Shown here: positions 1 through 64,000 of the stretch, piece by piece
Position numbering within the stretch: position 1 is the first letter of the stretch
How the letters are laid out: every line of letters begins with the position of its first letter
Origin: Jannaschia maritima
GTDB taxonomy: Bacteria; Pseudomonadota; Alphaproteobacteria; Rhodobacterales; Rhodobacteraceae
Reading direction: 5' to 3'
Length of the DNA stretch: 64,000 nucleotides
Assembly (NCBI RefSeq): GCF_030973515.1
Contig: NZ_JARGZA010000008.1
Coordinates: forward strand, 62,001-126,000
The notes under the pieces: generated by a model
Told to the model about the DNA's origin: nothing
Database searches by the model: none
What the model saw: only the letters and a program-made list of their open reading frames with translations
Made by a program: the position numbers and the translations under genes

Positions 1-2
1 TT

Positions 3-332
3 CGCTGGCGGGTGACGGACCCGGAGGCGGCGGTCACGCATCTGGCTCCGGACCACCCCGTCCTGACGGGGCCGAACCCGATCGGGCCGGACGACTGGGC
101 CGGGTGGGACAAGGAGCGCGGCCTCTATTTCGCGTCGTCCTGGGACGGGGCGTACCGGCCGCTGCTGTCGATGTCCGATCCGGGCGAGGCGCCGCTGGAG
201 GGCGCGCTCGTGTCCGGCGACGTGGGCCGGGGGCGGCACGCGCATTGCGCGCTGATCCTGCACCATCAGATGGAGCGGCTGGTCCCCGGGGCGTTCCGGT
301 TGATGGCGAACCTGTGCGCGCCCCGGCGCTGA
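3..332 (+). CDS. PIG-L family deacetylase, C-terminal fragment (5' end outside window)
   Basis: The frame is open from the window edge, so only the last ~109 residues are seen. The fragment runs through GWDKERGLYFASSWD and DPGEAPLEGALVSGDVGRG to HHQMERLVPGAFRLMANL. This resembles the end of long bacterial PIG-L proteins, which carry a C-terminal glutamine-amidotransferase-like domain after the deacetylase domain. The catalytic HPDDE-type motif would lie upstream and cannot be checked, so the family call rests on this tail alone. The EamA exporter gene starts four bases after the stop and may be co-transcribed. Confidence 0.5.
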   Translation, partial: RWRVTDPEAAVTHLAPDHPVLTGPNPIGPDDWAGWDKERGLYFASSWDGAYRPLLSMSDPGEAPLEGALVSGDVGRGRHAHCALILHHQMERLVPGAFRLMANLCAPRR

Positions 333-336
333 GGCG

Positions 337-1203
337 GTGAGCGGGCGGTCCCCGCCGGGCGAATGGCGGGGCGTCGCATGGCTGCTGGCGGATATAGGGC
401 TGAACGTCTGGGCGCTGACCATCGTCAAGGCGACGGGGGCGGAGCTGTCGGCGTGGCAGCTGGTCTTCCTTCGCGCCGCCGTGGGGCTGGCGCTGATGGT
501 GCCATGGATCGCGTGGTCGCGGGCCGAGTTCCGCCGCGCCCGCCGTCCGGGCCTGCATCTGCTGCGGATCGCCCTGTCCGCCGTGACGCTGACCGCCAGC
601 TTCCATGCGGTCGCGCGCCTGCCCTTCGCCCTGTTCACCGCGATGAACTTCACCCGACCCCTGGTGATGATCGCCATGGCCGCCCTGTTCCTGGCGGAGC
701 CCGCGACCCCGCGACGGTGGGCCGCAGCCCTTCTGGGCCTAGCGGGTGTGGTCGTGGCGGTGGGGCCCACGGCGACCCCCGATCCGGCGCTTCTGGCCAT
801 GGCGGTGACGGTGCTGTGCGGGACGGGTGCGATCGTGGTGACGCGCAAGCTGAACGACCAGCCGCCCGTGGTCCTGATGACGGCCTACACCGCGGGGCTG
901 GCCCTGGCGACGGCCGGACCGGCCCTGGCGGCGTGGCGGCCGGTGAGTGCGGATCTGTGGCCCGTCCTGCTGGCGGTGGGGCTGTTCGCGCAGGGCGCGC
1001 AGTTCTGCTTCCTGCGCGCGCACCGATTCGCGACGGCGGGGCGGCTGGCCATCGCGGGCTATGCCGGGTTCGTGCTGACGACCGCGATCGGGTGGGCCGT
1101 GTTCGGCGAATGGCCCGCGCCGGCGTTCTGGCCCGGCGCCGCGGCGATCCTGTTCGCGGGTTGGCTCGCGCGGCCCGTGCGGGGGCGGGGGGCGGATCGA
1201 TGA
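337..1203 (+). CDS. DMT superfamily (EamA) transporter
   Basis: A 288-aa, very hydrophobic protein with about ten membrane segments arranged as two EamA repeats (roughly residues 10-140 and 150-280). Typical features include GLNVWALTIVKATGAELSA near the start and GLAGVVVAVGP at the end of the first repeat. EamA proteins export metabolites or amino acids across the inner membrane; the substrate cannot be read from sequence. A GTG start at 337 is chosen because it lies just after the upstream stop. The last codons run into a short tandem repeat that contains the stop codon. Confidence 0.85.
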   Translation: MSGRSPPGEWRGVAWLLADIGLNVWALTIVKATGAELSAWQLVFLRAAVGLALMVPWIAWSRAEFRRARRPGLHLLRIALSAVTLTASFHAVARLPFALFTAMNFTRPLVMIAMAALFLAEPATPRRWAAALLGLAGVVVAVGPTATPDPALLAMAVTVLCGTGAIVVTRKLNDQPPVVLMTAYTAGLALATAGPALAAWRPVSADLWPVLLAVGLFAQGAQFCFLRAHRFATAGRLAIAGYAGFVLTTAIGWAVFGEWPAPAFWPGAAAILFAGWLARPVRGRGADR

Positions 1204-1234
1204 CGTGGGCGGATCGGTGACGTGGGCGGATCGA
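1201..1234. repeat. Tandem direct repeat, two 17-bp units, overlapping the eamA stop
   Basis: TGACGTGGGCGGATCGG (1201-1217) is followed directly by TGACGTGGGCGGATCGA (1218-1234). A third partial copy, GGGCGGATCGA, ends just before, inside the last codons of the transporter gene. The first unit supplies the stop codon. It looks like a recent slippage duplication; no function is evident. Confidence 0.8.
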
Positions 1235-1308
1235 GCCGCATGCGTGGCGCGCGGACCGGACGAATCGACCTCCGGCCGGCTGATCGGACTTGGCAGGACC
1301 GGCAGATG

Positions 1309-1328
1309 TTGTAACCATCCGGTTACAA
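1309..1328. promoter_or_regulatory. Regulon operator site 1 (inverted repeat upstream of ABC importer)
   Basis: Perfect dyad: TTGTAACC (1309-1316), spacer ATCC, GGTTACAA (1321-1328). It ends 16 bp before the ATG of the ABC solute-binding protein and just ahead of its GGGAGG ribosome site, so a bound protein would block the promoter or transcription start. It shares the core GTAACC-N4-GGTTAC with five other sites between 11.9 and 21.4 kb. The cognate regulator is inferred to be the TetR protein at 21436-22122. Confidence 0.75.
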
Positions 1329-1344
1329 CAAACGGGAGGACGAC

Positions 1345-2595
1345 ATGATCCGGATTCTTACGACGACGGTGGCGCTGACCGCGGCCCCCTTCGCGGCCTT
1401 CGCGGACGGCCATTCGGGCGACGTGGAAGTGCTGCACTGGTGGACGTCCGGCGGCGAGGCCGCGGCGTTGAACGTCCTGAAGGAAGATCTGGAAGGGCAG
1501 GGCATCGGTTGGACCGACATGCCCGTCGCGGGCGGCGGCGGCGAGCAGGCGATGACTGTGCTGCGCGCGCGCGTGACCGCCGGCAACGCGCCGACCGCGG
1601 TGCAGGCCCTGGGCTTCGACATCCTCGACTGGGCCGACCAGGGCGCGCTGGCCGACCTGAACGCGGTCGCCGCGGAACAGGGCTGGGACGACGTGGTGCC
1701 CGAGGCGCTGAAGGCGTTCGCCAAGTCGGACGGCCAATGGGTGTCCGCGCCGGTCAACGTCCATTCGACCAATTGGGTCTGGGCCAACACCGCGGTGCTG
1801 GAGGAGAACGGCATCGAGATCCCCACGACCTGGGAGGAGTTCACCGCCGCCGTCGAGACCTTGAAGGCCGCCGGCATCACCCCCATCGCCCATGGCGGGC
1901 AGGCGTGGCAGGACGCGACCGTGTTCGACGCGGTCGCCATGTCGACCGGCGGGCCGGAGTTCTACGAGGCCGCGTTCATCGACCTCGATCCCGAGGTCCT
2001 GGGCTCGGACACGATGCGCGAGGCGTTCGACCGGATGGCGTTCATCCGAGAGAACGTGGACGACAACTTCTCCGGCCGGGACTGGAACCTGGCGACGGCC
2101 ATGGTCATCAACGGCGAGGCCGGGTTCCAGATGATGGGCGACTGGGCCAAGGGCGAGTTCGTGAACGCGGGCCTGACCGCGGGCGAGGACTTCGCCTGCT
2201 TCCGGTTCCCGGGCACGCAGGATCAGGTCACGTTCAACGCCGACCAGTTCATGATGTTCGACCAGGACGGCGAGGTGTCCCCGGAGCAGGCGGCCCTGGC
2301 GATGGCGATCCTGTCTCCGGAGTTCCAGTCGGCCTTCAACGTCGTGAAGGGGTCCGCGCCGGCGCGCACGGACGTGTCCGACGAGGCGTTCGACGCCTGC
2401 GGCAAGAAGGCGATGGCCGATCTGGCTGCGGCCAACGAGTCGGGCAACCTGTTCGGCTCGATGGCGCACGGCCATGCGGCGCCCGCCGCGGTGAAGAACG
2501 CCATGTTCGACGTCATCACGGCCCACTTCAACGGCGAGTTCGATAGCGAGACCGCCGTCGAGGAGATGGTGACCGCCGTCGAGATCGCCCAGTGA
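1345..2595 (+). CDS. ABC transporter substrate-binding protein, glucose/mannose (GtsA) type
   Basis: A 416-aa periplasmic family 1 solute-binding protein. A signal peptide is visible (residues 1-20, cleavage after AFA). The mature N-terminus, [17 protein letters not shown], and [19 protein letters not shown] match the glucose/mannose-binding branch (GtsA-like) closely. It would deliver a hexose or related polyol/glycoside to the permeases that follow. The ATG at 1345 has GGGAGG five bases upstream. It is the first gene of the unit SBP-permease-permease-ATPase-GMC oxidoreductase, under operator site 1. The GMC and CoA-type enzymes of the regulon suggest that the real ligand may not be plain glucose. 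Confidence 0.88.
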
Positions 2596-2602
2596 TCCAC
2601 GT

Positions 2603-2626
2603 CGGGGCGTCCTTCGGGGCGCCCCG
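2603..2626 (+). promoter_or_regulatory. Intercistronic mRNA hairpin with UUCG tetraloop
   Basis: A ten-pair stem, CGGGGCGTCC / GGGCGCCCCG (one G-U wobble), closes a C(UUCG)G tetraloop at 2613-2616. It lies between the solute-binding protein stop and the permease start and has no T run. Such hairpins after the first gene of ABC operons protect the upstream mRNA, giving excess binding protein over membrane components. That role is inferred from position and structure. Confidence 0.65.
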
Positions 2627-2644
2627 CCTTCCGGGGGGAACGCC

Positions 2645-3571
2645 ATGAGCCTGGCCAACGCGGAGGTGCGTCCGGTCGTGACGCCCAAGCGCGCCGCCGA
2701 CATGCGCACGCGCCTGCAAGGCTGGATTCCCAAGCTGGTGCTAAGCCCGTCGGTCGCGCTGATCTTCGTGTTCGTCTATGGGTTCATCGCCTTCACCTTG
2801 TACCTGTCGTTCACCGACAGCCGGATCCTGCCCTCCTACGACTGGGTGGGGCTGGAGAACTATTCAAAGCTGTTCCGCCTGTCGCACTGGACCATCGCGG
2901 TCACGAACCTGGCCGTGTTCGCGGGCCTCTACATCGCGATCTGCACGGCCATCGGCCTGGCGCTGGCCATCTTCCTGGACCAGAAGATCCGCGGCGAAGG
3001 GCTGTTGCGCCCGATCTATCTGTATCCCATGGCCCTGTCCTTCATCGTGACGGGCACCGCGTGGAAGTGGATCCTGGATCCCGGAATCGGGATCGAGAAC
3101 ACGATGCAGCTGTGGGGCTGGGAAAGCTTCGCCTTCGACTGGATCAAGAACCGGGACTTCGCGATCTACACGGTCGTGCTGGCCGCCGTCTGGCAGTCGT
3201 CCGGCTTCACCATGGCGATGTTCCTGGCGGGCCTGCGGGGCATCGACAACGAGATCCTGAAGGCCGCGCAGATGGACGGCGCGTCCAACTGGCAGCTGTA
3301 CCGGCGCATCATCATCCCGCAGCTGCGCCCCGCCTTCCTGTCGGCCTTCGTCATCCTCAGCCACCTGGCGATCAAGTCCTACGACCTGGTCGTCGCGTTG
3401 ACGGGCGGGGGGCCGGGCCGGGCGACCGAGCTGCCCGCGACGTTCATGTACTCCTACACGTTCAGCCGGAACCAGATGGGCATCGGCGCCGCCTCCGCCG
3501 TCATTATGCTGCTGACCATCGCGGCGATCATGGTCCCCTATCTCTATGCCGAACTGCGGGAGCGTCGCTGA
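2645..3571 (+). CDS. ABC sugar permease, MalF/GtsB type
   Basis: A 308-aa inner-membrane permease with about six transmembrane helices and the cytoplasmic EAA loop (EILKAAQMDGASNWQLY) that docks the ATPase. LQGWIPKLVLSPS and IYLYPMALSFIVTGTAWKW are hallmarks of the GtsB/glucose-type branch. It forms a heterodimer with the next gene product. The ATG at 2645 follows a purine-rich stretch (GGGGGGAA). Its stop overlaps the next start by one base (TGATG), which supports translational coupling. Confidence 0.9.
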   Translation: MSLANAEVRPVVTPKRAADMRTRLQGWIPKLVLSPSVALIFVFVYGFIAFTLYLSFTDSRILPSYDWVGLENYSKLFRLSHWTIAVTNLAVFAGLYIAICTAIGLALAIFLDQKIRGEGLLRPIYLYPMALSFIVTGTAWKWILDPGIGIENTMQLWGWESFAFDWIKNRDFAIYTVVLAAVWQSSGFTMAMFLAGLRGIDNEILKAAQMDGASNWQLYRRIIIPQLRPAFLSAFVILSHLAIKSYDLVVALTGGGPGRATELPATFMYSYTFSRNQMGIGAASAVIMLLTIAAIMVPYLYAELRERR

Positions 3572-4452
3572 TGGCCGCGGCGTCCTCCGACACCGCCATC
3601 CGCACGGGTCGCGTGGCGCGCGCGGGGATCTACCTGTTCCTGCTGCTGTTCGCGCTGTTCTATCTGCTGCCGCTGTTCGTGATGGGGGCGAACTCGCTGA
3701 AGCCCCTGGGCGAGATCACGGGCGGGAACATGATGGCGCTGCCGTCGGACTGGACCATCGCGCCCTGGCTGTCCGCCTGGTCCACCGCCCAGATCGGGGT
3801 GGAGCCGACAGGGCTGCGGCCGTACTTCTGGAACTCGATCAAGATGGTCGTCCCCGCGGTCGCGATCGCGACCGTGCTGGGGGCGCTGAACGGGTACGTC
3901 CTGACCAAGTGGTCGTTCCGGGGCGACAAGGTCTTCTACGGGTTGATGCTGTTCTCGTGCTTCATCCCGTTCCAGATGGTGCTGATCCCCATGGCCCGGG
4001 TCCTGGGGCTGGCGGGCATCGCGGGCACCACATCGGGGCTGGTGCTGGTTCACGTCGTGTACGGGATCGGCTTCGCCACCCTCTATTTCCGCAACTACTA
4101 TGCCGCGTTCCCGACCGAACTGGTGCGCGCGGCGCAGATCGACGGGGCGGGATTCTTCCAGATCTTCTGGCGCATCATGTTGCCGTCTTCGGGGCCGATC
4201 GTCGTGGTGTGCGTGATCTGGCTGTTCACGAACATCTGGAACGATTTCCTGTTCGGGGCGTCCTTCGCGGATGCCGACAGCCAGCCGATGACTGTGGCGT
4301 TGAACAACCTGGTGCAGTCGTCGACGGGCGTGAAGGAGTACAACGTCCACTTCGCGGGCGCGATCCTGGCGGCGCTTCCCACCCTGCTCGTCTATGTCGT
4401 GGCGGGCCGATACTTCGTGCGCGGCCTGATGGCCGGCAGCGTCAAGGGCTGA
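3571..4452 (+). CDS. ABC sugar permease, MalG/GtsC type
   Basis: A 293-aa second permease subunit. An N-terminal membrane segment (IYLFLLLFALFYLLPLFVM) is followed by five more, with an EAA loop (ELVRAAQIDGAGFFQIFW) for the ATPase. It pairs with the preceding MalF-type protein. The stop is three bases before the ATPase start. The family assignment is firm; substrate specificity comes from the binding protein. Confidence 0.9.
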   Translation: MAAASSDTAIRTGRVARAGIYLFLLLFALFYLLPLFVMGANSLKPLGEITGGNMMALPSDWTIAPWLSAWSTAQIGVEPTGLRPYFWNSIKMVVPAVAIATVLGALNGYVLTKWSFRGDKVFYGLMLFSCFIPFQMVLIPMARVLGLAGIAGTTSGLVLVHVVYGIGFATLYFRNYYAAFPTELVRAAQIDGAGFFQIFWRIMLPSSGPIVVVCVIWLFTNIWNDFLFGASFADADSQPMTVALNNLVQSSTGVKEYNVHFAGAILAALPTLLVYVVAGRYFVRGLMAGSVKG

Positions 4453-4455
4453 CCC

Positions 4456-5568
4456 ATGGGCTTTCTCGACATCGACAACGCGACCAAGAGCTATGGCGCC
4501 GTGGAGGTGCTGCACAACGTCGACATCTCCGTCCAGGAGGGGGAGTTCCTGGTCCTGGTCGGACCGTCGGGCTGCGGGAAGTCCACGCTGCTGAACATGA
4601 TCGCGGGGCTGGAGGACATCACCTCGGGCGAGATCTCGATCAAGGGGCGCACCATGAACGGGGTGCACCCGTCCAAACGCAACATCGCAATGGTGTTCCA
4701 GTCCTACGCCCTCTACCCGAACATGTCGGTGGCGCAGAACATCACCTTCGGGTTGGAGATGCACGGCACCCCCAAGGCGGAGCGGCAGGCCGCGCTGGGG
4801 AAGGTGGCCAAGCTCCTGCAGATCGAGCCCCTGCTGGACCGCAAGCCCGGCGCGCTGTCGGGCGGGCAGCGGCAGCGGGTCGCGATGGGCCGGGCCCTGG
4901 TGCGCGACCCGGACGTGTTTCTGTTCGACGAACCGTTGTCCAACCTGGACGCCAAGCTGCGCGTCGACATGCGCACCGAGATCAAAAAGCTGCATCAGAC
5001 GCTGGGCACGACCATCGTGTACGTCACCCACGACCAGATCGAGGCGATGACCCTGTCCACGCGGATCGCAGTGATGAACGGAGGCTACGTGCAACAGCTG
5101 GGCACGCCAAAGGAGATCTACGACGACCCGGCGAACCTGTTCGTGGCGGCCTTCATGGGGTCGCCATCGATGAACCTGCTGCCCGCGACCGTGCGGGTGG
5201 CGGACGGGCGCGTCGCGGCCGAGGTCGACGCGCCCGGCGGGCCCGTGTCGCTGGCCCTGACGCGGGGGGCGGACGCCCTGCGGGCGCGGGACGGGCGGCG
5301 GATCGTGCTGGGCATCCGACCGGAGGCGATCACCGATCCCGACGGGGCCGACCGCGGGTCGAACGCCCTGGAACGGATCGAGGCACGCATCGACGTGGTG
5401 GAGCCGTCGGGCGCGGACACCTTCGTCACGCTGGCGCTGGGGGGGCGGGACTGCATCGCCCGTCTGCGCGCGGATGCCGACGTGCGCGCGGGCGAGACGG
5501 TGCCCCTGACGGTGAACATGGAGAAGGCGACGGCCTTCGACCCGGACACGGAGATGCGGATCGGCTGA
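4456..5568 (+). CDS. ugpC: ABC transporter ATP-binding protein, MalK/UgpC family
   Basis: A 370-aa ATPase with Walker A GPSGCGKST (about 35-43), signature LSGGQRQRV, Walker B VFLFDEP, D-loop SNLDAKLR and switch histidine in YVTHDQIEA. A C-terminal TOBE/regulatory domain begins near residue 240. It energises the two permeases encoded just upstream. The symbol follows the usual family name for MalK-like CUT1 ATPases and does not imply glycerol-3-phosphate as substrate. It is followed 33 bases later by the GMC oxidoreductase gene in the same unit. Confidence 0.92.
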   Translation: MGFLDIDNATKSYGAVEVLHNVDISVQEGEFLVLVGPSGCGKSTLLNMIAGLEDITSGEISIKGRTMNGVHPSKRNIAMVFQSYALYPNMSVAQNITFGLEMHGTPKAERQAALGKVAKLLQIEPLLDRKPGALSGGQRQRVAMGRALVRDPDVFLFDEPLSNLDAKLRVDMRTEIKKLHQTLGTTIVYVTHDQIEAMTLSTRIAVMNGGYVQQLGTPKEIYDDPANLFVAAFMGSPSMNLLPATVRVADGRVAAEVDAPGGPVSLALTRGADALRARDGRRIVLGIRPEAITDPDGADRGSNALERIEARIDVVEPSGADTFVTLALGGRDCIARLRADADVRAGETVPLTVNMEKATAFDPDTEMRIG

Positions 5569-5601
5569 CGCGGGCGGCCGGGCGGGCAGGGGGGCCACGA
5601 C

Positions 5602-7200
5602 GTGACCGAATACGACCACATCGTCGTGGGCGGCGGATCGGCGGGCTGCGTCCTGGCCGCGCGCCTGTCGGAGGAGCCCGACGTCAGCGTGCTGTTGCTG
5701 GAGGCCGGCCCGAGGGACCGCAACCCCCTGTATCACATGCCCGCGGGCTTCGCGAAGATGACGAAGGGGCTGGGGTCGTGGGGCTGGCAGACGGTGCCGC
5801 AGCGCCACCTGGGCGGGCGGCGGCTGAACTATACGCAGGCGAAGGTAATCGGCGGCGGGTCGTCGATCAACGCGCAGATCTACACCCGGGGGCATGCGGG
5901 GGACTACGACGCCTGGGCCGCGGCGGGATGCGAGGGCTGGAGCTACCGGGAGGTGCTGCCCTATTTCCGGCGGTCGGAAGGGAACGAACGGTTCTCGAAC
6001 GCCTATCATTCGGGGACGGGGCCGCTGGGGGTTTCGATGCCCCGCGGGGCCCTGCCCATTTGCGATGCGTTCCTGCGGGCCGCCCAGGACTGGGGGATGC
6101 CCTACAACCCCGACTTCAACGGGGTGCGGCAGGCGGGGTGCGGGTTCTATCAGCTGACGCAGCGCGACGCGCGACGCAGCTCCGCGGCGCGGGCCTTCCT
6201 TGTCCCCGCGGAGGGCCGGGCGAACCTGACCGTGCGCACGGGCGTCGCCGTCCGCCGCGTGATGGTGGAGGGGCGCCGCGCGGTGGGGGTCGAGACGGCG
6301 GACGGCCCCGTTCGCGCCGGGCGCGGGGTGGTCCTGGCGGCGGGGGCCATCGGCTCGCCCTGGCTGCTGATGCGGTCGGGCATCGGTCCCGCGGACCATC
6401 TGCGGCAAAGGGGCGTGGCCGTCGTCCACGACCTGCCGGGCGTGGGCGAGAACCTGCAGGACCACCTGGACCTGTGCACCATCGCGGAATGCACGGGGGC
6501 GCACACCTATGACGGGATGGATCGCTGGGACCGGGCCGCGCGGGCTGGGCTGCAATACCTGTTGACCCGGACCGGCCCCGTGACCGCGTCGCTGTTCGAG
6601 ACGGGGGGGTTCTGGTACGCGGAGGACGGCGCCCCGTCGCCCGACATCCAGTTCCACCTGGGCCAGGGGTCGGGGATCGAGAAGGGGATCGAGGCACTGT
6701 CGGGGCACGGGGTCACGCTGAACTCCGCCTATCTGCGGCCACGGTCGCGGGGGACGGTCCGGTTGGATGCGGACCCCGACGCCCCGCCCCTGATCGACCC
6801 GAACTATTGGGCGGATCCGCACGACCGCGCCATGTCCCTGCGCGGGCTGGAGATGGCGCGCGAGATCATGGCCCAGCCCGCCCTGGCCCCCTTCGTGCGG
6901 CGCGAGGTCCTGCCCGGCGCCGGGGCGTCGGAACGGGAGGTGATGGAGTATGCCGTTTGCGCCGCCAAGACCGACCACCACCCTGCGGGGACATGCCGGA
7001 TGGGGGTGGACGACGCGGCGGTCGTGGACCCCGCGCTGCGGGTGCGGGGGATCGAGGGGCTTCGGGTCTGCGACGCCAGCGTGATGCCCCGGGTGCCGTC
7101 GTCCAACACCAACGCGCCCACCCTGGCCGTGGGCGAGAAGGGGGCCGACCTGATCCGGGGGCTGGAGCCGCTGCCCGCCGCGGTGGTCCCGCCCAACTGA
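5602..7200 (+). CDS. GMC family oxidoreductase (choline-dehydrogenase-like), copy 1
   Basis: A 532-aa FAD flavoprotein that oxidises an alcohol. The dinucleotide site GGGSAG is at residues 10-15, and GGGSSINAQIYTRG is the second GMC signature. Near the C-terminus, DHHPAGTCRMG and SNTNAPT supply the His and Asn expected at the active site. The GTG start has GGGGGG upstream. It is the last gene of the importer operon, so it probably acts on the imported compound. It is clearly paralogous to the GMC enzyme at 18098-19705, which shares the same regulator site family. The actual alcohol is unknown. Confidence 0.88.
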   Translation: MTEYDHIVVGGGSAGCVLAARLSEEPDVSVLLLEAGPRDRNPLYHMPAGFAKMTKGLGSWGWQTVPQRHLGGRRLNYTQAKVIGGGSSINAQIYTRGHAGDYDAWAAAGCEGWSYREVLPYFRRSEGNERFSNAYHSGTGPLGVSMPRGALPICDAFLRAAQDWGMPYNPDFNGVRQAGCGFYQLTQRDARRSSAARAFLVPAEGRANLTVRTGVAVRRVMVEGRRAVGVETADGPVRAGRGVVLAAGAIGSPWLLMRSGIGPADHLRQRGVAVVHDLPGVGENLQDHLDLCTIAECTGAHTYDGMDRWDRAARAGLQYLLTRTGPVTASLFETGGFWYAEDGAPSPDIQFHLGQGSGIEKGIEALSGHGVTLNSAYLRPRSRGTVRLDADPDAPPLIDPNYWADPHDRAMSLRGLEMAREIMAQPALAPFVRREVLPGAGASEREVMEYAVCAAKTDHHPAGTCRMGVDDAAVVDPALRVRGIEGLRVCDASVMPRVPSSNTNAPTLAVGEKGADLIRGLEPLPAAVVPPN

Positions 7201-7260
7201 CCCGATTCGCCAGGCACGGAGCGGGCGGAACGTCTTCCCGTTTTCGGCACCACGCAGGGT

Positions 7261-7299
7261 GTGCACCCCCCGTACACCCCCTGTACACCCCCCGTACAT
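7261..7299. repeat. 11-bp tandem repeat, three full units plus a partial
   Basis: GTGCACCCCCC (7261-7271), GTACACCCCCT (7272-7282) and GTACACCCCCC (7283-7293) are followed by GTACAT. The period is close to one helical turn. It lies in the 397-bp gap between the convergent GMC and HbpS-type genes, where I see no gene. Confidence 0.8.
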
Positions 7300-7542
7300 A
7301 CGCGAGGCACCGTCCGGGGTCGGCGTTGGGGTATGCAGAACCGTTCCGACACAGGGGGCGGTGTCCGGCGGTCCACTATGGTGGACCGCGCTGCGGACCT
7401 CAGCTATCCCCCGGATCGACCCGTCCCTGCGGGACCGGTCCTTCGCCCCCCGCACACCCCCGGTACATAGGCGAAGGCACCGTCTCGAGGCGGCGTTGTG
7501 GGTGCCGCGCCGTTCCGAGCGGGCGGCGGCGTCCAGCGGTCC
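7283..7542. repeat. Pair of ~91-bp imperfect direct repeats in a convergent intergenic gap
   Basis: Copy A (7283-7374) and copy B (7452-7542) align over their length. Both have ACACCCCC then GTACATA, then GGCACCGTC, CGGCGTTG, CCGTTCCGA and finally GCGGTCC. The start-to-start distance is 169 bp. The rest of the gap 7201-7597 holds a hairpin (7368-7389), the palindrome GGACCGGTCC (7432-7441) and a G-rich run (7562-7586) that fits a G-quadruplex pattern. No coding sequence is visible. Confidence 0.7.
7368..7389. terminator. Strong hairpin, possible bidirectional terminator
   Basis: Perfect 9-bp arms, GCGGTCCAC (7368-7376) and GTGGACCGC (7381-7389), enclose TATG. It lies between converging transcription units but has no T tract, so it could instead be a repeat-borne structure that overlaps the end of direct-repeat copy A. 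Confidence 0.4.
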
Positions 7543-7597
7543 GCGCGGGCGGGCGGCGTTCGGGCGGGGGCATCGGCGGGGGCGGGCGTCGGCCGCG

Positions 7598-8023
7598 TCA
7601 GGCCGGGTCGAAGCCCAACTCGGCCAGCGCGGTGGCGACGCATTCGGCGTCCTGGTGGCCCGATGCGCCGGACGCGCCCATGCCGCCAACCAGCGTGCCG
7701 TCGAGGCGGATGGGCTGCCCGCCCTCCCAGGCCAGGAGGTCGGTGCGGCTGGACAGGCCGCCCGCCAGGGCGGGGTCGCGCATCCGTTCCATGAAGGCCA
7801 GGGTCGTCTTGCCCAGCGTGGTCGTCACGGCCTTGTCGGTGGCCATGCGCAGCGTCGTGGGGCGCACGCCGTCGGGCCGGGCCGCGGCGATCACGTCGCC
7901 GTTCGGGTCCACCACGGCGACGGCCACGGACCAGCCCCGCGCGCGGGCGTGACGCAGGGCGGCGGCGACGAGCGCCGCGGCGGCGTCGTAGGTGACGGTC
8001 GGGGGGGCGTGGGTCAGGTCCAT
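7598..8023 (-). CDS. HbpS/GlcG family heme-binding-like protein
   Basis: A 141-aa single-domain protein of the GlcG/HbpS (DUF336) family. Recognisable parts are WSVAVAVVDPNGDVIAAARPDG, the lysine-threonine helix ATDKAVTTTLGKTT, and the glycine-rich end GTLVGGMGASGASGHQDAECV. Members bind heme, cobalamin or small carbonyl compounds and often accompany alcohol or glycolate oxidation genes; the role here is unproven. The ATG at 8023 is one base after the upstream TIM-barrel stop. It is the last gene of the five-gene minus-strand operon that starts at 11927. Confidence 0.82.
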   Translation of the reverse strand: MDLTHAPPTVTYDAAAALVAAALRHARARGWSVAVAVVDPNGDVIAAARPDGVRPTTLRMATDKAVTTTLGKTTLAFMERMRDPALAGGLSSRTDLLAWEGGQPIRLDGTLVGGMGASGASGHQDAECVATALAELGFDPA

Positions 8024-8024
8024 G

Positions 8025-8849
8025 TCAGCACCCTGGCAGGCGTTCGACGATCGTGTCGAGCACATGGCCGGGATCCGCGGCCCACCAGCGACGCGAGAAC
8101 ACCTCCACCTCCACCGGGCCGGTGTAGCCCGCGCCTTCGGTGGCGGCGCGGATGGCGGGGATGTCGGCGACGCCGTCGCCCATCATGCCCCGGTCGAGCA
8201 GCATGTCCGACGTGTCGCGCATCCAGTCGCACAGGTGCAGACCCGCGATGCGCCCGCCCGCGGCGGCGCAGGACGCGGCGAGGGTTCCGTCCCACCAGAC
8301 GTGATAGACGTCCACCGCGATCCCCAGGTCCGGCACGCCCGATGCCTCGCACACCGACAGGGCGTCGGCGATCGTGAAGATCACCGTGCGGTTCCCCCCG
8401 AACATCGGGTTCAGCGGCTCCAGCACCAGGCGCACGCCCGCGCCGCCCGCGTGCTCCGCCAGGCCGGCCAGGCGGTCCGCCAGGCGCGCGCGGCTGGCCT
8501 GCAGGCCGACGGTGCCCGTCTCCGTCCCGCCGGTGACGACGGTCAGCACGGGCGCCCCCAGGGCGGCCGCGTCGTCGACGGCGGCCCGCAGGTCGTCGTC
8601 GGACGCGGCGTCCGGGCCGGTGAGATAGGGGGTGCGGCACAGCCCGTCGACGCGCAGGCCCGCGGCGCGCGCGCGCTCGCCCACGGCCCGCGCGCGGCCC
8701 GCCAGTTCGCCCCGCCAGAAGACGATGCCGCCGAAGCCGCGTCCGGCGCAGGCGTCGATCACGCGCTCGACCGGCCAGCCCGCGCCGTGGCCGGGCAGGT
8801 TGTGCCCCAGCGTCGCGGTGTTCAGCGCCAGCCGGGTGCGGGCGATCAC
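8025..8849 (-). CDS. Sugar phosphate isomerase/epimerase family (TIM barrel) protein
   Basis: A 274-aa xylose-isomerase-like TIM barrel. The metal-binding acidic and histidine residues of the family are visible: RLVLEPLNP, IAVDVYHVWWD, HLCDWMRD and the final PVEVEVFSRRWW. It probably isomerises or epimerises a keto sugar or hydroxy acid. The GTG start is chosen because it overlaps the DUF993 stop (GTGA), the same coupling seen elsewhere in this operon. The reaction is not deducible from sequence. Confidence 0.82.
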   Translation of the reverse strand: MIARTRLALNTATLGHNLPGHGAGWPVERVIDACAGRGFGGIVFWRGELAGRARAVGERARAAGLRVDGLCRTPYLTGPDAASDDDLRAAVDDAAALGAPVLTVVTGGTETGTVGLQASRARLADRLAGLAEHAGGAGVRLVLEPLNPMFGGNRTVIFTIADALSVCEASGVPDLGIAVDVYHVWWDGTLAASCAAAGGRIAGLHLCDWMRDTSDMLLDRGMMGDGVADIPAIRAATEGAGYTGPVEVEVFSRRWWAADPGHVLDTIVERLPGC

Positions 8850-9982
8850 AGCCCGTGCATCCGCAGGAGGCGGTTCATCCGGTCCACCGCGAGGTCGGGA
8901 TCGGCCAGGAGCCCGCAGGCATCGGCCATGCGGAACGCGTCGGCGAAGTAGGGCAGGGGCCGCTTGCCCTGCGCGCCGTCGATCATGACGAAATGGTCCT
9001 GGTGTCCGTTCAGCCAGGCCAGGAACACGACGCCCGTCTTGTAGAACCGCGTGGGCGCGCGGAACACGTGCCGGGCCAGGGGCACGGTGGGGTCCAGCGT
9101 CGCGCGGAAGCCCGCCACGTCGCCCCGGCCCAGTTGATCCACGGCCCGTCCGACCGCGACGGCCAGCGGATCGAAGATCCCCAGGAGCGCGTGGCTGTGG
9201 CCTTCGCCGTCGCCCTGCATCAGCTCGGGGTAGTTGAAGTCGTCGCCTGTATACATCCTGACGCCCGCGGGCAGGCGGCGGCGCAGCGCGACTTCCTTGT
9301 CCGCGTCTAGGAGGCTGATCTTGATGCCGTCGACCTTGGCCCTGTTCGCCTCGATGATGCCGACCACGGTGTCGAGCGCGGTTCCGAAATCGTCCGTGCC
9401 CCAATAGCCCGCCAGCGCGGGATCGAACATCGCGCCCAGCCAGTGCAGGATGACGGGACGGTCGCATCCGGCCAGGACGTCGCCGTAGAGCGCGGCGTAG
9501 TCGTCGGGGGACGTGGCGACGCGGGCCAGGGCGCGCGACGCCATCAGGACGATGCGGCCGTCCGCCGCCTGGATCGCCTCCACCTGTTCGGCATATGCGC
9601 GGCGCACGTCGTCGGTGGTCCGCGCCTCGGCGGGGTCCAGGTGGTCCGTGCCGCAGCCGTTGAACACCAGCGCGTCGGGCAGTTCCGCCCGGGTGCGGCG
9701 GATCAGCTCCAGCGCCTGCGGCCAGCCGAGCCCCATGCCGCGCTGCGCGGTGTCCATCGCCTCCGCGATGCCCAGGCCCAGGCCGTGCAGGTGGCGGCGG
9801 AAGGCCATCGTCGCGTCCCAGTCGATCGCGCGGATGTCGTCGGCGAACGGGTCGGCGACCACGTGCGCGGCGGAAAAGCAGGTCCGCGCGGGGTCGGGGC
9901 CCAGCGGGGTGGGCGGGATCGGCGTGCCCGTCAGCGCATGGGGGGACAGGGTGCCGGTGGCGTCGGGAAGGGCGATTTGCAT
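8846..9982 (-). CDS. DUF993 family protein (dihydrodipicolinate-synthase-like TIM barrel)
   Basis: A 378-aa DUF993 protein, distantly related to DHDPS-type class I aldolases. Visible features are SAAHVVADPFADD near the N-terminus, KVDGIKISLLDADKE (a possible Schiff-base lysine region, KIS) and the C-terminal part GQRKRPLP-like GAQGKRPLPYFADAFRM. It sits directly before a TIM-barrel isomerase with a GTGA overlap. An aldol cleavage or related step on a sugar-derived intermediate is plausible, but no member is known to me with an assigned reaction. The ATG at 9982 follows a 50-bp gap after the SDR gene. Confidence 0.78.
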   Translation of the reverse strand: MQIALPDATGTLSPHALTGTPIPPTPLGPDPARTCFSAAHVVADPFADDIRAIDWDATMAFRRHLHGLGLGIAEAMDTAQRGMGLGWPQALELIRRTRAELPDALVFNGCGTDHLDPAEARTTDDVRRAYAEQVEAIQAADGRIVLMASRALARVATSPDDYAALYGDVLAGCDRPVILHWLGAMFDPALAGYWGTDDFGTALDTVVGIIEANRAKVDGIKISLLDADKEVALRRRLPAGVRMYTGDDFNYPELMQGDGEGHSHALLGIFDPLAVAVGRAVDQLGRGDVAGFRATLDPTVPLARHVFRAPTRFYKTGVVFLAWLNGHQDHFVMIDGAQGKRPLPYFADAFRMADACGLLADPDLAVDRMNRLLRMHGL

Positions 9983-10032
9983 GGGGTCCTGCCGTGGTTC
10001 GCGGAATGGGGGTGGGATCGGGGGTCGCGGGT

Positions 10033-10785
10033 TCAGAAGCGCGGCACGAGCATACCGCCGTCGGCATGGATCACCTGGCCCGTCGTGTAGGGCAGGCCGC
10101 CGGTGGCCAGGGTGGCGACGATCGCGCCGACCTCCCCCGGTCGGCCCACGCGGGGGATCAGCGTCAGGCCGTCGCGGGCGCGATCCTCGTAATCCGCGAT
10201 GACGGGGGCGGTCATGTCGGTGGCGATCAGGCCGGGGCGGACGTCGTAGACGGGGATCCCTTCGGGTCCCAGCCGCGCGGCCCAGGCCTGCGTCGCCATC
10301 GCGGCGGCGGCCTTCGACGCGCAGTATTCGGACCGGGGCACCGCCACGGCGGTGGCGTTGGCGGAGGTGACGGTGACGATGCAGCGCGGGCCCGTGCGCC
10401 CGATCATGCGCCGGGCGGCCGCCTGCGTCAGGAAGAACACCGCCTTGGCGTTGACCGTCAGGCACCGGTCCCAGGATGCCTCCCCCACGTCGAGGGGGTC
10501 GCCCCGGGACGCCACGCCCACGCCCGCGTTGTTGACCAGGACGGTCAAGGGGCCGAGCGTCGCTTCGAGGTCGTCCAGCGCGGGGTCGTGGGCGGACAGG
10601 TCGGCCACGTCGAAGGGTAGGGGCATCGCGCGGGCCCCCAGGGCGGCCACGGCCGTGCAGGCCTCCGCGACGTCGGCGAGGGTCAGGCCGTTGAGCGCGA
10701 CGGCGAACCCCTTCGCGGCCAGGGCCTCGGCGCAGGCGCGCCCGATGCCGCGGCCCGCGCCCGTGACCAGGGCCACGCCCGTCAC
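10033..10785 (-). CDS. SDR family oxidoreductase (FabG-like)
   Basis: A 250-aa classical short-chain dehydrogenase. The NAD(P) site TGAGRGIGRA is at residues 8-17, NNAG follows, and the catalytic Ser and Tyr-x3-Lys lie in VTSANATAVAVPRS and EYCASK. It would interconvert a secondary alcohol and a ketone, possibly a hydroxyacyl or sugar-derived intermediate. The GTG start overlaps the acyl-CoA dehydrogenase stop (GTGA). It is the second gene of the operon under operator site 2. Confidence 0.88.
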   Translation of the reverse strand: MTGVALVTGAGRGIGRACAEALAAKGFAVALNGLTLADVAEACTAVAALGARAMPLPFDVADLSAHDPALDDLEATLGPLTVLVNNAGVGVASRGDPLDVGEASWDRCLTVNAKAVFFLTQAAARRMIGRTGPRCIVTVTSANATAVAVPRSEYCASKAAAAMATQAWAARLGPEGIPVYDVRPGLIATDMTAPVIADYEDRARDGLTLIPRVGRPGEVGAIVATLATGGLPYTTGQVIHADGGMLVPRF

Positions 10786-11927
10786 GCGGCGGCCCCGTTC
10801 TTCAGGAGGTCGCGGGCGATGATCACCCGCTGGATCTGGTTCGTGCCCTCGTAGATCTGGGTGACCTTCGCGTCGCGGTACAGGCGCTCGACCTCGAACC
10901 CCCGGATGCAGCCGGACCCGCCGAACACCTGCACCGCGTCGGCCGACCGCGCGACGGCCATGTCGCTGGCGAAGCGCTTGGCCATCGAGCAGGCGCGGGT
11001 CGCGTCCTCGCCCCGGTCGATCCGGGCGGCGGCGGCGTGGGTCAGGAGGCGGGCCGCCTCCACGTCGACGGCCATGTCGGCCAGCATCCATTGCACGCCC
11101 TGGAACTCGCCGATGGTCCGGTCGAACTGCCTGCGCTGGCCGGCATGGTCGACCGCCGCTTCCAGCCCCGCCTGGCCGATGCCCACGGCGAGCGCGGCGA
11201 TGCCCACGCGGCCCTTGTCGAGCACGCTCATCATCATGTGGAAGCCGCGGCCTTCCGGCCCCAGAAGCGCATCGGCGGGCAGGCGGACGCCGGTGAAGGC
11301 GAGCGCGCCGACGGGGCTGGCGCGCTGGCCCATCTTGCGTTCCTTCGGGCCGCGTTCGACGCCGGGAGCATGGAGGTCGACGGCGAAGATCGACATGCCG
11401 CGTCGGCCCGCCGCCCGGTCGGTCCGGGCCAGCACGAAGCCCAGATCGGCCACGGGGGCGTTGTGGATCCAGATCTTGCTGCCGTCGAGGACCCAGCCGT
11501 CGCCATCGCGGACCGCTTCGGTGCGGATCGCGGACACGTCGGTCCCCGCTTCGGCTTCCGTGATGCAATAGGCGACGCGGATCCGGCCCGCCATCACGCC
11601 GGGCAGCCACCGGTCCCGCTGGGCGTCCGTGCCGTGCCGCACGAGCAGCGTTGCGATCAGCTCGACCAGGCCGCACTGGTCCGCGACGGAGGCGGAGCCG
11701 CGCGACAGTTCCTCCATCACCAGGGCATAGGCGAGGGTGTCCAGGCCGGGGCCGCCCATCCGTTCCGGGACGGCGATGCCGAACAGGCCCAACTCGCCCA
11801 TCCGGGCGTAAAGGTCGGCGGGGAAGCGTTCCTCCGCGTCCAGGGCTTCGGCGATCGGGCGGATCGCGTCGTTCGCGAAGCCGCGCGCCATGTCGCGGAC
11901 CTGGAGGTGCGTGTCGTCCAGCTGCAT
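10782..11927 (-). CDS. Acyl-CoA dehydrogenase family protein
   Basis: A 381-aa FAD enzyme with full acyl-CoA dehydrogenase architecture: an N-terminal helical part, the mid-domain YCITEAEAGTDVSAI and KIWIHNAP, and a C-terminal helical part with RQFDRTIGEFQGVQWMLADM. The catalytic base is expected in YEGTNQIQR near residue 365. It introduces a 2,3-double bond into an acyl-CoA in the cytoplasm. The ATG at 11927 is preferred over longer upstream options because those would run through the operator and promoter. It leads a five-gene operon (acyl-CoA DH, SDR, DUF993, TIM barrel, HbpS). Confidence 0.9.
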   Translation of the reverse strand: MQLDDTHLQVRDMARGFANDAIRPIAEALDAEERFPADLYARMGELGLFGIAVPERMGGPGLDTLAYALVMEELSRGSASVADQCGLVELIATLLVRHGTDAQRDRWLPGVMAGRIRVAYCITEAEAGTDVSAIRTEAVRDGDGWVLDGSKIWIHNAPVADLGFVLARTDRAAGRRGMSIFAVDLHAPGVERGPKERKMGQRASPVGALAFTGVRLPADALLGPEGRGFHMMMSVLDKGRVGIAALAVGIGQAGLEAAVDHAGQRRQFDRTIGEFQGVQWMLADMAVDVEAARLLTHAAAARIDRGEDATRACSMAKRFASDMAVARSADAVQVFGGSGCIRGFEVERLYRDAKVTQIYEGTNQIQRVIIARDLLKNGAAA

Positions 11928-11938
11928 TCCCGTTCCCG

Positions 11939-11958
11939 ACGTAACCATTCGGTTACTT
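11939..11958. promoter_or_regulatory. Regulon operator site 2 (acyl-CoA dehydrogenase operon)
   Basis: The core GTAACC (11941-11946), ATTC, GGTTAC (11951-11956) is a perfect dyad; the outer pair is AC/TT. It ends 11-13 bp before the minus-strand ATG at 11927. It overlaps the -10 element of the minus-strand promoter, so binding should repress. Confidence 0.75.
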
Positions 11959-11983
11959 ACCGATCCCGGCGGCGGGTCGTCAA
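11954..11983 (-). promoter_or_regulatory. Predicted promoter of the acyl-CoA dehydrogenase operon
   Basis: On the minus strand, -35 TTGACG (11983-11978) is followed after 18 bp by TAAGTA (11959-11954). The -10 lies inside operator site 2. It is back to back with the promoter for the aldo/keto reductase. Confidence 0.45.
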
Positions 11984-11995
11984 CCGCGATCGTTC

Positions 11996-12025
11996 TGGAC
12001 AGCCGTTCGTGCGGGCCGGTAAGTA
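11996..12025 (+). promoter_or_regulatory. Predicted promoter of the aldo/keto reductase gene
   Basis: -35 TGGACA (11996-12001) and -10 TAAGTA (12020-12025) are 18 bp apart. The -10 hexamer is identical to that of the divergent promoter and again overlaps the operator. Confidence 0.45.
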
Positions 12026-12040
12026 ACCAGGCAGATACTT
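12021..12040. promoter_or_regulatory. Regulon operator site 3 (aldo/keto reductase)
   Basis: AAGTAACC (12021-12028), AGGC, AGATACTT (12033-12040). The left half is consensus and the right half matches at six of eight positions. It ends 15 bp before the ATG at 12056, the same geometry as sites 1 and 4. Confidence 0.65.
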
Positions 12041-12055
12041 GTGGGGAGAGGAACG

Positions 12056-13069
12056 ATGACGCCATCCACGAAGGTCCCGTTCGGCCGCACCGACCTGGAG
12101 GTCACGGCCTTTGGGTTCGGGACCGCGCCCCTGGGCAACATCTTCCGCGAGATCGACGAGGCGACGTCGGAGGCGATGTTCGACACCGCGTGGGAGGCGG
12201 GCGTCCGATACTACGACACGGCGCCGATGTACGGGCACGGGCTGGCCGAGCTGCGCACGGGCCATGCCCTGCGCTGGAAGGACCGGGATTCCCTGGTGCT
12301 GTCGTCCAAGGTGGGCCGCCGCCTGGTGCCGACCAGGCGGGCGGAGATCGAGTTCGCGCCCTGGACCAACGCGGCCCCCTTCGCCCTGGAGTTCGACTAC
12401 TCCTACGACGGGACGATGCGGGCGTTCGAGGACAGCCTGCAACGGCTCGCGCTGGAGCGGATGGACATCTGCTTCATCCACGACATCGACGTCTTCACCC
12501 GGGGCGACGATCAGTCGGCGGTGTTCGCGCAGGCGATGGACGGCGCGTGGCGGGCGCTGTCGCGCCTGCGCGACGAAGGCGTGGTCAGGGCCATCGGCGT
12601 GGGCGTCAACGAATGGGAGGTGTGCCATGCCGCCCTGGAAGCGCGCGACTTCGACTGCTTCCTGCTGGCGGGGCGCTACACGCTGCTGGAGCAGGACGCG
12701 CTGGATGCGTTCCTGCCCCTGTGCGAGGCGCGGGGCGCGGCGGTCGTGGTGGGGGGCGGCTTCAATTCCGGCATCCTGGCGACGGGCGCGCGAGACGGGG
12801 CGAAGTACAATTATGCGCCCGCGCCGCCCGCGATCCTGGACCGGGTGCGCGGGATCGAGGCGGTCTGCGCCGATCACGACGTGCCCCTGCCCGCGGCGGC
12901 GTTGCAGTTCGTGGTGGCGCATCCCGCGATCCCGTCCTTCATCGCGGGCACGCGCACCGTCGAGCAGCTGCAACAGAACCTGGCCTGGTTCGAGCACCCG
13001 ATCCCGGCTGCGTTCTGGTCGGACCTGAAGGCGAAGGGCCTGCTGCGCGAGGACGCGCCGACGCCGTGA
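12056..13069 (+). CDS. Aldo/keto reductase (D-threo-aldose 1-dehydrogenase / L-fucose dehydrogenase-like)
   Basis: A 337-aa AKR barrel. The catalytic tetrad is seen as Asp and Tyr in YYDTAPMYGHG, Lys in LSSKVGRR and His in FIHDID. The family oxidises aldoses at C1 or pyridoxal at C4 with NAD(P). The ATG at 12056, behind GGGGAGAGG, is preferred over an upstream in-frame GTG at 12041 because that would place the ribosome site inside the gene. It is transcribed alone, divergent from the acyl-CoA dehydrogenase operon, and carries its own operator. Confidence 0.85.
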   Translation: MTPSTKVPFGRTDLEVTAFGFGTAPLGNIFREIDEATSEAMFDTAWEAGVRYYDTAPMYGHGLAELRTGHALRWKDRDSLVLSSKVGRRLVPTRRAEIEFAPWTNAAPFALEFDYSYDGTMRAFEDSLQRLALERMDICFIHDIDVFTRGDDQSAVFAQAMDGAWRALSRLRDEGVVRAIGVGVNEWEVCHAALEARDFDCFLLAGRYTLLEQDALDAFLPLCEARGAAVVVGGGFNSGILATGARDGAKYNYAPAPPAILDRVRGIEAVCADHDVPLPAAALQFVVAHPAIPSFIAGTRTVEQLQQNLAWFEHPIPAAFWSDLKAKGLLREDAPTP

Positions 13070-13088
13070 CGGGATCGGCCGGGGCGGA

Positions 13089-13862
13089 TCAGTCGGTCCC
13101 CTTCCGGAAGTCGGGGGCGCGCTTGGCGCGGAAGGCGGACAAGCCCTCGGCCAGGTCGTCTGAGCGGGCGGCGAGGCTGCCGGCGAGGCTTTCGACGACG
13201 CGGCCGACCTCCTCGCCCTCCGCGGCGGCGATCATCATCTTGGCCAGCTCGGTCGCGCGGGGGCCACGGCACAGGACGCGGGCGGCGGCGTCTTCCGCGG
13301 CCCGCATGGCCCCGCCGGTGTCGACCACCGCGTCCACCAGCCCCAGGGCCAGGGCGTCCGTGGCCGTGAACACCTCGCCGAACAGGGCCATCCGGCGGAC
13401 CACCTGGGGGCCGAAGCGGCGGACCGCGCGCTGCGTGCCGGACCAGCCCGGTATGATGCCCAGGCCCGTTTCGGGCTGCCCGACCTTCACGTGGGCCTCC
13501 GCGATGCGCAGGTCGGCGCAGGCGGCCAGCTCCAGCCCGCCGCCGAGCGCGTGGCCGTCCAAGACCGCGATCACCGGCTGCCGGAGGCGGGCCAGGGCGT
13601 CGAAGGCCGCGTGACCGTCGCGGACCCAGTGCCGCCCGAAGGCGTCGGCCCCTTCGCCGGACCACGCCTCGATGTCGCCGCCCGCGCAGAAGGCGCGGCC
13701 CTCGCCCGACAGGATCACGACGGCCGCGCCGGACCGCTCGATCTCGCGGGAGCGGAGCGCCAGTTCGTCCACCATCGCGACGTCGAGCGCGTTGAGCTTC
13801 TCGGGCCGGTCCAGGACCAGCCGCGCGACGCCCCCCTCGACCGACAGGCGGATCCGGCTCAT
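13089..13862 (-). CDS. Enoyl-CoA hydratase/isomerase family protein
   Basis: A 257-aa crotonase-fold protein. The oxyanion-hole segments are GRAFCAGGDI and DGHALGGGLELAACADLRIA; the catalytic Glu position is met in PETGLGIIPGWSGTQR. It would hydrate the enoyl-CoA made by the acyl-CoA dehydrogenase of the same regulon. The ATG at 13862 overlaps the CoA-transferase stop (ATGA). It is the second gene of a two-gene minus-strand unit. Confidence 0.88.
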   Translation of the reverse strand: MSRIRLSVEGGVARLVLDRPEKLNALDVAMVDELALRSREIERSGAAVVILSGEGRAFCAGGDIEAWSGEGADAFGRHWVRDGHAAFDALARLRQPVIAVLDGHALGGGLELAACADLRIAEAHVKVGQPETGLGIIPGWSGTQRAVRRFGPQVVRRMALFGEVFTATDALALGLVDAVVDTGGAMRAAEDAAARVLCRGPRATELAKMMIAAAEGEEVGRVVESLAGSLAARSDDLAEGLSAFRAKRAPDFRKGTD

Positions 13863-15439
13863 GGGGCCAGGCCGATCGGTTCGGGGCGGAACAGGGCGGC
13901 GTCCATCTCCCGCAGGTCGTGGGCGACGTGCAGGGGCGTGGCGGCCTGGTCCAGGACGTCGCCCTGCAGGTCGATGCCGGGCGCCACCTCCACCACCGTT
14001 AGGCCGTCGGGGCGCAACTCCATCACGCAGCGTTCGGTGACATAGGTGACCCGCTGGCCCTGGGCCACGGCGCGCGGGCCGCTGAAGGACACGTGGTCCA
14101 CCCGGGGGACGACCTTGGCGATCCGGCCCGGCGCGTCCAGCCTCAGGCGACCGTCCGCGACGTCCATCCTGGCCCCCGCCCCGAAGGTGCCCGAGAAGAC
14201 GATCCGCTTGGCGCGCGCGGTGATGTCCACGAACCCGCCCGCGCCCGCCGTGCGGTGGGGGGTGGCCTTCAAGCGGGACACGTTGACCGACCCGTCGGCC
14301 CCGATCTCGAGGAAGGACAGGAGCGAGCAGTCGAAGCCCCCGGCCTGGAAGTAGGCGAACTGGTGGGGCGAGGCGACGAAGGCCTCCGCGTTGGCGGAGC
14401 ACCCGAACTTGAAGTCCAGGAGCGGGATGCCCCCCACGGCGCCCTGCTCGATCACCCAGGTGACGTCGCCGTGGCGCCCTTCCTCCAGGAGGATGCGGGG
14501 GACGTTGGCGGACACGCCGAAGCCCACGTTGACGGCCCAGCCCTTGCGCATCTCGCGCGCGACGCGGCGCGCGATGACCTTCGAGACGCCGAACTCCATC
14601 CGCGCGAAGCCGTCGAGCGGGCGGATCAGCTCGCCCGATATGGCGGGGTCGTAGGGGGTGGCGGTGGTCTGAAGCTGGTCCGGTGCCTCGACCACGCAGT
14701 CGACCAGGATGCCGGGCACATGCACGTCCTTGGGGCGGATCGACCCGTCGGCCGCGACGCGGCGGACCTGCGCGATGACCAGCCCGCCCCGGTTGCGGGC
14801 GGCCAGCGCCATCTCCATCGCGCCCAGATACGCCCCCTCGTCCTCGAAGGACAGGTTGCCGCGCGTGTCGGACGTGGTGGCCCGGACGATGGCCACGTCG
14901 GGCGCGATCGCGGGGAAGTAGAGCCACGTCTCGCCGTCGAAGTCCTGCCGGCGCACGATGGGCGCGGCGCGCGCGGCGTCGTTCATGGCGCAGCCGTGGC
15001 CGCCCGGGCCTTCGGGATCGACGAAGGTGTCGAGGCCGACCTTGGTCAACACGCCGGGCCTGTGGGCCCCCGCTTCGCGTAACATGTCGAAGACGACGCC
15101 GGACGGGACGTTGTAGGCGGGGATCGCGTTCCCGGTGATCATTTGCCAGATCGCGGGCGGCTCGGCCTTCGTGGGGCCCGATGGATAGGACCCGCCGATG
15201 ATACGCGCCAGGCAGCCCGGCTTGGCGATGTGGTTGACCCCTTCGATGCCGAAGAAGTCGCCCGCAGCGATGGGATGGATGGTGGTCAGGTCGCGGGGAT
15301 GGGCTTCGGCGTCGAACCGCGCGCCGATCGCCGCCAGCACCGCGTCGGGGCAGCAAAGGCCCGAGGACGAGTTCACCGCCACCACCGCGCCGTCGGGGAT
15401 GCGGGCCACCGCGTCGGCCGCGCTCGTCTGCTTGGACAC
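13859..15439 (-). CDS. Acyl-CoA:acetate/3-ketoacid CoA-transferase, fused alpha-beta (YdiF/propionate CoA-transferase type)
   Basis: A 526-aa single-chain class I CoA-transferase. The N-terminal half begins with AVVAVNSSSGLCCPDAVLAA and the C-terminal half has WVIEQGAVGGIP, where the catalytic glutamate is expected. It loads CoA onto a carboxylate without ATP, feeding the enoyl-CoA hydratase and acyl-CoA dehydrogenase steps. The GTG at 15439 is chosen because GGAAGGAGG stands just upstream; a longer TTG frame would include that ribosome site. Operator site 4 ends 16 bp upstream of this start. Confidence 0.88.
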   Translation of the reverse strand: MSKQTSAADAVARIPDGAVVAVNSSSGLCCPDAVLAAIGARFDAEAHPRDLTTIHPIAAGDFFGIEGVNHIAKPGCLARIIGGSYPSGPTKAEPPAIWQMITGNAIPAYNVPSGVVFDMLREAGAHRPGVLTKVGLDTFVDPEGPGGHGCAMNDAARAAPIVRRQDFDGETWLYFPAIAPDVAIVRATTSDTRGNLSFEDEGAYLGAMEMALAARNRGGLVIAQVRRVAADGSIRPKDVHVPGILVDCVVEAPDQLQTTATPYDPAISGELIRPLDGFARMEFGVSKVIARRVAREMRKGWAVNVGFGVSANVPRILLEEGRHGDVTWVIEQGAVGGIPLLDFKFGCSANAEAFVASPHQFAYFQAGGFDCSLLSFLEIGADGSVNVSRLKATPHRTAGAGGFVDITARAKRIVFSGTFGAGARMDVADGRLRLDAPGRIAKVVPRVDHVSFSGPRAVAQGQRVTYVTERCVMELRPDGLTVVEVAPGIDLQGDVLDQAATPLHVAHDLREMDAALFRPEPIGLAP

Positions 15440-15455
15440 GCCGAGCCCTCCTTCC

Positions 15456-15475
15456 AAGTAACCAATCGGTTATCT
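15456..15475. promoter_or_regulatory. Regulon operator site 4 (CoA-transferase operon)
   Basis: AAGTAACC (15456-15463), AATC, GGTTATCT (15468-15475). The right half matches the consensus at six of eight positions. It is 16 bp upstream of the minus-strand GTG at 15439, matching the spacing of sites 1 and 3. Confidence 0.7.
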
Positions 15476-15533
15476 GGTCTATGCCGTGGGCGAGGGGCGC
15501 GATCAACCCGGGTCGCGGAGGACGCTGGGCATG

Positions 15534-15553
15534 AAGTAACCGGGCGGTTACGA
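15534..15553. promoter_or_regulatory. Regulon operator site 5 (second aldo/keto reductase)
   Basis: AAGTAACC (15534-15541), GGGC, GGTTACGA (15546-15553). The central 16 bp are a perfect dyad. It lies only 7 bp before the ATG at 15561, so the mRNA may be leaderless or nearly so. Confidence 0.7.
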
Positions 15554-15560
15554 TGGGCGG

Positions 15561-16379
15561 ATGAGCATCTACTACACCAAGTCGTTCCAGCGGGCCTTCG
15601 GCACGTTCCCCCTGACCGGCGACACGGCGCGCCGGGCGATCGAGACGGCGGCGGAGGTCGGGTACCGCGCCTTCGACACCGCGCAGATGTACGGCAACGA
15701 GGCCGAGACGGGCGACGCCCTGCGCGCGACCGGCCTGGCGCGGGGGGACCTGTGCGTCACGACGAAGGTGCATCCGGACAACTTCGCCGCGGACCGGTTC
15801 GTGCCATCCGTGGAACGCAGCCTGACGGCGCTGAAGCTGGACCGCGTGGACGTCCTGCTGTTGCACTGGCCGCCCGCGGACGGGGTCGTGGCACCATCGC
15901 TGGAGCTGTTGCAGGGGGCCAGGGACGCGGGTCTGGCCGACCACGTCGGCGTGTCGAACTATACCGTCGCGATGATGCGGGAGGCGGCGGCCGCGATCGA
16001 CGCGCCCCTGGTGACGAACCAGGTGGAGTTCCATCCGCTGCTGAACCAGGACGTCCTTCTGGCCGGGTCGGCGGAGGTGGGAATCCCCCTGTCGTCCTAT
16101 TCCTCCGTCGCGCGGGGCGCGGTGTTCGAGCATGCCGACTTCGCCGCCATCGGCGCGGCCTACGACAAGTCGGCGGGGCAGGTGGTGCTGCGCTGGATCC
16201 TGCAGAAGGGCGTGTCTGTCAACACGATGTCCACGAACCCCGACAACATCCGCGCCAACTTCGACGTCATGAATTTCACACTGTCCAACGTGGACATGGC
16301 CCGGATCGAGCGGTTGACCCGGACCGGGCACCGTGTCGTGGGGTCGGGCCAGGTGCCCTGGGCGCCGGACTGGGACTGA
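15561..16379 (+). CDS. Aldo/keto reductase (2,5-diketo-D-gluconate reductase type)
   Basis: A 272-aa AKR. The tetrad is present: Asp and Tyr in FDTAQMYGNE, Lys in VTTKVHPD and His in LLHWPP. GVSNYTVAMM is the usual substrate-loop signature. Proteins of this branch reduce diketo sugars and small aldehydes with NADPH. No good ribosome site precedes the ATG at 15561, and the operator dyad ends seven bases upstream. It is divergent from the CoA-transferase operon. Confidence 0.85.
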   Translation: MSIYYTKSFQRAFGTFPLTGDTARRAIETAAEVGYRAFDTAQMYGNEAETGDALRATGLARGDLCVTTKVHPDNFAADRFVPSVERSLTALKLDRVDVLLLHWPPADGVVAPSLELLQGARDAGLADHVGVSNYTVAMMREAAAAIDAPLVTNQVEFHPLLNQDVLLAGSAEVGIPLSSYSSVARGAVFEHADFAAIGAAYDKSAGQVVLRWILQKGVSVNTMSTNPDNIRANFDVMNFTLSNVDMARIERLTRTGHRVVGSGQVPWAPDWD

Positions 16380-16488
16380 CCGGGGGCGGTCGCCGGGCGA
16401 CGGTATCGTGGAGGACGCCAGAACGCTCGCACCCTGCGCGACTGCCTCGCCGAACACATACGGCGCAGTGGCCCCGACCGCGCGCCGT

Positions 16489-16761
16489 TCAGATGCTGAC
16501 GTATCCCCCGAAGTGCCATGCGACGATCCACGCCCCTGCGGCGAGCCCGATCAGGGGCGTGACGAGCCAGACGGATGCCCGGCGGTACAGGGCTGCGACC
16601 GAGGTGGCCGACAGGATCGATGCGAGAACGAAGTCCAGGAACGGGACGACGCCGACCATCGGCCAGAATGTGTGCAGGGCGACGACGCCGCCGAAGAACC
16701 CTGCGAGCCCTCCCGCGACCATCGAGAGGACGAGCAGGGCGATGCGTGGAGCTGCTTTCAT
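16489..16761 (-). CDS. Small membrane protein, unknown
   Basis: A 90-aa hydrophobic protein with about three membrane segments: ALLVLSMVAGGLAGFFGGVV, the stretch around PFLDFVLASILSATSVAAL, and LVTPLIGLAAGAWIVAW. The ATG at 16761 is preferred over upstream codons because those would add a charged, unlikely leader. I do not recognise the family. With the next gene it forms a two-gene insert between parts of the GTAACC regulon and lacks an operator of that type. Confidence 0.55.
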   Translation of the reverse strand: MKAAPRIALLVLSMVAGGLAGFFGGVVALHTFWPMVGVVPFLDFVLASILSATSVAALYRRASVWLVTPLIGLAAGAWIVAWHFGGYVSI

Positions 16762-16894
16762 GGAACGGGCATGGGCATTCGATCTATCCACCCCTTGATC
16801 CTCCCCGATCCTGCCGTCCAGGCTTCGACCGTCGGCGACGCCCCGGGCGACCCTCTCCCGGGACGTCACGGGCGAGAGGTCCGGCCGACGTTCC

Positions 16895-16910
16895 TGTGAT
16901 CGCGTTCACA
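16895..16910. promoter_or_regulatory. CRP-type binding site
   Basis: TGTGA (16895-16899), six bases, TCACA (16906-16910): an exact match to the CRP half-site consensus. It is 58 bp upstream of the ATG of the 325-aa protein, a distance compatible with activation by a cAMP-receptor or FNR/CRP family protein. Confidence 0.55.
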
Positions 16911-16968
16911 TCGCTCCGTCCGATGATCTGCCACGACCGTCCCATCGTCACCAGGAAGGGATAGAACG

Positions 16969-17946
16969 ATGGCAACCTCGAACTTCATAACCGTCCGCAA
17001 CGAACGCGAGATCGACATCTGGGTCGCGGTCTCGAGCGATCGCATCCAGGTCAAGCGGCAGAGCCGCGCGAACAGTTCGTCCGACAGCGAAAGCTCGTCC
17101 TGGAACAGCGAGATCGGAGTGAACGGTGAAACCACCACGACGGTCGGCGGAAACGTCACCGCCGGAAAGAAGGGCGGCATCACGGTCAAGGGGGGCGGAT
17201 CGTCGGAAACGGCATCGCAGCGATCCGCGTCCTCCGACCAGGAGTTCGCGGTCCAGACCGGTCCGGAGGTGAGCGGCTTCCGTTTGCCACCCGGCACGCA
17301 ATACGACCTGGCGATCCAGGCGTCGGCGAAGCAGTACTTCCTGCTGATCAAGGAGGGGGACACGATCTATTCGGAGAACCAATCCTTCGACGTGGCGACG
17401 CAGAACTTCGTCGTGGTGAACGGCAAGGGCGTGGTGGAGTTCGAGAACCCGGACAAGACCCTGTTGATGGCGATGTCCACCGTCAGCATCCTGTTCGGGT
17501 CCCGCTGGCTCGCCACGCCGGTCTCGGCGAAGAACTGGCCCGCCGCCAACTTGGGCGCGAGCGCGCAGAAGCATATCGTCGTCCGCGTCGAAGCGGACGG
17601 GCAGCCGGAAACGCCCTTCAAGCCGAAGCGCGCGCTCCGATCCGGCGACTATGTCCGGATCATCACCCTCGACACGACCGACGAGGGGTACAACCAGCTC
17701 TACTCGTCGAAGAAGGGGTGGGCGTACTACGACAAGGCGCGCAAGGGGCACGACAAGCAGATCTGGCGCATCCACGTACCCGGCGCGGCCGACAAGCCGG
17801 TCGCATCGACCGACGACGTGTTCTTCACGAACAAGAACTGGCCCGACGCCCGTCTTCGCGCCTACGACGACGAGTGGATGAGCGTGGAGGACGACCCGGC
17901 GGGGAGCATCGCGCGATTGACGGTGCATCAGACGGGGTTCAGCTGA
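16969..17946 (+). CDS. Uncharacterised 325-aa protein with Ser/Thr-rich N-terminal half and repeated C-terminal motif
   Basis: I do not recognise this family. Residues 1-25 (FITVRNEREIDIWVAVSSD) look like a beta-strand pair. Residues ~30-95 are very rich in Ser, Thr, Gly and Asn, with alternating polar residues. The C-terminal half contains two related segments, SAKNWPAANLGA and FTNKNWPDARLRAYDDE, and GDYVRIITLDTTDEGYNQLYSS-type strands suggestive of a beta-trefoil. There is no signal peptide or membrane segment. The ATG follows AGGAAGGG. A perfect CRP-type site lies upstream and a hairpin follows. Amphipathic Ser/Thr-rich strands plus a trefoil recall pore-forming or lectin proteins, but that is speculation. 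Confidence 0.75.
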   Translation: MATSNFITVRNEREIDIWVAVSSDRIQVKRQSRANSSSDSESSSWNSEIGVNGETTTTVGGNVTAGKKGGITVKGGGSSETASQRSASSDQEFAVQTGPEVSGFRLPPGTQYDLAIQASAKQYFLLIKEGDTIYSENQSFDVATQNFVVVNGKGVVEFENPDKTLLMAMSTVSILFGSRWLATPVSAKNWPAANLGASAQKHIVVRVEADGQPETPFKPKRALRSGDYVRIITLDTTDEGYNQLYSSKKGWAYYDKARKGHDKQIWRIHVPGAADKPVASTDDVFFTNKNWPDARLRAYDDEWMSVEDDPAGSIARLTVHQTGFS

Positions 17947-17952
17947 AGCGAT

Positions 17953-17981
17953 GCCCCCGACGCACGCGGTGGGTCGGGGGC
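17953..17981 (+). terminator. Hairpin after the 325-aa protein gene
   Basis: Perfect 9-bp arms, GCCCCCGAC (17953-17961) and GTCGGGGGC (17973-17981), with an 11-base loop, begin seven bases after the stop. There is no T tract. It probably ends transcription between convergent genes. Confidence 0.45.
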
Positions 17982-18097
17982 TAGGCTCGGGGCCGGTCGG
18001 AGGGGCCGGGCCCGCGACGCCCGTACCGGGATGCCCCTCGCCGTATCGCCTTCCCGCCGGATCGAGAGCTCGGGGCGGCCTCCTCGGACCCGACCCT

Positions 18098-19705
18098 TCA
18101 GCGGTTGCCGCGGATCAGGTCGGCGGCCTTCTCGGCGATCATGATGGTGGGGGCGTTGGTGTTCGAGCCGACGAGGCTGGGCATCACGGAGCTGTCGCAG
18201 ATGCGCAGGCCATCGATGCCGATGACGCGGAGCTGGGGGTCCACCACGGCCATGTCGTCGGTGCCCATCTTGCAGGTGCCGGTCGGGTGGTAGGACGTGC
18301 GCCCGTACCGGCGGGCATAGGCGGCGTAGTCGCCCGCCTCGCGGATCGCCCCGTCGGGGTGGCGGATGGCGCGGACGTGCCGGGCCATCGCGGGCTGCGA
18401 GAAGATCTCGACGCTTCGGCGCACGCCTTCGGCGGAGATCGCCAGGTCGTCGGGGTGGCCCAGGAAGTCGGGATCGACCACCACGGGGGCGGCCGGGTCG
18501 TCCGAGCGCAGCCGCACCGTGCCGCGGGCCTTGGGGCGGGCGTTGTAGCTGTTGAGCGTGACGCCCGAGCTGCCCGGCCGGACGGAGGGGACCCCGGCCT
18601 CCGCCCCCGCGCCGGCGAGGAAGTGGAACTGAAGGTCCGGCACGGCGTCCGGGTCGTCCGCGCCCCCCGAATACCAGAACGCGCCCCCTTCCACGACGTT
18701 CGAGGTCACGGGCCCCGATCCGAACGCGTAGTATTGGATGCCCGCCAGGGCCGCGTTCCACCACGACCTGTAGCGGTCGAGCGACTGGTGGCCGGTCAGC
18801 TCGGCCACGATGTCGATGCCGAAATGGTCCTGAAGGTTCCGGCCCACGCCGGGCAGGTCGGCCCGCACCGCGATGCCGTGCCCCGCCAGGTGGGCGGCGG
18901 GGCCCAGGCCGGACAGCATCATGAGCTTCGGCGATCCCAGGGCGCCGGCGGTCAGGATCACCTCCGACGACGCGGCGAGGCTGCGGCGGGTGCGGCCGTC
19001 GAAGACCTCGACCCCCGTGGCGCGGCCGTTCGCGATCGCGACGCGCTCGATCAGGACGTCCGTCCGGACGGTCAGGTTGGCGCGCTCGCGGATGGGCTTG
19101 AGGTACGCGGTGGCCGCCGAGCAGCGCCGTCCGTCGCGCGTGGTGGTCTGGTACACGCCGCATCCCGCCTGCCGCGGCCCGTTGAAGTCGGGGTTGTACG
19201 GGATGCCCGCCTGCTGGCACGCCTGCACGTAGGCGCGCGTCATCGGCTGGGGCGAGTGGAGGTTCGACACCCCCAGCGGCCCCTCGGTGCCGTGCCAGTC
19301 GCCCGCGAGGAACGTGTTGCCCTCGGACCGCAGGAAGTAGTCGCGGACCTGGTCCCACCCCCATCCGGCGGCGCCTTCGTCCCGAGCCCATCGGTCGTAG
19401 TCGGACGGGTGGCCGCGGGTGTAGACCTGCGCGTTCACCGAGGACGACCCACCCAGGACGCGGCCCTGCGCATACGGGATCTCGCGGTCGTCCGCGTGCT
19501 TCTGGGGGACGGTCCGGAAGCCCCAGGTGAGCGGGCCGTCGGTCATCTTGGCGAAGCCCACCGGCATGTGGATCAGCGGATGGCCGTCGCGCGGCCCGGC
19601 CTCCAGCAGCAGGACGCGGCGGTCGGCGTCCTCCGTCAGGCGGTTGGCCAGCACGCAGCCGGCGGACCCTGCGCCGACGACGATGGTGTCGTAGCCTTCG
19701 GCCAC
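18098..19705 (-). CDS. GMC family oxidoreductase (choline-dehydrogenase-like), copy 2
   Basis: A 535-aa FAD enzyme, paralogue of the 5602-7200 protein. The FAD site GAGSAG is at residues 11-16, followed by GGSSSVNAQVYTRG; the active-site region SYHPTGTCKMG and GSNTNAPT close the protein. It oxidises an alcohol to an aldehyde. The GTG start lies one base after the aldehyde dehydrogenase stop, so the two are co-translated and plausibly act in sequence, alcohol to acid. Having two GMC enzymes in one regulon suggests two hydroxyl groups or two chain lengths. Confidence 0.9.
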   Translation of the reverse strand: MAEGYDTIVVGAGSAGCVLANRLTEDADRRVLLLEAGPRDGHPLIHMPVGFAKMTDGPLTWGFRTVPQKHADDREIPYAQGRVLGGSSSVNAQVYTRGHPSDYDRWARDEGAAGWGWDQVRDYFLRSEGNTFLAGDWHGTEGPLGVSNLHSPQPMTRAYVQACQQAGIPYNPDFNGPRQAGCGVYQTTTRDGRRCSAATAYLKPIRERANLTVRTDVLIERVAIANGRATGVEVFDGRTRRSLAASSEVILTAGALGSPKLMMLSGLGPAAHLAGHGIAVRADLPGVGRNLQDHFGIDIVAELTGHQSLDRYRSWWNAALAGIQYYAFGSGPVTSNVVEGGAFWYSGGADDPDAVPDLQFHFLAGAGAEAGVPSVRPGSSGVTLNSYNARPKARGTVRLRSDDPAAPVVVDPDFLGHPDDLAISAEGVRRSVEIFSQPAMARHVRAIRHPDGAIREAGDYAAYARRYGRTSYHPTGTCKMGTDDMAVVDPQLRVIGIDGLRICDSSVMPSLVGSNTNAPTIMIAEKAADLIRGNR

Positions 19706-19706
19706 C

Positions 19707-21209
19707 TCAGTCGATCCAGTGCTGCCGGGGGCCGAACGCGATGTGGACGGACTTGACCTGGGTGTATTCCTCTACGCCCATCATGCCCGCCTCGCGGCCC
19801 CAGCCGGACGCCTTGAAGCCGCCGATCGGAAGCTCCGGCCCGCCGGCCAGGGTCGTGTTGACCCAGAACCGTCCCGCCCGCACGCGGCGCGACACGGCCA
19901 TCGCGGTGTCGATGTCCTTGGACCAGACGGAGGCGGCCAGGCCGTATTCGGTGTCGTTCGCCATCTCGACCGCCTCGTCCAGGGTGTCGAAGGGCAGGAT
20001 CGTCAGGACGGGGCCGAAGATCTCGTCCCGCGCGATGGTCATGTCGGGGGTGACGTCCGTGAAGACCGTGGGCGCGATGAAGCGGCCCCGGCCCAGATCC
20101 ATCGCCGTGCCGCCCATTGCGAGGGTGGCCCCCTCGGCCTTGCCCTTCTCGATGTAGTCCAGGATGGCGCGGTTCTGCGCTTCGGTGGTGATGGCGCCCG
20201 CCTGCGTCGCCTCGTCGAGGGGGTCGCCGGTGCGGATGCGGGCCAGCTTGTCGGCGACCTTCCGGGCGAACGCGTCGGCGACGGCGCGTTCCACGATCAG
20301 GCGCGATCCCGACACGCAGCACTGGCCGGAGTTGAACGCGATGCCGAACGCGACCCCGTCCGCGGCGTCGTCGAGATCCGCGTCGGCGAAGACGATCTGC
20401 GGGTTCTTGCCCCCCAGCTCCAGCCCCAGCTTCTTGAAGTTCGACCGAGCCGACGCCTCCACCACGGCGCGGCCCGTGCGGGTGGAGCCGGTGAAGGACA
20501 CCATGTCGACGTCCCGATGCTCCAGCATCGCCTGGCCCACGGTCGGTCCGGTGCCCGTGACCACGTTGAAAACGCCCGCGGGCAGCCCGGCCGCCCGGAG
20601 GATGTCGGCCAGGATCAGCGTGGTGGCGGAGGTGAACTCGGACGGCTTGGCGACGACGGCGTTGCCGGAGGCGAGGATGTAGGGGACCCGCTCGCACAGG
20701 ATCAGGAACGGGAAGTTCCAGGGCGTGACGACGCCTACGACGCCGACGGGCTCGCGCATGACGAGGGACAGGGCGTCGTCGCCGACATTGTTGAACGTGT
20801 CGCCGTGCAGCGTGCGCGCGAGGCCCGCGGCCAGCTCGAACATGCCGACGCAGCCCGACACCTCGCCCCGCGCCTGTGCGATGGGCTTGCCGTTCTCCAG
20901 CGTTTCCCAATACGCGATCTCGTCCACGCGCTCGCGCAGCAGGGCGGCCGCGCGCAGGAGCACGGCGGCGCGGTCCGCCCCGCCCAGGCCCGCCCAGCGG
21001 CGGTCGTCGAAGGCCGCGCGCGCCGCCGCCACGGCGTCGTCCACGTCGGCGGGCGTGCAGGCGACCGTCCGCGTCACGGGGACGTCGTGGGCGGGGGAAT
21101 GGCGGACGAACACCTCCCGCTCGCCCGCCGGCACGTCGCGGCCATCCACGTGGAAGCCAAAGGTCCGCGGCTCGGACGGGAGGGATAGGCGGGTTGTCTG
21201 CTGGTCCAT
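19707..21209 (-). CDS. Aldehyde dehydrogenase (NAD-dependent)
   Basis: A 500-aa class 1/2-type aldehyde dehydrogenase. VVTPWNFPF binds the cofactor, LELGGKNPQIVF carries the general-base Glu, and FNSGQCCVSGSRL carries the nucleophilic Cys. It would oxidise the aldehyde made by the adjacent GMC enzyme to the carboxylate used by the CoA-transferase. The start is set at the ATG at 21209 (MDQQTTRLSLPSEP); upstream codons in the same frame look non-coding. Its predicted minus-strand promoter at 21355-21384 overlaps operator site 6. Confidence 0.9.
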   Translation of the reverse strand: MDQQTTRLSLPSEPRTFGFHVDGRDVPAGEREVFVRHSPAHDVPVTRTVACTPADVDDAVAAARAAFDDRRWAGLGGADRAAVLLRAAALLRERVDEIAYWETLENGKPIAQARGEVSGCVGMFELAAGLARTLHGDTFNNVGDDALSLVMREPVGVVGVVTPWNFPFLILCERVPYILASGNAVVAKPSEFTSATTLILADILRAAGLPAGVFNVVTGTGPTVGQAMLEHRDVDMVSFTGSTRTGRAVVEASARSNFKKLGLELGGKNPQIVFADADLDDAADGVAFGIAFNSGQCCVSGSRLIVERAVADAFARKVADKLARIRTGDPLDEATQAGAITTEAQNRAILDYIEKGKAEGATLAMGGTAMDLGRGRFIAPTVFTDVTPDMTIARDEIFGPVLTILPFDTLDEAVEMANDTEYGLAASVWSKDIDTAMAVSRRVRAGRFWVNTTLAGGPELPIGGFKASGWGREAGMMGVEEYTQVKSVHIAFGPRQHWID

Positions 21210-21343
21210 GGAAGGCTCCCGGGCGTCGATGTCGGTATGGGAAGGCGGGTCAGGCGCGCCGCGGGACCGTCCGCCGTTCCACGAGCGTCTCGGTGAACGG
21301 CATGACACCCCTTCCGCCGCGCACGGGGGGACGGCTCCGCCAT

Positions 21344-21363
21344 AACGCACTGGGTGGTTACTT
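21344..21363. promoter_or_regulatory. Regulon operator site 6 (between aldehyde dehydrogenase and tetR)
   Basis: The right half GGTTACTT (21356-21363) is consensus. The left half AACGCACT (21344-21351) matches at four of eight positions. On the minus strand a perfect TTGACA (21384-21379) stands 18 bp from TAACCA within the site, a plausible promoter for the aldehyde dehydrogenase-GMC unit. The site is also 72 bp upstream of the tetR start, so autoregulation is possible. Confidence 0.55.
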
Positions 21364-21435
21364 GCTGTTTTCCGCAGGTGTCAAGTCTGCTATGCGTCGG
21401 GACGCGACCCCGCCGGTCGGGAGGGCAGGACAGCC

Positions 21436-22122
21436 ATGGACGGATCGCCGCAACCACGCGCGCGCGACGCGGACGCCACGCGCCGCCGCATCCTGAACGC
21501 CGCGAAGGAGGAGTTCGCCCGGGTGGGTCTCGGCGGGGCGCGGGTCGATCTGATCGCCGAGCGCGCCGAAGCCAACAAGCGCATGATCTATCACTATTTC
21601 GGGTCGAAGGAGGCGCTGTTCCGCGCCGTCCTGGAGGAGGCGTATCTCGCGATCCGTTCGGCCGAGCGCGCGCTGGACCTGGAGCATCTGCCCCCGCTGG
21701 CGGCGATGGAGCAGCTCGTCCGGTTCACGTGGCGGTACTATCTGGAGAACCCGGAGTTCATCCGGCTGGTGAACAGCGAGAACCTGCACGGCGCGCGGCA
21801 CATCGAGGGATCCGTGCCCCTGCACGACGCGTCGCGCGGGCTGACGGAACTGACGGGCGCGATCCTGCGGCGGGGCGTCGCCGAGGGGTCCATGCGGCCG
21901 GGTATCGATCCGGTTCAGTTGAACATCACGATCGCGGCGATCGGCTACTACTATCTGACGAACCGCCACACGGGCGAGTACCTGTTCGAACGCCCGTTCA
22001 TGACGCAGGCGGCCCTGGACGAGCGCATCGCCTTCAACGTGGAGACGATCCTGCGCCTGGTTCGGGCGGACGCGGCCGGTCAGCCCCGCGGGACCGGCGA
22101 CGCGGCCACGACGGACGCGTAG
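21436..22122 (+). CDS. TetR/AcrR family transcriptional regulator (proposed regulator of the GTAACC regulon)
   Basis: A 228-aa TetR protein. The N-terminal helix-turn-helix covers about residues 15-60 (RRRILNAAKEEFARVG, then VDLIAERAEANKRMIYHYF). The C-terminal ligand domain includes FTWRYYLENPEFIRLVNSEN. TetR proteins usually repress and are released by a pathway ligand. It is divergent from the aldehyde dehydrogenase gene with an operator between them, and it is the only regulator gene in the first 22 kb. Its 3' end overlaps the convergent glycosyltransferase by 43 bp. Binding to the GTAACC dyad is inferred, not shown. Confidence 0.85.
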   Translation: MDGSPQPRARDADATRRRILNAAKEEFARVGLGGARVDLIAERAEANKRMIYHYFGSKEALFRAVLEEAYLAIRSAERALDLEHLPPLAAMEQLVRFTWRYYLENPEFIRLVNSENLHGARHIEGSVPLHDASRGLTELTGAILRRGVAEGSMRPGIDPVQLNITIAAIGYYYLTNRHTGEYLFERPFMTQAALDERIAFNVETILRLVRADAAGQPRGTGDAATTDA

Positions 22123-23126
22123 AGCGCCTCGTAGCGGGCCGCCATGGTGGCGGCCGAGAACCGTTCGCGCGCGCGGGCCGCGCAGCGGCGGCGGTCGATC
22201 CGCACCGCCCGCGCGATCGCGGCGGGCGCTTCGTCCGGATGGTCGACGAGGACGCCGGTGACGCCGTCCTCCACGATCTCGGGCATGGAGCCGCGCCGCG
22301 TCGCCACCACGGGGGTGCCGCACATCATCGCCTCCGCGACCGAGAGTCCGAACGGCTCGTCGAAGGCGATGAGGTGCAGGAGCGCCGACGCACCCCCGAG
22401 GAACCGCGCGCGCGCCGCCCCCGCGAGGGGCCCGAGCCACTGCACCCGATCGCCGTCGATCCAGGGTTCCACCGCCGCCCGGTGGTGGTCCGGGTCCGCG
22501 ACGATGCCCGCCATCCGAAGGGGCCGTCCCGCCGCGCGTGCCGCCGCGATGGCCGCGCCGGGACCCTTTTCCGGATGGGACCGCGCGAAGAACGCCAGCG
22601 GGGCATCGGGCCCGGGGTCGGCCGGGGGCCATCGCGACGGGTCGATCCCGTGGTGGATCGTCGCCGCGTATCGCAGGGACGGATCCCGGTCCGCGTCCGA
22701 TATGGCGACGTAGTGGGCCGCGTCCGCATAGGCCCGCCAGATCGGCAGCGTGGCCTCGCGCACCTCGGGCGGGCCCAGGCCGTGCAGCGTGACCACCATC
22801 GGCACAGGCAAGATCGGGGCGAAGGGCAGGGCGGGGAAGTCGCATTGCGCGTGGACCACGTCGAACACGCCCTCGGCCGCCAGCCGCGCGGCGGCGCCGA
22901 GATGCATCGCCTCCCACACCTTCACGTCGAGCGGCGCCTCCTCGTAAGGGTGGGGGGCCGTCACGTGGAGGCGGCCCGCCGTCCGGGACCCGCTGGCGGC
23001 GAACAGCGTCACGTCGTGCCCGCGCGTCACGAGCGCCTCCGTTAGGGTGCTGGTGGCGGACTCCCACGGACCATAGGCTGCGGGCGGGCAGCGCCACGCG
23101 ATCGGGGCGATCATCCCGATCCGCAC
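22080..23126 (-). CDS. Glycosyltransferase family 4 protein
   Basis: A 348-aa GT-B fold protein. The N-terminal domain starts MRIGMIAPIAWRCPPAAYGP, with the glycine-rich acceptor loop. The donor domain has FFARSHPEKGP and the EX7E motif in EPFGLSVAEAM, followed by GTPVVATRRGSMPEIV. It transfers a sugar from a nucleotide donor in a retaining reaction at the cytoplasmic face. It is six bases downstream of another GT4 gene on the same strand, so the pair is probably one unit. Donor and acceptor are unknown. Confidence 0.88.
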   Translation of the reverse strand: MRIGMIAPIAWRCPPAAYGPWESATSTLTEALVTRGHDVTLFAASGSRTAGRLHVTAPHPYEEAPLDVKVWEAMHLGAAARLAAEGVFDVVHAQCDFPALPFAPILPVPMVVTLHGLGPPEVREATLPIWRAYADAAHYVAISDADRDPSLRYAATIHHGIDPSRWPPADPGPDAPLAFFARSHPEKGPGAAIAAARAAGRPLRMAGIVADPDHHRAAVEPWIDGDRVQWLGPLAGAARARFLGGASALLHLIAFDEPFGLSVAEAMMCGTPVVATRRGSMPEIVEDGVTGVLVDHPDEAPAAIARAVRIDRRRCAARARERFSAATMAARYEALYASVVAASPVPRG

Positions 23127-23132
23127 CGAACC

Positions 23133-24332
23133 CTACTCCGCCGCGTGGAGGTCCGGCACCGCGTCCCGCCGCGCCACCCGCCGCAAGGTGCGTTCGAGCG
23201 CGCGGGCGTGCCGGGGCCAGGTCGCGCCGCGATGGGCGTGCCACAACCGTTCGGACAGGGCCTGGCGCCGCCGGTCGTCCCCGAGGAGCGATGCGGCCGC
23301 ATTCGCCAGCACGTCCGGCGCGCCGAAGGGGACGAGGCATTCGGGGGCGAGCACCTCGCGGGCATGCCAATAGGGCGTGGACAGGGTGGGCACGCCGCAG
23401 GCCAGCGCGTAGGCCAGGGTCCCCGACGTGATCTGCGCGGGGTTGGCATAGGGCGTCACGTAGAGGTCGGCCGCCTGCAGGAGGTCGCAGAGCTCGTCGT
23501 CGGCGACGTAGCGGTCCACCATCTCCAGCGCGTCCTGCACGCCGCCCGCCCGCGCGCGGGCCCGGAGCGCGTCGCGGTATCGCTCGCCTTCCGTCGCCAC
23601 GAGGGCGGGATGCGTGGCACCGACCAGGACGTACCGGACCGCCGGGACCCGGTCGCGGATGGCGGGAAGGGCGTCGATCACCATCTCGATCCCCTTGCCC
23701 GGCGACAGGAGGCCGAAGGTCATGATGGTCGGTCTTTCCAGCCAACCCAGGCGCGCGCGCATGTCACGGGCCGGGACGAGCGGCCGGTCCGGCACCCCAT
23801 GGGGCACGACGTGGACCTCCGGTCCGTCGGGGCGGGCGTTGCAGAGGATGTCCCGCCCGTGTCGGGCCATCACCACGAACGCCCCCGCCCGCGCGGCCAG
23901 GCCCGTCATCACCCGGGCCTGCGCCGGGTCGGGGGCGTCGAGCACGGTGTGGAGGCGGACCACCGCGGGCGTGCGCGCCGCGTCGAGCAGGTCGAGGAGC
24001 CAGGCCCCGGCGGGGCCGCCGTAGATGCCGAACTCGTGCTCCACCAGGACGACGTCCGGCCCCCATGCGGCCATGGCTGCGCCGGCCCCCGCATGCGACG
24101 CCCGGTCCCCCTGATCGACCGTCCGGTCGACCGCGCCACCGAAGCGGTGGGTTGCCCCAGGTTCCACCATCGCGGTGACGTGGACCCGATGGCCGGCGCC
24201 GCGCAGCGCCGCGGCGACGTCGCGGGTGAAGGTCGCGATCCCGCAGCGTCGCGGGGGGTGGTTGCCGACCAAGGCGATGCGCAGGCCGCCCCGGCGAACG
24301 GAAGCGGCGTCGGGTCGAGAATCGTTCTGCAT
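23133..24332 (-). CDS. Glycosyltransferase family 4 protein
   Basis: A 399-aa GT-B protein. The start region RIALVGNHPPRRCGIATFTRDV and the donor part TFGLLSPGKGIEMVI are typical. The usual EX7E motif is replaced by ITSGTLAYALACGVPTLSTPYWHA, a variant seen in a GT4 subgroup with similar STPYWHA ends. The ATG at 24332 has GGAGC upstream; a longer upstream frame looks unlikely. It heads a two-gene minus-strand unit and is divergent from the alpha/alpha-toroid gene, with which it probably works. Confidence 0.87.
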   Translation of the reverse strand: MQNDSRPDAASVRRGGLRIALVGNHPPRRCGIATFTRDVAAALRGAGHRVHVTAMVEPGATHRFGGAVDRTVDQGDRASHAGAGAAMAAWGPDVVLVEHEFGIYGGPAGAWLLDLLDAARTPAVVRLHTVLDAPDPAQARVMTGLAARAGAFVVMARHGRDILCNARPDGPEVHVVPHGVPDRPLVPARDMRARLGWLERPTIMTFGLLSPGKGIEMVIDALPAIRDRVPAVRYVLVGATHPALVATEGERYRDALRARARAGGVQDALEMVDRYVADDELCDLLQAADLYVTPYANPAQITSGTLAYALACGVPTLSTPYWHAREVLAPECLVPFGAPDVLANAAASLLGDDRRRQALSERLWHAHRGATWPRHARALERTLRRVARRDAVPDLHAAE

Positions 24333-24441
24333 GTATGCTCCGTACCGGCGGCCGATCCGGGGTCCCATGGACGGCCATGCCTCTGAGCGTGTTGAACAAG
24401 TTCCGGTTTGGGATTGTTCCCCGCCACGCTAACTCGTTGGC

Positions 24442-25461
24442 ATGGTTCCGCTCGAACACCTGGTCCGCCTAACCGATGGCTGCGGCATCTGGCAGCACGC
24501 CCGCCACGCCGTGCCGGACCGCCGCCATGGATATTGCCTGGACGACGTGGCACGCGCGCTGTGGTTCTGCGCCCGGCGCGCCCGCCTAGATCCCGTAGAT
24601 CCGGTCCCTGGACGCCTGGCCACGGTCTATGCCGGCTTTACGGACCATGCGTGGGACGGGGAGGCGGGGGCGTTCCGCAACTTCATGACCGCCGATCGAC
24701 GCTGGATCGGGGACGAGGACGAGGACGCGTCGGCCCGCACGCTCCTGGCCCTCGCCGAAACGGCGACGTCGTCGCTGGGGGAGGGGATCTCGGGCTGGGC
24801 CGCCGATCTGTTGCGCGAAGCGCTGCCGATCGCGGGACGCCTGCAATCCCCGCGCGGCTGGGCCTGGGCGCTGGGAGCGTTGCGGCGGGCGGAGCGGCTG
24901 GATCACCACACGGACGGGCTGGCGTCTCCGCTGGCGCGGCGGCTGCAGGATTGCTGGGCGGCGGCGGCTTCGCCTGCCCATCCGTTCTTCGAGCCGTATC
25001 TGGCCTACGACAGTCCCAGGCTCGCGCAGGGCGCGCTCGACGGGTCGCGCTGGGTGCCCGCCCTGGGCGATGCCGGCCTGGCGGCGATGCGTTGGCTGTC
25101 CGACATCCAGAGGGGTCCGGATGGCCGGTTCCGGCCACCGGGCTCGTGGGGGTACGGACGGGAAGGCGCGCCGGCGCTCCATGCGCAGCAGCCGCTCGAC
25201 GCATGGGCCCATGTGGAGGCATCGCTCGCCGCGGCCCGTGTGACGGGCGATCCCCGGTGGCGGGAGGAGGCCCGCCGGGCGCATGCCTGGTTCCTGGGCG
25301 AGAACGACGCCGGCCAACCATTGGCGACGCCCGGGGGCGGCTGCCGCGACGGGATCGACCCGCAGGGTATCAGCGTGAACCAGGGGGCCGAATCGACACT
25401 CGCATGGCTTCACGCGGATGCCGCGATGGCGCTGGCGGCGGCCGAGGCGGAGGGGGAGTGA
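24442..25461 (+). CDS. Alpha/alpha-toroid (glycosidase-like) protein associated with GT4 enzymes
   Basis: A 339-aa helical protein. LTDGCGIWQHARHAVPDRRHGYCLDDVARAL matches the domain found C-terminal to some GT4 enzymes (written here across two motifs: GCGIWQHARHAVPDRRH and GYCLDDVARAL). FRNFMTADRRW and EDASARTLLAL follow the same pattern. The fold suggests a six-hairpin barrel acting on or binding an oligosaccharide; no activity is assigned. Here the domain is a separate gene, divergent from two GT4 genes, suggesting the fused protein was split or never joined. Confidence 0.7.
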   Translation: MVPLEHLVRLTDGCGIWQHARHAVPDRRHGYCLDDVARALWFCARRARLDPVDPVPGRLATVYAGFTDHAWDGEAGAFRNFMTADRRWIGDEDEDASARTLLALAETATSSLGEGISGWAADLLREALPIAGRLQSPRGWAWALGALRRAERLDHHTDGLASPLARRLQDCWAAAASPAHPFFEPYLAYDSPRLAQGALDGSRWVPALGDAGLAAMRWLSDIQRGPDGRFRPPGSWGYGREGAPALHAQQPLDAWAHVEASLAAARVTGDPRWREEARRAHAWFLGENDAGQPLATPGGGCRDGIDPQGISVNQGAESTLAWLHADAAMALAAAEAEGE

Positions 25462-25647
25462 CGGGGTGACGGTGCCGCTCCGCCCACGGGGCGTGCCGGC
25501 CTCCGTCGCCGACCTCGCGTTCCCGGTCGCGGCACGCCGCCATCCCGCGATCGGCGTCCGTTCGGGCAGGGTGCCGCATCCGCGGGCCCCTGCATCCCCG
25601 CGGAGCCGGATCCTCCATGCCGCCCGTCGGAGGGAAAACAGTCAGCG

Positions 25648-25676
25648 TTGACCGTTTCGCCGTCCGGACCTAGCGT
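25648..25676 (+). promoter_or_regulatory. Predicted sigma-70-type promoter for the TRAP operon
   Basis: TTGACC (25648-25653) and TAGCGT (25671-25676) are 17 bp apart and about 32 bp upstream of the TRAP binding-protein ATG, which has GGGGAGAAG before it. The -10 is a weak match. The remainder of the 25462-25708 gap shows no gene. Confidence 0.4.
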
Positions 25677-25708
25677 CATCGCAAGGACATCACGATGGGG
25701 AGAAGACC

Positions 25709-26827
25709 ATGCGACCGACCGCGATCGTTGCCGCCGCCCTGTTTGCCGCCACCGGCGCGCAGGCTCAGGTGGAGTTCATCGCCAACTCCTTCTATTCCGC
25801 CCAGGCCCCCTTCTCGAAGTACGGCTATACCGAATGGGCCGAGCGGGTCCGGGACCTTTCGAACGGGGAGTTGGCGCCGGAGGTCTATACCGGGACGGTC
25901 CTCCTGGCGCCGCGCGCGTCGATGCAGGGCGTGCGCGACAACATCGTCCAGGTGGCCCATCACGCCGCCGTCTATACCCCGTCGGAGCTGCCCGTCGCCA
26001 ACGCGGTGCAGGAGCTGGGCTTCAACTACGACGACCCGCTCGCCGCGATCCTGGCCGTCACCGAGTTCTCGATGACGAACGAGGACCAGCTGCAGGAATG
26101 GCGCGACAAGGGGATGGTCTATCTGGGGGGCTATGCCACGCCGCCCTACATCCTGTTCTGCCGCGAGCCGATCCGCACCCTGGACGAGTTCCAGGGCAAG
26201 CGCATCCGCACGGCCGGATCGACGGTGTCGCTGTGGGTCGAGGCGGCCGGCGGCGTGCCGGTCAACGTGCCGTCGTCCGAGATGTACACCGGCCTGGAGC
26301 GGGGGACGCTGGACTGCGCGTCGAACGCGGCCAGCGACCTGATCGACCGGTCCCTGTGGGAGGTGGCCGAGCATACGACCGTGCTGCCGACGGGGATGTA
26401 CTATTCGGGGCCGCAATGGGGCTTCAACCCCGGGTTCTGGGCATCCCTGTCGCCCGAGCACCGTTCCGTCCTGATGGAGGCGACGGCGCAGACGATCGGG
26501 TCGATGATGGTCAACTACATCGCCAACGCCGAGGCCGCGCTGGTCACGGCCGCGGAGCGGGGCAACACCATCCACGAACCGGCGGAGGATCTGGCGCAGT
26601 CGGCCGACGACTTCCGCGCCCAGGCCATCGACATGGCCTACGAGATGGCCGCCGACCGCTACGGGCTGTCGAACGGCCGCGAGCTGATCGACGAGTTCCG
26701 CGCGACCTACGATCGGTGGCAGGGGTTGCTGGACGAGATCGACCGGACCGACCCGGAGGCCATCGCTGAGCTGGCGATGACGGAAATCTACGACAAGATC
26801 GACCCCGAAACCTACGGCGTGGAATAG
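25709..26827 (+). CDS. TRAP transporter substrate-binding protein (DctP family)
   Basis: A 372-aa periplasmic protein with signal peptide (residues 1-19, cleavage after AQA). The DctP region includes the conserved arginine in FQGKRIRTAGS and the GTLDCA motif, where organic-acid carboxylates are bound. It captures a carboxylate-bearing substrate for the DctQ/DctM pair encoded after the TetR gene. First gene of a long plus-strand unit that appears to run to 35463. Confidence 0.9.
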   Translation: MRPTAIVAAALFAATGAQAQVEFIANSFYSAQAPFSKYGYTEWAERVRDLSNGELAPEVYTGTVLLAPRASMQGVRDNIVQVAHHAAVYTPSELPVANAVQELGFNYDDPLAAILAVTEFSMTNEDQLQEWRDKGMVYLGGYATPPYILFCREPIRTLDEFQGKRIRTAGSTVSLWVEAAGGVPVNVPSSEMYTGLERGTLDCASNAASDLIDRSLWEVAEHTTVLPTGMYYSGPQWGFNPGFWASLSPEHRSVLMEATAQTIGSMMVNYIANAEAALVTAAERGNTIHEPAEDLAQSADDFRAQAIDMAYEMAADRYGLSNGRELIDEFRATYDRWQGLLDEIDRTDPEAIAELAMTEIYDKIDPETYGVE

Positions 26828-26840
26828 AGCGGGACCCGCC

Positions 26841-27476
26841 GTGCTGGCGGACGCCCCCGGTCCGGGTGCGGCACGGTCGCGCCGCACCCGCGCCCGCATC
26901 CTGGACGCCACGCGGGCCTGCATCCTGGAGCGTGGCCTGCGCGACACGACGACCGTCCTCGTGACCGAACGGGCCGGGGTGTCGCGCGGCGCGTTGCTGC
27001 ACCATTTCCCCGCGAAGGAGGATCTGCTGCGCGAAGCCCTGCGCGACCTGCTGGTGCGCGAGGTCGCGCACATGCGCGGCCTGGCCGGGGACGTGACCGC
27101 GGGGCGGCTGGACTTCGACGGGCTGATCGACCGGCTGTGGGGCCGCTTCTCCGGTCCGCTCTACATGATCTCGCTGGAGTTCGTGAACGCTGCGCGGACG
27201 GATGCGGCGATCCTGGACGTGCTGCGCGCCGTGGCGCCCGACTTCAACGAGGCCAGCCGCGCGATCTGGGACGAGCTGGTCCGCGTCCGGCTGGGCCGGA
27301 CGTCGCCGCGCCACGGGGCCGCGTTCACCGCGACGCTGTGCCTGCTGCGGGGGATGGCGACGCAAACCATCTGGCGCGACGATCCGGAGATCCTCGACGA
27401 GGCGCTTGCCTTCTGGAAGGACGCGATGCGGGATCTGGGCATCACCGCCGACCGCGTGGATGCCGTCTATGGATGA
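26841..27476 (+). CDS. TetR/AcrR family transcriptional regulator
   Basis: A 211-aa regulator with the helix-turn-helix in about residues 12-58 (RARILDATRACILERG, then VSRGALLHHFPAKEDLL). It sits between dctP and dctQ, an unusual place that ties its level to the transporter. The GTG start is 14 bp after the dctP stop; its 3' end overlaps dctQ by eight bases. It probably senses the imported substrate and controls this operon. I saw no clear operator dyad at the operon promoter. Confidence 0.85.
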   Translation: MLADAPGPGAARSRRTRARILDATRACILERGLRDTTTVLVTERAGVSRGALLHHFPAKEDLLREALRDLLVREVAHMRGLAGDVTAGRLDFDGLIDRLWGRFSGPLYMISLEFVNAARTDAAILDVLRAVAPDFNEASRAIWDELVRVRLGRTSPRHGAAFTATLCLLRGMATQTIWRDDPEILDEALAFWKDAMRDLGITADRVDAVYG

Positions 27477-27987
27477 TGTCGCGGAACCGTCCCACGGGCC
27501 GCTGGCCTGGGTCGCGGTCTGGACGAACCGCGCCTTCGTGGTCGTGGCCGCCGTCGCTGTGGTGGCGATGATGGCGCACGTCACGATCGACGTGGCCTGG
27601 CGGGCGCTGGCCAACGGCGCGCTGATCGGGACCGTCGAGATCGTGTCGTACTACTACATGGTGGTCCTGGTCATGCTGGCCTTCGGCTATGTCGAGCTGC
27701 GGCGTGAGCATATCCGCGTGGACCTGTTCGTGCAGCGCATGCCCGCCGGCGTGCAGCTGGCGTTCTATCTGGCGGCCTGCGCGATGGCGGCGGCGTATTT
27801 CGGGGTCCTGCTGTACCAGTCCGTTCAGGACGCATGGCGCGCCACGGCGCAGGCGGAAACGGTGATGGCGAACTTCGTGTTCTTCATCTGGCCCGCGCGG
27901 TGGGCGCTGCCGCTGGGTTGGCTGGGGATCCTGCTGGCGGTGATCGCCAACGCGGCCCGGGCCGTCCAGACGCGAAGGGCGCTGTAG
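27469..27987 (+). CDS. TRAP transporter small permease (DctQ family)
   Basis: A 172-aa protein with four membrane helices. The second, ending in EIVSYYYMVVLVMLAFGYVEL, and the following REHIRVDLF are classic DctQ features. The ATG at 27469 overlaps the TetR stop by eight bases. It links the binding protein and the large permease DctM, which starts five bases after its stop. Confidence 0.88.
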   Translation: MDDVAEPSHGPLAWVAVWTNRAFVVVAAVAVVAMMAHVTIDVAWRALANGALIGTVEIVSYYYMVVLVMLAFGYVELRREHIRVDLFVQRMPAGVQLAFYLAACAMAAAYFGVLLYQSVQDAWRATAQAETVMANFVFFIWPARWALPLGWLGILLAVIANAARAVQTRRAL

Positions 27988-27991
27988 GCTC

Positions 27992-29302
27992 ATGGACAAC
28001 CTGACCATCGGGCTGATCTGCACGGGCGTCACCCTGGTCCTGATCGCGCTGCGTTTCCCGATCGGGGTGGTGCTGGGCGCGGTGGCGCTGGTGGGCATCT
28101 CCTGGATGACGTCGCCGCGCGTCGCCTGGGGCATGATCTCGGCCACGCCGTTCGACTTCATCGGCCAATGGGAGCTGTCGGCCGCGCCCATGTTCCTGCT
28201 GATGGGCTACATCGCGACCTCGGCCGAGCTGACGCGCGGCATGTTCGACGCGCTGCGGCTGTTCCTGGCACGCCTGCCGGGCGGCCTGGCGATATCGAGC
28301 GTGGGGGCCTGCGCGTTCTTCGCCGCCGCCTCCGGGTCCAGCGTGGCGACGGCGGCGGCGATGTCGCGGATCGCCGTGCCCGAGATGCTGAAGTACCGCT
28401 ACGACAAGGGGCTGGCGACGGGCACCATCGCGGCGTCGGGCACGCTGGGATCGCTGATCCCGCCGTCGGTCCTGCTGATCCTGTACGGGGTGAACGCGGA
28501 GGTGTCGGTGGGCCAGTTATTCATGGCGGGGTTCATCCCGGGCCTGGTGTCGGCGCTGCTGTACGGGGTGATGATCGTGATCCGGGTCAAGGTCAGCCCC
28601 GCGCTCGCCGGTCCCGTGCAGGAGCGCGCGACGCGGGCCGAGAAGGTCGCCGCGCTGCGCGAGGTCTGGCCGCTGCCGACCCTGATCCTGCTGGTGCTGG
28701 GGGGCATCTTCACCGGCGTCTTCTCGCCCACGGAGGCGGGCGCGCTGGGGGCGGCCTTCGCCACGGCCATCGCCCTGTGGCGGCGCAGCCTGACGCGGGC
28801 CCGCTTCCGGGAGGCGGTCGTCAAGACGCTGGAAGGGACGGCGTCCATCTTCCTGATCCTGATCGGATCGGTCTTCTTCACCCGGTTCCTGGCGCTCAGC
28901 GGCCTGCCGACCGCGTTCTCGGACGCGGTGCTGTCGGTCAGCGCGGAGCCCTGGTGGATCCTGTTCGCGGTGGCGGTGATCTACATCCTGCTGGGCATGC
29001 TGATCGATTCAATCGGTCTGCTCCTGCTGACGCTGCCGCTGGTCCTGCCGTTGGCGCAGGGGGCGGGGATGGACCTGATCTGGTTCGGGATCATCGTCAT
29101 CAAGCTGCTGGAGATCGGGCTGGTGACGCCGCCCATTGGGCTGAACGTCTACGTCATCAAGGGTGCGCTGGGGAACATCGTCACGCTGCCGCAGGTGTTC
29201 CGCGGCGTGGCGTGGTTCATCGTGATGGACTTCGCGGCCCTGTTCCTGATCATCGCGGTGCCTGCCCTGTCGCTTTGGCTGCCATCGCTCGCCTATCGTT
29301 GA
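27992..29302 (+). CDS. TRAP transporter large permease (DctM family)
   Basis: A 436-aa ion-coupled permease with about twelve membrane segments. FRFPIG-type RFPIGVVLGAVALVGI at the start, AASGSSVATAAAM and GTLGSLIPPSVLLILYG are DctM landmarks. It forms the translocation channel with DctQ and uses a sodium gradient in characterised members. The amidohydrolase gene begins 20 bases downstream. Confidence 0.92.
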   Translation: MDNLTIGLICTGVTLVLIALRFPIGVVLGAVALVGISWMTSPRVAWGMISATPFDFIGQWELSAAPMFLLMGYIATSAELTRGMFDALRLFLARLPGGLAISSVGACAFFAAASGSSVATAAAMSRIAVPEMLKYRYDKGLATGTIAASGTLGSLIPPSVLLILYGVNAEVSVGQLFMAGFIPGLVSALLYGVMIVIRVKVSPALAGPVQERATRAEKVAALREVWPLPTLILLVLGGIFTGVFSPTEAGALGAAFATAIALWRRSLTRARFREAVVKTLEGTASIFLILIGSVFFTRFLALSGLPTAFSDAVLSVSAEPWWILFAVAVIYILLGMLIDSIGLLLLTLPLVLPLAQGAGMDLIWFGIIVIKLLEIGLVTPPIGLNVYVIKGALGNIVTLPQVFRGVAWFIVMDFAALFLIIAVPALSLWLPSLAYR

Positions 29303-29321
29303 GACTTGCCGGGAGGATGGC

Positions 29322-30554
29322 ATGACGAGCACCTTGATACAGAACGCGCGGATCGTGGACGGGTCCGCCGACAGGGCCGCGGACCCGCAGGACATCGCCA
29401 TCGAGGACGGAACGTTCCGCGCGGTCGGCGGGGACGCGGCCTTCGACGCGGAGCACGTGATTGACGTGGACGGCGCGGTGGTGCTGCCGGGGCTGATCGA
29501 CTGCCATGTCCACGTCACGGCGGTGGACGCGAACCTGCCCGCGAACGTGGATCTGCCCAACTCGCTGGCCGCCTATCGCGCGATGCCGATCATGCGCGGC
29601 ATGATTGAGCGGGGCTTCACCACCGTGCGCGACCTGGGCGGCGCCGACATCGGCATCGTCCGCGCCATCGAGGAAGGGCTGATCGCGGGGCCGCGCCTGG
29701 TCATATGCGGCCAGGCCCTGAGCCAGACGGGCGGGCATTGCGACCAGCGCGGCCGATACGTCACGCAGGCGCCCGACCACTATGTCGGGAAGTTCGGCGC
29801 GATGGGGCGGATCGTCGACGGGGTGGCGGAGGTCCGCAAGGCGTGCCGGGAGGAGATCAAGGCGGGCGCGACCTTCATAAAGGTGATGGCGAACGGCGGG
29901 GTGTCGTCGCCCACCGACCCGATCCACTTCCTGGGCTTCGCGGTCGAGGAGCTGCGGGCCGCCGTCGAGGAGGCGGCCAATGCCGGGACCTACGTCGCCG
30001 GGCACCTCTATACCGACGAGGCGATCGTCAGGGCGCTCGATTGCGGCGTCCGTTCGATTGAGCACGCGAACCTGATCCGGCGCGACACGGCGGAGCGCGT
30101 CGCCCGCGAAGGGGCGGTCGTGGTGCCGACCAATGTGACGTACGACCTGCTGGCGCGGGAAGGGGCGCGGTTCGGCCTGCCGCCCGCATCGGTCGCCAAG
30201 ATCGCCGACGTGCTGGACGCGGGGCTGGAGGCGCTGACGGTGCTGCACGAATCGGGCGTGCTGATGGGGTACGGCTCGGATCTGCTGGGGGGGATGCATC
30301 CCTGGCAATCGGACGAGTTCACGATCCGGGGCCGCTACATGCCCGCCCACGACGTGATCCGATCGGCCACGCTGGACGCGGCCAGGCTGATGCGGATGGA
30401 GGGACGGATCGGGACCATCGCGCCCGACGCCAATGCCGACCTGATCGTGATGGACGGCGATCCGTTGGACGATCTATCGCTCCTGAAGGGGCAGGGGGCG
30501 CACATGCGGGCCATCATGAAGGACGGGGCGTTCGTGAAGTCGGAACTGGGCTGA
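29322..30554 (+). CDS. Metal-dependent amidohydrolase (prolidase/imidazolonepropionase-like)
   Basis: A 410-aa amidohydrolase. Metal ligands are visible: HVH in LIDCHVHVTAVD, the likely carboxylated Lys in FIKVMANGGV, His in AGHLYTDEA and SIEHANLI, and Asp in YGSDLLGG. This set matches the prolidase-like group that cleaves N-terminal amides, Xaa-Pro/Arg dipeptides or N-acyl amino acids. There is no signal peptide, so it acts in the cytoplasm on imported substrate. A TRAP importer lies on one side and a Liv-type ABC importer on the other. Confidence 0.85.
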   Translation: MTSTLIQNARIVDGSADRAADPQDIAIEDGTFRAVGGDAAFDAEHVIDVDGAVVLPGLIDCHVHVTAVDANLPANVDLPNSLAAYRAMPIMRGMIERGFTTVRDLGGADIGIVRAIEEGLIAGPRLVICGQALSQTGGHCDQRGRYVTQAPDHYVGKFGAMGRIVDGVAEVRKACREEIKAGATFIKVMANGGVSSPTDPIHFLGFAVEELRAAVEEAANAGTYVAGHLYTDEAIVRALDCGVRSIEHANLIRRDTAERVAREGAVVVPTNVTYDLLAREGARFGLPPASVAKIADVLDAGLEALTVLHESGVLMGYGSDLLGGMHPWQSDEFTIRGRYMPAHDVIRSATLDAARLMRMEGRIGTIAPDANADLIVMDGDPLDDLSLLKGQGAHMRAIMKDGAFVKSELG

Positions 30555-30556
30555 GC

Positions 30557-31309
30557 ATGCTCGTCGCCACGGGCATCGCGCGCGGCTTCTATGGCGTGCA
30601 GGCGCTGACGGCCGCGGACCTGACGGTCGAGCGGGGGACCGTCACGGGCCTGATCGGGCCGAACGGGGCGGGCAAGACCACGATGTTCAACTGCCTCAGC
30701 GGCGTCGTGCCGCCCGAAGGCGGCACGGTCACGTTCGAGGGGGTGGACGTCACCGGCTGGCGGCCCGAGGCGATCGCGCAGGCGGGACTGGTGCGGACGT
30801 TCCAGATCGCGCGCGGGTTCCCGTCACTGACGGTGCTGGAATCGCTGCTGCTGCATGGCGACAGGCAACCCGGCGAGGGTCTGGGGGCCGCGCTGCTCGG
30901 TCGTGGCCGCGCCCGCGAGCGCGCGTTGGTGGCACGGGCCGAAGGCGTGGCGGAACGGTTGAACCTGACCCCCGTGCTGCACGCGATGTCCACCGAACTG
31001 TCGGGCGGGCAGAAGAAGCTCCTGGAGATCGGGCGCGCCTTGATGGGCCGCCCCCGCCTGGTCCTGCTGGACGAGCCTGTGGCGGGGGTGAACCCCACCC
31101 TCGCGATCGAGATCGCGGACCGGATCGCGGCCCTGCGCGCCGACGGGCTGACCTTCCTGGTGGTGGAGCACGACATGGAGATCGTGAAGCGCCTGTGCGA
31201 CCCGGTGGTGGTCATGGCGGGCGGCGCGACCTTGATGCAGGGGTCGTTCGCCGACGTGGTGTCGGATCCTCGGGTACAGGCCGCGTATCTTGGGACCCGG
31301 GTCGCGTGA
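30557..31309 (+). CDS. Branched-chain-amino-acid-type ABC ATPase (LivG family)
   Basis: A 250-aa ATPase. Walker A is GPNGAGKTTM, the signature LSGGQKKLLEIGRAL and Walker B LVLLDEPVAGVNP; the LivG-specific end VVEHDMEIVKRLCD is present. It works with the LivF-type ATPase whose GTG start overlaps its stop by four bases. Such importers carry amino acids, amides, urea or aromatic acids. Confidence 0.9.
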   Translation: MLVATGIARGFYGVQALTAADLTVERGTVTGLIGPNGAGKTTMFNCLSGVVPPEGGTVTFEGVDVTGWRPEAIAQAGLVRTFQIARGFPSLTVLESLLLHGDRQPGEGLGAALLGRGRARERALVARAEGVAERLNLTPVLHAMSTELSGGQKKLLEIGRALMGRPRLVLLDEPVAGVNPTLAIEIADRIAALRADGLTFLVVEHDMEIVKRLCDPVVVMAGGATLMQGSFADVVSDPRVQAAYLGTRVA

Positions 31310-32010
31310 CGGTCCTGGCCGCCACCGACGTGTCCGGCGGGTACGCCCGGACGGACGCGATCCTGAAGGGGATCGCCATCGAGGCCGCGGCGGGCGAGAT
31401 CGTGGCGATCCTGGGACCCAACGGCGCCGGCAAGTCCACCTTCCTGCGCGCCGTCACGGGCCAGCTGCCGCACGTCGCGGGGCGGATCGCGCTCGACGGG
31501 ACCGACATCGCGGGTTTGCGGCCCCGGCGCGTCGCGCGGGCGGGCGTGGGCTATGTCCCGCAGGAGGCCAACGTCTTCGCCACCCTGACCGTGCGCGAGA
31601 ACCTGGAGATGGGGGCCTGGTTGGCCCGGGACCCCGGGTCCCGCATCGTGGACATGCTGGATCGTTTTCCCGTCTTGGCCGAGAAGCGGCGCGACGCGGC
31701 ACGGACCCTGTCCGGCGGGCAGCGGCAGATCCTGGCCATGGCCATCGCCCTGATGGTCGAGCCGAAGCTCCTGCTGCTGGACGAGCCGTCGGCCGGCTTG
31801 TCGCCGTTGGCCGCGGGCGCGCTGTTCGACACGATCCGGCAGGTGGCGGCGCAGGGCGTCGCCGTCGTGCTGGTCGAGCAGAACGCGATGGACGCGCTTT
31901 CCATATGCGACCGGGCCTATATCCTGGCCGCGGGACGCAACCATACGACCGGAACCGGCGCGGCCCTGGCGGCCGACCCGGACATACGCCGCACCTTCCT
32001 GGGCGGCTGA
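31306..32010 (+). CDS. Branched-chain-amino-acid-type ABC ATPase (LivF family)
   Basis: A 234-aa ATPase with Walker A GPNGAGKST, LSGGQRQILAMAIAL and LLLDEPSAGLSP, and the LivF-type end VVLVEQNAMDAL. The GTG at 31306 is chosen because it overlaps the LivG stop (GTGA); earlier in-frame codons would lie inside livG. It is the second ATPase of this importer. Confidence 0.9.
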   Translation: MTVLAATDVSGGYARTDAILKGIAIEAAAGEIVAILGPNGAGKSTFLRAVTGQLPHVAGRIALDGTDIAGLRPRRVARAGVGYVPQEANVFATLTVRENLEMGAWLARDPGSRIVDMLDRFPVLAEKRRDAARTLSGGQRQILAMAIALMVEPKLLLLDEPSAGLSPLAAGALFDTIRQVAAQGVAVVLVEQNAMDALSICDRAYILAAGRNHTTGTGAALAADPDIRRTFLGG

Positions 32011-32030
32011 CAGCAAGGGGGACGAACACG

Positions 32031-33215
32031 ATGACCTACTACATGAACCGCCGCCTGTTCCTGGGAACGTCCGCGGCCGCATTGGCTGCGCCCGCGATCC
32101 TGCGCGCGCAATCGGGACCGATCGTGCTGGGCACGCTGACACCCTTGACGGGCGTGGGCGGCACCTATGGCCCGGCGATGCGCGACGCGATGCTGGGCGT
32201 GGTGTCGGACGTGAACGCGGCCGGCGGCGTCCTGGGCCGCGAGGTCCGCGTCGTGTCGGAGGACACCCAGACCTCGCCCGAGGCGGCGGTGCGCGCGGCG
32301 CGCAAGCTGATCGACGTGGACGGCGTGGCGGCGATCATGGGGACCTGGGCCTCGTCCGTCACGACCGCCGTCGCGCCCCTGTGCTGGGAATCGCAGACGA
32401 TGCTGATGTGCGTGTCGGGCGCCGACAGCATCACCGAGTTGCCGCATGGCGGCTACATCGCGCGGACGCAGCCGAACTCGAAGCTGCAGATCCGCGTGGC
32501 GGGCGAGTTCATGGTCGAGGAAAGCGCCACGTCGATGGCCTGGATCGGGCCGCAGACCCCCTTCGCCGCGTCCAGCATCGAGATCCTGGAGGAGATCGCA
32601 GCCGGGGCGGGCGGCGGCATGGAGAGCCTGATCTACGAGGCGGACAAGAGCACGTACCGCTCGGAGGTGGACCAGATCCTGCGCGGCAACCCGGATTTCG
32701 TCATGCTGGGCGGTTATGCGGCGGATTCCACCGTCCTGCTGCGCGACATCTGGCAGGCGGGCTACGAGGGGCGGATCATCGGGCCGGCTTATGCGGTCAA
32801 CGCCTCGGTGGTCGAAACGCTGCCGGTCGAGGTGCTGGAGGGCGTGTTCACCTGGGAGGGCGCCCCCGCCGTCGAGAGCGCGGCCTATGCCGACGTGCAG
32901 CGCATCCTCGGGGTGGAGGACGTCGACCCTTATTCCGCGCAGACCTACGACCACATGAGCCTGGCGATCCTGGCCATGGCGGCGGCGGGCGAGGCCACGG
33001 GCGCGGCCATCCGCGACACCCTGCGCACCGTGTCGCAGGGCCAGGGCGAGGTGGTCGAGAGCGCGGTGGCGGGCTTGGCCGCCCTGGGCGAGGCCGTGGA
33101 CTATCAGGGCGCGTCGGGTCCATGCGACTTCGACGAGATCGGCGACATCACGGGCACGCAGTTCGTGTTCAAGCGGATCGAGGGCGGCGCGCCATCGGTC
33201 TACAAGCGGGTCTGA
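32031..33215 (+). CDS. ABC substrate-binding protein (LivK-like, Tat-type signal)
   Basis: A 394-aa periplasmic binding protein of the Leu/Ile/Val type. The leader carries a twin-arginine pattern (NRRLFLGTSAAALA) before APAILRAQ, suggesting Tat export, which is common in this family. The mature part has TLTPLTGVGGTYGPAM and DTQTSPEAAVRAARKLI. It binds an amino-acid- or amide-like ligand for the LivH/LivM permeases that follow. Confidence 0.88.
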   Translation: MTYYMNRRLFLGTSAAALAAPAILRAQSGPIVLGTLTPLTGVGGTYGPAMRDAMLGVVSDVNAAGGVLGREVRVVSEDTQTSPEAAVRAARKLIDVDGVAAIMGTWASSVTTAVAPLCWESQTMLMCVSGADSITELPHGGYIARTQPNSKLQIRVAGEFMVEESATSMAWIGPQTPFAASSIEILEEIAAGAGGGMESLIYEADKSTYRSEVDQILRGNPDFVMLGGYAADSTVLLRDIWQAGYEGRIIGPAYAVNASVVETLPVEVLEGVFTWEGAPAVESAAYADVQRILGVEDVDPYSAQTYDHMSLAILAMAAAGEATGAAIRDTLRTVSQGQGEVVESAVAGLAALGEAVDYQGASGPCDFDEIGDITGTQFVFKRIEGGAPSVYKRV

Positions 33216-33221
33216 CGGGCG

Positions 33222-34085
33222 TTGGACCTGCTGCCGCAACTGCTGGTGAACGGGATCGTCCAGGGCACCCTGCTGGCGATCCCGGCCATCGGCTTCACCG
33301 CGATCTTCGCGGTGCTGCGCTTCCCGAACTTCGCGGTGGCCAGCCACGCGACGATCGGGGCCTTCGCGGGCTATGCGGCCAACGTCTGGCTGGGCCTGCC
33401 GGCGGCGCCGGCGCTGGTTGCGGCGTTCCTTGTCGCGGGCCTGATCGGCGTCCTGTCCGACGAGGTCGCGCTGCGCCCCCTGCGACCGCACGGGGCGCTG
33501 ACCACCGCCATCGCCAGCATCGCGCTGACCATCGTGCTGGAGAACGTCGTCCGCCTGATCTTCGGCAACGACCTGCGGGGCTACGACCTTCCGATCGTGC
33601 GCGACTGGCGCTGGCTCGGCGTGCGGATCGGGCCGCAGCAGGTGCAGAACCTCGCGATGGCGCTGGCGATCATGGCGGCGGTCTTCGCGACCCTGCGCTA
33701 TACCCGGATCGGCAAGGCGATGCGGGCGGTGGCGGACAATCCCGCCCTGGCCGAGCTGAAGGGAATCGACCCCGTCACCATCGGGCGGATCACCGTGTTC
33801 GCGGGGATGGGCCTGGTCGGCGCGGGCGGGATGCTGCTGGGCCTGGGCACGTCGATCGACCCGCTGACGGGGTTCCGGTTCATCCTGCCCATCTTCGCCG
33901 CCGCGGTCGTGGGCGGCCTCGGATCCATCCCCGGCGCCGCTCTGGGCGCGATGGTCGTGGGCATCGGCGAAGAGCTGTCGCTCCTGGTCCTGTCGCCGGC
34001 CTACAAGTCTGCGGTGGGCTTCGTTGCGATCGTGCTGGTGCTGGCGTTCCGTCCGCGGGGCATCCTGGGCGAACGGGCGTATTGA
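33222..34085 (+). CDS. Branched-chain-amino-acid-type ABC permease (LivH family)
   Basis: A 287-aa permease with about eight membrane helices. MDLLPQLLVNGIVQGTLLAI is a typical LivH N-terminus, and GIDPVTIGRITVFA is the conserved cytoplasmic loop. The start is TTG at 33222, six bases after the preceding stop; no better start is seen near the homologous N-terminus. The stop overlaps the LivM start (TGATG). Confidence 0.88.
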   Translation: MDLLPQLLVNGIVQGTLLAIPAIGFTAIFAVLRFPNFAVASHATIGAFAGYAANVWLGLPAAPALVAAFLVAGLIGVLSDEVALRPLRPHGALTTAIASIALTIVLENVVRLIFGNDLRGYDLPIVRDWRWLGVRIGPQQVQNLAMALAIMAAVFATLRYTRIGKAMRAVADNPALAELKGIDPVTIGRITVFAGMGLVGAGGMLLGLGTSIDPLTGFRFILPIFAAAVVGGLGSIPGAALGAMVVGIGEELSLLVLSPAYKSAVGFVAIVLVLAFRPRGILGERAY

Positions 34086-34996
34086 TGGAGAGCTACCTCC
34101 TGGCCACACTGACCTTCGCGGGCATCTATGCGCTGCTGGCGCTGGGACTGAACGTGATCTGGGGCATGGCGGGGATGATCAACCTGGGCATGGCCGGGTT
34201 CTTCGCGCTGGGAGCCTACGCGTCGGCGCTGACCACCACCGCGCTGGGGCTGCCCATCGCGGCGGGGGTCGCTGCGGCGATGGCGCTCGCGGCCCTGTGC
34301 GGGGGGGCTCTGTCGCGGCTGACGCTGAACCTGCGCGGCGATTACCTGGCCATCGTCACGCTGGGCTTCGGCGAATTGATCCGCCTGATCGCGGCCAACG
34401 AGATCTGGTTGACGAACGGGTCGGACGGGATCCCCGGCATTCCGGGGCCCATGCGGGCGGATCTGACGCCGCTGCAGTTCAACGCCCTGTCCTGCGCGCT
34501 GGTGCTGACCGCGGTGGCCGTGGTGTGGGTGGTGGCCGAACGGCTGCGGCGGTCGCCCTATGGCCGGGTGCTGCGCGCGCTTCGGGACGACGACGTGGCC
34601 GCTGCGGTCGCGGGCAAGTCGGTCCGGCGCTTCAAGGTGCAGGCCTTCGCGCTGGGGGCCGGCGTCCTCGGGCTCGCCGGCGCGGCCTATGCGCATTTCA
34701 CGTCGTACATCGCGCCAGACATCTTCCGCCCGCTCCTGACGATCTACATCTTCCTGGCGCTGACGGCGGGGGGCACGGGCAACAACGCGGGCGCGGTGCT
34801 CGGCGCGGCGCTGGTGATCGCGATCCTGGAAGGGTCGCGCTTCGTCGAGCCTATGATCCCCCACCTGAACGGCGCGCAGGGCGCCGCCCTGCGCGAGATC
34901 CTGATCGGCGGCACGCTGATCCTGGTGATGCGGCTGCGCCCGCAGGGGATCCTGGCGGAACGACCGCCCGAACCGGAAAGGGCGGCCCAACCATGA
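34085..34996 (+). CDS. Branched-chain-amino-acid-type ABC permease (LivM family)
   Basis: A 303-aa permease. GLNVIWGMAGMINLGMAGFFALGAYASA and NLRGDYLAIVTLGFGE (split here as two motifs: MINLGMAGFFALGAYASA and GDYLAIVTLGFGELIRL) are diagnostic for LivM. It completes the importer, pairing with LivH. It overlaps the GAF gene start by four bases. Confidence 0.88.
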   Translation: MESYLLATLTFAGIYALLALGLNVIWGMAGMINLGMAGFFALGAYASALTTTALGLPIAAGVAAAMALAALCGGALSRLTLNLRGDYLAIVTLGFGELIRLIAANEIWLTNGSDGIPGIPGPMRADLTPLQFNALSCALVLTAVAVVWVVAERLRRSPYGRVLRALRDDDVAAAVAGKSVRRFKVQAFALGAGVLGLAGAAYAHFTSYIAPDIFRPLLTIYIFLALTAGGTGNNAGAVLGAALVIAILEGSRFVEPMIPHLNGAQGAALREILIGGTLILVMRLRPQGILAERPPEPERAAQP

Positions 34997-35463
34997 GCGA
35001 CACCGATCTGATCGACGACTTAAGGCGGGCCCCCGACCTGTATCCCGCGCTGGAGGCCGCGATGGCGCGCACGATCGGGCACAGGCTGTTCACGCTGATG
35101 GTGATCGACCCCGCCGCGGCGGAAGCGGCGCGGGTCCATTCCTCCGACCCCGCGGCCTATCCCGTGGCGGGCCGAAAGCCCTTAGGCGATCTGACGGAAT
35201 GGGGCGACGTCGTGCTGCGCCGGGGGGAGCCGTTCATCGGATACGATGCCGGGGACATCGCGCGGGTCTTTCCCGACCACGAGACGATCGCGCGGCTGGG
35301 CTGCGCATCGGTCCTGAACGTGCCGGTCGTCGACGCTGGAACGGTGATCGGCACGATGAACTTGCTGCACGAAGCCGGGCATTTCGATGAAGCCGATGCC
35401 ATCCGCGCCGCGCCCTTCGCCGCCCTTCTGGTCGGGCCCTATCGGGAATGGGCGCGGGGGTGA
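34993..35463 (+). CDS. GAF domain-containing protein
   Basis: A 156-aa protein made of a single GAF domain; ARLGCASVLNVPVVDAGTVIGTMNLLHEAGHF is the usual core (seen as SVLNVPVVDAGTVIGTMNLL). It has no output domain. The ATG overlaps the LivM stop, so it is the last gene of the TRAP/amidohydrolase/Liv operon. It could sense the substrate or be a small enzyme of the free-Met-sulfoxide-reductase type. The catalytic cysteines of that family are not evident, as only one Cys is seen. Confidence 0.8.
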   Translation: MSDTDLIDDLRRAPDLYPALEAAMARTIGHRLFTLMVIDPAAAEAARVHSSDPAAYPVAGRKPLGDLTEWGDVVLRRGEPFIGYDAGDIARVFPDHETIARLGCASVLNVPVVDAGTVIGTMNLLHEAGHFDEADAIRAAPFAALLVGPYREWARG

Positions 35464-35674
35464 CGGCCCGGATCGCATCGACGTCCCGCCGCGTCGCATC
35501 GATCCCCGGTCGCACGGCCCCGGCGCCCCGGTGGCGCGCTTCCGCGGGCGGCTGGGTGGGGTCCTCGTCGCGCGGGGACGCGGGTCGCCCATCGCAGGCC
35601 GGCCCTTAACGTTCCGTTCACTGCTCCCGCGAAGAACGCGATCCCTGCAACCTATACAGCCATGGGGTCCCGCG

Positions 35675-36979
35675 ATGGATTGGGAACGTTCTCCGACACT
35701 CGGCCTGCCGTACATCCAGGAAGGCCAAGCCCAGGCCCACGTGACGCATAACGAGGCCATCCGCACGCTCGACCTCCTGGTGCAGGCCACGGTGGCCGCC
35801 CCGCCGCGCGACGAGCCCCCGGCGCTGGCGGACCTGCCCCACGGCGCGTGCTATCCCGTGGGTGATTCCCCCTCGGGCGATTGGACCGACCGGGCCGGGG
35901 CGCTGGCCGTCCACGAAGGCGGCGCCTGGACCTTTCTGCAGCCGCGGGCCGGCTGGCGCGTCGCGGTGGCGACCGACGGACGGGTCCTGCAGCACGACGG
36001 GGCGCGTTGGTCCGCCACCGTCACCCTTGGCGTGAACGCCGAGCCCGACCCCGTCCACCGCCTGAGCGTGGCGGCCGACGCGACGCTCCTGGGCCACGAT
36101 CCCGACGGGTCCGGCGACCACCGCGTCGTCGTGGACAAGGCCAGTGGTGGCGACACGGCCAGCGTCGTGTTCCAGACGGCACGGTCCGGTCGGGCCGAGA
36201 TCGGAACGACGGGGAACGACGGCCTGGCCCTGCGGGTCAGCGCCGATGGGGAGGCCTGGACGGACGCGCTGCGGTTCGACGCGACCGGGCGCGCGGTTTC
36301 GGGCGAGGCCGTCCAGGCGGACGCGTCCGACGCCACGCCGGATCGGCTGCTCCGCGTCGGCGCCTTCGGTCTGGGGTCCACCGGGACCGCGGCCTACACG
36401 GACGACCTGAATGGGCCGCTGGTCACCGGCTGGTACTATACGAACGGCAACACGGCCGCCCGCCCGACGGGCAACAGCTTCTGGCTCGTGCGCATGGAGC
36501 AGGGCGGCGGCATCGGCACGCAGACGGCCTATCTCCACAAGACCGGCGCGACCTACCGACGCCAAGCGGCCGGGAACGTCTGGAACCCCTGGCGGCAGCT
36601 CTACGACCAGGCCTCCGTCGTCGGCAACGTCGGCCAATCGGGCGGCGTCCCCACCGGCGCGGTGATCGAACGCGGATCCAACGCCGGCGGCGAGTACGTC
36701 CGTTGGGCGGACGGCACGCAGATCTGCACGCACAGGCTGACGGTCACCGTCACGACCGAGCAGTCGGGCCCGTTCCATCGGTCCAACGCCCCGCACGTCT
36801 GGACCTACCCCGCCGCATTCACGGGGGCCGTCACGGCCTCCGTGACGCCGGACGACACGACCCGATGGGCCTGCGTCTCCCCCGGGACGGCGAACGCGCA
36901 GTTCCGGATCGTTTCCCCGGGGGGGCTGTCCGGCCTGGACCGCACCTTCCAATGCTCCGCCATCGGGCGCTGGTTCTAA
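35675..36979 (+). CDS. DUF2793 and pyocin-knob protein (tail-fibre-like)
   Basis: A 434-aa protein. The N-terminus, TLGLPYIQEGQAQAHVTHNEAIRTLD, is the DUF2793 domain of phage and gene-transfer-agent-type proteins (key part GLPYIQEGQAQAHVTHNEA). About residues 250-310 form a pyocin-knob repeat ending GNVWNPWRQLYDQ. A C-terminal beta domain ends in CSAIGRWF. Such proteins sit on tail fibres or bind glycans. No other phage gene is nearby, so this is an isolated cargo gene. The ATG at 35675 follows a 211-bp gap with no gene. Confidence 0.8.
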   Translation: MDWERSPTLGLPYIQEGQAQAHVTHNEAIRTLDLLVQATVAAPPRDEPPALADLPHGACYPVGDSPSGDWTDRAGALAVHEGGAWTFLQPRAGWRVAVATDGRVLQHDGARWSATVTLGVNAEPDPVHRLSVAADATLLGHDPDGSGDHRVVVDKASGGDTASVVFQTARSGRAEIGTTGNDGLALRVSADGEAWTDALRFDATGRAVSGEAVQADASDATPDRLLRVGAFGLGSTGTAAYTDDLNGPLVTGWYYTNGNTAARPTGNSFWLVRMEQGGGIGTQTAYLHKTGATYRRQAAGNVWNPWRQLYDQASVVGNVGQSGGVPTGAVIERGSNAGGEYVRWADGTQICTHRLTVTVTTEQSGPFHRSNAPHVWTYPAAFTGAVTASVTPDDTTRWACVSPGTANAQFRIVSPGGLSGLDRTFQCSAIGRWF

Positions 36980-37247
36980 ACGCGACGGGCGGACGGGCCG
37001 GTCCATCGCCCGTCCGCCCCGCGAGGTCATGGGACGCGACCGAGGCGACCCGTCCCGGCAGACGGCGTCGCCGCAGGTCGGTCCCTCGGCCGGACCCGGA
37101 CGGGATGCATGGCCGTCACATCCCTGACCTGATACCCGGCGCCGTCCGCGGACAGGGCCGAACGCAATCGACTTCGCGGGACGGTCGGGGTAGCCGCGGG
37201 GCCATCCGCACCCGCCGCAATCCTCCCTCCCGGAAAGACCGTCGCAG

Positions 37248-38450
37248 ATGAGATCCGATATGTCCGATCCGGAGGAGCCATCCGAGGCGATGGGTGGCCA
37301 CAGGTTGCTATACGTGGTGAACGACGCGCCGTTCTTCCTGTCCCACCGGCTGGCATTGGCGGTGCGGGCGCGGCGGGCGGGCTACGACGTCACGGTCGCG
37401 TCGCCCGAGGACGCGGCCGCGTTCGACCTGCTCCGATCCGAGGGGCTGACGGCCGTGGCGATCCCCTTGGACAGGGGTGGAATGAACCCCTTGAAGGACG
37501 CGCGCGTCCTGCGTCACCTATGGCGCCTGATGGCCCGGATCCGACCCGACGTGGTTCATCTGGTCACGTCCAAGGCGATCATCTACGGCGGCATCGCCGC
37601 GCGGCTCCAGGGGATCCCCGCGCTCGGCGCGTTCTCCGGCATGGGCTACGTGTTCTCGAACAGGTCGGCGAAGACCCGGGCGTTGAAGGCGTTGACGATG
37701 ACGCTGTACCGCCTCGCCTGCCGCCATCCCCGGTTCCTCGGCCTCTTCCAGAACGAGGACGACCGCCGCGCGGCCGTCGATGCGGGGGTCATGCGAATGG
37801 AACGGACCCGCATCGCCCCCGGCAGCGGAACGGATCTGAAGGTCATCCGCGCGACGCCGCTGCCGCGAGGACGCCCCGTCGTCCTCCTGCCGGCGCGCAT
37901 GCTGCGCCAGAAAGGTGTCGCCGAGTTCGCGGCCGCCGCGGAAATCCTCCGATCAAGGGGCGTCGACGCGCTGTTCCGCCTGCAGGGGGATCCCGACCCC
38001 AGGAACCCGTCTTCGTTCACGGAGGAGGAGCTGATCGCCCTCGCGAGGGCGCCGAACGTGGAATGGAACCCCCATACCAGCGACATCGCCGCCGCCCTGT
38101 CGCGCGCGCATGTCGTGGCGCTGCCTTCGCATGGCGGGGAGGGCCTTCCCAAGACGCTGATCGACGCCGCCGCGGCGGGCCGTCCGGCTGTGGCCACCGA
38201 CGTTCCGGGGTGCCGCGACGCGATCGTGCCGGGCAAGACCGGAGTGCTGTGCCGTCCGCGCGACGCGGCGGATCTGGCCGACAGGATCGCCGCGTTGCTT
38301 GCGGACGGCCCGCGCCTGGACGCGATGGCGCGGGCGGCGCGGCAGCATGCCGAAGCGCATTTCGACGTCGGACGCATCGCCGACATGCACATGGACCTGT
38401 ACGGGGAACTCGCGGTCGCGGCCCCGCGGAGGGGTCGGGCGGGTCCGTGA
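37248..38450 (+). CDS. Glycosyltransferase family 4 protein (polysaccharide synthesis)
   Basis: A 400-aa GT-B protein similar to exopolysaccharide and undecaprenyl-linked sugar transferases. RLLYVVNDAPFFLSHRLAL starts the acceptor domain; VVLLPARMLRQKGVAEF and PSHGGEGLPKTLIDAAAAGRP (shown as SHGGEGLPKTLIDA) form the donor domain with a Glu pair. The start could also be the ATG at 37290, since the first 14 residues are poorly supported and no clear ribosome site precedes 37248. Followed by a nucleotide-sugar dehydrogenase 267 bp away. Confidence 0.82.
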   Translation: MRSDMSDPEEPSEAMGGHRLLYVVNDAPFFLSHRLALAVRARRAGYDVTVASPEDAAAFDLLRSEGLTAVAIPLDRGGMNPLKDARVLRHLWRLMARIRPDVVHLVTSKAIIYGGIAARLQGIPALGAFSGMGYVFSNRSAKTRALKALTMTLYRLACRHPRFLGLFQNEDDRRAAVDAGVMRMERTRIAPGSGTDLKVIRATPLPRGRPVVLLPARMLRQKGVAEFAAAAEILRSRGVDALFRLQGDPDPRNPSSFTEEELIALARAPNVEWNPHTSDIAAALSRAHVVALPSHGGEGLPKTLIDAAAAGRPAVATDVPGCRDAIVPGKTGVLCRPRDAADLADRIAALLADGPRLDAMARAARQHAEAHFDVGRIADMHMDLYGELAVAAPRRGRAGP

Positions 38451-38717
38451 CGAACCCGATACGTCGGCGGCGCGTGCGTCCGCATCCGAGGACCGTCCGG
38501 CCGTGACGCGACCCGCCGCGACGGGTGGGTCCGGAGAAGCGCGGGGATGGGACGGGCAGTGCGACGCGCCTGCCATGAAAGACGCGCGCGGAGGGCCCCG
38601 AGGCACGGCATCGTCGGCTATGCCTCACCGTCGATCCTGGCCGCCCGGGGCTTCGGTTGATCTCCCGCGCACGCTTCGACAGAAGCCCCGCATCCCATGC
38701 CGCGAGGATCCCGGACG

Positions 38718-40001
38718 ATGTCATCCACGTTTCCCCCAGACGCGACCGTCGCGGTCGTGGGCCTCGGCTATGTGGGGCTGCCGCTGGCGGTCGAGTTCGG
38801 CCGCGTGCGCCCGACGGTCGGCTTCGACATCGACGCGTGCCGGATCGCGGCGTTGCGCGACGGCCGGGACGCGACGCTCGAAGTGTCGGAGGACGAACTC
38901 GCGACCGCGCGCCACCTGACGTTGGCGGACGACGTCGACGCCCTGCGCCCTGCCACGGTCTTCGTCGTCACGGTCCCCACGCCCATCGACCGGTACAAGC
39001 GGCCGGATCTCGGTCCCCTGCTCGCGGCGTCACGGACCGTGGGCGCGGTCCTGAAGCGCGGCGACACGGTCATCTACGAGAGCACGGTCTATCCGGGCGC
39101 CACCGAGGAGGATTGCGTCCCCGTGCTGGAACACGCCTCCGGCCTCCGCTTCAACACGGATTTCACGGTCGGCTACAGCCCCGAGCGCATCAATCCCGGC
39201 GACAAGCAGCACCGTCTGCCCGACATCCTGAAGGTCACGTCCGGCTCGACGCCCGAGGCGGCGGCGCGCATCGACGCGCTCTACCGCGAGGTGGTCGTCG
39301 CGGGCACGCACAGGGCGCCTTCGATCCGCGTGGCGGAAGCCGCGAAGGTGATCGAGAACACGCAGCGCGACCTCAACATCGCGCTGGCCAACGAGCTCGC
39401 CGTGATCTTCGAACGCCTGGGCATCGACACGGAGGCCGTCCTGGCGGCGGCTGGCACGAAATGGAACTTCCTGCCCTTCCGGCCCGGCCTGGTGGGCGGG
39501 CACTGCATCGGGGTCGATCCCTATTACCTGACCCACCGGGCGCAGGCGGCGGGCCACCACCCGGAGATCATCCTGGCCGGGCGACGGCTGAACGACGGGA
39601 TGGGCGAATGGGTGGCCTCGCGGCTGGTGAAGGCGATGCTCGGGCGGGGCATCGCCGTGAAGGGCGCGCGAGTCCTGATGCTGGGGCTGACCTTCAAGGA
39701 GGACTGCCCCGACATCCGCAACACCCGCGTCATCGACGTGGTCGAAGCGCTGGAAACGTATGGGTGCGCGGTCGACATCCACGATCCCTGGGCCGATCCC
39801 GCGCAGGTGGAGGCGGTTCTGGAACGGGGCCTGCGTTCGGAGCCCGAACAGGGCCGCTACGACGCGATCGTGATCGCGGTGGCGCATCGGCAGTTCCGCG
39901 ACGCCGGCGCCCCGGCGCTGCGCGCGTTCGGCCGTCCGGACCACGTCCTGTTCGATCTGAAGTACGTCCTGCCGAGCGTGGAAAGCGACCTGCGCATGTG
40001 A
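38718..40001 (+). CDS. Nucleotide sugar dehydrogenase (UDP-GalNAcA/ManNAcA-forming, TviB/WbpO type)
   Basis: A 427-aa UDP-sugar 6-dehydrogenase. The NAD site VVGLGYVGLPLAV is at about residues 12-24; GLVGGHCIGVDPYYL carries the catalytic Cys; ESTVYPGATEE and GLTFKEDCPDIRNTR complete the family set. It oxidises a UDP-N-acetylhexosamine to the uronate for capsule or O-antigen. The ATG at 38718 aligns with the family N-terminus; an in-frame ATG at 38697 is possible. It probably supplies the GT4 encoded upstream or a locus elsewhere. Confidence 0.88.
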   Translation: MSSTFPPDATVAVVGLGYVGLPLAVEFGRVRPTVGFDIDACRIAALRDGRDATLEVSEDELATARHLTLADDVDALRPATVFVVTVPTPIDRYKRPDLGPLLAASRTVGAVLKRGDTVIYESTVYPGATEEDCVPVLEHASGLRFNTDFTVGYSPERINPGDKQHRLPDILKVTSGSTPEAAARIDALYREVVVAGTHRAPSIRVAEAAKVIENTQRDLNIALANELAVIFERLGIDTEAVLAAAGTKWNFLPFRPGLVGGHCIGVDPYYLTHRAQAAGHHPEIILAGRRLNDGMGEWVASRLVKAMLGRGIAVKGARVLMLGLTFKEDCPDIRNTRVIDVVEALETYGCAVDIHDPWADPAQVEAVLERGLRSEPEQGRYDAIVIAVAHRQFRDAGAPALRAFGRPDHVLFDLKYVLPSVESDLRM

Positions 40002-40036
40002 CACGGACAGGTCCCGCCGTGGACGTCCCGGCCGGT

Positions 40037-41095
40037 TCAGTCGGGCGCCCGCGGTCCCATCCGCCGGATGGCCGCCAGAAGCCGCTCGGTGGCGCGCAGC
40101 GCGCCGCCGGTCGTGCGCACCAGCGGCGGCAGGGCCAGCCATTCCAGCGTCCACGCCGGTCCCGACCGCTCGGATCCGTGCAGGGCCGCGGCACCCAGCA
40201 CCCCGTTCTGCGCCGCGGCGTGCAGGGCCAGCGCGATCAGCAACTCGGCGTCCACCGGGTTGACCTTGTGCGCCATCGACGACGACGCGCCGCCATCCAG
40301 CTGGACCGCGTCCGTTCCGTCCTGCGCCATCGATCCGATATCCGCGCCAATCTTCCCCAGCGCCGCGCAGCAGACCGACAGTGCGCTTCCGACGCGGCAA
40401 AGGCGGCCCCGCTCCGTGTGCCATGCGCCGCCCGGATCGCGCAGATCCAGGCGTGCGGCCAGGGCCGCGCGCAGGGGCGGCCCATCATCCCCGAACCTTC
40501 CCAACGTTCCGACGGGACCGGCGAGCTGCACGGCCATGTCCTCCGCGCGGACGCGCGACACCTGCTCCCGCGCGACACGCACGCCGGAGGACCAGGCGGC
40601 GATGCGGTCGGCCACCGTGATGGGCAGGGCGTCGCGCATGCGGGTGACGGCCATCAGCGGCCGGTCGCCCCATCGGTCCGACAGCGCGGCAAGGCGGTCC
40701 TCCAGGTCGCCGAGGCGTTCGGCGAAGCGCGGCAGGAGGTCGGCCAGACAGAGCATCAGCGCGGTATCGATCACGTCCTGGCTGGTCGCGCCGTGATGCA
40801 GGTGACGGCCCGCGGCGCCGGTCGCCTCGCGCATCTGCGCGATCAGCGCCGGCACGACCACGCCGTCCCGTGCCGTGCCCCGACGCAGCCCGTCCATGTC
40901 GGGCCGGAACCCGTCCAGGTCGCGGCGCAACGCATCGGCCGCGTCGGCCGGGATCAGCCCCATCTCCGATTGCGTCGCGGCCAGCGCGATCTCGAACCGC
41001 AGCATCGCGGCGAGTTCGGCGTCCCACCCCATGCGCATTCCGGTTTCGGCGTCGTCGACCCACGCGGACAGGACGGGATGGTCGAAGGCGGTCAC
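40037..41095 (-). CDS. pcaB: 3-carboxy-cis,cis-muconate cycloisomerase-like (fumarase superfamily)
   Basis: A 352-aa member of the fumarase/argininosuccinate lyase superfamily. The C3 signature is GASSSMAHKVNP; HLHHGATSQDVIDTAL is the C2 region with the catalytic His. The closest functional group is PcaB, which lactonises 3-carboxymuconate in the protocatechuate branch. The GTG start overlaps the pcaD-like stop (GTGA). The ring-cleavage and decarboxylase genes (pcaGH, pcaC) are not adjacent, so the substrate may differ from the classical one. Confidence 0.78.
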   Translation of the reverse strand: MTAFDHPVLSAWVDDAETGMRMGWDAELAAMLRFEIALAATQSEMGLIPADAADALRRDLDGFRPDMDGLRRGTARDGVVVPALIAQMREATGAAGRHLHHGATSQDVIDTALMLCLADLLPRFAERLGDLEDRLAALSDRWGDRPLMAVTRMRDALPITVADRIAAWSSGVRVAREQVSRVRAEDMAVQLAGPVGTLGRFGDDGPPLRAALAARLDLRDPGGAWHTERGRLCRVGSALSVCCAALGKIGADIGSMAQDGTDAVQLDGGASSSMAHKVNPVDAELLIALALHAAAQNGVLGAAALHGSERSGPAWTLEWLALPPLVRTTGGALRATERLLAAIRRMGPRAPD

Positions 41096-41910
41096 GCCCG
41101 CCCCGCCCCGGCGAGGAAGCGGGATATCTCCCCCGCCATCCGCTCGGGCGCCTCCAGGCAGGGGAGGTGACCGGCCCCGGGGATCTCGGCATGGGCCGCG
41201 CCGGGGATCGCCGTGGTCAAGGCCCGCACGGCCGCGGGCGGGGTGGAGGCGTCCTCGGCCCCCACCAGGCATAGCGTGGGCACCGCGATCGATCCCACCT
41301 CGCCCTCCAGGTCCGTGTCGCGCAGGGCGGCGACGCTGCCGAGATAGCCGTCCACCGGCTGGCGCAGCAGCATCAGGCGCATCAGGCGAACGACCTCGGG
41401 CCGGGCCGCGCGGAAGCGGGGCGTGAACCAGCGTTCCATCTGTTCGTCGGCGATCGCGGCCATGCCACCCGCGCGGATCGCGTCCGCGCGCGCGGCATAG
41501 CGTGCGGCGCTGCCGATCCGTGCGGCGGTGTCGCACAGGATCAGTCCGGCGATCCGGTCCGGCTGGTCCAATGCGGCACGCATCGCGACCATTCCCCCGA
41601 TCGACAGCCCGCAGACATGGGCGGGCCGTTCCTCCGCCTCGATCAGCGAAAGAAGGTCGGCGGCGTGATCGGCCATCGCATAGGGCGGGGTCCCCGATTC
41701 GGACAGGCCATGTCCGCGAAGGTCGTAGAGGATCAGATCGGCCTGGCCCCGCAACCGGGCCGCCACGTCGTCCCAGATCCGCGCATCGCAGCCCAGCGAA
41801 TGGACGAGGATCAGCAGCGGCGCGCCCGGTCGCCCGGCGGCCATGTGGCGGACATGCAGCACGGCGCCGCGAACCTCGCGCGCACCCAGGGGGTCCCCGG
41901 CATCCGTCAT
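41092..41910 (-). CDS. pcaD: 3-oxoadipate enol-lactonase-like alpha/beta hydrolase
   Basis: A 272-aa alpha/beta hydrolase. HSLGCDARIWDD (oxyanion region), YDLRGHGLS, and the nucleophile elbow GLSIGG match the PcaD family. The final His lies in GAGHLPCLEAPE. PcaD opens the enol-lactone to 3-oxoadipate. It lies between the PcaB-like gene and a class III CoA-transferase, all overlapping by four bases, so the three act in one pathway. A first region of ~15 residues before VLHVRHM is not conserved. Confidence 0.78.
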   Translation of the reverse strand: MTDAGDPLGAREVRGAVLHVRHMAAGRPGAPLLILVHSLGCDARIWDDVAARLRGQADLILYDLRGHGLSESGTPPYAMADHAADLLSLIEAEERPAHVCGLSIGGMVAMRAALDQPDRIAGLILCDTAARIGSAARYAARADAIRAGGMAAIADEQMERWFTPRFRAARPEVVRLMRLMLLRQPVDGYLGSVAALRDTDLEGEVGSIAVPTLCLVGAEDASTPPAAVRALTTAIPGAAHAEIPGAGHLPCLEAPERMAGEISRFLAGAGRA

Positions 41911-43070
41911 CCGTCGGACCCCCGGCTGGGACGGCCCAGCACCGCGGCATCGTCCGCGCCAAGGGCGCGCGGCGGGCCGGCGGGGCGATGCGCGTGTCCG
42001 CCTATGCGGAAGGGCAGGCCCGGGGCCCGTCCGCCACCCGGCAGGGGGTGCAGCACGCCGCGGCCCGCGACCTGCGGCATGGCCAGCGCCTCGGGAAGCG
42101 TGCGGACCACGGATACGGCCACGCCTTCGGCGCGGAGCCGGACCTCCCAGGCGGGCGCGTCGTCCGCCGCCAGCGCCGCGGTCAGGGCATCGGCGAGCGC
42201 GGGGGCGTTCGCGGCCCGCGCCCCCGGCCTGGCGAAGCGCGGATCGTCCAGCCAATCGGACCGGCCCACGCCGCGGGCGAGACCCGCGAAGTGCCGCTCC
42301 TCGTTGACGCCGAGTGCGATCAGCCCGGTTCGGCACCGGAAGGTCCCGGCGGTCGGGCTGCGGGAATTGGCGGCGTTGCCCCGGGGCTTCGGTTCGGTGC
42401 CCGTGGCGGTCATGTCGGTGATCGTGGAGGCCATCAGCGTCATCGCGGTGTCGAACATGGACACGTCGACGAAGGCGCCCGCCCCGGTGCGGTCGCGCTC
42501 GACCAGGGCCGCGCAGATCGCGAACCCCGCCGCCAGCGCGGTGCCGTAATCCATGATCGGCGCGCCGGTCCGAAGCGGGCCGGTCTCCGTCGTTCCGGTC
42601 AGCGTCATCAGCCCGGACGCCGCCTGGATGTTGACGTCGTAGGCCGGCGCATCGCCCATCGCACCGCGTCCGTACCCGGTCATCGCGCAATGGATCAGGC
42701 GCGGGAAGCGCGAGCCCAGATCGGCGAGGCCGAGCGTCCCAAGCGTTCGCGGAAGGTGGTTCTCGACCAGCACGTCCGCCGCGCCGAGCAGGCCGTCCAT
42801 CGCCTGTCGGTCGTCGCGGGTCGAAAGGTCCAGCACGACCGATGCCTTGCCCGCCGCCTGCGTGGCCCAGGCGGTCGAGCGACCCTCGGCGGCCGCGGCC
42901 CCGTCGGTCCCGCCGCGCCAGCGCATCGCGTCGCCGCGCGGGCTCTCGACCTTGACGACCTCCGCGCCGAGCAGGCCCAGCATGTAGCCCGTCGCGGGCC
43001 CCGCCAGGACATGGGTGAAGTCAACCACCCGTATGCCCGCCAGGGGCCCCGGAGCGGACGCACCCGTCAC
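41907..43070 (-). CDS. CaiB/BaiF (class III) CoA-transferase
   Basis: A 387-aa family III CoA-transferase. IRVVDFTHVLAGPATGYMLGLLGAEVVKVE is the usual N-terminus (key part DFTHVLAGPATGYMLG), and the catalytic Asp is expected in AYDVNIQAASGLM. It moves CoA between carboxylic acids. It stands downstream of the TTT permease with a GTGA overlap and ahead of PcaD/PcaB-like genes. That suggests a dicarboxylate or aromatic-derived acid is imported by the TTT system and activated here. Confidence 0.88.
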   Translation of the reverse strand: MTGASAPGPLAGIRVVDFTHVLAGPATGYMLGLLGAEVVKVESPRGDAMRWRGGTDGAAAAEGRSTAWATQAAGKASVVLDLSTRDDRQAMDGLLGAADVLVENHLPRTLGTLGLADLGSRFPRLIHCAMTGYGRGAMGDAPAYDVNIQAASGLMTLTGTTETGPLRTGAPIMDYGTALAAGFAICAALVERDRTGAGAFVDVSMFDTAMTLMASTITDMTATGTEPKPRGNAANSRSPTAGTFRCRTGLIALGVNEERHFAGLARGVGRSDWLDDPRFARPGARAANAPALADALTAALAADDAPAWEVRLRAEGVAVSVVRTLPEALAMPQVAGRGVLHPLPGGGRAPGLPFRIGGHAHRPAGPPRALGADDAAVLGRPSRGSDG

Positions 43071-44620
43071 GACGCGGCCACCCGCCGCGCCTGGCGACGC
43101 TGCCCGATCAGGCGCACCGCGACCACCAGGACCGCGACGACCAGGAACCCGCCCGCCACGGGTTCGCGCAGGAAGATCAGCGCGCCATCGTCGCTGAGCA
43201 GGAGTGCCTGGCGAAAGGATTCCTCCATCCGGCCCGCCAGGACGAAGGCGATCACGAAGGCCGCCGCGGAGAAGTCCGTGCGCCGCATGGCATAGCCGAT
43301 CACCCCGAACAGCAAGGCGATGCCCACGTCCATGATCTGCGCGCGCGCGGAATAGCTGGCGGTCACGGCGGTCAGGAAGATGAACGGATACAGGAACCGG
43401 GGCGGCACGCGGGCGATGGTCTTGCCGATCAGGGGGCCGCCCCAGAAGCCCATCGCGCCGTACGCCGCGATGCCCACCAGCCCGGCGGCGAAGAGCGCGA
43501 AGATCAGCTCGCGCGACGAGAAGAAGTCGCCCGTGTCGGTGATGATCATGTTCGTGTCCGAGAAGAGCAGCGGTCCGATCTGTATCCCGTGGATCAGGAA
43601 GACGCCGATCAGGACGGCCGCCACGGTCGAGCCCGGCACCCCCAGCGTGAGCAGCGGGATCATCGACGGACCCGATACGGCGTTGTTGGCCGATTCCGGG
43701 GCCGCGATCCCCTCGATCGTGCCCGTGCCCCACTCCGCGCCGTTGGGGGCGCGGCGCTTCTCCTCGCCATAGGCGACGAAGCAGGCCACCGACGATCCCA
43801 GGCCGGGCATCATTCCGATGAACGAACCCATCAGGGACGAGCGCGCCATCAGCGGGACCAAGCGGCGGACCTCCGCGAAGGTCAGCCGGTCGTCGCGATG
43901 CGTGTCGGCCAAGCCCGCGTCGACCAGCTCTCCCTTCGCCATGCGTTCGGCCTGGACCACGATCTCGGAGATGACGAACACCCCGATCAGCAGCGGCACC
44001 AGGGACATGCCGTCGCGCAGCTCCGGCGCGCCGAAGGTCAGGCGCGGCGTGTTGGTGATGATGTCCGTCCCGATCAACGCGACCAACGCGCCGAACACCA
44101 CCGACAGGATGCCGCGCAGCACCGACTTGCCGACGACGGACCCGATCACGACGAAGGCCATGGCGTAGATGGCGAAGTACTCGGTCGGCCCGAAGGTGCG
44201 CGTGTACTGCGCGATCCAGACGGCGCCGAAGATCAGGATGACCTCGCCCACGTAGTCGCCGAACACGCTGGCCACCGTCGCCGTGCGCAGCGCCCGGTTG
44301 GGCTGGCCGCGCTTGGCCATCGGATGCCCGTCGAGCATCGTCGCCGCCGAGGCCGCCGTGCCGGGTGTGTTGAACAGGATCGCGGCGATCGACCCGCCGT
44401 AGCGGCCCGACTTGCCGATCACGTACAGGAACGCCAGCGCGGGCAGGGGCCCGAGATAGAAGCTGAGCGGCAGCAGCATTGCGATGGCCGCCGAGGCCGT
44501 CAGCCCGGGCAGCGCGCCGAACACGATGCCGACGAACGCCGCGAGGATCGTGAAGAACAGCGCCTCGGGGTCGCCGAACAGCATCCCGAAGCCGCCGATG
44601 AGGTCTCCGATCGCCTCCAC
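43067..44620 (-). CDS. Tripartite tricarboxylate transporter permease (TctA family)
   Basis: A 517-aa permease with about twelve membrane helices. GALPGLTASAAIAMLLPLSF and YGGSIAAILFNTPGTAASAAT are the family signatures; MMPGLGSSVACFVAYGEEK repeats the theme in the second half. It is the main translocation subunit for a carboxylate. The GTG at 44620 lies four bases after the TctB stop. Confidence 0.92.
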   Translation of the reverse strand: MEAIGDLIGGFGMLFGDPEALFFTILAAFVGIVFGALPGLTASAAIAMLLPLSFYLGPLPALAFLYVIGKSGRYGGSIAAILFNTPGTAASAATMLDGHPMAKRGQPNRALRTATVASVFGDYVGEVILIFGAVWIAQYTRTFGPTEYFAIYAMAFVVIGSVVGKSVLRGILSVVFGALVALIGTDIITNTPRLTFGAPELRDGMSLVPLLIGVFVISEIVVQAERMAKGELVDAGLADTHRDDRLTFAEVRRLVPLMARSSLMGSFIGMMPGLGSSVACFVAYGEEKRRAPNGAEWGTGTIEGIAAPESANNAVSGPSMIPLLTLGVPGSTVAAVLIGVFLIHGIQIGPLLFSDTNMIITDTGDFFSSRELIFALFAAGLVGIAAYGAMGFWGGPLIGKTIARVPPRFLYPFIFLTAVTASYSARAQIMDVGIALLFGVIGYAMRRTDFSAAAFVIAFVLAGRMEESFRQALLLSDDGALIFLREPVAGGFLVVAVLVVAVRLIGQRRQARRVAAS

Positions 44621-44624
44621 GCCG

Positions 44625-45131
44625 TCAGTCCGGCGTCACGAGGCGGGAGAGCGGGCGCAGATCCAGGAGCGCCCCGCGCGGATCCAGAAGGCCCATCATC
44701 CCCATGAAGGTGAACTGATAGACGATCGCCGCGACGAGCGGCACGGCGATCAGCGCCGCGGGGCTCCGGACACCGAACACCCACATCGTCAGCAGCATGC
44801 CCGTCGCCGCGGCCCCCATGAAGCCCACGGCCCAGAAGGCGAGCGTGAAGACCGCGCCCGCCGCGATGACCGCGGCCACGCGTCCGAGGTCGCCGTCCCC
44901 GAACCCATAGTCCGGATCGGCCGGCAGGCTCGGCCGCATCAACGCCCCGGCGCCGATCGCCGCGCCCAGCACGATCATGGCGGACGACAGGAAGACCGGC
45001 ACGAACCGCGGGCCGACCGTGCCATAGGACCGGGGATCGATGCGCCACGCCTCCCACAGCAAGACGGCGCCCACCGCGATCACGGTCGCGGCGACGCCCA
45101 GATCGATGCGGGCGCGATAGGACGGCGTCAT
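44625..45131 (-). CDS. Tripartite tricarboxylate transporter small subunit (TctB family)
   Basis: A 168-aa protein with four membrane segments. RIDLGVAATVIAVGAVLLWEA and VGPRFVPVFLSSAMIVLGA fit TctB. The ATG at 45131 is chosen over longer upstream codons because it gives the usual length. It sits between TctC and TctA in the common order. Confidence 0.82.
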   Translation of the reverse strand: MTPSYRARIDLGVAATVIAVGAVLLWEAWRIDPRSYGTVGPRFVPVFLSSAMIVLGAAIGAGALMRPSLPADPDYGFGDGDLGRVAAVIAAGAVFTLAFWAVGFMGAAATGMLLTMWVFGVRSPAALIAVPLVAAIVYQFTFMGMMGLLDPRGALLDLRPLSRLVTPD

Positions 45132-45198
45132 GGCGGCGCTCCTGACGGGTGGGACGGATGGGGACATGGCGCCCGTGCCAGCGCCATGTCCGGGCGCC

Positions 45199-46158
45199 TC
45201 AGTCCTGGGCGTCCTTGATGCCTTGGACCACCGGGCCGAACGTGTCGTAGAGCCGGGCGAGGTTCTCGCCGCCGCCCGCCCCGTCGAGATACAGCGCGCC
45301 CATGCCCGCACGGCCGAGGAAGCGGTCGAACGCCTCCATGCCCGCCACCTCCTCGACGGCGGCGGACACGTCCGTCACCACCTCCTCCGGCAGGCCCGGC
45401 GGGCCATAGACGCACATCGGCCCGGTCACGCCGAGCGCGTCCAGACCCTGTTCGCCGAAGGTCGGGACGTCCGGATTGGCCGGATCGCGCTCGCTGGCCG
45501 GAATGCCCAGCATCTTGATGTCCTCCTCGAACCCGGCGGCCTGCTGGGTCCCGTTGAAGGAGGCGTCGACGTCCCCGGCCACCAGGGCGTTGCGCGTCTC
45601 GCCGCCGCCCCGGAACGGCACCACCTGGTGGTCGATCCCGTTGGTGTTCAGGAACAGATGGCCGACGATGGCGTGCATGGTCGCGGCGCCCGAGGTCGAC
45701 CAGCGCACCGTTTCGCCGGACTCCTTCACCATGTCGACCCATTCCGCCGCAGTGGTGGCGGGATGGTCGACGGGGACCTGGAGGCTCGTCACCAACTGGC
45801 TGACGCAGCCGAGGTTGACCAGCGCCTCGCGCGGGTCGAACTCCGCCTCCGGCGTGTCGAGCGAGGTCGCCGCGAGCGTTCCGTTGTTGATGATGTAGAG
45901 CGTGTATCCGTCGGCATCCGCCTCCGCCACGGCCTGCGCCGCCTGAAGCCCCGAGCCGCCGGGCTGGTTCACGATCACCATCGGCATGCCGTTCATGGAC
46001 GACGCTTCCGACGCGAACGAACCGAAGCTGCGGGCCGACGTGTCGGTCCCGCCACCGGCGGAGAAGCCGACGACCAGGCGGATCGGCCGCTCCGGATAGT
46101 CGGCGAACGCGGCCGTCGCGGTCAGAATGGCGGCCCCCGAAAGCAATAGGGTTCTCAT
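45199..46158 (-). CDS. Tripartite tricarboxylate transporter substrate-binding protein (TctC family)
   Basis: A 319-aa periplasmic protein with signal peptide (residues 1-19, cleavage after AFA). YPERPIRLVVGFSAGGGTDTSAR and VNQPGGSGLQAAQAVA are the TctC landmarks (shown as GFSAGGGTDTSAR and NQPGGSGLQAA). It presents a carboxylate to TctA/TctB. It is the first gene of the TTT-CoA-transferase-pcaD-pcaB unit and is divergent from the LysR gene. Confidence 0.9.
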   Translation of the reverse strand: MRTLLLSGAAILTATAAFADYPERPIRLVVGFSAGGGTDTSARSFGSFASEASSMNGMPMVIVNQPGGSGLQAAQAVAEADADGYTLYIINNGTLAATSLDTPEAEFDPREALVNLGCVSQLVTSLQVPVDHPATTAAEWVDMVKESGETVRWSTSGAATMHAIVGHLFLNTNGIDHQVVPFRGGGETRNALVAGDVDASFNGTQQAAGFEEDIKMLGIPASERDPANPDVPTFGEQGLDALGVTGPMCVYGPPGLPEEVVTDVSAAVEEVAGMEAFDRFLGRAGMGALYLDGAGGGENLARLYDTFGPVVQGIKDAQD

Positions 46159-46183
46159 GGCTGTCCTCCCGAATAGTCCCTCG

Positions 46184-46203
46184 CCTGCGCGGCGCGGGTT
46201 TTT
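46184..46203 (+). terminator. GC hairpin followed by five T in the tctC-lysR gap
   Basis: CCTGCGC pairs with GCGCGGG (one G-T pair, short loop) just before TTTTT (46199-46203). The polarity points toward lysR, so it may be an attenuator in the lysR leader or block antisense transcripts from the tctC side. The stem is compact and the assignment is weak. Confidence 0.3.
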
Positions 46204-46290
46204 CCGGACATCAGCGTGGCACAGTCGGCGATCCCGCACTATTGCTAAGGATCGATGTTTCCCTGCGGATTTCGGAAGGGTGGTGAGATC

Positions 46291-47217
46291 GTGAAGCTGG
46301 ACTCCCTCCGGGCCTTCGAAGCGGTCGTCGAACTCGGCTCGCTCAGCGCGGCGGCGCGCGCGCTGCACGTATCCGAACCGGCCCTCAGCCGGAAGATCGC
46401 CGGGTTGGAGGCGGAACTCGACTTGGTCCTGTTCGACCGCGCCCGACGCCAGCTCCGACCGACGGAGACCGGCCGCGCGCTTCTGCAGGAGGTGCAGCCG
46501 ATCCTGTCCGGCCTGCGGCGGATCGGCGACTTCGCGGACGAGGTCCGGGCCGGCGGCGGGCGGCGGTTGCGCATCGTCTCGATGCCGCGCCTGTGCACCG
46601 CGATCACCGGCCCCGTGATCGCCGCCTTCAAGGCCGCGCATCCCGACGTGCGCCTGTCGGCCGACATCCAACCGCGCCGCCTGCTCGAGACGTGGATCAC
46701 GGGGCAGCGCTTCGACATCGGCCTGTCGACGCTGCCCGCGCATCATCGCGACATCGAAACGAAGCTGCTGTTCGAACTGCCGGCGGTCGCGGTCGTGCCC
46801 AAGGCGCACAGGCTGGCCCGCGCGGACCGTGTGACCGTCGCGGACCTGATCCGCGATCCGTTCGTCGCCCCGACCGTCGGGACCGCCCTGCGCGCGCAGA
46901 CGGAAGCGATCTTCGACCGGGCCAACGCGGTCCTCAGCCCCGCGGTCGAGGTCAGCCAGACGCATCTGGCCTGCCAGCTCGTGGCCCTGGGCGCGGGCGT
47001 TATGATCTGCGATCCGATGGTGCCGACCGGGTTCCGCGACAGCCTGACCACGATCCGGATCGAACCCGCCTTCACGATGGCCTTCGGCCTGCACTTCCTG
47101 CGCGGTCAGGCCCTGTCGCCCGAAGCGCAGGCGTTCGAGGCGATGGTCCGCGCCCAGGCGGAACGCTTCCAACGGGGGAACGACCTCAGCCCGACAGCGC
47201 GATCCGAAGGAGGTTGA
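46291..47217 (+). CDS. LysR family transcriptional regulator
   Basis: A 308-aa LysR protein. The winged helix covers residues 1-60 (LDSLRAFEAVVELGSLSAAARALHVSEPALSRKI, seen as VELGSLSAAARALHVSE). The effector domain begins near residue 90. The GTG at 46291, behind GGAAGGG, is preferred to the in-frame ATG at 46255, because the LysR family begins about here. It is divergent from tctC, the standard position for an activator of that operon. Its end overlaps the convergent TSUP gene by 32 bp. Confidence 0.88.
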   Translation: MKLDSLRAFEAVVELGSLSAAARALHVSEPALSRKIAGLEAELDLVLFDRARRQLRPTETGRALLQEVQPILSGLRRIGDFADEVRAGGGRRLRIVSMPRLCTAITGPVIAAFKAAHPDVRLSADIQPRRLLETWITGQRFDIGLSTLPAHHRDIETKLLFELPAVAVVPKAHRLARADRVTVADLIRDPFVAPTVGTALRAQTEAIFDRANAVLSPAVEVSQTHLACQLVALGAGVMICDPMVPTGFRDSLTTIRIEPAFTMAFGLHFLRGQALSPEAQAFEAMVRAQAERFQRGNDLSPTARSEGG

Positions 47218-47944
47218 GGCCACCGAAGATCGTCAACGCGTCGACGGCCAGGGCATGGCGGCCCTCACCCATCCCGCGCAGCACCTTCTGTCCGACCCAG
47301 TTGCCCGGCAGGGTCGCTAGCCCGCAAAGGATGCCCAGCTCCAGCCAGCCGTCGCCGAGCAGGTCGGTGCCGCCATAGACGGCCATCCGCGTCACGTTCA
47401 TCGTCAGGGCGATCGCCGCCAGCGTCCCCACGAACTGCCGGCGGGTCAGTCCGTAACCGGTCAGGAACGGGATCAGCAGCATGCCCGCCCCGAGCGATGC
47501 GCCCGAGATCACCCCATAGACGCTGCCCGCCCCTGCCAGGGCACGGGGACCCGCCTGGATCGAACGCCGTGCGGCCCAGTGGCGCAGCGGAACGAATGCC
47601 AGGATCGTCAGGCTCAGGACGAAGGCCACCGCGGTCGCGTCGAGCCACGCATAGACGAAGGCGCCGAAGACCACGCAGGGCGCGGCCGACACCATCACGT
47701 AGCCATAGGCGGACCAGTCGAGCGCGTCGCGGTTGAGGAACACCCGCGCGACCCCGCTGATGGTCAGCGCGACCGCCATGACGGGCACGACCGGCTTCAC
47801 GCCGATCAGGGGCACGAGCACGATGGCCATGAGGAAGCCGCCGCCGATCCCCGTGCCGCCATGGACGACGGAGGTGACGAAGGCGGCCACCAGCACCGCC
47901 GCGAGGATCGCGGGGTCGAGCGCGAATATGGCCGACAGGTCCAT
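47186..47944 (-). CDS. TSUP (TauE/SafE) family sulfite/sulfonate exporter-like protein
   Basis: A 252-aa membrane protein with about eight helices. VVHGGTGIGGGFLMAIVLVPLIGVKP carries the TauE/SafE glycine-rich loop (key part HGGTGIGGGFLMA); a second repeat, SGASLGAGMLLIPFL, lies in the C-terminal half. Members export sulfite, sulfoacetate or other small anions. It stands alone on the minus strand, next to a 640-bp gap. Confidence 0.82.
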   Translation of the reverse strand: MDLSAIFALDPAILAAVLVAAFVTSVVHGGTGIGGGFLMAIVLVPLIGVKPVVPVMAVALTISGVARVFLNRDALDWSAYGYVMVSAAPCVVFGAFVYAWLDATAVAFVLSLTILAFVPLRHWAARRSIQAGPRALAGAGSVYGVISGASLGAGMLLIPFLTGYGLTRRQFVGTLAAIALTMNVTRMAVYGGTDLLGDGWLELGILCGLATLPGNWVGQKVLRGMGEGRHALAVDALTIFGGLNLLRIALSG

Positions 47945-48584
47945 GACGGCGGTCTAGGACGATCCGGCAGGAACCGCGATGCGCCCACCCGCCATGCGGT
48001 CGCCGCGACCGGCATGGCCGCCCGGTTCCTGCATGACACGACGCCGTTCCATCGGCATTCCCCCTCGGCGAATGGCGCCGTCCGCGTCTTGCGCGCGAGG
48101 GGACGTCCTTGTCCAGAGCGACCGCCGGACCGGTTCCCCTCGCACGCCTGGAACGGTCCATCCCGCGATCGCGGCGGCGGGTCCACCGTGCGGACAGGAC
48201 ACGCCGTCGCGCCTTCGCCGACCCGAAGGCGTCGATGCGGCGGGAGACGTGCGAACATCCCGGCTGGCGAACTCTGGGTTATCGGCGTATCCCGGCCCGC
48301 CGGGCGCGGGTGCCGTGGGACCTCCGCCCCCGATGCGGTCCGTTCGATTGTCAGCTGGCAATCCCGCCGTCCGCGGGAAGCGTCTCCTCATCTCGGGATG
48401 GACATGAGGGCCGGGTGATGCCCTAGCATGCATCCATGCGTGCCGTGTTCCCCGTCGACGTCCGATCCATCCGTTCCAGTTCCGACCGAAACCCGCAGAC
48501 GGGCAGGCAGGGAACGCGACCGGCCATGACGGTTTCGAAGCCCGGCATCGCTCGGGACCGGGCAGCGTCCTGACGGCGGCCCGG
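47945..48584. other. 640-bp intergenic region without a recognisable gene
   Basis: The region between the divergent TSUP and PP2C genes holds open frames in several phases, but all read as low-complexity Pro/Arg/Ala strings typical of non-coding GC-rich DNA. I see no tRNA, repeat or strong hairpin. A short inverted repeat, GCATG-CATC-CATGC (48426-48439), is the only structure noted. Confidence 0.6.
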
Positions 48585-49367
48585 ATGCTTTCCCGAAGGC
48601 CACGCGCGAAGTACGTCACCGGCGGTCGGATGGAGATAGGCCTGCTGCGTCCACAACAGCAGGACGCCTGGATCGTCCTGGGCGACGTCGGCCTTTGGGC
48701 CGTGGCGGACGGGATGGGCGGATGGGATGTCGGCGCGCAGGCCAGCGCGGCGATCGCCGACGCGCTGGCCACCGTTCCGGCCGCCGCCGACATCGTGGCG
48801 CTGACCGAGGCGGTGGAGGACCGGCTGGGTCAGGCCAACGCCGCGATCTGGGACCGGACGGTGCGTGGCGCGAGGGCGGGGGCGACGGTGGCGGTGCTGC
48901 TGGCGCGTGGCGACGGGGCGCGGGTGATCTGGTCTGGGGATTCGCGGGTCTATCGCCTGCGGGGCGGCGTCCTGTCGCGCATGACCCGCGACCATTCGGA
49001 GGTGAACGACCTGCTGGACCGCGGCACCATCACGCGGGCGGAAGCCGAGCGCTATCCCGAGGATCGCGTGCTGACCCGTGCCATCGGCACGGCCCCCCGC
49101 GCGGAGTTGGAGGTGCGGGGCGTGGACATCGCCGCGGGCGACGTTTGGCTGGTCTGCACGGACGGGCTGACCACGCACCTGACGGATCGCGACATCGAAG
49201 CGATCCTGGCGGAGGCGCGCGCGCCGCAGGCAGCCTGCGACGCGCTGGTCGATCTGGCCCTGGCGCGGGGCGGCCGCGACAACGTCACCGCGATCGCGGT
49301 CGAGGCGCAGGACGCGGCGCCTCTGTCGTTCGCGCGTTCGATCGCGGAGCGGCTGCGCCAGGGCTGA
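48585..49367 (+). CDS. PP2C family protein serine/threonine phosphatase
   Basis: A 260-aa PPM/PP2C phosphatase. The metal-binding motifs are WAVADGMGGWDVG, SGDSRVYRLRGG, VCTDGLTTHLTD and GGRDNVTAIAV. It dephosphorylates Ser/Thr in the cytoplasm; bacterial forms often pair with a Hanks-type kinase or a type VI secretion system, neither of which is in this window. The ATG at 48585 gives a normal N-terminus, though the ribosome site is weak. It precedes a TTT operon by 117 bp and is probably a separate unit. Confidence 0.88.
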   Translation: MLSRRPRAKYVTGGRMEIGLLRPQQQDAWIVLGDVGLWAVADGMGGWDVGAQASAAIADALATVPAAADIVALTEAVEDRLGQANAAIWDRTVRGARAGATVAVLLARGDGARVIWSGDSRVYRLRGGVLSRMTRDHSEVNDLLDRGTITRAEAERYPEDRVLTRAIGTAPRAELEVRGVDIAAGDVWLVCTDGLTTHLTDRDIEAILAEARAPQAACDALVDLALARGGRDNVTAIAVEAQDAAPLSFARSIAERLRQG

Positions 49368-49431
49368 CGCGGCGATGGGGCGGGGCCGTGCCCCTGCGTC
49401 CCGATCCTCGGGGATCGGTCCGACGGTCGCG

Positions 49432-49460
49432 TTGACCCCCGGGCCCGCGGATGCCACGCT
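49432..49460 (+). promoter_or_regulatory. Predicted promoter for the second TTT operon
   Basis: TTGACC (49432-49437) and CACGCT (49455-49460) are 17 bp apart. The -35 equals that of the TRAP operon promoter at 25648. The start ATG at 49485 has GGGAGGA upstream. Confidence 0.35.
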
Positions 49461-49484
49461 GCGGCGATCTGGGAGGATACCACC

Positions 49485-50432
49485 ATGAGAACGCAGACCC
49501 TTTCCGTCCTGCTCGGCGCGGCGCTGGCCCTGCCCGCCGCGGCGCAGGACTTCCCCGAACGCCCGATCAACCTGGTCGCCCCCTTCAACGCCGGCGGCGG
49601 CACGGACCTGCTGCTGCGCGGCCTGGCCCCCCACTTCGCGGAGGCCATCGGCGGCGACGTGTTCGTGTCGAACATGGCGGGCGGGTCCGGCACGGTCGCG
49701 GCCAGCGCGCTGCAGGGGCAGCGGCCGGACGGGTACCAGTTGGGATACTTCTCCGTCACGGTCAGCACGATCCAGCCCCAGATCAAGAACGTCCCCTACG
49801 GCGTGGATAGCTGGACGCCGATCTGCTCGGTCGCCGCGAGCCCGTCGATGCTGTTCGTGAACGCGGACAGTCCGTTCCAAACGATGGACGACGTGGTGGA
49901 GGCGGTGAACGCGGCTCCGGGCGAGTACGTCTATGGATCCTCCGGCCCGGGGGCGATGACGCACCTGACCACGGTGGCGGCCTTCGCGGGCCTGGGCATC
50001 CTGGACAAGATGAAGCACCTGCCGTTCCAAGGCTCCGGCCCCGCGATCAAGGAGCTGACGGCGGGCAACATCCAGTTCTTCGGCGACACGGAGGTCCTGA
50101 TGCAGCGCGGCGACTTTCGCCCCCTGGTCGTGTTCAACAGCGAACGGCTGGAGAACTATCCCGACGTGCCCACCGCCACGGAGGTCGGCATCGAGGCGCC
50201 CTTGAACGAGCTGTACCTATGGGGCGGCCTGTTCGCGCCCGCGGGCCTGGACGAGGATCTGGCCGACATCCTGGAGGAAGCCTGCGAGGTGGCGGTGAAC
50301 AGCGAAGGCTTCGCCGAGTTCGCCGAAAGCTCGGGCACCGTCATCCGGTATCGCGGCCGCGAGGAGTTCGACGCCTTCTTCCGCGACCAGTACGAGGCGA
50401 ACCAGGTCCTGATCGACGCGGCCGGCCTGTGA
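49485..50432 (+). CDS. Tripartite tricarboxylate transporter substrate-binding protein (TctC family), second system
   Basis: A 315-aa periplasmic protein with signal peptide (residues 1-20, cleavage after AAA-Q). FPERPINLVAPFNAGGGTDLLLR and SNMAGGSGTVAAS are typical (shown as APFNAGGGTDLLLR). It shares the family with the 45199-46158 protein but is only distantly similar. Its operon ends with otnK and otnC, so its ligand is probably a C4 sugar acid. Confidence 0.88.
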   Translation: MRTQTLSVLLGAALALPAAAQDFPERPINLVAPFNAGGGTDLLLRGLAPHFAEAIGGDVFVSNMAGGSGTVAASALQGQRPDGYQLGYFSVTVSTIQPQIKNVPYGVDSWTPICSVAASPSMLFVNADSPFQTMDDVVEAVNAAPGEYVYGSSGPGAMTHLTTVAAFAGLGILDKMKHLPFQGSGPAIKELTAGNIQFFGDTEVLMQRGDFRPLVVFNSERLENYPDVPTATEVGIEAPLNELYLWGGLFAPAGLDEDLADILEEACEVAVNSEGFAEFAESSGTVIRYRGREEFDAFFRDQYEANQVLIDAAGL

Positions 50433-50442
50433 CGGCACCCGC

Positions 50443-50904
50443 GTGAGGGCCGCGGCCTCCGAACGGGTGCTGGTGCTGCTGGCGCTTCTGATCGTGGCGG
50501 TGGCCCTGTTCGCGTCGACGTTCGGCCAAACGTTCAGCGGGGGCGGGGACGTGGCGCAGCAGCCGATGTTCTTCCCCCGCATCGTCCTGGGGCTGTGGGC
50601 CGCGCTTGCGCTGGCCGCGCTGGTCCAAGCGGTCCTGGCGGGGGAGGGGGTGGCCCCGATCGCCAGCTGGACCCGCATCGGCGTCGTGCTGCTGGCGATC
50701 GTCGTCTATGCCAACGCCATCGCGTGGGAAGGGTTCTTCGTCCCCTCCGTCGTCTTCGCGCTGGTCTGCCTGCCCGCCTTCGGGATCCGCAACCCCCTGG
50801 TCGTCGCGGCCTTCGCGGTGGCGGTGCCGGGCGCGCTGGTGGCCTTGTTCAACCACGGGCTGGGCATGCCGCTGCCGACGTCCCGGTTCACGTACCTGTT
50901 CTAG
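50443..50904 (+). CDS. Tripartite tricarboxylate transporter small subunit (TctB family), second system
   Basis: A 153-aa protein with four membrane helices (VLVLLALLIVAVALFAST, the segment after FFPRIVLGLWAALALAAL, and two more). The GTG at 50443 is ten bases after the TctC stop. FFPRIV matches the TctB loop. The large subunit starts three bases after its stop. Confidence 0.82.
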   Translation: MRAAASERVLVLLALLIVAVALFASTFGQTFSGGGDVAQQPMFFPRIVLGLWAALALAALVQAVLAGEGVAPIASWTRIGVVLLAIVVYANAIAWEGFFVPSVVFALVCLPAFGIRNPLVVAAFAVAVPGALVALFNHGLGMPLPTSRFTYLF

Positions 50905-50907
50905 GCG

Positions 50908-52401
50908 ATGATCGAATCCCTTCCCGCCGCCCTGGCGATCCTGTTCGGCCTGGAAGGGATCCTGGTCTTGGTTCTGGGCACCGTGCTGGGGATCGTCCTG
51001 GGGGCGATGCCGGGGATCGGGTCCACGGTCGCGGTGGCCATCGTCCTGCCGTTCACGCTGACGATGGGGCAGGCACCGGCGATCCTGCTGCTGCTCGCCG
51101 TCTATGCGGGCTCCGTCTATGGCGGGTCGATCGCGGCCATCCTGATCAACACGCCCGGAACCCCGCAATCGGCCGCGACCTGCCTGGACGGCTACCCCAT
51201 GGCGCAGCGGGGCGAGGCGGGGCTGGCGCTGGGATGGGCCACGGTGGCGTCCGTCGCGGGCGGCCTGGTGTCGGCGGTGGTGCTGATCTTCCTGGCCCCG
51301 CAACTGGCCGCCTTCGCGCTGGAGTTCGGGCCGATCGAGACCTTCGCCCTGATCCTCCTGGGCATGACCTGCATCGTGTCGGTATCCACGGGGTCGGTGG
51401 TGAAGGGGCTGCTGGCGGGGACGATCGGCATCTTCCTGTCCACGGTGGGCGGCGATCCGATCCTGGGCGAGATGCGGTTCACCTTCGGGCAGTGGCAGCT
51501 GTTCGCGGGCTTCAACCTGCTCGCCGTCGTGATCGGCGTCTTCGCCCTGTCGGAGGTGCTGATCCGCGCCGCGGGTCCCATCACCCGCGTGTCGGAGCTG
51601 ATCGACTTCCGCGGCGTGCGCCTGCCCACCCGGGCGATGTGGCGCGGGCGGCTGGGGAACCTGGGCAAGTCGGTCGCCATCGGCAACGTGATCGGCGTCC
51701 TGCCGGGCACGGGGGCGGCGACGGCGGCGTTCATCAGCTATGCCGAAGGGCGGCGGTCCTCGCCCAACCGCGACGCCTTCGGCACCGGCGAGCCCGACGG
51801 CATCGTGTCGTCGGAGGCGGCGAACAACGCCGTCACCGGGGGGGCGCTGGTGCCCACGATGGCGCTGGGGATCCCGGGCGACGCCATCACCGCGGTGATG
51901 CTGGCCACCCTGACGCTGCACGGCATCACGCCGGGGCCCCGGCTGGTGGAGGACGACCCCGTGCTGATCGCGGCGATCTTCGCGGGCTTCTTCGTCATCA
52001 ACCTGCTGCTGCTGCCGCTGGGGATGCTGCTGTCGCGCGTGGCCGCCCCCATCCTGCGCGTGCGCGAGGCGTTCATGATGACCGCGATCGTGCTGCTATG
52101 CGCGGTGGGGATCTACTTCGTGCGGGGCAATACGTTCGACCTGCTGGTGATGGGGGCGGCCGGGGTGTTCGGCTTCGTCCTGCGGCGGCAGGGCTTTCCG
52201 ATGGCGCCGCTGGTGATCGGCATGGTCCTGGGCCCCACGCTGGAACTGACGCTGCGGCAGGGGCTGATTCTAACGGATGGCAGCTTCCCGGCGTTCTTTA
52301 CGGGCCATCCGATCGCGCTGGTGCTGGGGATCGTGGCCGTCGTGGCGCTGGCGGTCCCGATGGTCCGGGCGGGGCTGGCGCGCAGGAGGGGGACGGCATG
52401 A
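50908..52401 (+). CDS. Tripartite tricarboxylate transporter permease (TctA family), second system
   Basis: A 497-aa permease. GAMPGIGSTVAVAIVLPFTL and YGGSIAAILINTPGTPQSAAT are the TctA signatures, with the second-half VLPGTGAATAAFISYAEGRR. It imports a carboxylate with TctC/TctB. The stop overlaps the otnK start (ATGA), tying transport to kinase. Confidence 0.92.
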   Translation: MIESLPAALAILFGLEGILVLVLGTVLGIVLGAMPGIGSTVAVAIVLPFTLTMGQAPAILLLLAVYAGSVYGGSIAAILINTPGTPQSAATCLDGYPMAQRGEAGLALGWATVASVAGGLVSAVVLIFLAPQLAAFALEFGPIETFALILLGMTCIVSVSTGSVVKGLLAGTIGIFLSTVGGDPILGEMRFTFGQWQLFAGFNLLAVVIGVFALSEVLIRAAGPITRVSELIDFRGVRLPTRAMWRGRLGNLGKSVAIGNVIGVLPGTGAATAAFISYAEGRRSSPNRDAFGTGEPDGIVSSEAANNAVTGGALVPTMALGIPGDAITAVMLATLTLHGITPGPRLVEDDPVLIAAIFAGFFVINLLLLPLGMLLSRVAAPILRVREAFMMTAIVLLCAVGIYFVRGNTFDLLVMGAAGVFGFVLRRQGFPMAPLVIGMVLGPTLELTLRQGLILTDGSFPAFFTGHPIALVLGIVAVVALAVPMVRAGLARRRGTA

Positions 52402-53660
52402 CGGCGATCCTGGGTTGCATCGCGGACGACTTCACGGGGGCCACTGACCTGGCGGGCCTGCTGGCACGGTCGGGGGCGAAGGTGTCGCTGCGGATCGGCG
52501 TGCCGGACGGGCCGTCCGCCGATCCGGCCCCGTTCGAGGTGATCGCCCTCAAGATCCGCACGGCGCCCGCCCCCGACGCGGTAGCACAGGCGCGCGCCGC
52601 GCTGGCCTGGTTGCGGCGCGCCGGGGCGGAGCGGTTCTTCTGGAAGTATTGCAGCACGTTCGACAGCACGGCCCACGGCAACATCGGCCCGGTGGCGGAG
52701 GCGCTGTTGGACGATCTGGGTGCGGCCCAGACGATATACGCCCCCGCCTTTCCGGAGAACGGGCGCCGGGTCTTCATGGGCACCCTGTTCGTGGGGCGGC
52801 AGCCCTTGGCGGAAAGCCCGATGCGGGACCACCCGCTGACGCCCATGCGCGACAGCGACCTGACGCGCCTGCTGACCCCGCAGGTGACGCAAGGGGTGGG
52901 GCTGGTGGACCGGCCGACCGTCGCGCGGGGCCCCGACGCCGTCGCGGGGGCGCTGGCGGACCTGGCGGGGCAGGGGGCGGCCCACGTCGTGATGGACGCC
53001 GTCACGGACGAGGACCTGCGCGCGATCGCCACCGCCTGCCGGGACATGGCGCTGCTGACGGGGGGGTCGGCGCTGGCGATGCCCTTGCCCGACCTCTACC
53101 GCGCGGACGGTCTGCTGGACCGCGACCGCGCGCCCGCGCCCGGGGCGGGGGTCGGCGGCGGAACGGTCGTGCTGTCGGGAAGCTGCTCGGCCATGACGAA
53201 CGCGCAGGTGGCCGCCCATCGCGACGGCGGCGCGCCGTCCTATCGGCTGGATCCCCTGGCGCTGGCGGGGGACGGGGCCGGCCCTGCGCTGGACTGGCTG
53301 GCGGCGCAGGATCTGACGCGTGCGCCGCTGATCTACGCCACCGCCCCGCCCGACGCGGTGCGCGCGGCGCAGGACCGTTTGGGCGCCGCGGAGGCGGGCG
53401 CCCTGGTCGAGGCCGCGCTGGCCGCCTGCGCGGTCGCGGCCCGCGACGCGGGCGCGGGCCGGTTCGTGGTCGCGGGCGGCGAAACGTCGGGCGCGGTCAC
53501 GCAGGCCCTGGGGGTCACGCGCCTGGACATCGGCCCGGAGATCGCCCCCGGCGTGCCCTGGACCTTCTGCGACAGCGGGGGCCGGCGGATCGCGCTCGCG
53601 CTCAAGTCCGGCAACTTCGGGGCGGAAACGTTCTTCGCCGACGCGCAGGCGACCTCGTGA
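52398..53660 (+). CDS. otnK: Four-carbon acid sugar kinase family protein (3-oxo-tetronate kinase)
   Basis: A 420-aa DUF1537-type kinase. The N-terminal domain starts GCIADDFTGATDLAGLLARSG, with the catalytic Asp region DDFTGATD; FWKYCSTFDSTAHGNIG is the substrate region, and the C-terminal nucleotide domain has FVVAGGETSGAV. OtnK phosphorylates a 3-oxo-tetronate to its 4-phosphate. The next gene encodes the matching decarboxylase, which strengthens the call. The dehydrogenase and the isomerase OtnI of the pathway are not nearby. Confidence 0.88.
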   Translation: MTAILGCIADDFTGATDLAGLLARSGAKVSLRIGVPDGPSADPAPFEVIALKIRTAPAPDAVAQARAALAWLRRAGAERFFWKYCSTFDSTAHGNIGPVAEALLDDLGAAQTIYAPAFPENGRRVFMGTLFVGRQPLAESPMRDHPLTPMRDSDLTRLLTPQVTQGVGLVDRPTVARGPDAVAGALADLAGQGAAHVVMDAVTDEDLRAIATACRDMALLTGGSALAMPLPDLYRADGLLDRDRAPAPGAGVGGGTVVLSGSCSAMTNAQVAAHRDGGAPSYRLDPLALAGDGAGPALDWLAAQDLTRAPLIYATAPPDAVRAAQDRLGAAEAGALVEAALAACAVAARDAGAGRFVVAGGETSGAVTQALGVTRLDIGPEIAPGVPWTFCDSGGRRIALALKSGNFGAETFFADAQATS

Positions 53661-54307
53661 CCGCCGAGGCCCGGTTGCGCGAATCGATCTGCCTGCTGGC
53701 GAAGTCGATGTTCGACCGCGGCCTGACGGGCGGCAGCACGGGCAACCTGAGCGCCCGCACAGAGGACGGCGGCCTGCTGGTCAGCCCGACGGGCACCAGC
53801 TTCGGGCGGCTGGATCCGGGGCGGCTGTCGCGCTTCGACGCGGGCGGGACCCACGTCGCGGGCGACCCCCCGACCAAGGAGATGCCGCTGCACGCCGCGT
53901 TCTACGACACCCGCGCGTCGGCGGGCGCGGTGGTGCATCTGCATTCGTGCCACTCGGTCGCCTGGTCCATGATGCCGGACGCGGATGCCGACGACCTTCT
54001 GCCGCCGCTGACGCCCTACGGCATCATGAAGGTGGGGCGCGTGAAGCTCCTTCCGTTCTTCCTTCCGGGCGATCCTGAGATGGGCGAGGCCGTGCGCGGC
54101 CTGGCTGGTCGGCGGTCCGCGGTGATGCTGGCCAACCACGGCCCCGTGGTCGCCGGCGCCGACGTGGAGGCCGCCTGCAACGCCGTGGAGGAGTTGGAGG
54201 ACACCGCGCGCCTGGCCCTGCTGACGCGCGGCCTGTCGCCCCGGATGCTGGATGCCGCGCAGGTCCGCGCGGTGGTGGACCGCTTCGACGTCGAATGGGA
54301 CGGCTGA
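53657..54307 (+). CDS. otnC: Class II aldolase/adducin family decarboxylase (3-oxo-tetronate 4-phosphate decarboxylase)
   Basis: A 216-aa class II aldolase. GLTGGSTGNLSAR binds phosphate, the zinc-binding His pair is in VVHLHSCHSVAW, and LANHGPVVAG is the usual C-terminal motif. In the tetronate pathway OtnC decarboxylates the OtnK product to dihydroxyacetone phosphate. The GTG start overlaps the otnK stop (GTGA). L-fuculose-phosphate-aldolase-type activity is the alternative, less likely beside otnK. Confidence 0.85.
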   Translation: MTAEARLRESICLLAKSMFDRGLTGGSTGNLSARTEDGGLLVSPTGTSFGRLDPGRLSRFDAGGTHVAGDPPTKEMPLHAAFYDTRASAGAVVHLHSCHSVAWSMMPDADADDLLPPLTPYGIMKVGRVKLLPFFLPGDPEMGEAVRGLAGRRSAVMLANHGPVVAGADVEAACNAVEELEDTARLALLTRGLSPRMLDAAQVRAVVDRFDVEWDG

Positions 54308-54426
54308 CCGCCGCGTCGGGCGCGCGCCGGTAACCTCCTGTTGGGATCTCGCCGCTAGGTCGGGCGACGCGGCGATGCGCGCTGACCGGTTGGCATGACA
54401 CGCCGCCCGCCCTGCGGGAGAGGCCG

Positions 54427-57183
54427 ATGAAGACGTTGAACATGGTCCGCGGCAGCATCGCGGTGAAGCTTGCGCTGTCCGTCCTGGGCATGGCGGCGAT
54501 GACGGCCGCGGCGATCGCCGTGTCGTTCGCGACCGTCCGCGACCTCACCGGCGCGCTGGAACGGTTCCAGGCCACCGACCTGCCCGAGCTGCACGCCGGC
54601 ACGGCGGTGTCCCACCACGCGGGCCTGCTGACGCAACGGCTGAACTACATCATCCTGGCCTCGACGGTCGAAACGCTGGACGCGGCGGTGGAGGAGGCGC
54701 TCGCGGTGTCCGAAGGCTTGGCGGACCGCATCGCCCGTCTGCCCCGGCCCGCGCCCGACCTCCTGGAGATGCACGCCCGCGCGGAAGCGTCCCTGCTGGA
54801 GATGCGCGACGTCCGCGCCGAGATGTTCCTCGCCCGCGATCAGCGCGACGACAGCCTGCGACGGTTCGGCCTGCACGTCGCCGAGGCGCAAAGGCAGATC
54901 GAGGTCCTGGTCGACGACACGGACGTCCTGCAGACGTCGCAGGGCCGCCGCGACGCGCGGCAGATCCGATCGACCTTCGAGGAGGTCGTGGTCGACGAGT
55001 TCGAGATGATGGAGGCGATCCAGTCCGCTCGGGGGCGGGCCGCCGCGCTGGTGGCGTATGTCACCGCCCGGATGAGCGTCCAGGAACCGGACCTGCGGGC
55101 GGAGGCGGACGCGGCGATCGAACGCACGATCGCGGAGTTGGAGACGTCGATCGCGGCGCTCGAGGCACAGCCGGGCCTGGTCGTATTTGCGCCGCCGTTG
55201 CGCGACCTGATCGACCATGCCGCCGCCGAGCGGATGTCGGGCTACCGCGGGGGCGATGCGTTCCGCGCCGACATCCTGTCGATCCTGGCGGGAGCGGAGG
55301 TCAGGCTTGGGGATGCGGTCCGCGGGGTCGCCGGGCTGATGAACGGCCGGATCGGTCGGACGTCGGACAAGAACGAGGCGCGCATCCGCGAGCTGGTGAA
55401 CAGCGGCGTCGTGGCGATGCACGACGTGACGATGCTGGAACGGCGGCTCCAGAGCACGTTCGCACTGGCGCTTCGCGCGGGTCAGGCCGGCGACGCCGTG
55501 GCGCTGCGCGATCTGCGCGGCGCGATGACCGCCGAACTGAAGGCGCTGAACGACCATATCGTCGAAATGGGCGAGACGCCGGTCCTCGGCGGAACGGCCC
55601 GCATGCTGCGGTCGCTGGCGATCGGCCCGCAGGGCGTGATCCCGTCGCGCGCGACCGAACTGCTCAGCGATGCCCGCGCGGCGCAGGTCTCGGCGGAGGC
55701 CACGACCGTCCTGACGGAGATGGGCGCGGTCGCGGACGCGATCGGCAGGGGCGCCACCGACCGGATCGTCACGCAAAGCGACGCCCTGGTGTCGCAGGCG
55801 AACGCGATGGCCCCGAAGATGCGTGCGATCGTGCTGGCCAGCGTGGCGATCATGGCCATGGCCGCGGTCATCGGATGGTTCTGGATCGTGAAGCCCCTCC
55901 TGCGTCTGTCGCGGGTGACCGAGCGCATGGCCGACGGCGACCTTGCGGAAGTGCGCGGCTTCGGCACCACGGGCGAGATCGGGCGCATCGCCACCGCGCT
56001 CGACGTGTTCCGCGACGGTCTGATCGAACGCGCTCGGATGCAAAGGGAGGAGCGCGAGCGCGAGGCCGCGGAGCGCGAAGCGGAGCGCCAGGCCGAGCAG
56101 GACGCGCAGGCTCGGGAGGAGGCGGCCCGCGCCGCCGCGCTGGAGCGCGAGCAGGCCGAGCAGGCGCGCGAGGCCGCCGAGATCGCGGAGCGCGAACGCC
56201 TGCGCGACGAGGCGGAGGCCACGCGCGCCGCGCACGCCGCGGAGCAGGATCGGATCGTCGGCACCTTGGCCCGATCGCTGGGACGGCTGGCGCAGGGCGA
56301 CATGGGCGTCGCGATCGCGGATCCGTTCCCCGAGGCCTACGAGCCGCTGCGCCACGACTTCAACAGCGCTGTCCGCGCGCTGTCCGACCTGATCGCGGCG
56401 CTGACCGCCAGCGCCAACGCCGTGGACCACACGTCCGGCGAGGTGGCGGCCTCGGCGTCCGAGATCTCGCGCCGGACGGAGCTGGGCGCATCCACCCTGG
56501 AGGAGACGGCCCGTTCCATCGGGGTGCTGGCGGAATCGGCGCGCGGATCCGCGACGCGGGCGGAGGAGGCCGACCGGATCGTGCGCCTGGCCCGGGACCA
56601 CGCGGAGCGCAGCCGCCGCGTCGTGCTGGATGCGGTGACGTCGATGACCGACATCGAGGCGTCGTCGCGATCCATCAGCCGGATCGTGGATCTGATCGAG
56701 GACATCGCGTTCCAAACGAACCTGCTCGCGCTGAACGCGGGCGTGGAGGCGGCCCGCGCGGGCGAGCAGGGGCGTGGCTTCGCCGTGGTGGCGACCGAGG
56801 TCCGGTCGCTCGCGGGGCGGTCGTCCGACGCCGCGCGCGAGATCGCGGAACTGATCGGAACGACGAACGGCCAGATCACCACCGGCGTCACCCAGGTATC
56901 GGAGGCGGGCGACGCCCTGTCGGGAATCATCGATTCCGTCACCTCCATCAGCACGGAGGTGGAGGCCATCGCGGCGGCGTCCCAGGCGCAGTCGAAGAAC
57001 ATCGGCGAGATCAGCCGCGCCATCGACGAGCTGGACCAGGCGACGCAGCACAACGCCGCCGTCAGCGAGGAGACCGCCGCCGCGGGCATCGCTCTGACGA
57101 AGGAATCGCGCCGCCTGGCGGAGATCGCGGGCCGGTTTCACGTGAGCGGCTTGGAGCCGGGGACCGAGGCGCGCGCGGCCTGA
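54427..57183 (+). CDS. Methyl-accepting chemotaxis protein with large periplasmic domain
   Basis: A 918-aa receptor. Helices at about residues 12-36 and 465-488 flank a ~430-residue, mostly helical periplasmic domain. A HAMP domain follows (about 489-540), then a long Glu/Arg/Ala coiled coil (535-611), a second HAMP-like segment ([21 protein letters not shown]), and the signalling domain, whose hairpin tip is [20 protein letters not shown] (about 757-776). The length is above the usual 550-650 aa. No che genes are adjacent, so it feeds a chemotaxis array encoded elsewhere. The promoter region shows nothing distinctive. Confidence 0.9.
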
Positions 57184-57259
57184 CGGGCGCCCGGGTTGCC
57201 ATCGCCCGCGCCCTGTCGTCCTGTGGGGGGGACCCCCGCCATCATGGATACGGGACCCC

Positions 57260-58285
57260 ATGGCCGAGCCCACGCAGATGCACCGCGAGGTGCGCGAGAT
57301 CCCCGATGCCGTCGACCGCCTCCTGAGCCGGGGCGCGCCCGCGATCGCCGCCGCCGCCGCCGCCATCCGCGACCTCGACCCGCCCTTCCTGTTGTCGGTC
57401 GCTCGGGGGTCTTCGGACCACGCCTGCACGTTCCTGAAATATGCGTCCGAGCTGATCCTGCGACGGCCGGTGGCCTCGGTCGGACCGTCCGTGACCTCCG
57501 TCTATGGCGTCGATCTGCGATGCCGGGGGGCGGTGGCGCTGGCGGTATCGCAATCGGGGGCCAGCCCCGACATCGTGCGGATGACCGCGTCGCTGGAACG
57601 GGGCGGGGCGCACACGGTCGCGTTGACGAACGACCCCGGCTCCGACCTCGCCGCCGCGGCCCGGACGGTCCTGCCGATCCATGCCGGCCCGGAAACGAGC
57701 GTCGCGGCCACGAAGACCTTCGTCACCTCCGCGGTGGCGGGCCTTTGGCTGGTGGCGGAGGTGGCGGGGGACGCGGGCCTGCTGGACGCGATCGCGGCGC
57801 TGCCCCGTCGCCTGGAGGACGCGACGCGGTGCGACTGGGGCGAGGCGGCGGCGGCGGTTGACGGGCGGTCGCTGTTCACCATCGGACGCGGACCGTCCTG
57901 GGCCATCGCCAACGAGGCCGCCCTGAAGTTCAAGGAGACCTGCCGGATCCATGCCGAGAGCTATTCCTCGGCGGAGGTCCTGCACGGCCCCGTCTCGATC
58001 GTGGGCGACGGCTTTCCCGTGATCGCCTTCGCGGCCGCGGACGCCGCCGAGGCGGACGTGGCGCGCGTAGCGGACGGGCTGGTCGACAAGGGTGCGCGCG
58101 CGTTCGCGACGACGGCCCGCGCGACCCGCGCGACGGTGCTGCCGCATGTCCGCACGGGGCACGGCCTAACCGATCCGATCGCGGCCGTGGTGTCGTTCTA
58201 CGCCATGGTGGAAACGGTGGCCCGCGCGCGCGGCATCGATCCGGACCGCCCCCGTTACCTGCGCAAGGTGACGGCGACCGTATGA
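57260..58285 (+). CDS. SIS domain protein, GlmS/AgaS-like amino-sugar isomerase/deaminase
   Basis: A 341-aa protein with two SIS domains (ARGSSDHACTFLKYASE and AVSQSGASPDIVRMTA; then TIGRGPSWAIANEAALKFKET). It lacks the glutaminase domain of GlmS. In alphaproteobacteria such proteins act as the glucosamine-6-phosphate deaminase (NagB-II). The ATG overlaps nothing upstream; its stop overlaps the nagA start by four bases, which supports amino-sugar use. Confidence 0.85.
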   Translation: MAEPTQMHREVREIPDAVDRLLSRGAPAIAAAAAAIRDLDPPFLLSVARGSSDHACTFLKYASELILRRPVASVGPSVTSVYGVDLRCRGAVALAVSQSGASPDIVRMTASLERGGAHTVALTNDPGSDLAAAARTVLPIHAGPETSVAATKTFVTSAVAGLWLVAEVAGDAGLLDAIAALPRRLEDATRCDWGEAAAAVDGRSLFTIGRGPSWAIANEAALKFKETCRIHAESYSSAEVLHGPVSIVGDGFPVIAFAAADAAEADVARVADGLVDKGARAFATTARATRATVLPHVRTGHGLTDPIAAVVSFYAMVETVARARGIDPDRPRYLRKVTATV

Positions 58286-59412
58286 CCGCGCCGCTGGCCT
58301 TCGCGGGCGGGCGCGTCTTCGACGGAGCGGCGCTGCACGACGGCCCCTGCGCCCGGTTCGAGGGCGGCACGTTCCACGGTTTGGCCGATGCCCCGCGCAC
58401 GGGGGACCGGGTGGTCGATCTGGGGGGCGACGTGCTGTCGCCCGGCTATGTCGACCTGCAGGTCAACGGCGGCGGCGGCGTCATGCTGAACGCGGACCCG
58501 TCCGCCGCGGCGCTGGCCCGCATCGCGCGGGCCCACCGGACGATGGGAACGGTCCGCATCCTGCCCACGCTGATTACCGACACCCCGGCGGCGACGGCGG
58601 CGGCCATCGATGCGACCCGGGCCGCGATGGCCGAGGGCGTCTCGGGCATCGCCGGGCTGCACCTGGAAGGCCCCCATCTGTCGATCGCGCGGAAGGGGGC
58701 GCACGACGAGGGCCTTATCCGTCCGATGACCGACGCCGATCTGGCCGTCCTGCTGCGAGCCAAGCGGGACCTGCCCGTCCTGAAGGTCACGGTCGCGCCG
58801 GAGGGCGTGACGCCCGACCAGACCCGCGCCATGGCCCACGCGGGCATCCTGGTGTCCCTGGGGCACACGGACGCGCCGTTCGAGGATTGCATCGCCCACG
58901 TGGCCGCGGGCGCCCGCTGCGCCACCCATCTGTTCAACGCCATGAGCCAGCTCGGAAGCCGTCGGCCCGGTCTGGTCGGGGCCGCCCTTACGGACGGGCG
59001 GCTGTCCGCGGGGTTGATCGCCGATGGGCTCCACGTCCACCCCGCCACGATGCGCGCGGCCTGGGCCGCGAAGGCCGGACCGGGCACGCTGTTCCTGGTC
59101 AGCGACGCGATGGCGGTCGCGGGAACCGAGCGGACCGGGTTCGACCTGGGCGGCCGTCCGGTCGAACGGCGGAACGGTGGCCTGCGGCTGGCAGACGGGA
59201 CGCTGGCCGGCGCGGACCTGGACCTGACCCGTGCCGTGCGCATCCTGGTGGAGCGGGCGGGGGTGCCCTTGGCCGACGCCCTTGCCGCCGCGACGCGCGG
59301 TCCCGCCGCCCTCGCCGGGATGGCCGCGGGCCGCTTAGTCCCCGGGCACACCGCCCTGTGCGACGTGATCCGCATCCGGGGGGATCTGTCGGGCCCGGTC
59401 CCCGTCCCCTGA
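58282..59412 (+). CDS. nagA: N-acetylglucosamine-6-phosphate deacetylase
   Basis: A 376-aa amidohydrolase. PGYVDLQVNGGGG replaces the HxH of other amidohydrolases, as usual for NagA; LEGPHLS and KGAHD, CATHLFNAMS and the catalytic Asp in LVSDAMAVAG complete the pattern. It deacetylates GlcNAc-6-P to glucosamine-6-P, the substrate of the SIS enzyme encoded just upstream. Kinase and transporter must be encoded elsewhere. Confidence 0.9.
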   Translation: MTAPLAFAGGRVFDGAALHDGPCARFEGGTFHGLADAPRTGDRVVDLGGDVLSPGYVDLQVNGGGGVMLNADPSAAALARIARAHRTMGTVRILPTLITDTPAATAAAIDATRAAMAEGVSGIAGLHLEGPHLSIARKGAHDEGLIRPMTDADLAVLLRAKRDLPVLKVTVAPEGVTPDQTRAMAHAGILVSLGHTDAPFEDCIAHVAAGARCATHLFNAMSQLGSRRPGLVGAALTDGRLSAGLIADGLHVHPATMRAAWAAKAGPGTLFLVSDAMAVAGTERTGFDLGGRPVERRNGGLRLADGTLAGADLDLTRAVRILVERAGVPLADALAAATRGPAALAGMAAGRLVPGHTALCDVIRIRGDLSGPVPVP

Positions 59413-59548
59413 TCCGCGTCGTCCGGCATGCGGCGTCGGCGTTAATCGCCCCTGTCGGATGGTTAACATTTTCAAAGATCGGGGAACATTGCCGGGCCGA
59501 ACGGCGCTTCTAGGTGCCAAATGACGTTGATACACGTTGTGTGAACCC

Positions 59549-60571
59549 ATGCTCGATACGTCGATCTGCCCCCCGGGCGCGGACCTCCTGGCCGCGCTCG
59601 CCGATGCCGCACGTCCGGAGGATACGGGCCGTCCCATCGACGGCTCCGTCACCCGTCTGCTGGCGTCGGGTGCGGGCGATCTGACCGGGCCCGACCTCGT
59701 GCGGGCCCTGATCGCGGTGGCGGAGGCGAACCTCCCGCTCGCCCGGCTGTACGAGGGGCACGTCAACGCGGTGCGCCTGATCCATCTGCTGGGCGGCGAC
59801 CCGCCGGCGCCCGGCATCCTCCACGGGGTGTGGGGCGCGGACGGCACGGCGCCCGTCGCCGCGCGGGGCCGGCGGCTGTCCGGGGCCAAGCGGTACTGCA
59901 GCGGCCTGGGCTCCGTCGCACGCGCGGTCGTCACGGTCGGGCAGGGAGGGGAATGCCGCCTGGCGGTGGTGGACGTGTCGGATGCGGCGCGTCACCGGCC
60001 CGGCACCTGGGCCATGCAGGGGATGCGCGCCACCCTGTCGGGGGATTGCGACCTGACGGGGCTGCGGGCGGACTGGCTGGGCGGGCCCGGGGACTATTTC
60101 CGCGAGCCGTCGTTCCTGGGCGGCGTGTGGCGCATCGCGGCCTGCCAGGTGGGCGGCACGCTGGGTCTTCTGGGGGCGGCGCGCGACTGGCTGGCGACCC
60201 AGGGCCGCCTGGGCGCGGACGCGCAGGTCGCCCGGCTGTCGCCCCTGGTCGCGCGCGCCATGGCCGCCTGCGGGCTGGTCGAGCGCGCCGCCGCGGTGGC
60301 GGACGGACCGGCGGGAACGGCCGACCCCGATCGCGCCGTCGCCCTGTCGCTGCAGGCCCGCCTGCTGACGGAGGACCTGGCCCAGGACGCCGTCGCCGGG
60401 GTGGAGCGGTCCGTGGGGCTGGCGCATTTCGCCGAAGGCTCGCAGACGGGACGGATCGCGCGGGACCTGGCGACCTATTGCCGCCAGGCCGCGCGCGACG
60501 CGTTCGAGCAGCGTGCCGGGACCATCGCGTTGGGGTGGCACGGTCCGCTTTCGGGGCTGTGGCATGGATGA
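59549..60571 (+). CDS. Acyl-CoA dehydrogenase-like protein (divergent)
   Basis: A 340-aa protein with weak acyl-CoA dehydrogenase features: GAKRYCSGLGSVARAVVTV in the middle domain, and HFAEGSQTGRIARDLATY near the C-terminus, which aligns with the catalytic-Glu segment EGTNxIQRxxARDL. It is shorter than normal (380 aa) and lacks most of the N-terminal helical domain. The ATG at 59549 follows an AT-rich leader. It is the first of four overlapping genes and may reduce or oxidise a thioester or nitro-type group in a biosynthetic pathway. Confidence 0.65.
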   Translation: MLDTSICPPGADLLAALADAARPEDTGRPIDGSVTRLLASGAGDLTGPDLVRALIAVAEANLPLARLYEGHVNAVRLIHLLGGDPPAPGILHGVWGADGTAPVAARGRRLSGAKRYCSGLGSVARAVVTVGQGGECRLAVVDVSDAARHRPGTWAMQGMRATLSGDCDLTGLRADWLGGPGDYFREPSFLGGVWRIAACQVGGTLGLLGAARDWLATQGRLGADAQVARLSPLVARAMAACGLVERAAAVADGPAGTADPDRAVALSLQARLLTEDLAQDAVAGVERSVGLAHFAEGSQTGRIARDLATYCRQAARDAFEQRAGTIALGWHGPLSGLWHG

Positions 60572-61256
60572 CCTGACCTCCCCGCACGGGCCCGTCCTGG
60601 TCCTGGCCCCGCATGCGGACGACGAGTCGCTGGGCTGCGGGATGCTGCTGGCCGACCTGTGGTGCGGCGGCGGGCGGGCGCACGTGGCCTGCCTGACCGA
60701 CGGGGCGGCGTCGCATCCCCGGTCGCGGACCCATCCGCCCGCGCGGCTGGCCGCCATCCGGCGGCACGAGATGCGCGCCGCAATCGCCCGTCTGGGCGGA
60801 ACGGATCGCGACGTGACCTTCCTGGACCTGCCGGACGCGGGCGCGCACCGCGTCCACGGGCCGGGGCAGGATCCCGCGCGCACCCTGGCCGCGCTGGTCG
60901 ACCGCCTCGGCGCGGCCGTGCTGGTCGCGCCCTCGCCGCTCGATCCGCATTGCGACCACGACGCGGGCGCGCGGGCGGCGCGGGCGGTGGCGGCGATGCG
61001 CCCCGGTCTGCGCCTGCTGCTGTACCCGATCTGGTCGCGCTGGATCGGCGGCGGCACGGCGCCCGTGCCCTGGAACGGGACGCCCCTGCGCTTCGACGCG
61101 CCCCGGCACCGCGCCCGCAAGGCGGCGGCCATCGCGGCGCATGCCAGCCAGCGGGGCCGCGTCGTGCGCGACGACCCCGACGGGTTCGCGATGCCGCCCG
61201 GCTTCGCGGACCACTTCGTCGCCGGACCGGAACCCTTCTTCGCGGTGGCGTCGTGA
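60564..61256 (+). CDS. PIG-L family deacetylase
   Basis: A 230-aa PIG-L/LmbE enzyme. The zinc motif is APHADDESLGCG, close to the usual PHPDDE, and DPHCDHDAGARAA supplies the second His motif. These enzymes remove acetyl from GlcNAc-type sugars, as in GlcNAc-inositol or GlcNAc-malate deacetylation. The ATG overlaps the previous stop by eight bases and the stop overlaps the methyltransferase start by four. Confidence 0.88.
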   Translation: MDDLTSPHGPVLVLAPHADDESLGCGMLLADLWCGGGRAHVACLTDGAASHPRSRTHPPARLAAIRRHEMRAAIARLGGTDRDVTFLDLPDAGAHRVHGPGQDPARTLAALVDRLGAAVLVAPSPLDPHCDHDAGARAARAVAAMRPGLRLLLYPIWSRWIGGGTAPVPWNGTPLRFDAPRHRARKAAAIAAHASQRGRVVRDDPDGFAMPPGFADHFVAGPEPFFAVAS

Positions 61257-61822
61257 CGCCCCCCGCCGTCACCGCCGTGCCGCGCGCGCGGCTGGACGAC
61301 CTCTATGCGCGGACGGACGATCCCTGGGACTTCCGGACGTCGCCCTACGAGATCGGGCGGATGGGGGCCGTCGGCATGGCGCTGCCGCGGGCGCGCTACG
61401 TTTCCGCGCTCGAGCTGGGCTGCGGCAACGGCGAGCTGGCCCGCCGCCTGGTGCGGCGCTGCGACGCCTATGTGGGCCTCGACGCCGCGGGGGCCGCGCT
61501 CGCGGCGGCGCGGACGGTCCTGCCGGAGGTGCGCTTCGTCCACGCCTTCCTGCCCTGCCCGCTGCCCGCCGGGGACCACGACCTGATCGTCGTGAGCGAG
61601 GTGCTCTATTTCCTGGACGAGAAGGGCATCGCCGACCTCGCGCGGCGCGTGCGGGCCCACCGCCGCGCGGACGTGGTCTGTGTCACCTGGCTGGGCGACA
61701 CGGGCGCGGGGCAGATGCGGGGCCGCGACGCGCTGGCCCTGTTCCTGCGGGGGCTGGGGCGCGACGACGTCGTGACCTACGACCACGGGGCGTTCCGGAT
61801 CGACGTGGCGGTGCCCCGGTGA
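61253..61822 (+). CDS. SAM-dependent methyltransferase (NodS-like)
   Basis: A 189-aa class I methyltransferase. The SAM motif is ALELGCGNGELARRL (about 45-60). The N-terminal block LDDLYARTDDPWDFRTSPYE is typical of the NodS-like group, whose founding member N-methylates a deacetylated chito-oligosaccharide. The GTG start overlaps the PIG-L stop (GTGA). Its position right after a deacetylase fits methylation of the freed amine, by analogy with NodB-NodS. Confidence 0.85.
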   Translation: MTPPAVTAVPRARLDDLYARTDDPWDFRTSPYEIGRMGAVGMALPRARYVSALELGCGNGELARRLVRRCDAYVGLDAAGAALAAARTVLPEVRFVHAFLPCPLPAGDHDLIVVSEVLYFLDEKGIADLARRVRAHRRADVVCVTWLGDTGAGQMRGRDALALFLRGLGRDDVVTYDHGAFRIDVAVPR

Positions 61823-62637
61823 TCGGCGCGGACCGGCTGGCCGGATCGGACGCCGTGGCCGTGATCCCCGCCCGGGACGAGGCCGCGCGCCTGCCCCGCG
61901 CGGTCGCGTCGCTGCGCCGTGCGGGCGTGGCGGTGCTGGTGGTCGCGAACGGCTGCCTGGACGCGACCGCCGCGGTGGCCCGCGACGCGGGCGCGGCGGT
62001 GATCGAGCGGCCCGCGCTGCAGGGCGGCGTGGGCGAAGCGCGGCGCATCGGCATGGCCGCCATCCTGGACCGGGCCCCGCGCGCGCGGATCGTCATGACC
62101 ACCGACGCCGATTGCACGCTGGGCGCGGGCACGATGACGGCCCTGCGGCGCGCGCTGATCCAGGCCGACGCGGTCTTCGGGCGGGTCGAGCCGGACCCGG
62201 ACGAGTTCGCGGCCCTGCCGCTCCACGTCCGCCGCCACGGCATCCTGGAGGATCGCCACGACGCCCTACTGGCCGAGATCGAGGGCATCGGCGCGGCCCT
62301 GGCGTGGGACCCCCCGCGGCGGCACAACCAATCCCCCGGCGCGCTGATCGCGTTCCGGCCCGGGGCCTATGCCGCGACGGGCGGCTTCGTGCCCCTGCGC
62401 TGCCACGAGGACCGCACCATGGCCGAGACCCTGGTGGCCCGGGGCCTGCGGGTCGCGCGGCCCTGGGACGCCGCCGTGATCGCGTCCTGTCGCACCACGG
62501 GACGCGCGGCGGGCGGCATGGCCGACACCATCGCCCGGCGTGCCGTGTCCGACCTGGACCCCGAGACGACGCGCCTGCGCGACGCCTGCGCCGCGCTCGA
62601 AGGGCGCCGCGACGCCCTGCGCGCCGCCGCGACCTGA
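61819..62637 (+). CDS. Glycosyltransferase family 2 protein
   Basis: A 272-aa GT-A enzyme. AVIPARDEAARLPRAVASL is the nucleotide-binding start, MTTDADC holds the DxD metal motif, and CHEDRTMAE is the catalytic ED region. It is not membrane bound. The GTG start overlaps the methyltransferase stop. It is last in the four-gene set and is followed 33 bases later by manganese catalase. Donor and acceptor are unknown. Confidence 0.87.
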   Translation: MIGADRLAGSDAVAVIPARDEAARLPRAVASLRRAGVAVLVVANGCLDATAAVARDAGAAVIERPALQGGVGEARRIGMAAILDRAPRARIVMTTDADCTLGAGTMTALRRALIQADAVFGRVEPDPDEFAALPLHVRRHGILEDRHDALLAEIEGIGAALAWDPPRRHNQSPGALIAFRPGAYAATGGFVPLRCHEDRTMAETLVARGLRVARPWDAAVIASCRTTGRAAGGMADTIARRAVSDLDPETTRLRDACAALEGRRDALRAAAT

Positions 62638-62670
62638 CCTTCCCGACCCCAACACGACAGGAGAAAGACC

Positions 62671-63498
62671 ATGTTCCATCATTCCGCCAAGCTGCAATAC
62701 GAGGTTCGCGTCGACACGCCGGATCCGGTCTTCGCCAAGTGGCTGCAGCAGGCCATCGGCGGCGTCGAGGGCGAGATCCGCGTCGCCATGCAGTACATGT
62801 TCCAGGCCATGGGCGCGCGCGGCGACGCGAAGTATCGCGACATGCTGATGATGACCGCCACGGAGGAGCTGTCCCATATCGAGTTCCTGGGCCACGCCGT
62901 CGCCCTGAACCTGGAAGGCGCCCCCCTGGAGGCGCAGGAGGCCGCGTCCCAGGACATGGTCGTGGGCGCCATCATGGGGGGCATGAACCCGCGGCACCTC
63001 CTGTCGTCGGGGCTGTCCGCGATGCCGGTCAACTCCAACGGCGTCCCCTTCGACATGTCCCACGTCTATGCATCGGGCAACATCACCGCCGACATGTTCG
63101 CCAACGCCATGGCCGAGATGACGGGCCGCACGCTGGCCGGCCGCCTGTACAACATGACGAACGACGCCGGCATGAAGGACATGCTGTCCTTCCTGATCGC
63201 GCGGGACACGATGCACCAGCAGCAATGGCTGGCGGTGATCGAGGATCTGGGCGGCATCGAGAAGTGCCTGCCGATCCCCAACTCGATCCCGGAGGACCAC
63301 GAGAACCTGGAGCATTCGTACTACTTCCTGAACACGTCGATCGACGAGCCGACGCCGCAGGGCGTGTGGACGAACGGTGGTCGGGCGATGGACGGGCGCG
63401 GGACCTATACCGCGAAGGATTCCGCGGCGCCGATGGGCCAGAAGCCCGATCTGGGCAAGGCCCGGCCGAACTCCGCCGCCCAGAAGGAGCAGATGTAG
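62671..63498 (+). CDS. Manganese catalase
   Basis: A 275-aa di-manganese catalase. Metal ligands are visible: Glu in GGVEGEIRVAMQYM, Glu and His in TEELSHIEFL, and His in ARDTMHQQQW. It destroys hydrogen peroxide in the cytoplasm without heme. The ATG at 62671 has AGGAGA upstream. It lies 33 bp after the GT2 gene and could be co-transcribed with the four-gene cluster. The disordered C-terminal tail (about 240-275) is rich in Lys, Pro and Gln. Confidence 0.92.
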   Translation: MFHHSAKLQYEVRVDTPDPVFAKWLQQAIGGVEGEIRVAMQYMFQAMGARGDAKYRDMLMMTATEELSHIEFLGHAVALNLEGAPLEAQEAASQDMVVGAIMGGMNPRHLLSSGLSAMPVNSNGVPFDMSHVYASGNITADMFANAMAEMTGRTLAGRLYNMTNDAGMKDMLSFLIARDTMHQQQWLAVIEDLGGIEKCLPIPNSIPEDHENLEHSYYFLNTSIDEPTPQGVWTNGGRAMDGRGTYTAKDSAAPMGQKPDLGKARPNSAAQKEQM

Positions 63499-63621
63499 CC
63501 CGCATCGCCCCCGCGGTCCGGCCCGCCGTTCCGTGTCATGCTCCCCCCGGGGCGGCGGACGTGGCCGAACCGTTGCAAAGGCGTCGGGCGCGCCATGCGC
63601 CGCCCGGATGCGTCCGGATCG

Positions 63622-63647
63622 GACCGTCGCCTTCGGGGGCGGCGGTC
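63622..63647. terminator. Convergent hairpin terminator
   Basis: GACCGTCGCC (63622-63631) pairs with GGCGGCGGTC (63638-63647), with one G-T pair and a six-base loop. It lies between the manganese catalase and the minus-strand oxidoreductase and includes part of the latter's stop codon. There is no T tract. Confidence 0.4.
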
Positions 63648-64000
63648 AGTCCAGCCGGAAGCCGATGGACCGGACGTAGCGGCCGAACCCGTCCCGTTCC
63701 GGCAGGGCGTATTGCCTGACCTTGTCGTCGGACCAGCCGTAATCGGGCGTCGCGCCGTGCCGCGCCACGTCGCGCTGCACGGCATAGGGTTGGACCGCGC
63801 GCCGCGCGGCATCGTACCCGGCGATCGCCTCGCGCAGGCCATCCTCGCGGTAGCGGTCGGCATGGACCGTCGCTGACAAGGGCAGGCGCATCGAGATCGG
63901 GGACGCCGCGGCGGGGAAGCCGATCGCCAGCCCCGCGAACGGGAACACGTGGTCCGGCAGGTCCAGCAGGTCCGACACCGCCGCGGCCTCGTTGCGCACG
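63646..64000 (-). CDS. Nitroreductase-type NADPH-dependent oxidoreductase, C-terminal part (start outside window)
   Basis: The last ~117 residues of a flavin oxidoreductase of the NfsA/FRP branch. LLDLPDHVFPFAGLAIGFPA and ISMRLPLSATVHADRY are the conserved C-terminal blocks, ending with FGRYVRSIGFRLD (shown from GFGRYVRSIGF). Such enzymes reduce nitroaromatics or quinones with FMN. The N-terminal FMN-binding part lies beyond the window, so the family call rests on this half. Confidence 0.75.
   Translation of the reverse strand, partial: VRNEAAAVSDLLDLPDHVFPFAGLAIGFPAAASPISMRLPLSATVHADRYREDGLREAIAGYDAARRAVQPYAVQRDVARHGATPDYGWSDDKVRQYALPERDGFGRYVRSIGFRLD

Follow-up and report, generated by a model that had tools for sequence, protein, structure and literature searches.

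Which regulator, if any, holds together the catabolic genes that neighbor a tetR gene in Jannaschia maritima, and which compound could these genes degrade? Within the window, i.e., the whole 64,000-nucleotide stretch of DNA analyzed here, one TetR protein had been predicted to control every catabolic transcription unit between 1.3 and 21.4 kb through a shared inverted repeat, GTAACC-N4-GGTTAC. The cluster comprises sixteen genes and the adjoining tetR. Its first operon, on the plus strand, encodes a CUT1-type solute-binding protein (1345..2595; SBP_bac_1), two permeases (2645-3571 and 3571-4452, spanning 2645..4452; BPD_transp_1), a UgpC/MalK-type ATPase (4456..5568; NF008653, 463 bits against a cut-off of 432) and the GMC oxidoreductase GMC1 (5602..7200; GMC_oxred_N and C). 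The likeness to sugar-type CUT1 importers lies in the solute-binding protein, which aligns to its nearest solved structure, 4r2b, with 590 bits over 390 residues, followed by ABC sugar transporter binding proteins. We take 4r2b to be glucose-bound; the protein scores 66.6 against the NCBIfam glucose equivalog GlcS, below the cut-off of 500.

On the minus strand follow genes for an HbpS-like protein (7598..8023; PF03928), a sugar isomerase/epimerase-like TIM barrel (8025..8849; PF01261; relatives 3ju2 and 3qc0), a DUF993 protein distantly resembling DHDPS and carrying a conserved GIK lysine (8846..9979; PF06187, 570 bits), a 3-ketoacyl reductase-like SDR dehydrogenase (10033..10785; NF009386, 322.6 bits, above the cut-off of 250) and an acyl-CoA dehydrogenase (10782..11927; Acyl-CoA_dh N, M and C domains; conserved YEG motif). 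The aldo-keto reductase AKR1 (12056..13069, plus strand; PF00248), whose nearest solved relatives are L-galactose dehydrogenases, is followed on the minus strand by an enoyl-CoA hydratase/isomerase family protein (13089..13862; PF00378; conserved LE and PE motifs) and a YdiF/FadX-type CoA-transferase with a GTG start (13859..15439; PF01144; 342.5 bits to 2ahu). Next come the DkgB-like aldo-keto reductase AKR2 (15561..16379, plus strand; PF00248; NF008377, 217 bits, below the cut-off of 327) and, on the minus strand, GMC2 (18098..19705), a second GMC oxidoreductase by Pfam/NCBIfam family matches, and an aldehyde dehydrogenase (19707..21209; PF00171, 568 bits). The gene tetR (21436..22122, plus strand) encodes a 228-aa protein with TetR_N and TetR_C_29 domains, placed in the TetR/AcrR family by scores of 55.0 bits (PF00440) and 128.8 bits (PF17938), both above gathering. 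As predicted, it is the sole regulator found by Pfam and NCBIfam among the 18 ORFs of the block. The scan covered 20 ORFs, these 18 together with a glycosyltransferase at the flank and one ORF of 90 aa that matched neither collection; two ORFs at 16.5-17.9 kb have neither a family match nor an operator site.

Six operators were reported at the promoters of this cluster. Perfect cores are found before the ABC importer-GMC1 operon (operator 1, 1309..1328, core 1311-1326), the acyl-CoA dehydrogenase operon (operator 2, 11939..11958, core 11941-11956) and AKR2 (operator 5, 15534..15553, core 15536-15551). Operator 4, before the CoA-transferase operon (15456..15475, core 15458-15473), has one mismatch, and operator 3, before AKR1 (12021..12040, core 12023-12038), has two. 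The description of all six as close to the palindrome passes over the four mismatches of operator 6 (21346..21361), assigned to the aldehyde dehydrogenase operon, but its sequence, GCACTGGGTGGTTAC, fits a conserved asymmetric operator, GCACY-N4-RGTTAC. In their 20-bp form, sites 1, 3 and 4 do lie 15-16 bp from the start codons, that of the CoA-transferase being GTG. The three perfect 12-base cores (1311, 11941 and 15536) are the only ones in the whole genome. At one mismatch, three further places appear, namely 15458 and a pair on another contig, outside the cluster, at C6:5903 and 5935 (matrix scores 14.3 and 7.1). Up to two mismatches, the genome holds 29 places versus 49 for the reversed control and, up to three, the window holds eight sites versus 7.3 expected by chance; this raw count is thus uninformative, and quality and place are what count. 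The signal is carried by perfect sites and position only, and loose site counts were rejected. A matrix trained on sites of related loci leans in its counts towards the consensus of the window, with which those sites were found; it ranks the six reported sites above all others in the window (24.4, 24.1, 23.5, 16.9, 14.1 and 2.2; the next scores -7.1). The presence of a shared operator at the promoters of the cluster is confirmed.

The same operator lies beside orthologous clusters. At least 80 related loci, chiefly from Rhodobacterales, Rhizobiales and Acetobacteraceae, were available; in the 80 loci listed, sites with no more than one mismatch number 80, and 77 of them fall in the 200 bp preceding one of seven target genes, whereas the reversed control pattern has three matches in 1.5 Mb. 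Promoters were also counted gene by gene (at most two mismatches within 150 bp) in a pool joining the G-labelled genome stretches to these 80 loci, which alone underlie the 77/80 count; a few genomes are counted twice in the pool, as they are in the matrix scan, the counts of the asymmetric form, the motif alignment and the counts over 105 loci given below. In the pool, a site precedes the acyl-CoA dehydrogenase in 59/64 cases, AKR1 in 54/63, the CoA-transferase in 59/94, AKR2 in 52/75 and the aldehyde dehydrogenase in 13/65. Operon-internal genes have a site in only 4 of 354 cases (GMC2 1/76, hydratase 2/76, SDR 1/67, DUF993 0/68, isomerase 0/67), and the control pattern occurs at most three times per gene at the same promoters. 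In 13 genomes, nine of 11 perfect sites belong to this gene cluster, the two others being at G002:C9. Among the 80 loci listed, those of rhizobia and some of those of acetic acid bacteria lack a site with at most two mismatches at several promoters.

The asymmetric form is found upstream of 22 of 39 tetR orthologs in the related loci listed. Within 300 bp upstream, it also precedes the acyl-CoA dehydrogenase (13/64), AKR1 (12/63), GMC2 (4/76), aldehyde dehydrogenase (3/65), CoA-transferase (2/94) and AKR2 (2/75), and it is absent upstream of the hydratase (0/76), isomerase (0/67) and DUF993 (0/68) genes; the form is thus no peculiarity of tetR. In Rhizobium sp. 32-5/1, it accompanies an operon for a CUT2 importer and not tetR. 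Autoregulation of tetR via the canonical site was considered and is unsupported, since one of 40 tetR genes in the loci listed has such a site (at most two mismatches).

Regarding the regulator itself, a close TetR occurs in 20 of 248 genomes and a close CoA-transferase in 27, both being present in 19; the identity cut-offs for "close" were placed by the analyst at gaps in identity, and CoA-transferase homologs at 58-62% and about 40% identity, probably other enzymes, were excluded. Two distant TetR homologs (49% and 42%; L023 and L031), in which the helix reads NKRMLYHY, have the operator adjoining their own genes. In G179, the TetR is 50% identical and has NKKM where others have NKRM; here, there is no canonical site, and a different palindrome occupies the AKR2/SDR gap. 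Three genomes (G125, G228 and G068) have the TetR and no cluster in the stretch read, only 13 kb for G068; the CoA-transferase is on another contig in G125 and G068, and none occurs in G228. With these exceptions and those given below, the promoters of linked operons share an operator conserved with the regulator, as in a local TetR regulon. Collectively, the same promoters in relatives, the near absence of sites inside operons, the co-occurrence with the CoA-transferase and the operators beside two distant homologs support one regulon with one TetR, which very likely controls the importer-GMC1, acyl-CoA dehydrogenase, AKR1, CoA-transferase, AKR2 and aldehyde dehydrogenase-GMC2 units.

Comparison between genomes thus shows the operator, its promoter positions and the link between TetR and these genes. 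As to how control operates, we infer that TetR would bind GTAACY-N4-RGTTAC, with A/T-rich flanks, at five places and the asymmetric variant at the sixth, shutting off all six transcription units until a metabolite of the pathway, which may be a CoA thioester or a hydroxy acid, releases it. Upstream of operator 2, TTGACG is found on the minus strand 27 bp from the core (11978-11983) and, upstream of operator 6, TTGACA at 23 bp (21379-21384, minus strand). In related loci, 46 occurrences of TTGAC lie 26-30 bp before the operator across 52 acyl-CoA dehydrogenase promoters, and the promoters of the other units share no common TTGAC spacing. The operator of the acyl-CoA dehydrogenase promoter abuts or overlaps the probable -10 element, so that TetR binding there would block initiation; the other promoters are assumed to be blocked likewise.

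Other readings of these sites have to be weighed. Chance matches in a GC-rich genome would agree with the counts at three and two mismatches, which do not exceed chance or the control, and with one-mismatch sites exceeding the control in only four of 13 genomes (G000, G163, G031 and G140, not the other nine); however, the perfect sites, their placement and their conservation leave this explanation a negligible probability. It is quite improbable that another regulator, encoded elsewhere, reads the operators and that tetR is merely a neighbor. The rarity of canonical sites before tetR, the eight of 27 close-CoA-transferase genomes without a close TetR, and G029, where a close TetR (62%) accompanies aldehyde dehydrogenase, GMC2, AKR2, CoA-transferase and hydratase genes whose promoters have no site at up to two mismatches, would fit such a regulator, but 19 of the 20 tetR genomes have the CoA-transferase, the distant homologs adjoin operators, the asymmetric site frequently precedes tetR, and the altered helix of G179 pairs with a different palindrome. 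Similarly, TetR is very unlikely to be an activator or dual regulator. A few TetR-family activators exist, and the position of an operator leaves by itself the sign of control unsettled; yet the acyl-CoA dehydrogenase operator, following TTGAC at -10 spacing, is in a repressor position, a point resting on this promoter, the others being uninformative.

If TetR is a repressor, what would it keep silent? The predicted outline of import, alcohol and aldehyde oxidation, CoA transfer, dehydrogenation and hydration is reasonable from the protein families; the catalytic order and the substrate we infer. A monosaccharide-sized polyhydroxy compound would enter by ABC import, its alcohol would be oxidized by the GMC enzymes and the aldehyde by the aldehyde dehydrogenase, and the resulting acid would gain CoA by the CoA-transferase. 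Acyl-CoA dehydrogenase, hydratase and 3-hydroxyacyl dehydrogenase (SDR) steps would follow, then cleavage, for which DUF993 is the putative Schiff-base lyase, and the isomerase would process one of the fragments. This order is tentative. A conserved lysine in a GIK motif marks DHDPS-type Schiff-base lyases, and DUF993 has this motif in at least 98% of 61 sequences from the related loci listed, alongside conserved hydratase LE/PE and acyl-CoA dehydrogenase YEG motifs. Its matches to solved structures are 4dnh and, weakly, DHDPS (E 0.4-0.5, about 90 residues); an open-access text search found no literature on DUF993. No thiolase was found by Pfam among the 20 ORFs, and five Gluconobacter loci of the 80 listed have no matches for the hydratase or either AKR, so that a reading as beta-oxidation is incomplete. 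We consider as candidate substrates deoxyribose/deoxyribonate, other deoxy-sugar acids, isosaccharinic acids, deoxy-inositols, and 1,3-propanediol or 3-hydroxypropionate.

Another possibility, which bears on the chemistry and leaves the regulation aside and which we consider rather unlikely, is that the cluster treats a sugar part (importers, AKRs, isomerase and DUF993) and an acyl part (CoA-transferase, acyl-CoA dehydrogenase and hydratase), from one substrate such as a glycoside or acylated sugar, or from two. This division would suit the importers encoded within or next to the cluster (CUT1, CUT2 and, for S. meliloti, one more of ABC type), as well as the relation of the isomerase and DUF993 to sugar-type barrels; however, DUF993, the isomerase and the SDR share the acyl-CoA dehydrogenase operon in most of those of the 80 loci listed that have this operon, which speaks for a single route.

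The gene set recurs widely, often with a different importer, and is by no means confined to this genome. It is found in marine roseobacters, in root-nodule bacteria, including on pSymA of S. meliloti 1021 (L160), and as smaller sets in acetic acid bacteria. A CUT2 binding protein matches in 59 of 105 related loci listed and has no match in the genome of the window at E 1e-20. Two ATPase matches between the aldehyde dehydrogenase gene and tetR in relatives were initially read as a Dpp/Opp-type importer, a reading dropped because the importer is of CUT2 type in plasmid annotations and its ATPase is long, at about 500 residues. One could speculate on a widespread alphaproteobacterial route in which a monosaccharide-sized deoxy/polyhydroxy compound is taken up, CoA comes from a glyceryl-CoA-like product, beta-oxidation proceeds with DUF993 as a Schiff-base lyase replacing thiolase, and one undescribed TetR controls it all, with a fixed asymmetric operator at the importer promoter. 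As one operator ties together sixteen genes and their regulator across these bacterial groups, DUF993, a family of unknown function in Pfam, gains a metabolic setting and the substrate becomes testable in a model strain.

As far as the open-access literature reaches, no described pathway has this gene set, in line with the original prediction. Words from the operator sequence returned nothing related by title among the matches listed, longer words had no match, and locus tags that were guessed for S. meliloti from gene position returned nothing about rhizobia among the open-access matches listed. The nearest described analog found is CoA-bound deoxyribonate catabolism, proposed in Klebsiella michiganensis, in which, according to the available part of the source, a sugar acid is converted to a CoA thioester, oxidized at C3 and cleaved, by a cluster with CoA-transferase, glycerate kinase, CoA synthetase, thiolase, lactonase and MFS transporters (Price et al. 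2019, PMC6365646). The likeness lies in this proposed chemistry and in the pairing of CoA-transferase and glycerate kinase, as in Sinorhizobium and Paracoccus clusters of the present type; a glycerate kinase is found in 38 of 105 related loci listed (E 1e-20, no identity limit). Defining parts are absent here: no linked glycerate kinase matches in the window at E 1e-10, a 45% homolog being unlinked at C33 of this genome, and the CoA-transferase stands alone, with no CoA synthetase or thiolase Pfam domain among the 20 ORFs. Conversely, the acyl-CoA dehydrogenase, hydratase, DUF993, isomerase, GMC enzymes and ABC importers are extra relative to that cluster as there described. FabR, FadP, LiuQ, PsrA and RutR also head TetR-family metabolic regulons, where, in the part of the source available, one TetR has lineage-conserved sites before several operons, as here, but for other pathways (PMC5343134). 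Of these five, RutR and the Vibrio PsrA model were compared, and the present TetR scores below the NCBIfam cut-offs of both (69.5 bits against 368 and 31.0 against 300), as of AcuR (29.4 against 247) and BetI (35.6 against 201.3). Within these sources, the cluster represents a kind of regulon already known, housing an apparently undescribed pathway.

A regulon controlled by one TetR protein had been predicted between 1.3 and 22.1 kb of the window, on the basis of six inverted repeats at promoters. Within the 3.67-Mb genome, the perfect operator core, GTAACC-N4-GGTTAC, occurs only three times, each at a promoter of this block; loosely matched sites showed no excess in the window or the genome. 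Using a matrix built from relatives and trained on window-consensus sites, the six reported sites proved to be the top six of the window, the sixth scoring 2.2 and the seventh, after a wide gap, -7.1. The inverted-repeat form holds for sites 1 to 5 (cores at 1311, 11941, 12023, 15458 and 15536) but not for site 6 (21346-21361), which is far from a palindrome and fits a conserved asymmetric form, GCACY-N4-RGTTAC. This form was found, always in the same orientation, no more than 300 bp in front of tetR for 22 of 39 orthologues (shuffled sequence, 0.05 per set) and is less common at the gap between the acyl-CoA dehydrogenase and aldo-keto reductase 1 (AKR1) genes (13/64 and 12/63). On another contig of the same genome (L036, 5903-5950 on G000:C6), two one-mismatch operator-like sites spaced 32 bp adjoin two ORFs, one presumed by eye to encode a peptide deformylase and the other ending in what resembles a helix-turn-helix; this pair of sites perhaps belongs to another regulator or marks an extra target.

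Operon boundaries in the block were deduced from gene spacing. The importer operon (1345-7200, forward strand) encodes a binding protein, two permeases, an ATPase and the GMC oxidoreductase GMC1, and faces the acyl-CoA dehydrogenase operon (11927-7598, reverse strand), which also contains SDR, DUF993, sugar isomerase and HbpS-like genes. AKR1 (12056, forward), the CoA-transferase and enoyl-CoA hydratase genes (15439-13089, reverse), AKR2 (15561, forward), the aldehyde dehydrogenase and GMC2 genes (21209-18098, reverse) and tetR (21436, forward) follow. The approximately 1.7 kb between AKR2 and GMC2 (16380-18097) looks like an insertion, since these two genes are at most about 125 bp apart in eight of the ten examined relatives which have them side by side; ORFs 16492-16761 and 16969-17943 had no match in Pfam or NCBIfam searches. 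By eye, the gap between GMC1 and the HbpS-like gene contains a repeated-GTACA stretch in two imperfect copies (7259-7540).

The distribution of the operator was further investigated in stretches of up to 40 kb around 17 close and four more distant tetR genes and, by scanning species genomes with a CoA-transferase alignment, in at least 80 loci. Among the loci listed, those from Rhodobacterales and Rhizobiales have a closely similar gene order and those from Acetobacteraceae reduced gene sets. The operator recurs at the acyl-CoA dehydrogenase, AKR1, CoA-transferase and AKR2 promoters and less frequently at that of the aldehyde dehydrogenase; in the listed Rhizobiales loci it is often at the acyl-CoA dehydrogenase alone (at most two mismatches), and in the Acetobacteraceae ones it has mostly two mismatches and is absent from some loci. 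The 80 loci listed contain 80 sites that deviate from the core by no more than one base; of these, 77 fall within 200 bp upstream of the seven target genes, windows representing about 4% of the bases, while a reversed control pattern gave three matches. Across related genomes and listed loci, a few genomes being present twice, an operator with at most two mismatches precedes 237 of 361 promoter-proximal genes versus 4 of 354 inner genes; owing to the relatedness of the genomes, the Fisher value for this contrast does not represent a probability. Matrix scores of at least 10 were similarly obtained upstream of acyl-CoA dehydrogenase (63/64), AKR1 (56/63), CoA-transferase (89/94), AKR2 (72/75), aldehyde dehydrogenase (20/65) and tetR (12/39), and of only four of the 354 inner genes (three GMC2, one SDR). 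Thirteen genomes contain 11 perfect sites, nine of them in the cluster; the other two, 27 bp apart in one relative (L169, 6395 and 6422 on G002:C9), lie in 14 kb examined without a cluster gene.

TetR was, as predicted, the only regulator gene found in the block. Homologues (E 1e-30) occur in 57 of the 248 genomes of the family, and a close group (around 60-71% identity) in 20, including the window's own genome and two partial matches; close CoA-transferases occur in 27 and both proteins in 19. In 29 short loci around other TetR homologues (L006-L034), the operator with no more than one base changed was found four times, in each case at most about 75 bp from the tetR match (one in L014, two in L023, one in L031), and the TetR proteins of L023 (49% identity to the window protein) and L031 (42%) keep the helix NKRMLYHY. 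Against TetR control count one genome (G029) in which TetR and the genes are present with no recognisable operator at the promoters examined, and three (G125, G228 and G068) with TetR and no adjacent cluster. In another genome, G179, no canonical site accompanies a related set of genes, and the TetR has 50% identity, NKKM in the helix and further differences in the domain. At the place in its AKR2/SDR gap where the canonical operator is expected (29103 in the joined sequence, L070), there is a palindrome whose 15-bp arms differ in sequence from the operator, possibly a case of TetR-operator co-change. The prediction is correct in what it observed, and its interpretation as one TetR regulon is very probably right.

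In 52 site-bearing acyl-CoA dehydrogenase promoters, 46 occurrences of TTGAC were found at a distance of 26-30 bp before the core of the operator (27 bp in the window). With a usual spacer, the -10 element would abut or overlap the operator, and the natural reading is that bound TetR would block initiation. No comparable common -35 emerged at the remaining promoters in the spacing test (best AKR2, 8/43 at 15 bp), for which an initiation block is assumed; on the aldehyde dehydrogenase side of the window, TTGACA lies 23 bp before site 6.

In annotated relatives, a CUT2 importer and a zinc alcohol dehydrogenase are encoded upstream of the aldehyde dehydrogenase, mostly adjoining tetR, and glycerate kinase and ETF genes are often found 3' of the hydratase and isomerase, respectively. 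Searches of the window gave no match for glycerate kinase, the zinc dehydrogenase or the CUT2 binding protein, and the last of these had no match in the whole genome either. The window importer is of CUT1 type with its own perfect operator, and several relatives have importer genes of this kind adjoining the cluster; the importer seems to have been exchanged. Site 6 may be the former importer-operon operator, now serving the aldehyde dehydrogenase, since the asymmetric site accompanies the CUT2 operon in Rhizobium sp. 32-5/1, in which that operon and tetR are separated. In some relatives, a second module beside the cluster (L162, 19607-28259; L165, 6487-12471; L161, 19584-26418) encodes a VOC protein together with either GMC1 or zinc dehydrogenase and with an ABC importer of CUT1 or another type. 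A two-mismatch site before GMC1 in L162 and an asymmetric site before the VOC gene in L161 suggest that a second branch of uptake may be part of this regulon.

The binding proteins are similar to sugar binders, and the enzyme families point to a route which would comprise alcohol and aldehyde oxidation, CoA transfer, acyl-CoA dehydrogenation, hydration and 3-hydroxy oxidation. Motifs which we take to be catalytic in these families are conserved; DUF993, despite weak sequence similarity, has a conserved GIK lysine resembling the one in DHDPS-type lyases. The type of regulon represented by the cluster is already known; the pathway appears undescribed in the open-access literature searched. The nearest described chemistry found is a route proposed for Klebsiella, in which CoA-bound deoxyribonate is degraded to give glyceryl-CoA and which has a CoA-transferase and glycerate kinase (PMC6365646). 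Compared with that account, the cluster lacks a CoA synthetase and a thiolase among the 20 ORFs scanned and encodes many different enzymes, and is therefore distinct from the Klebsiella pathway.
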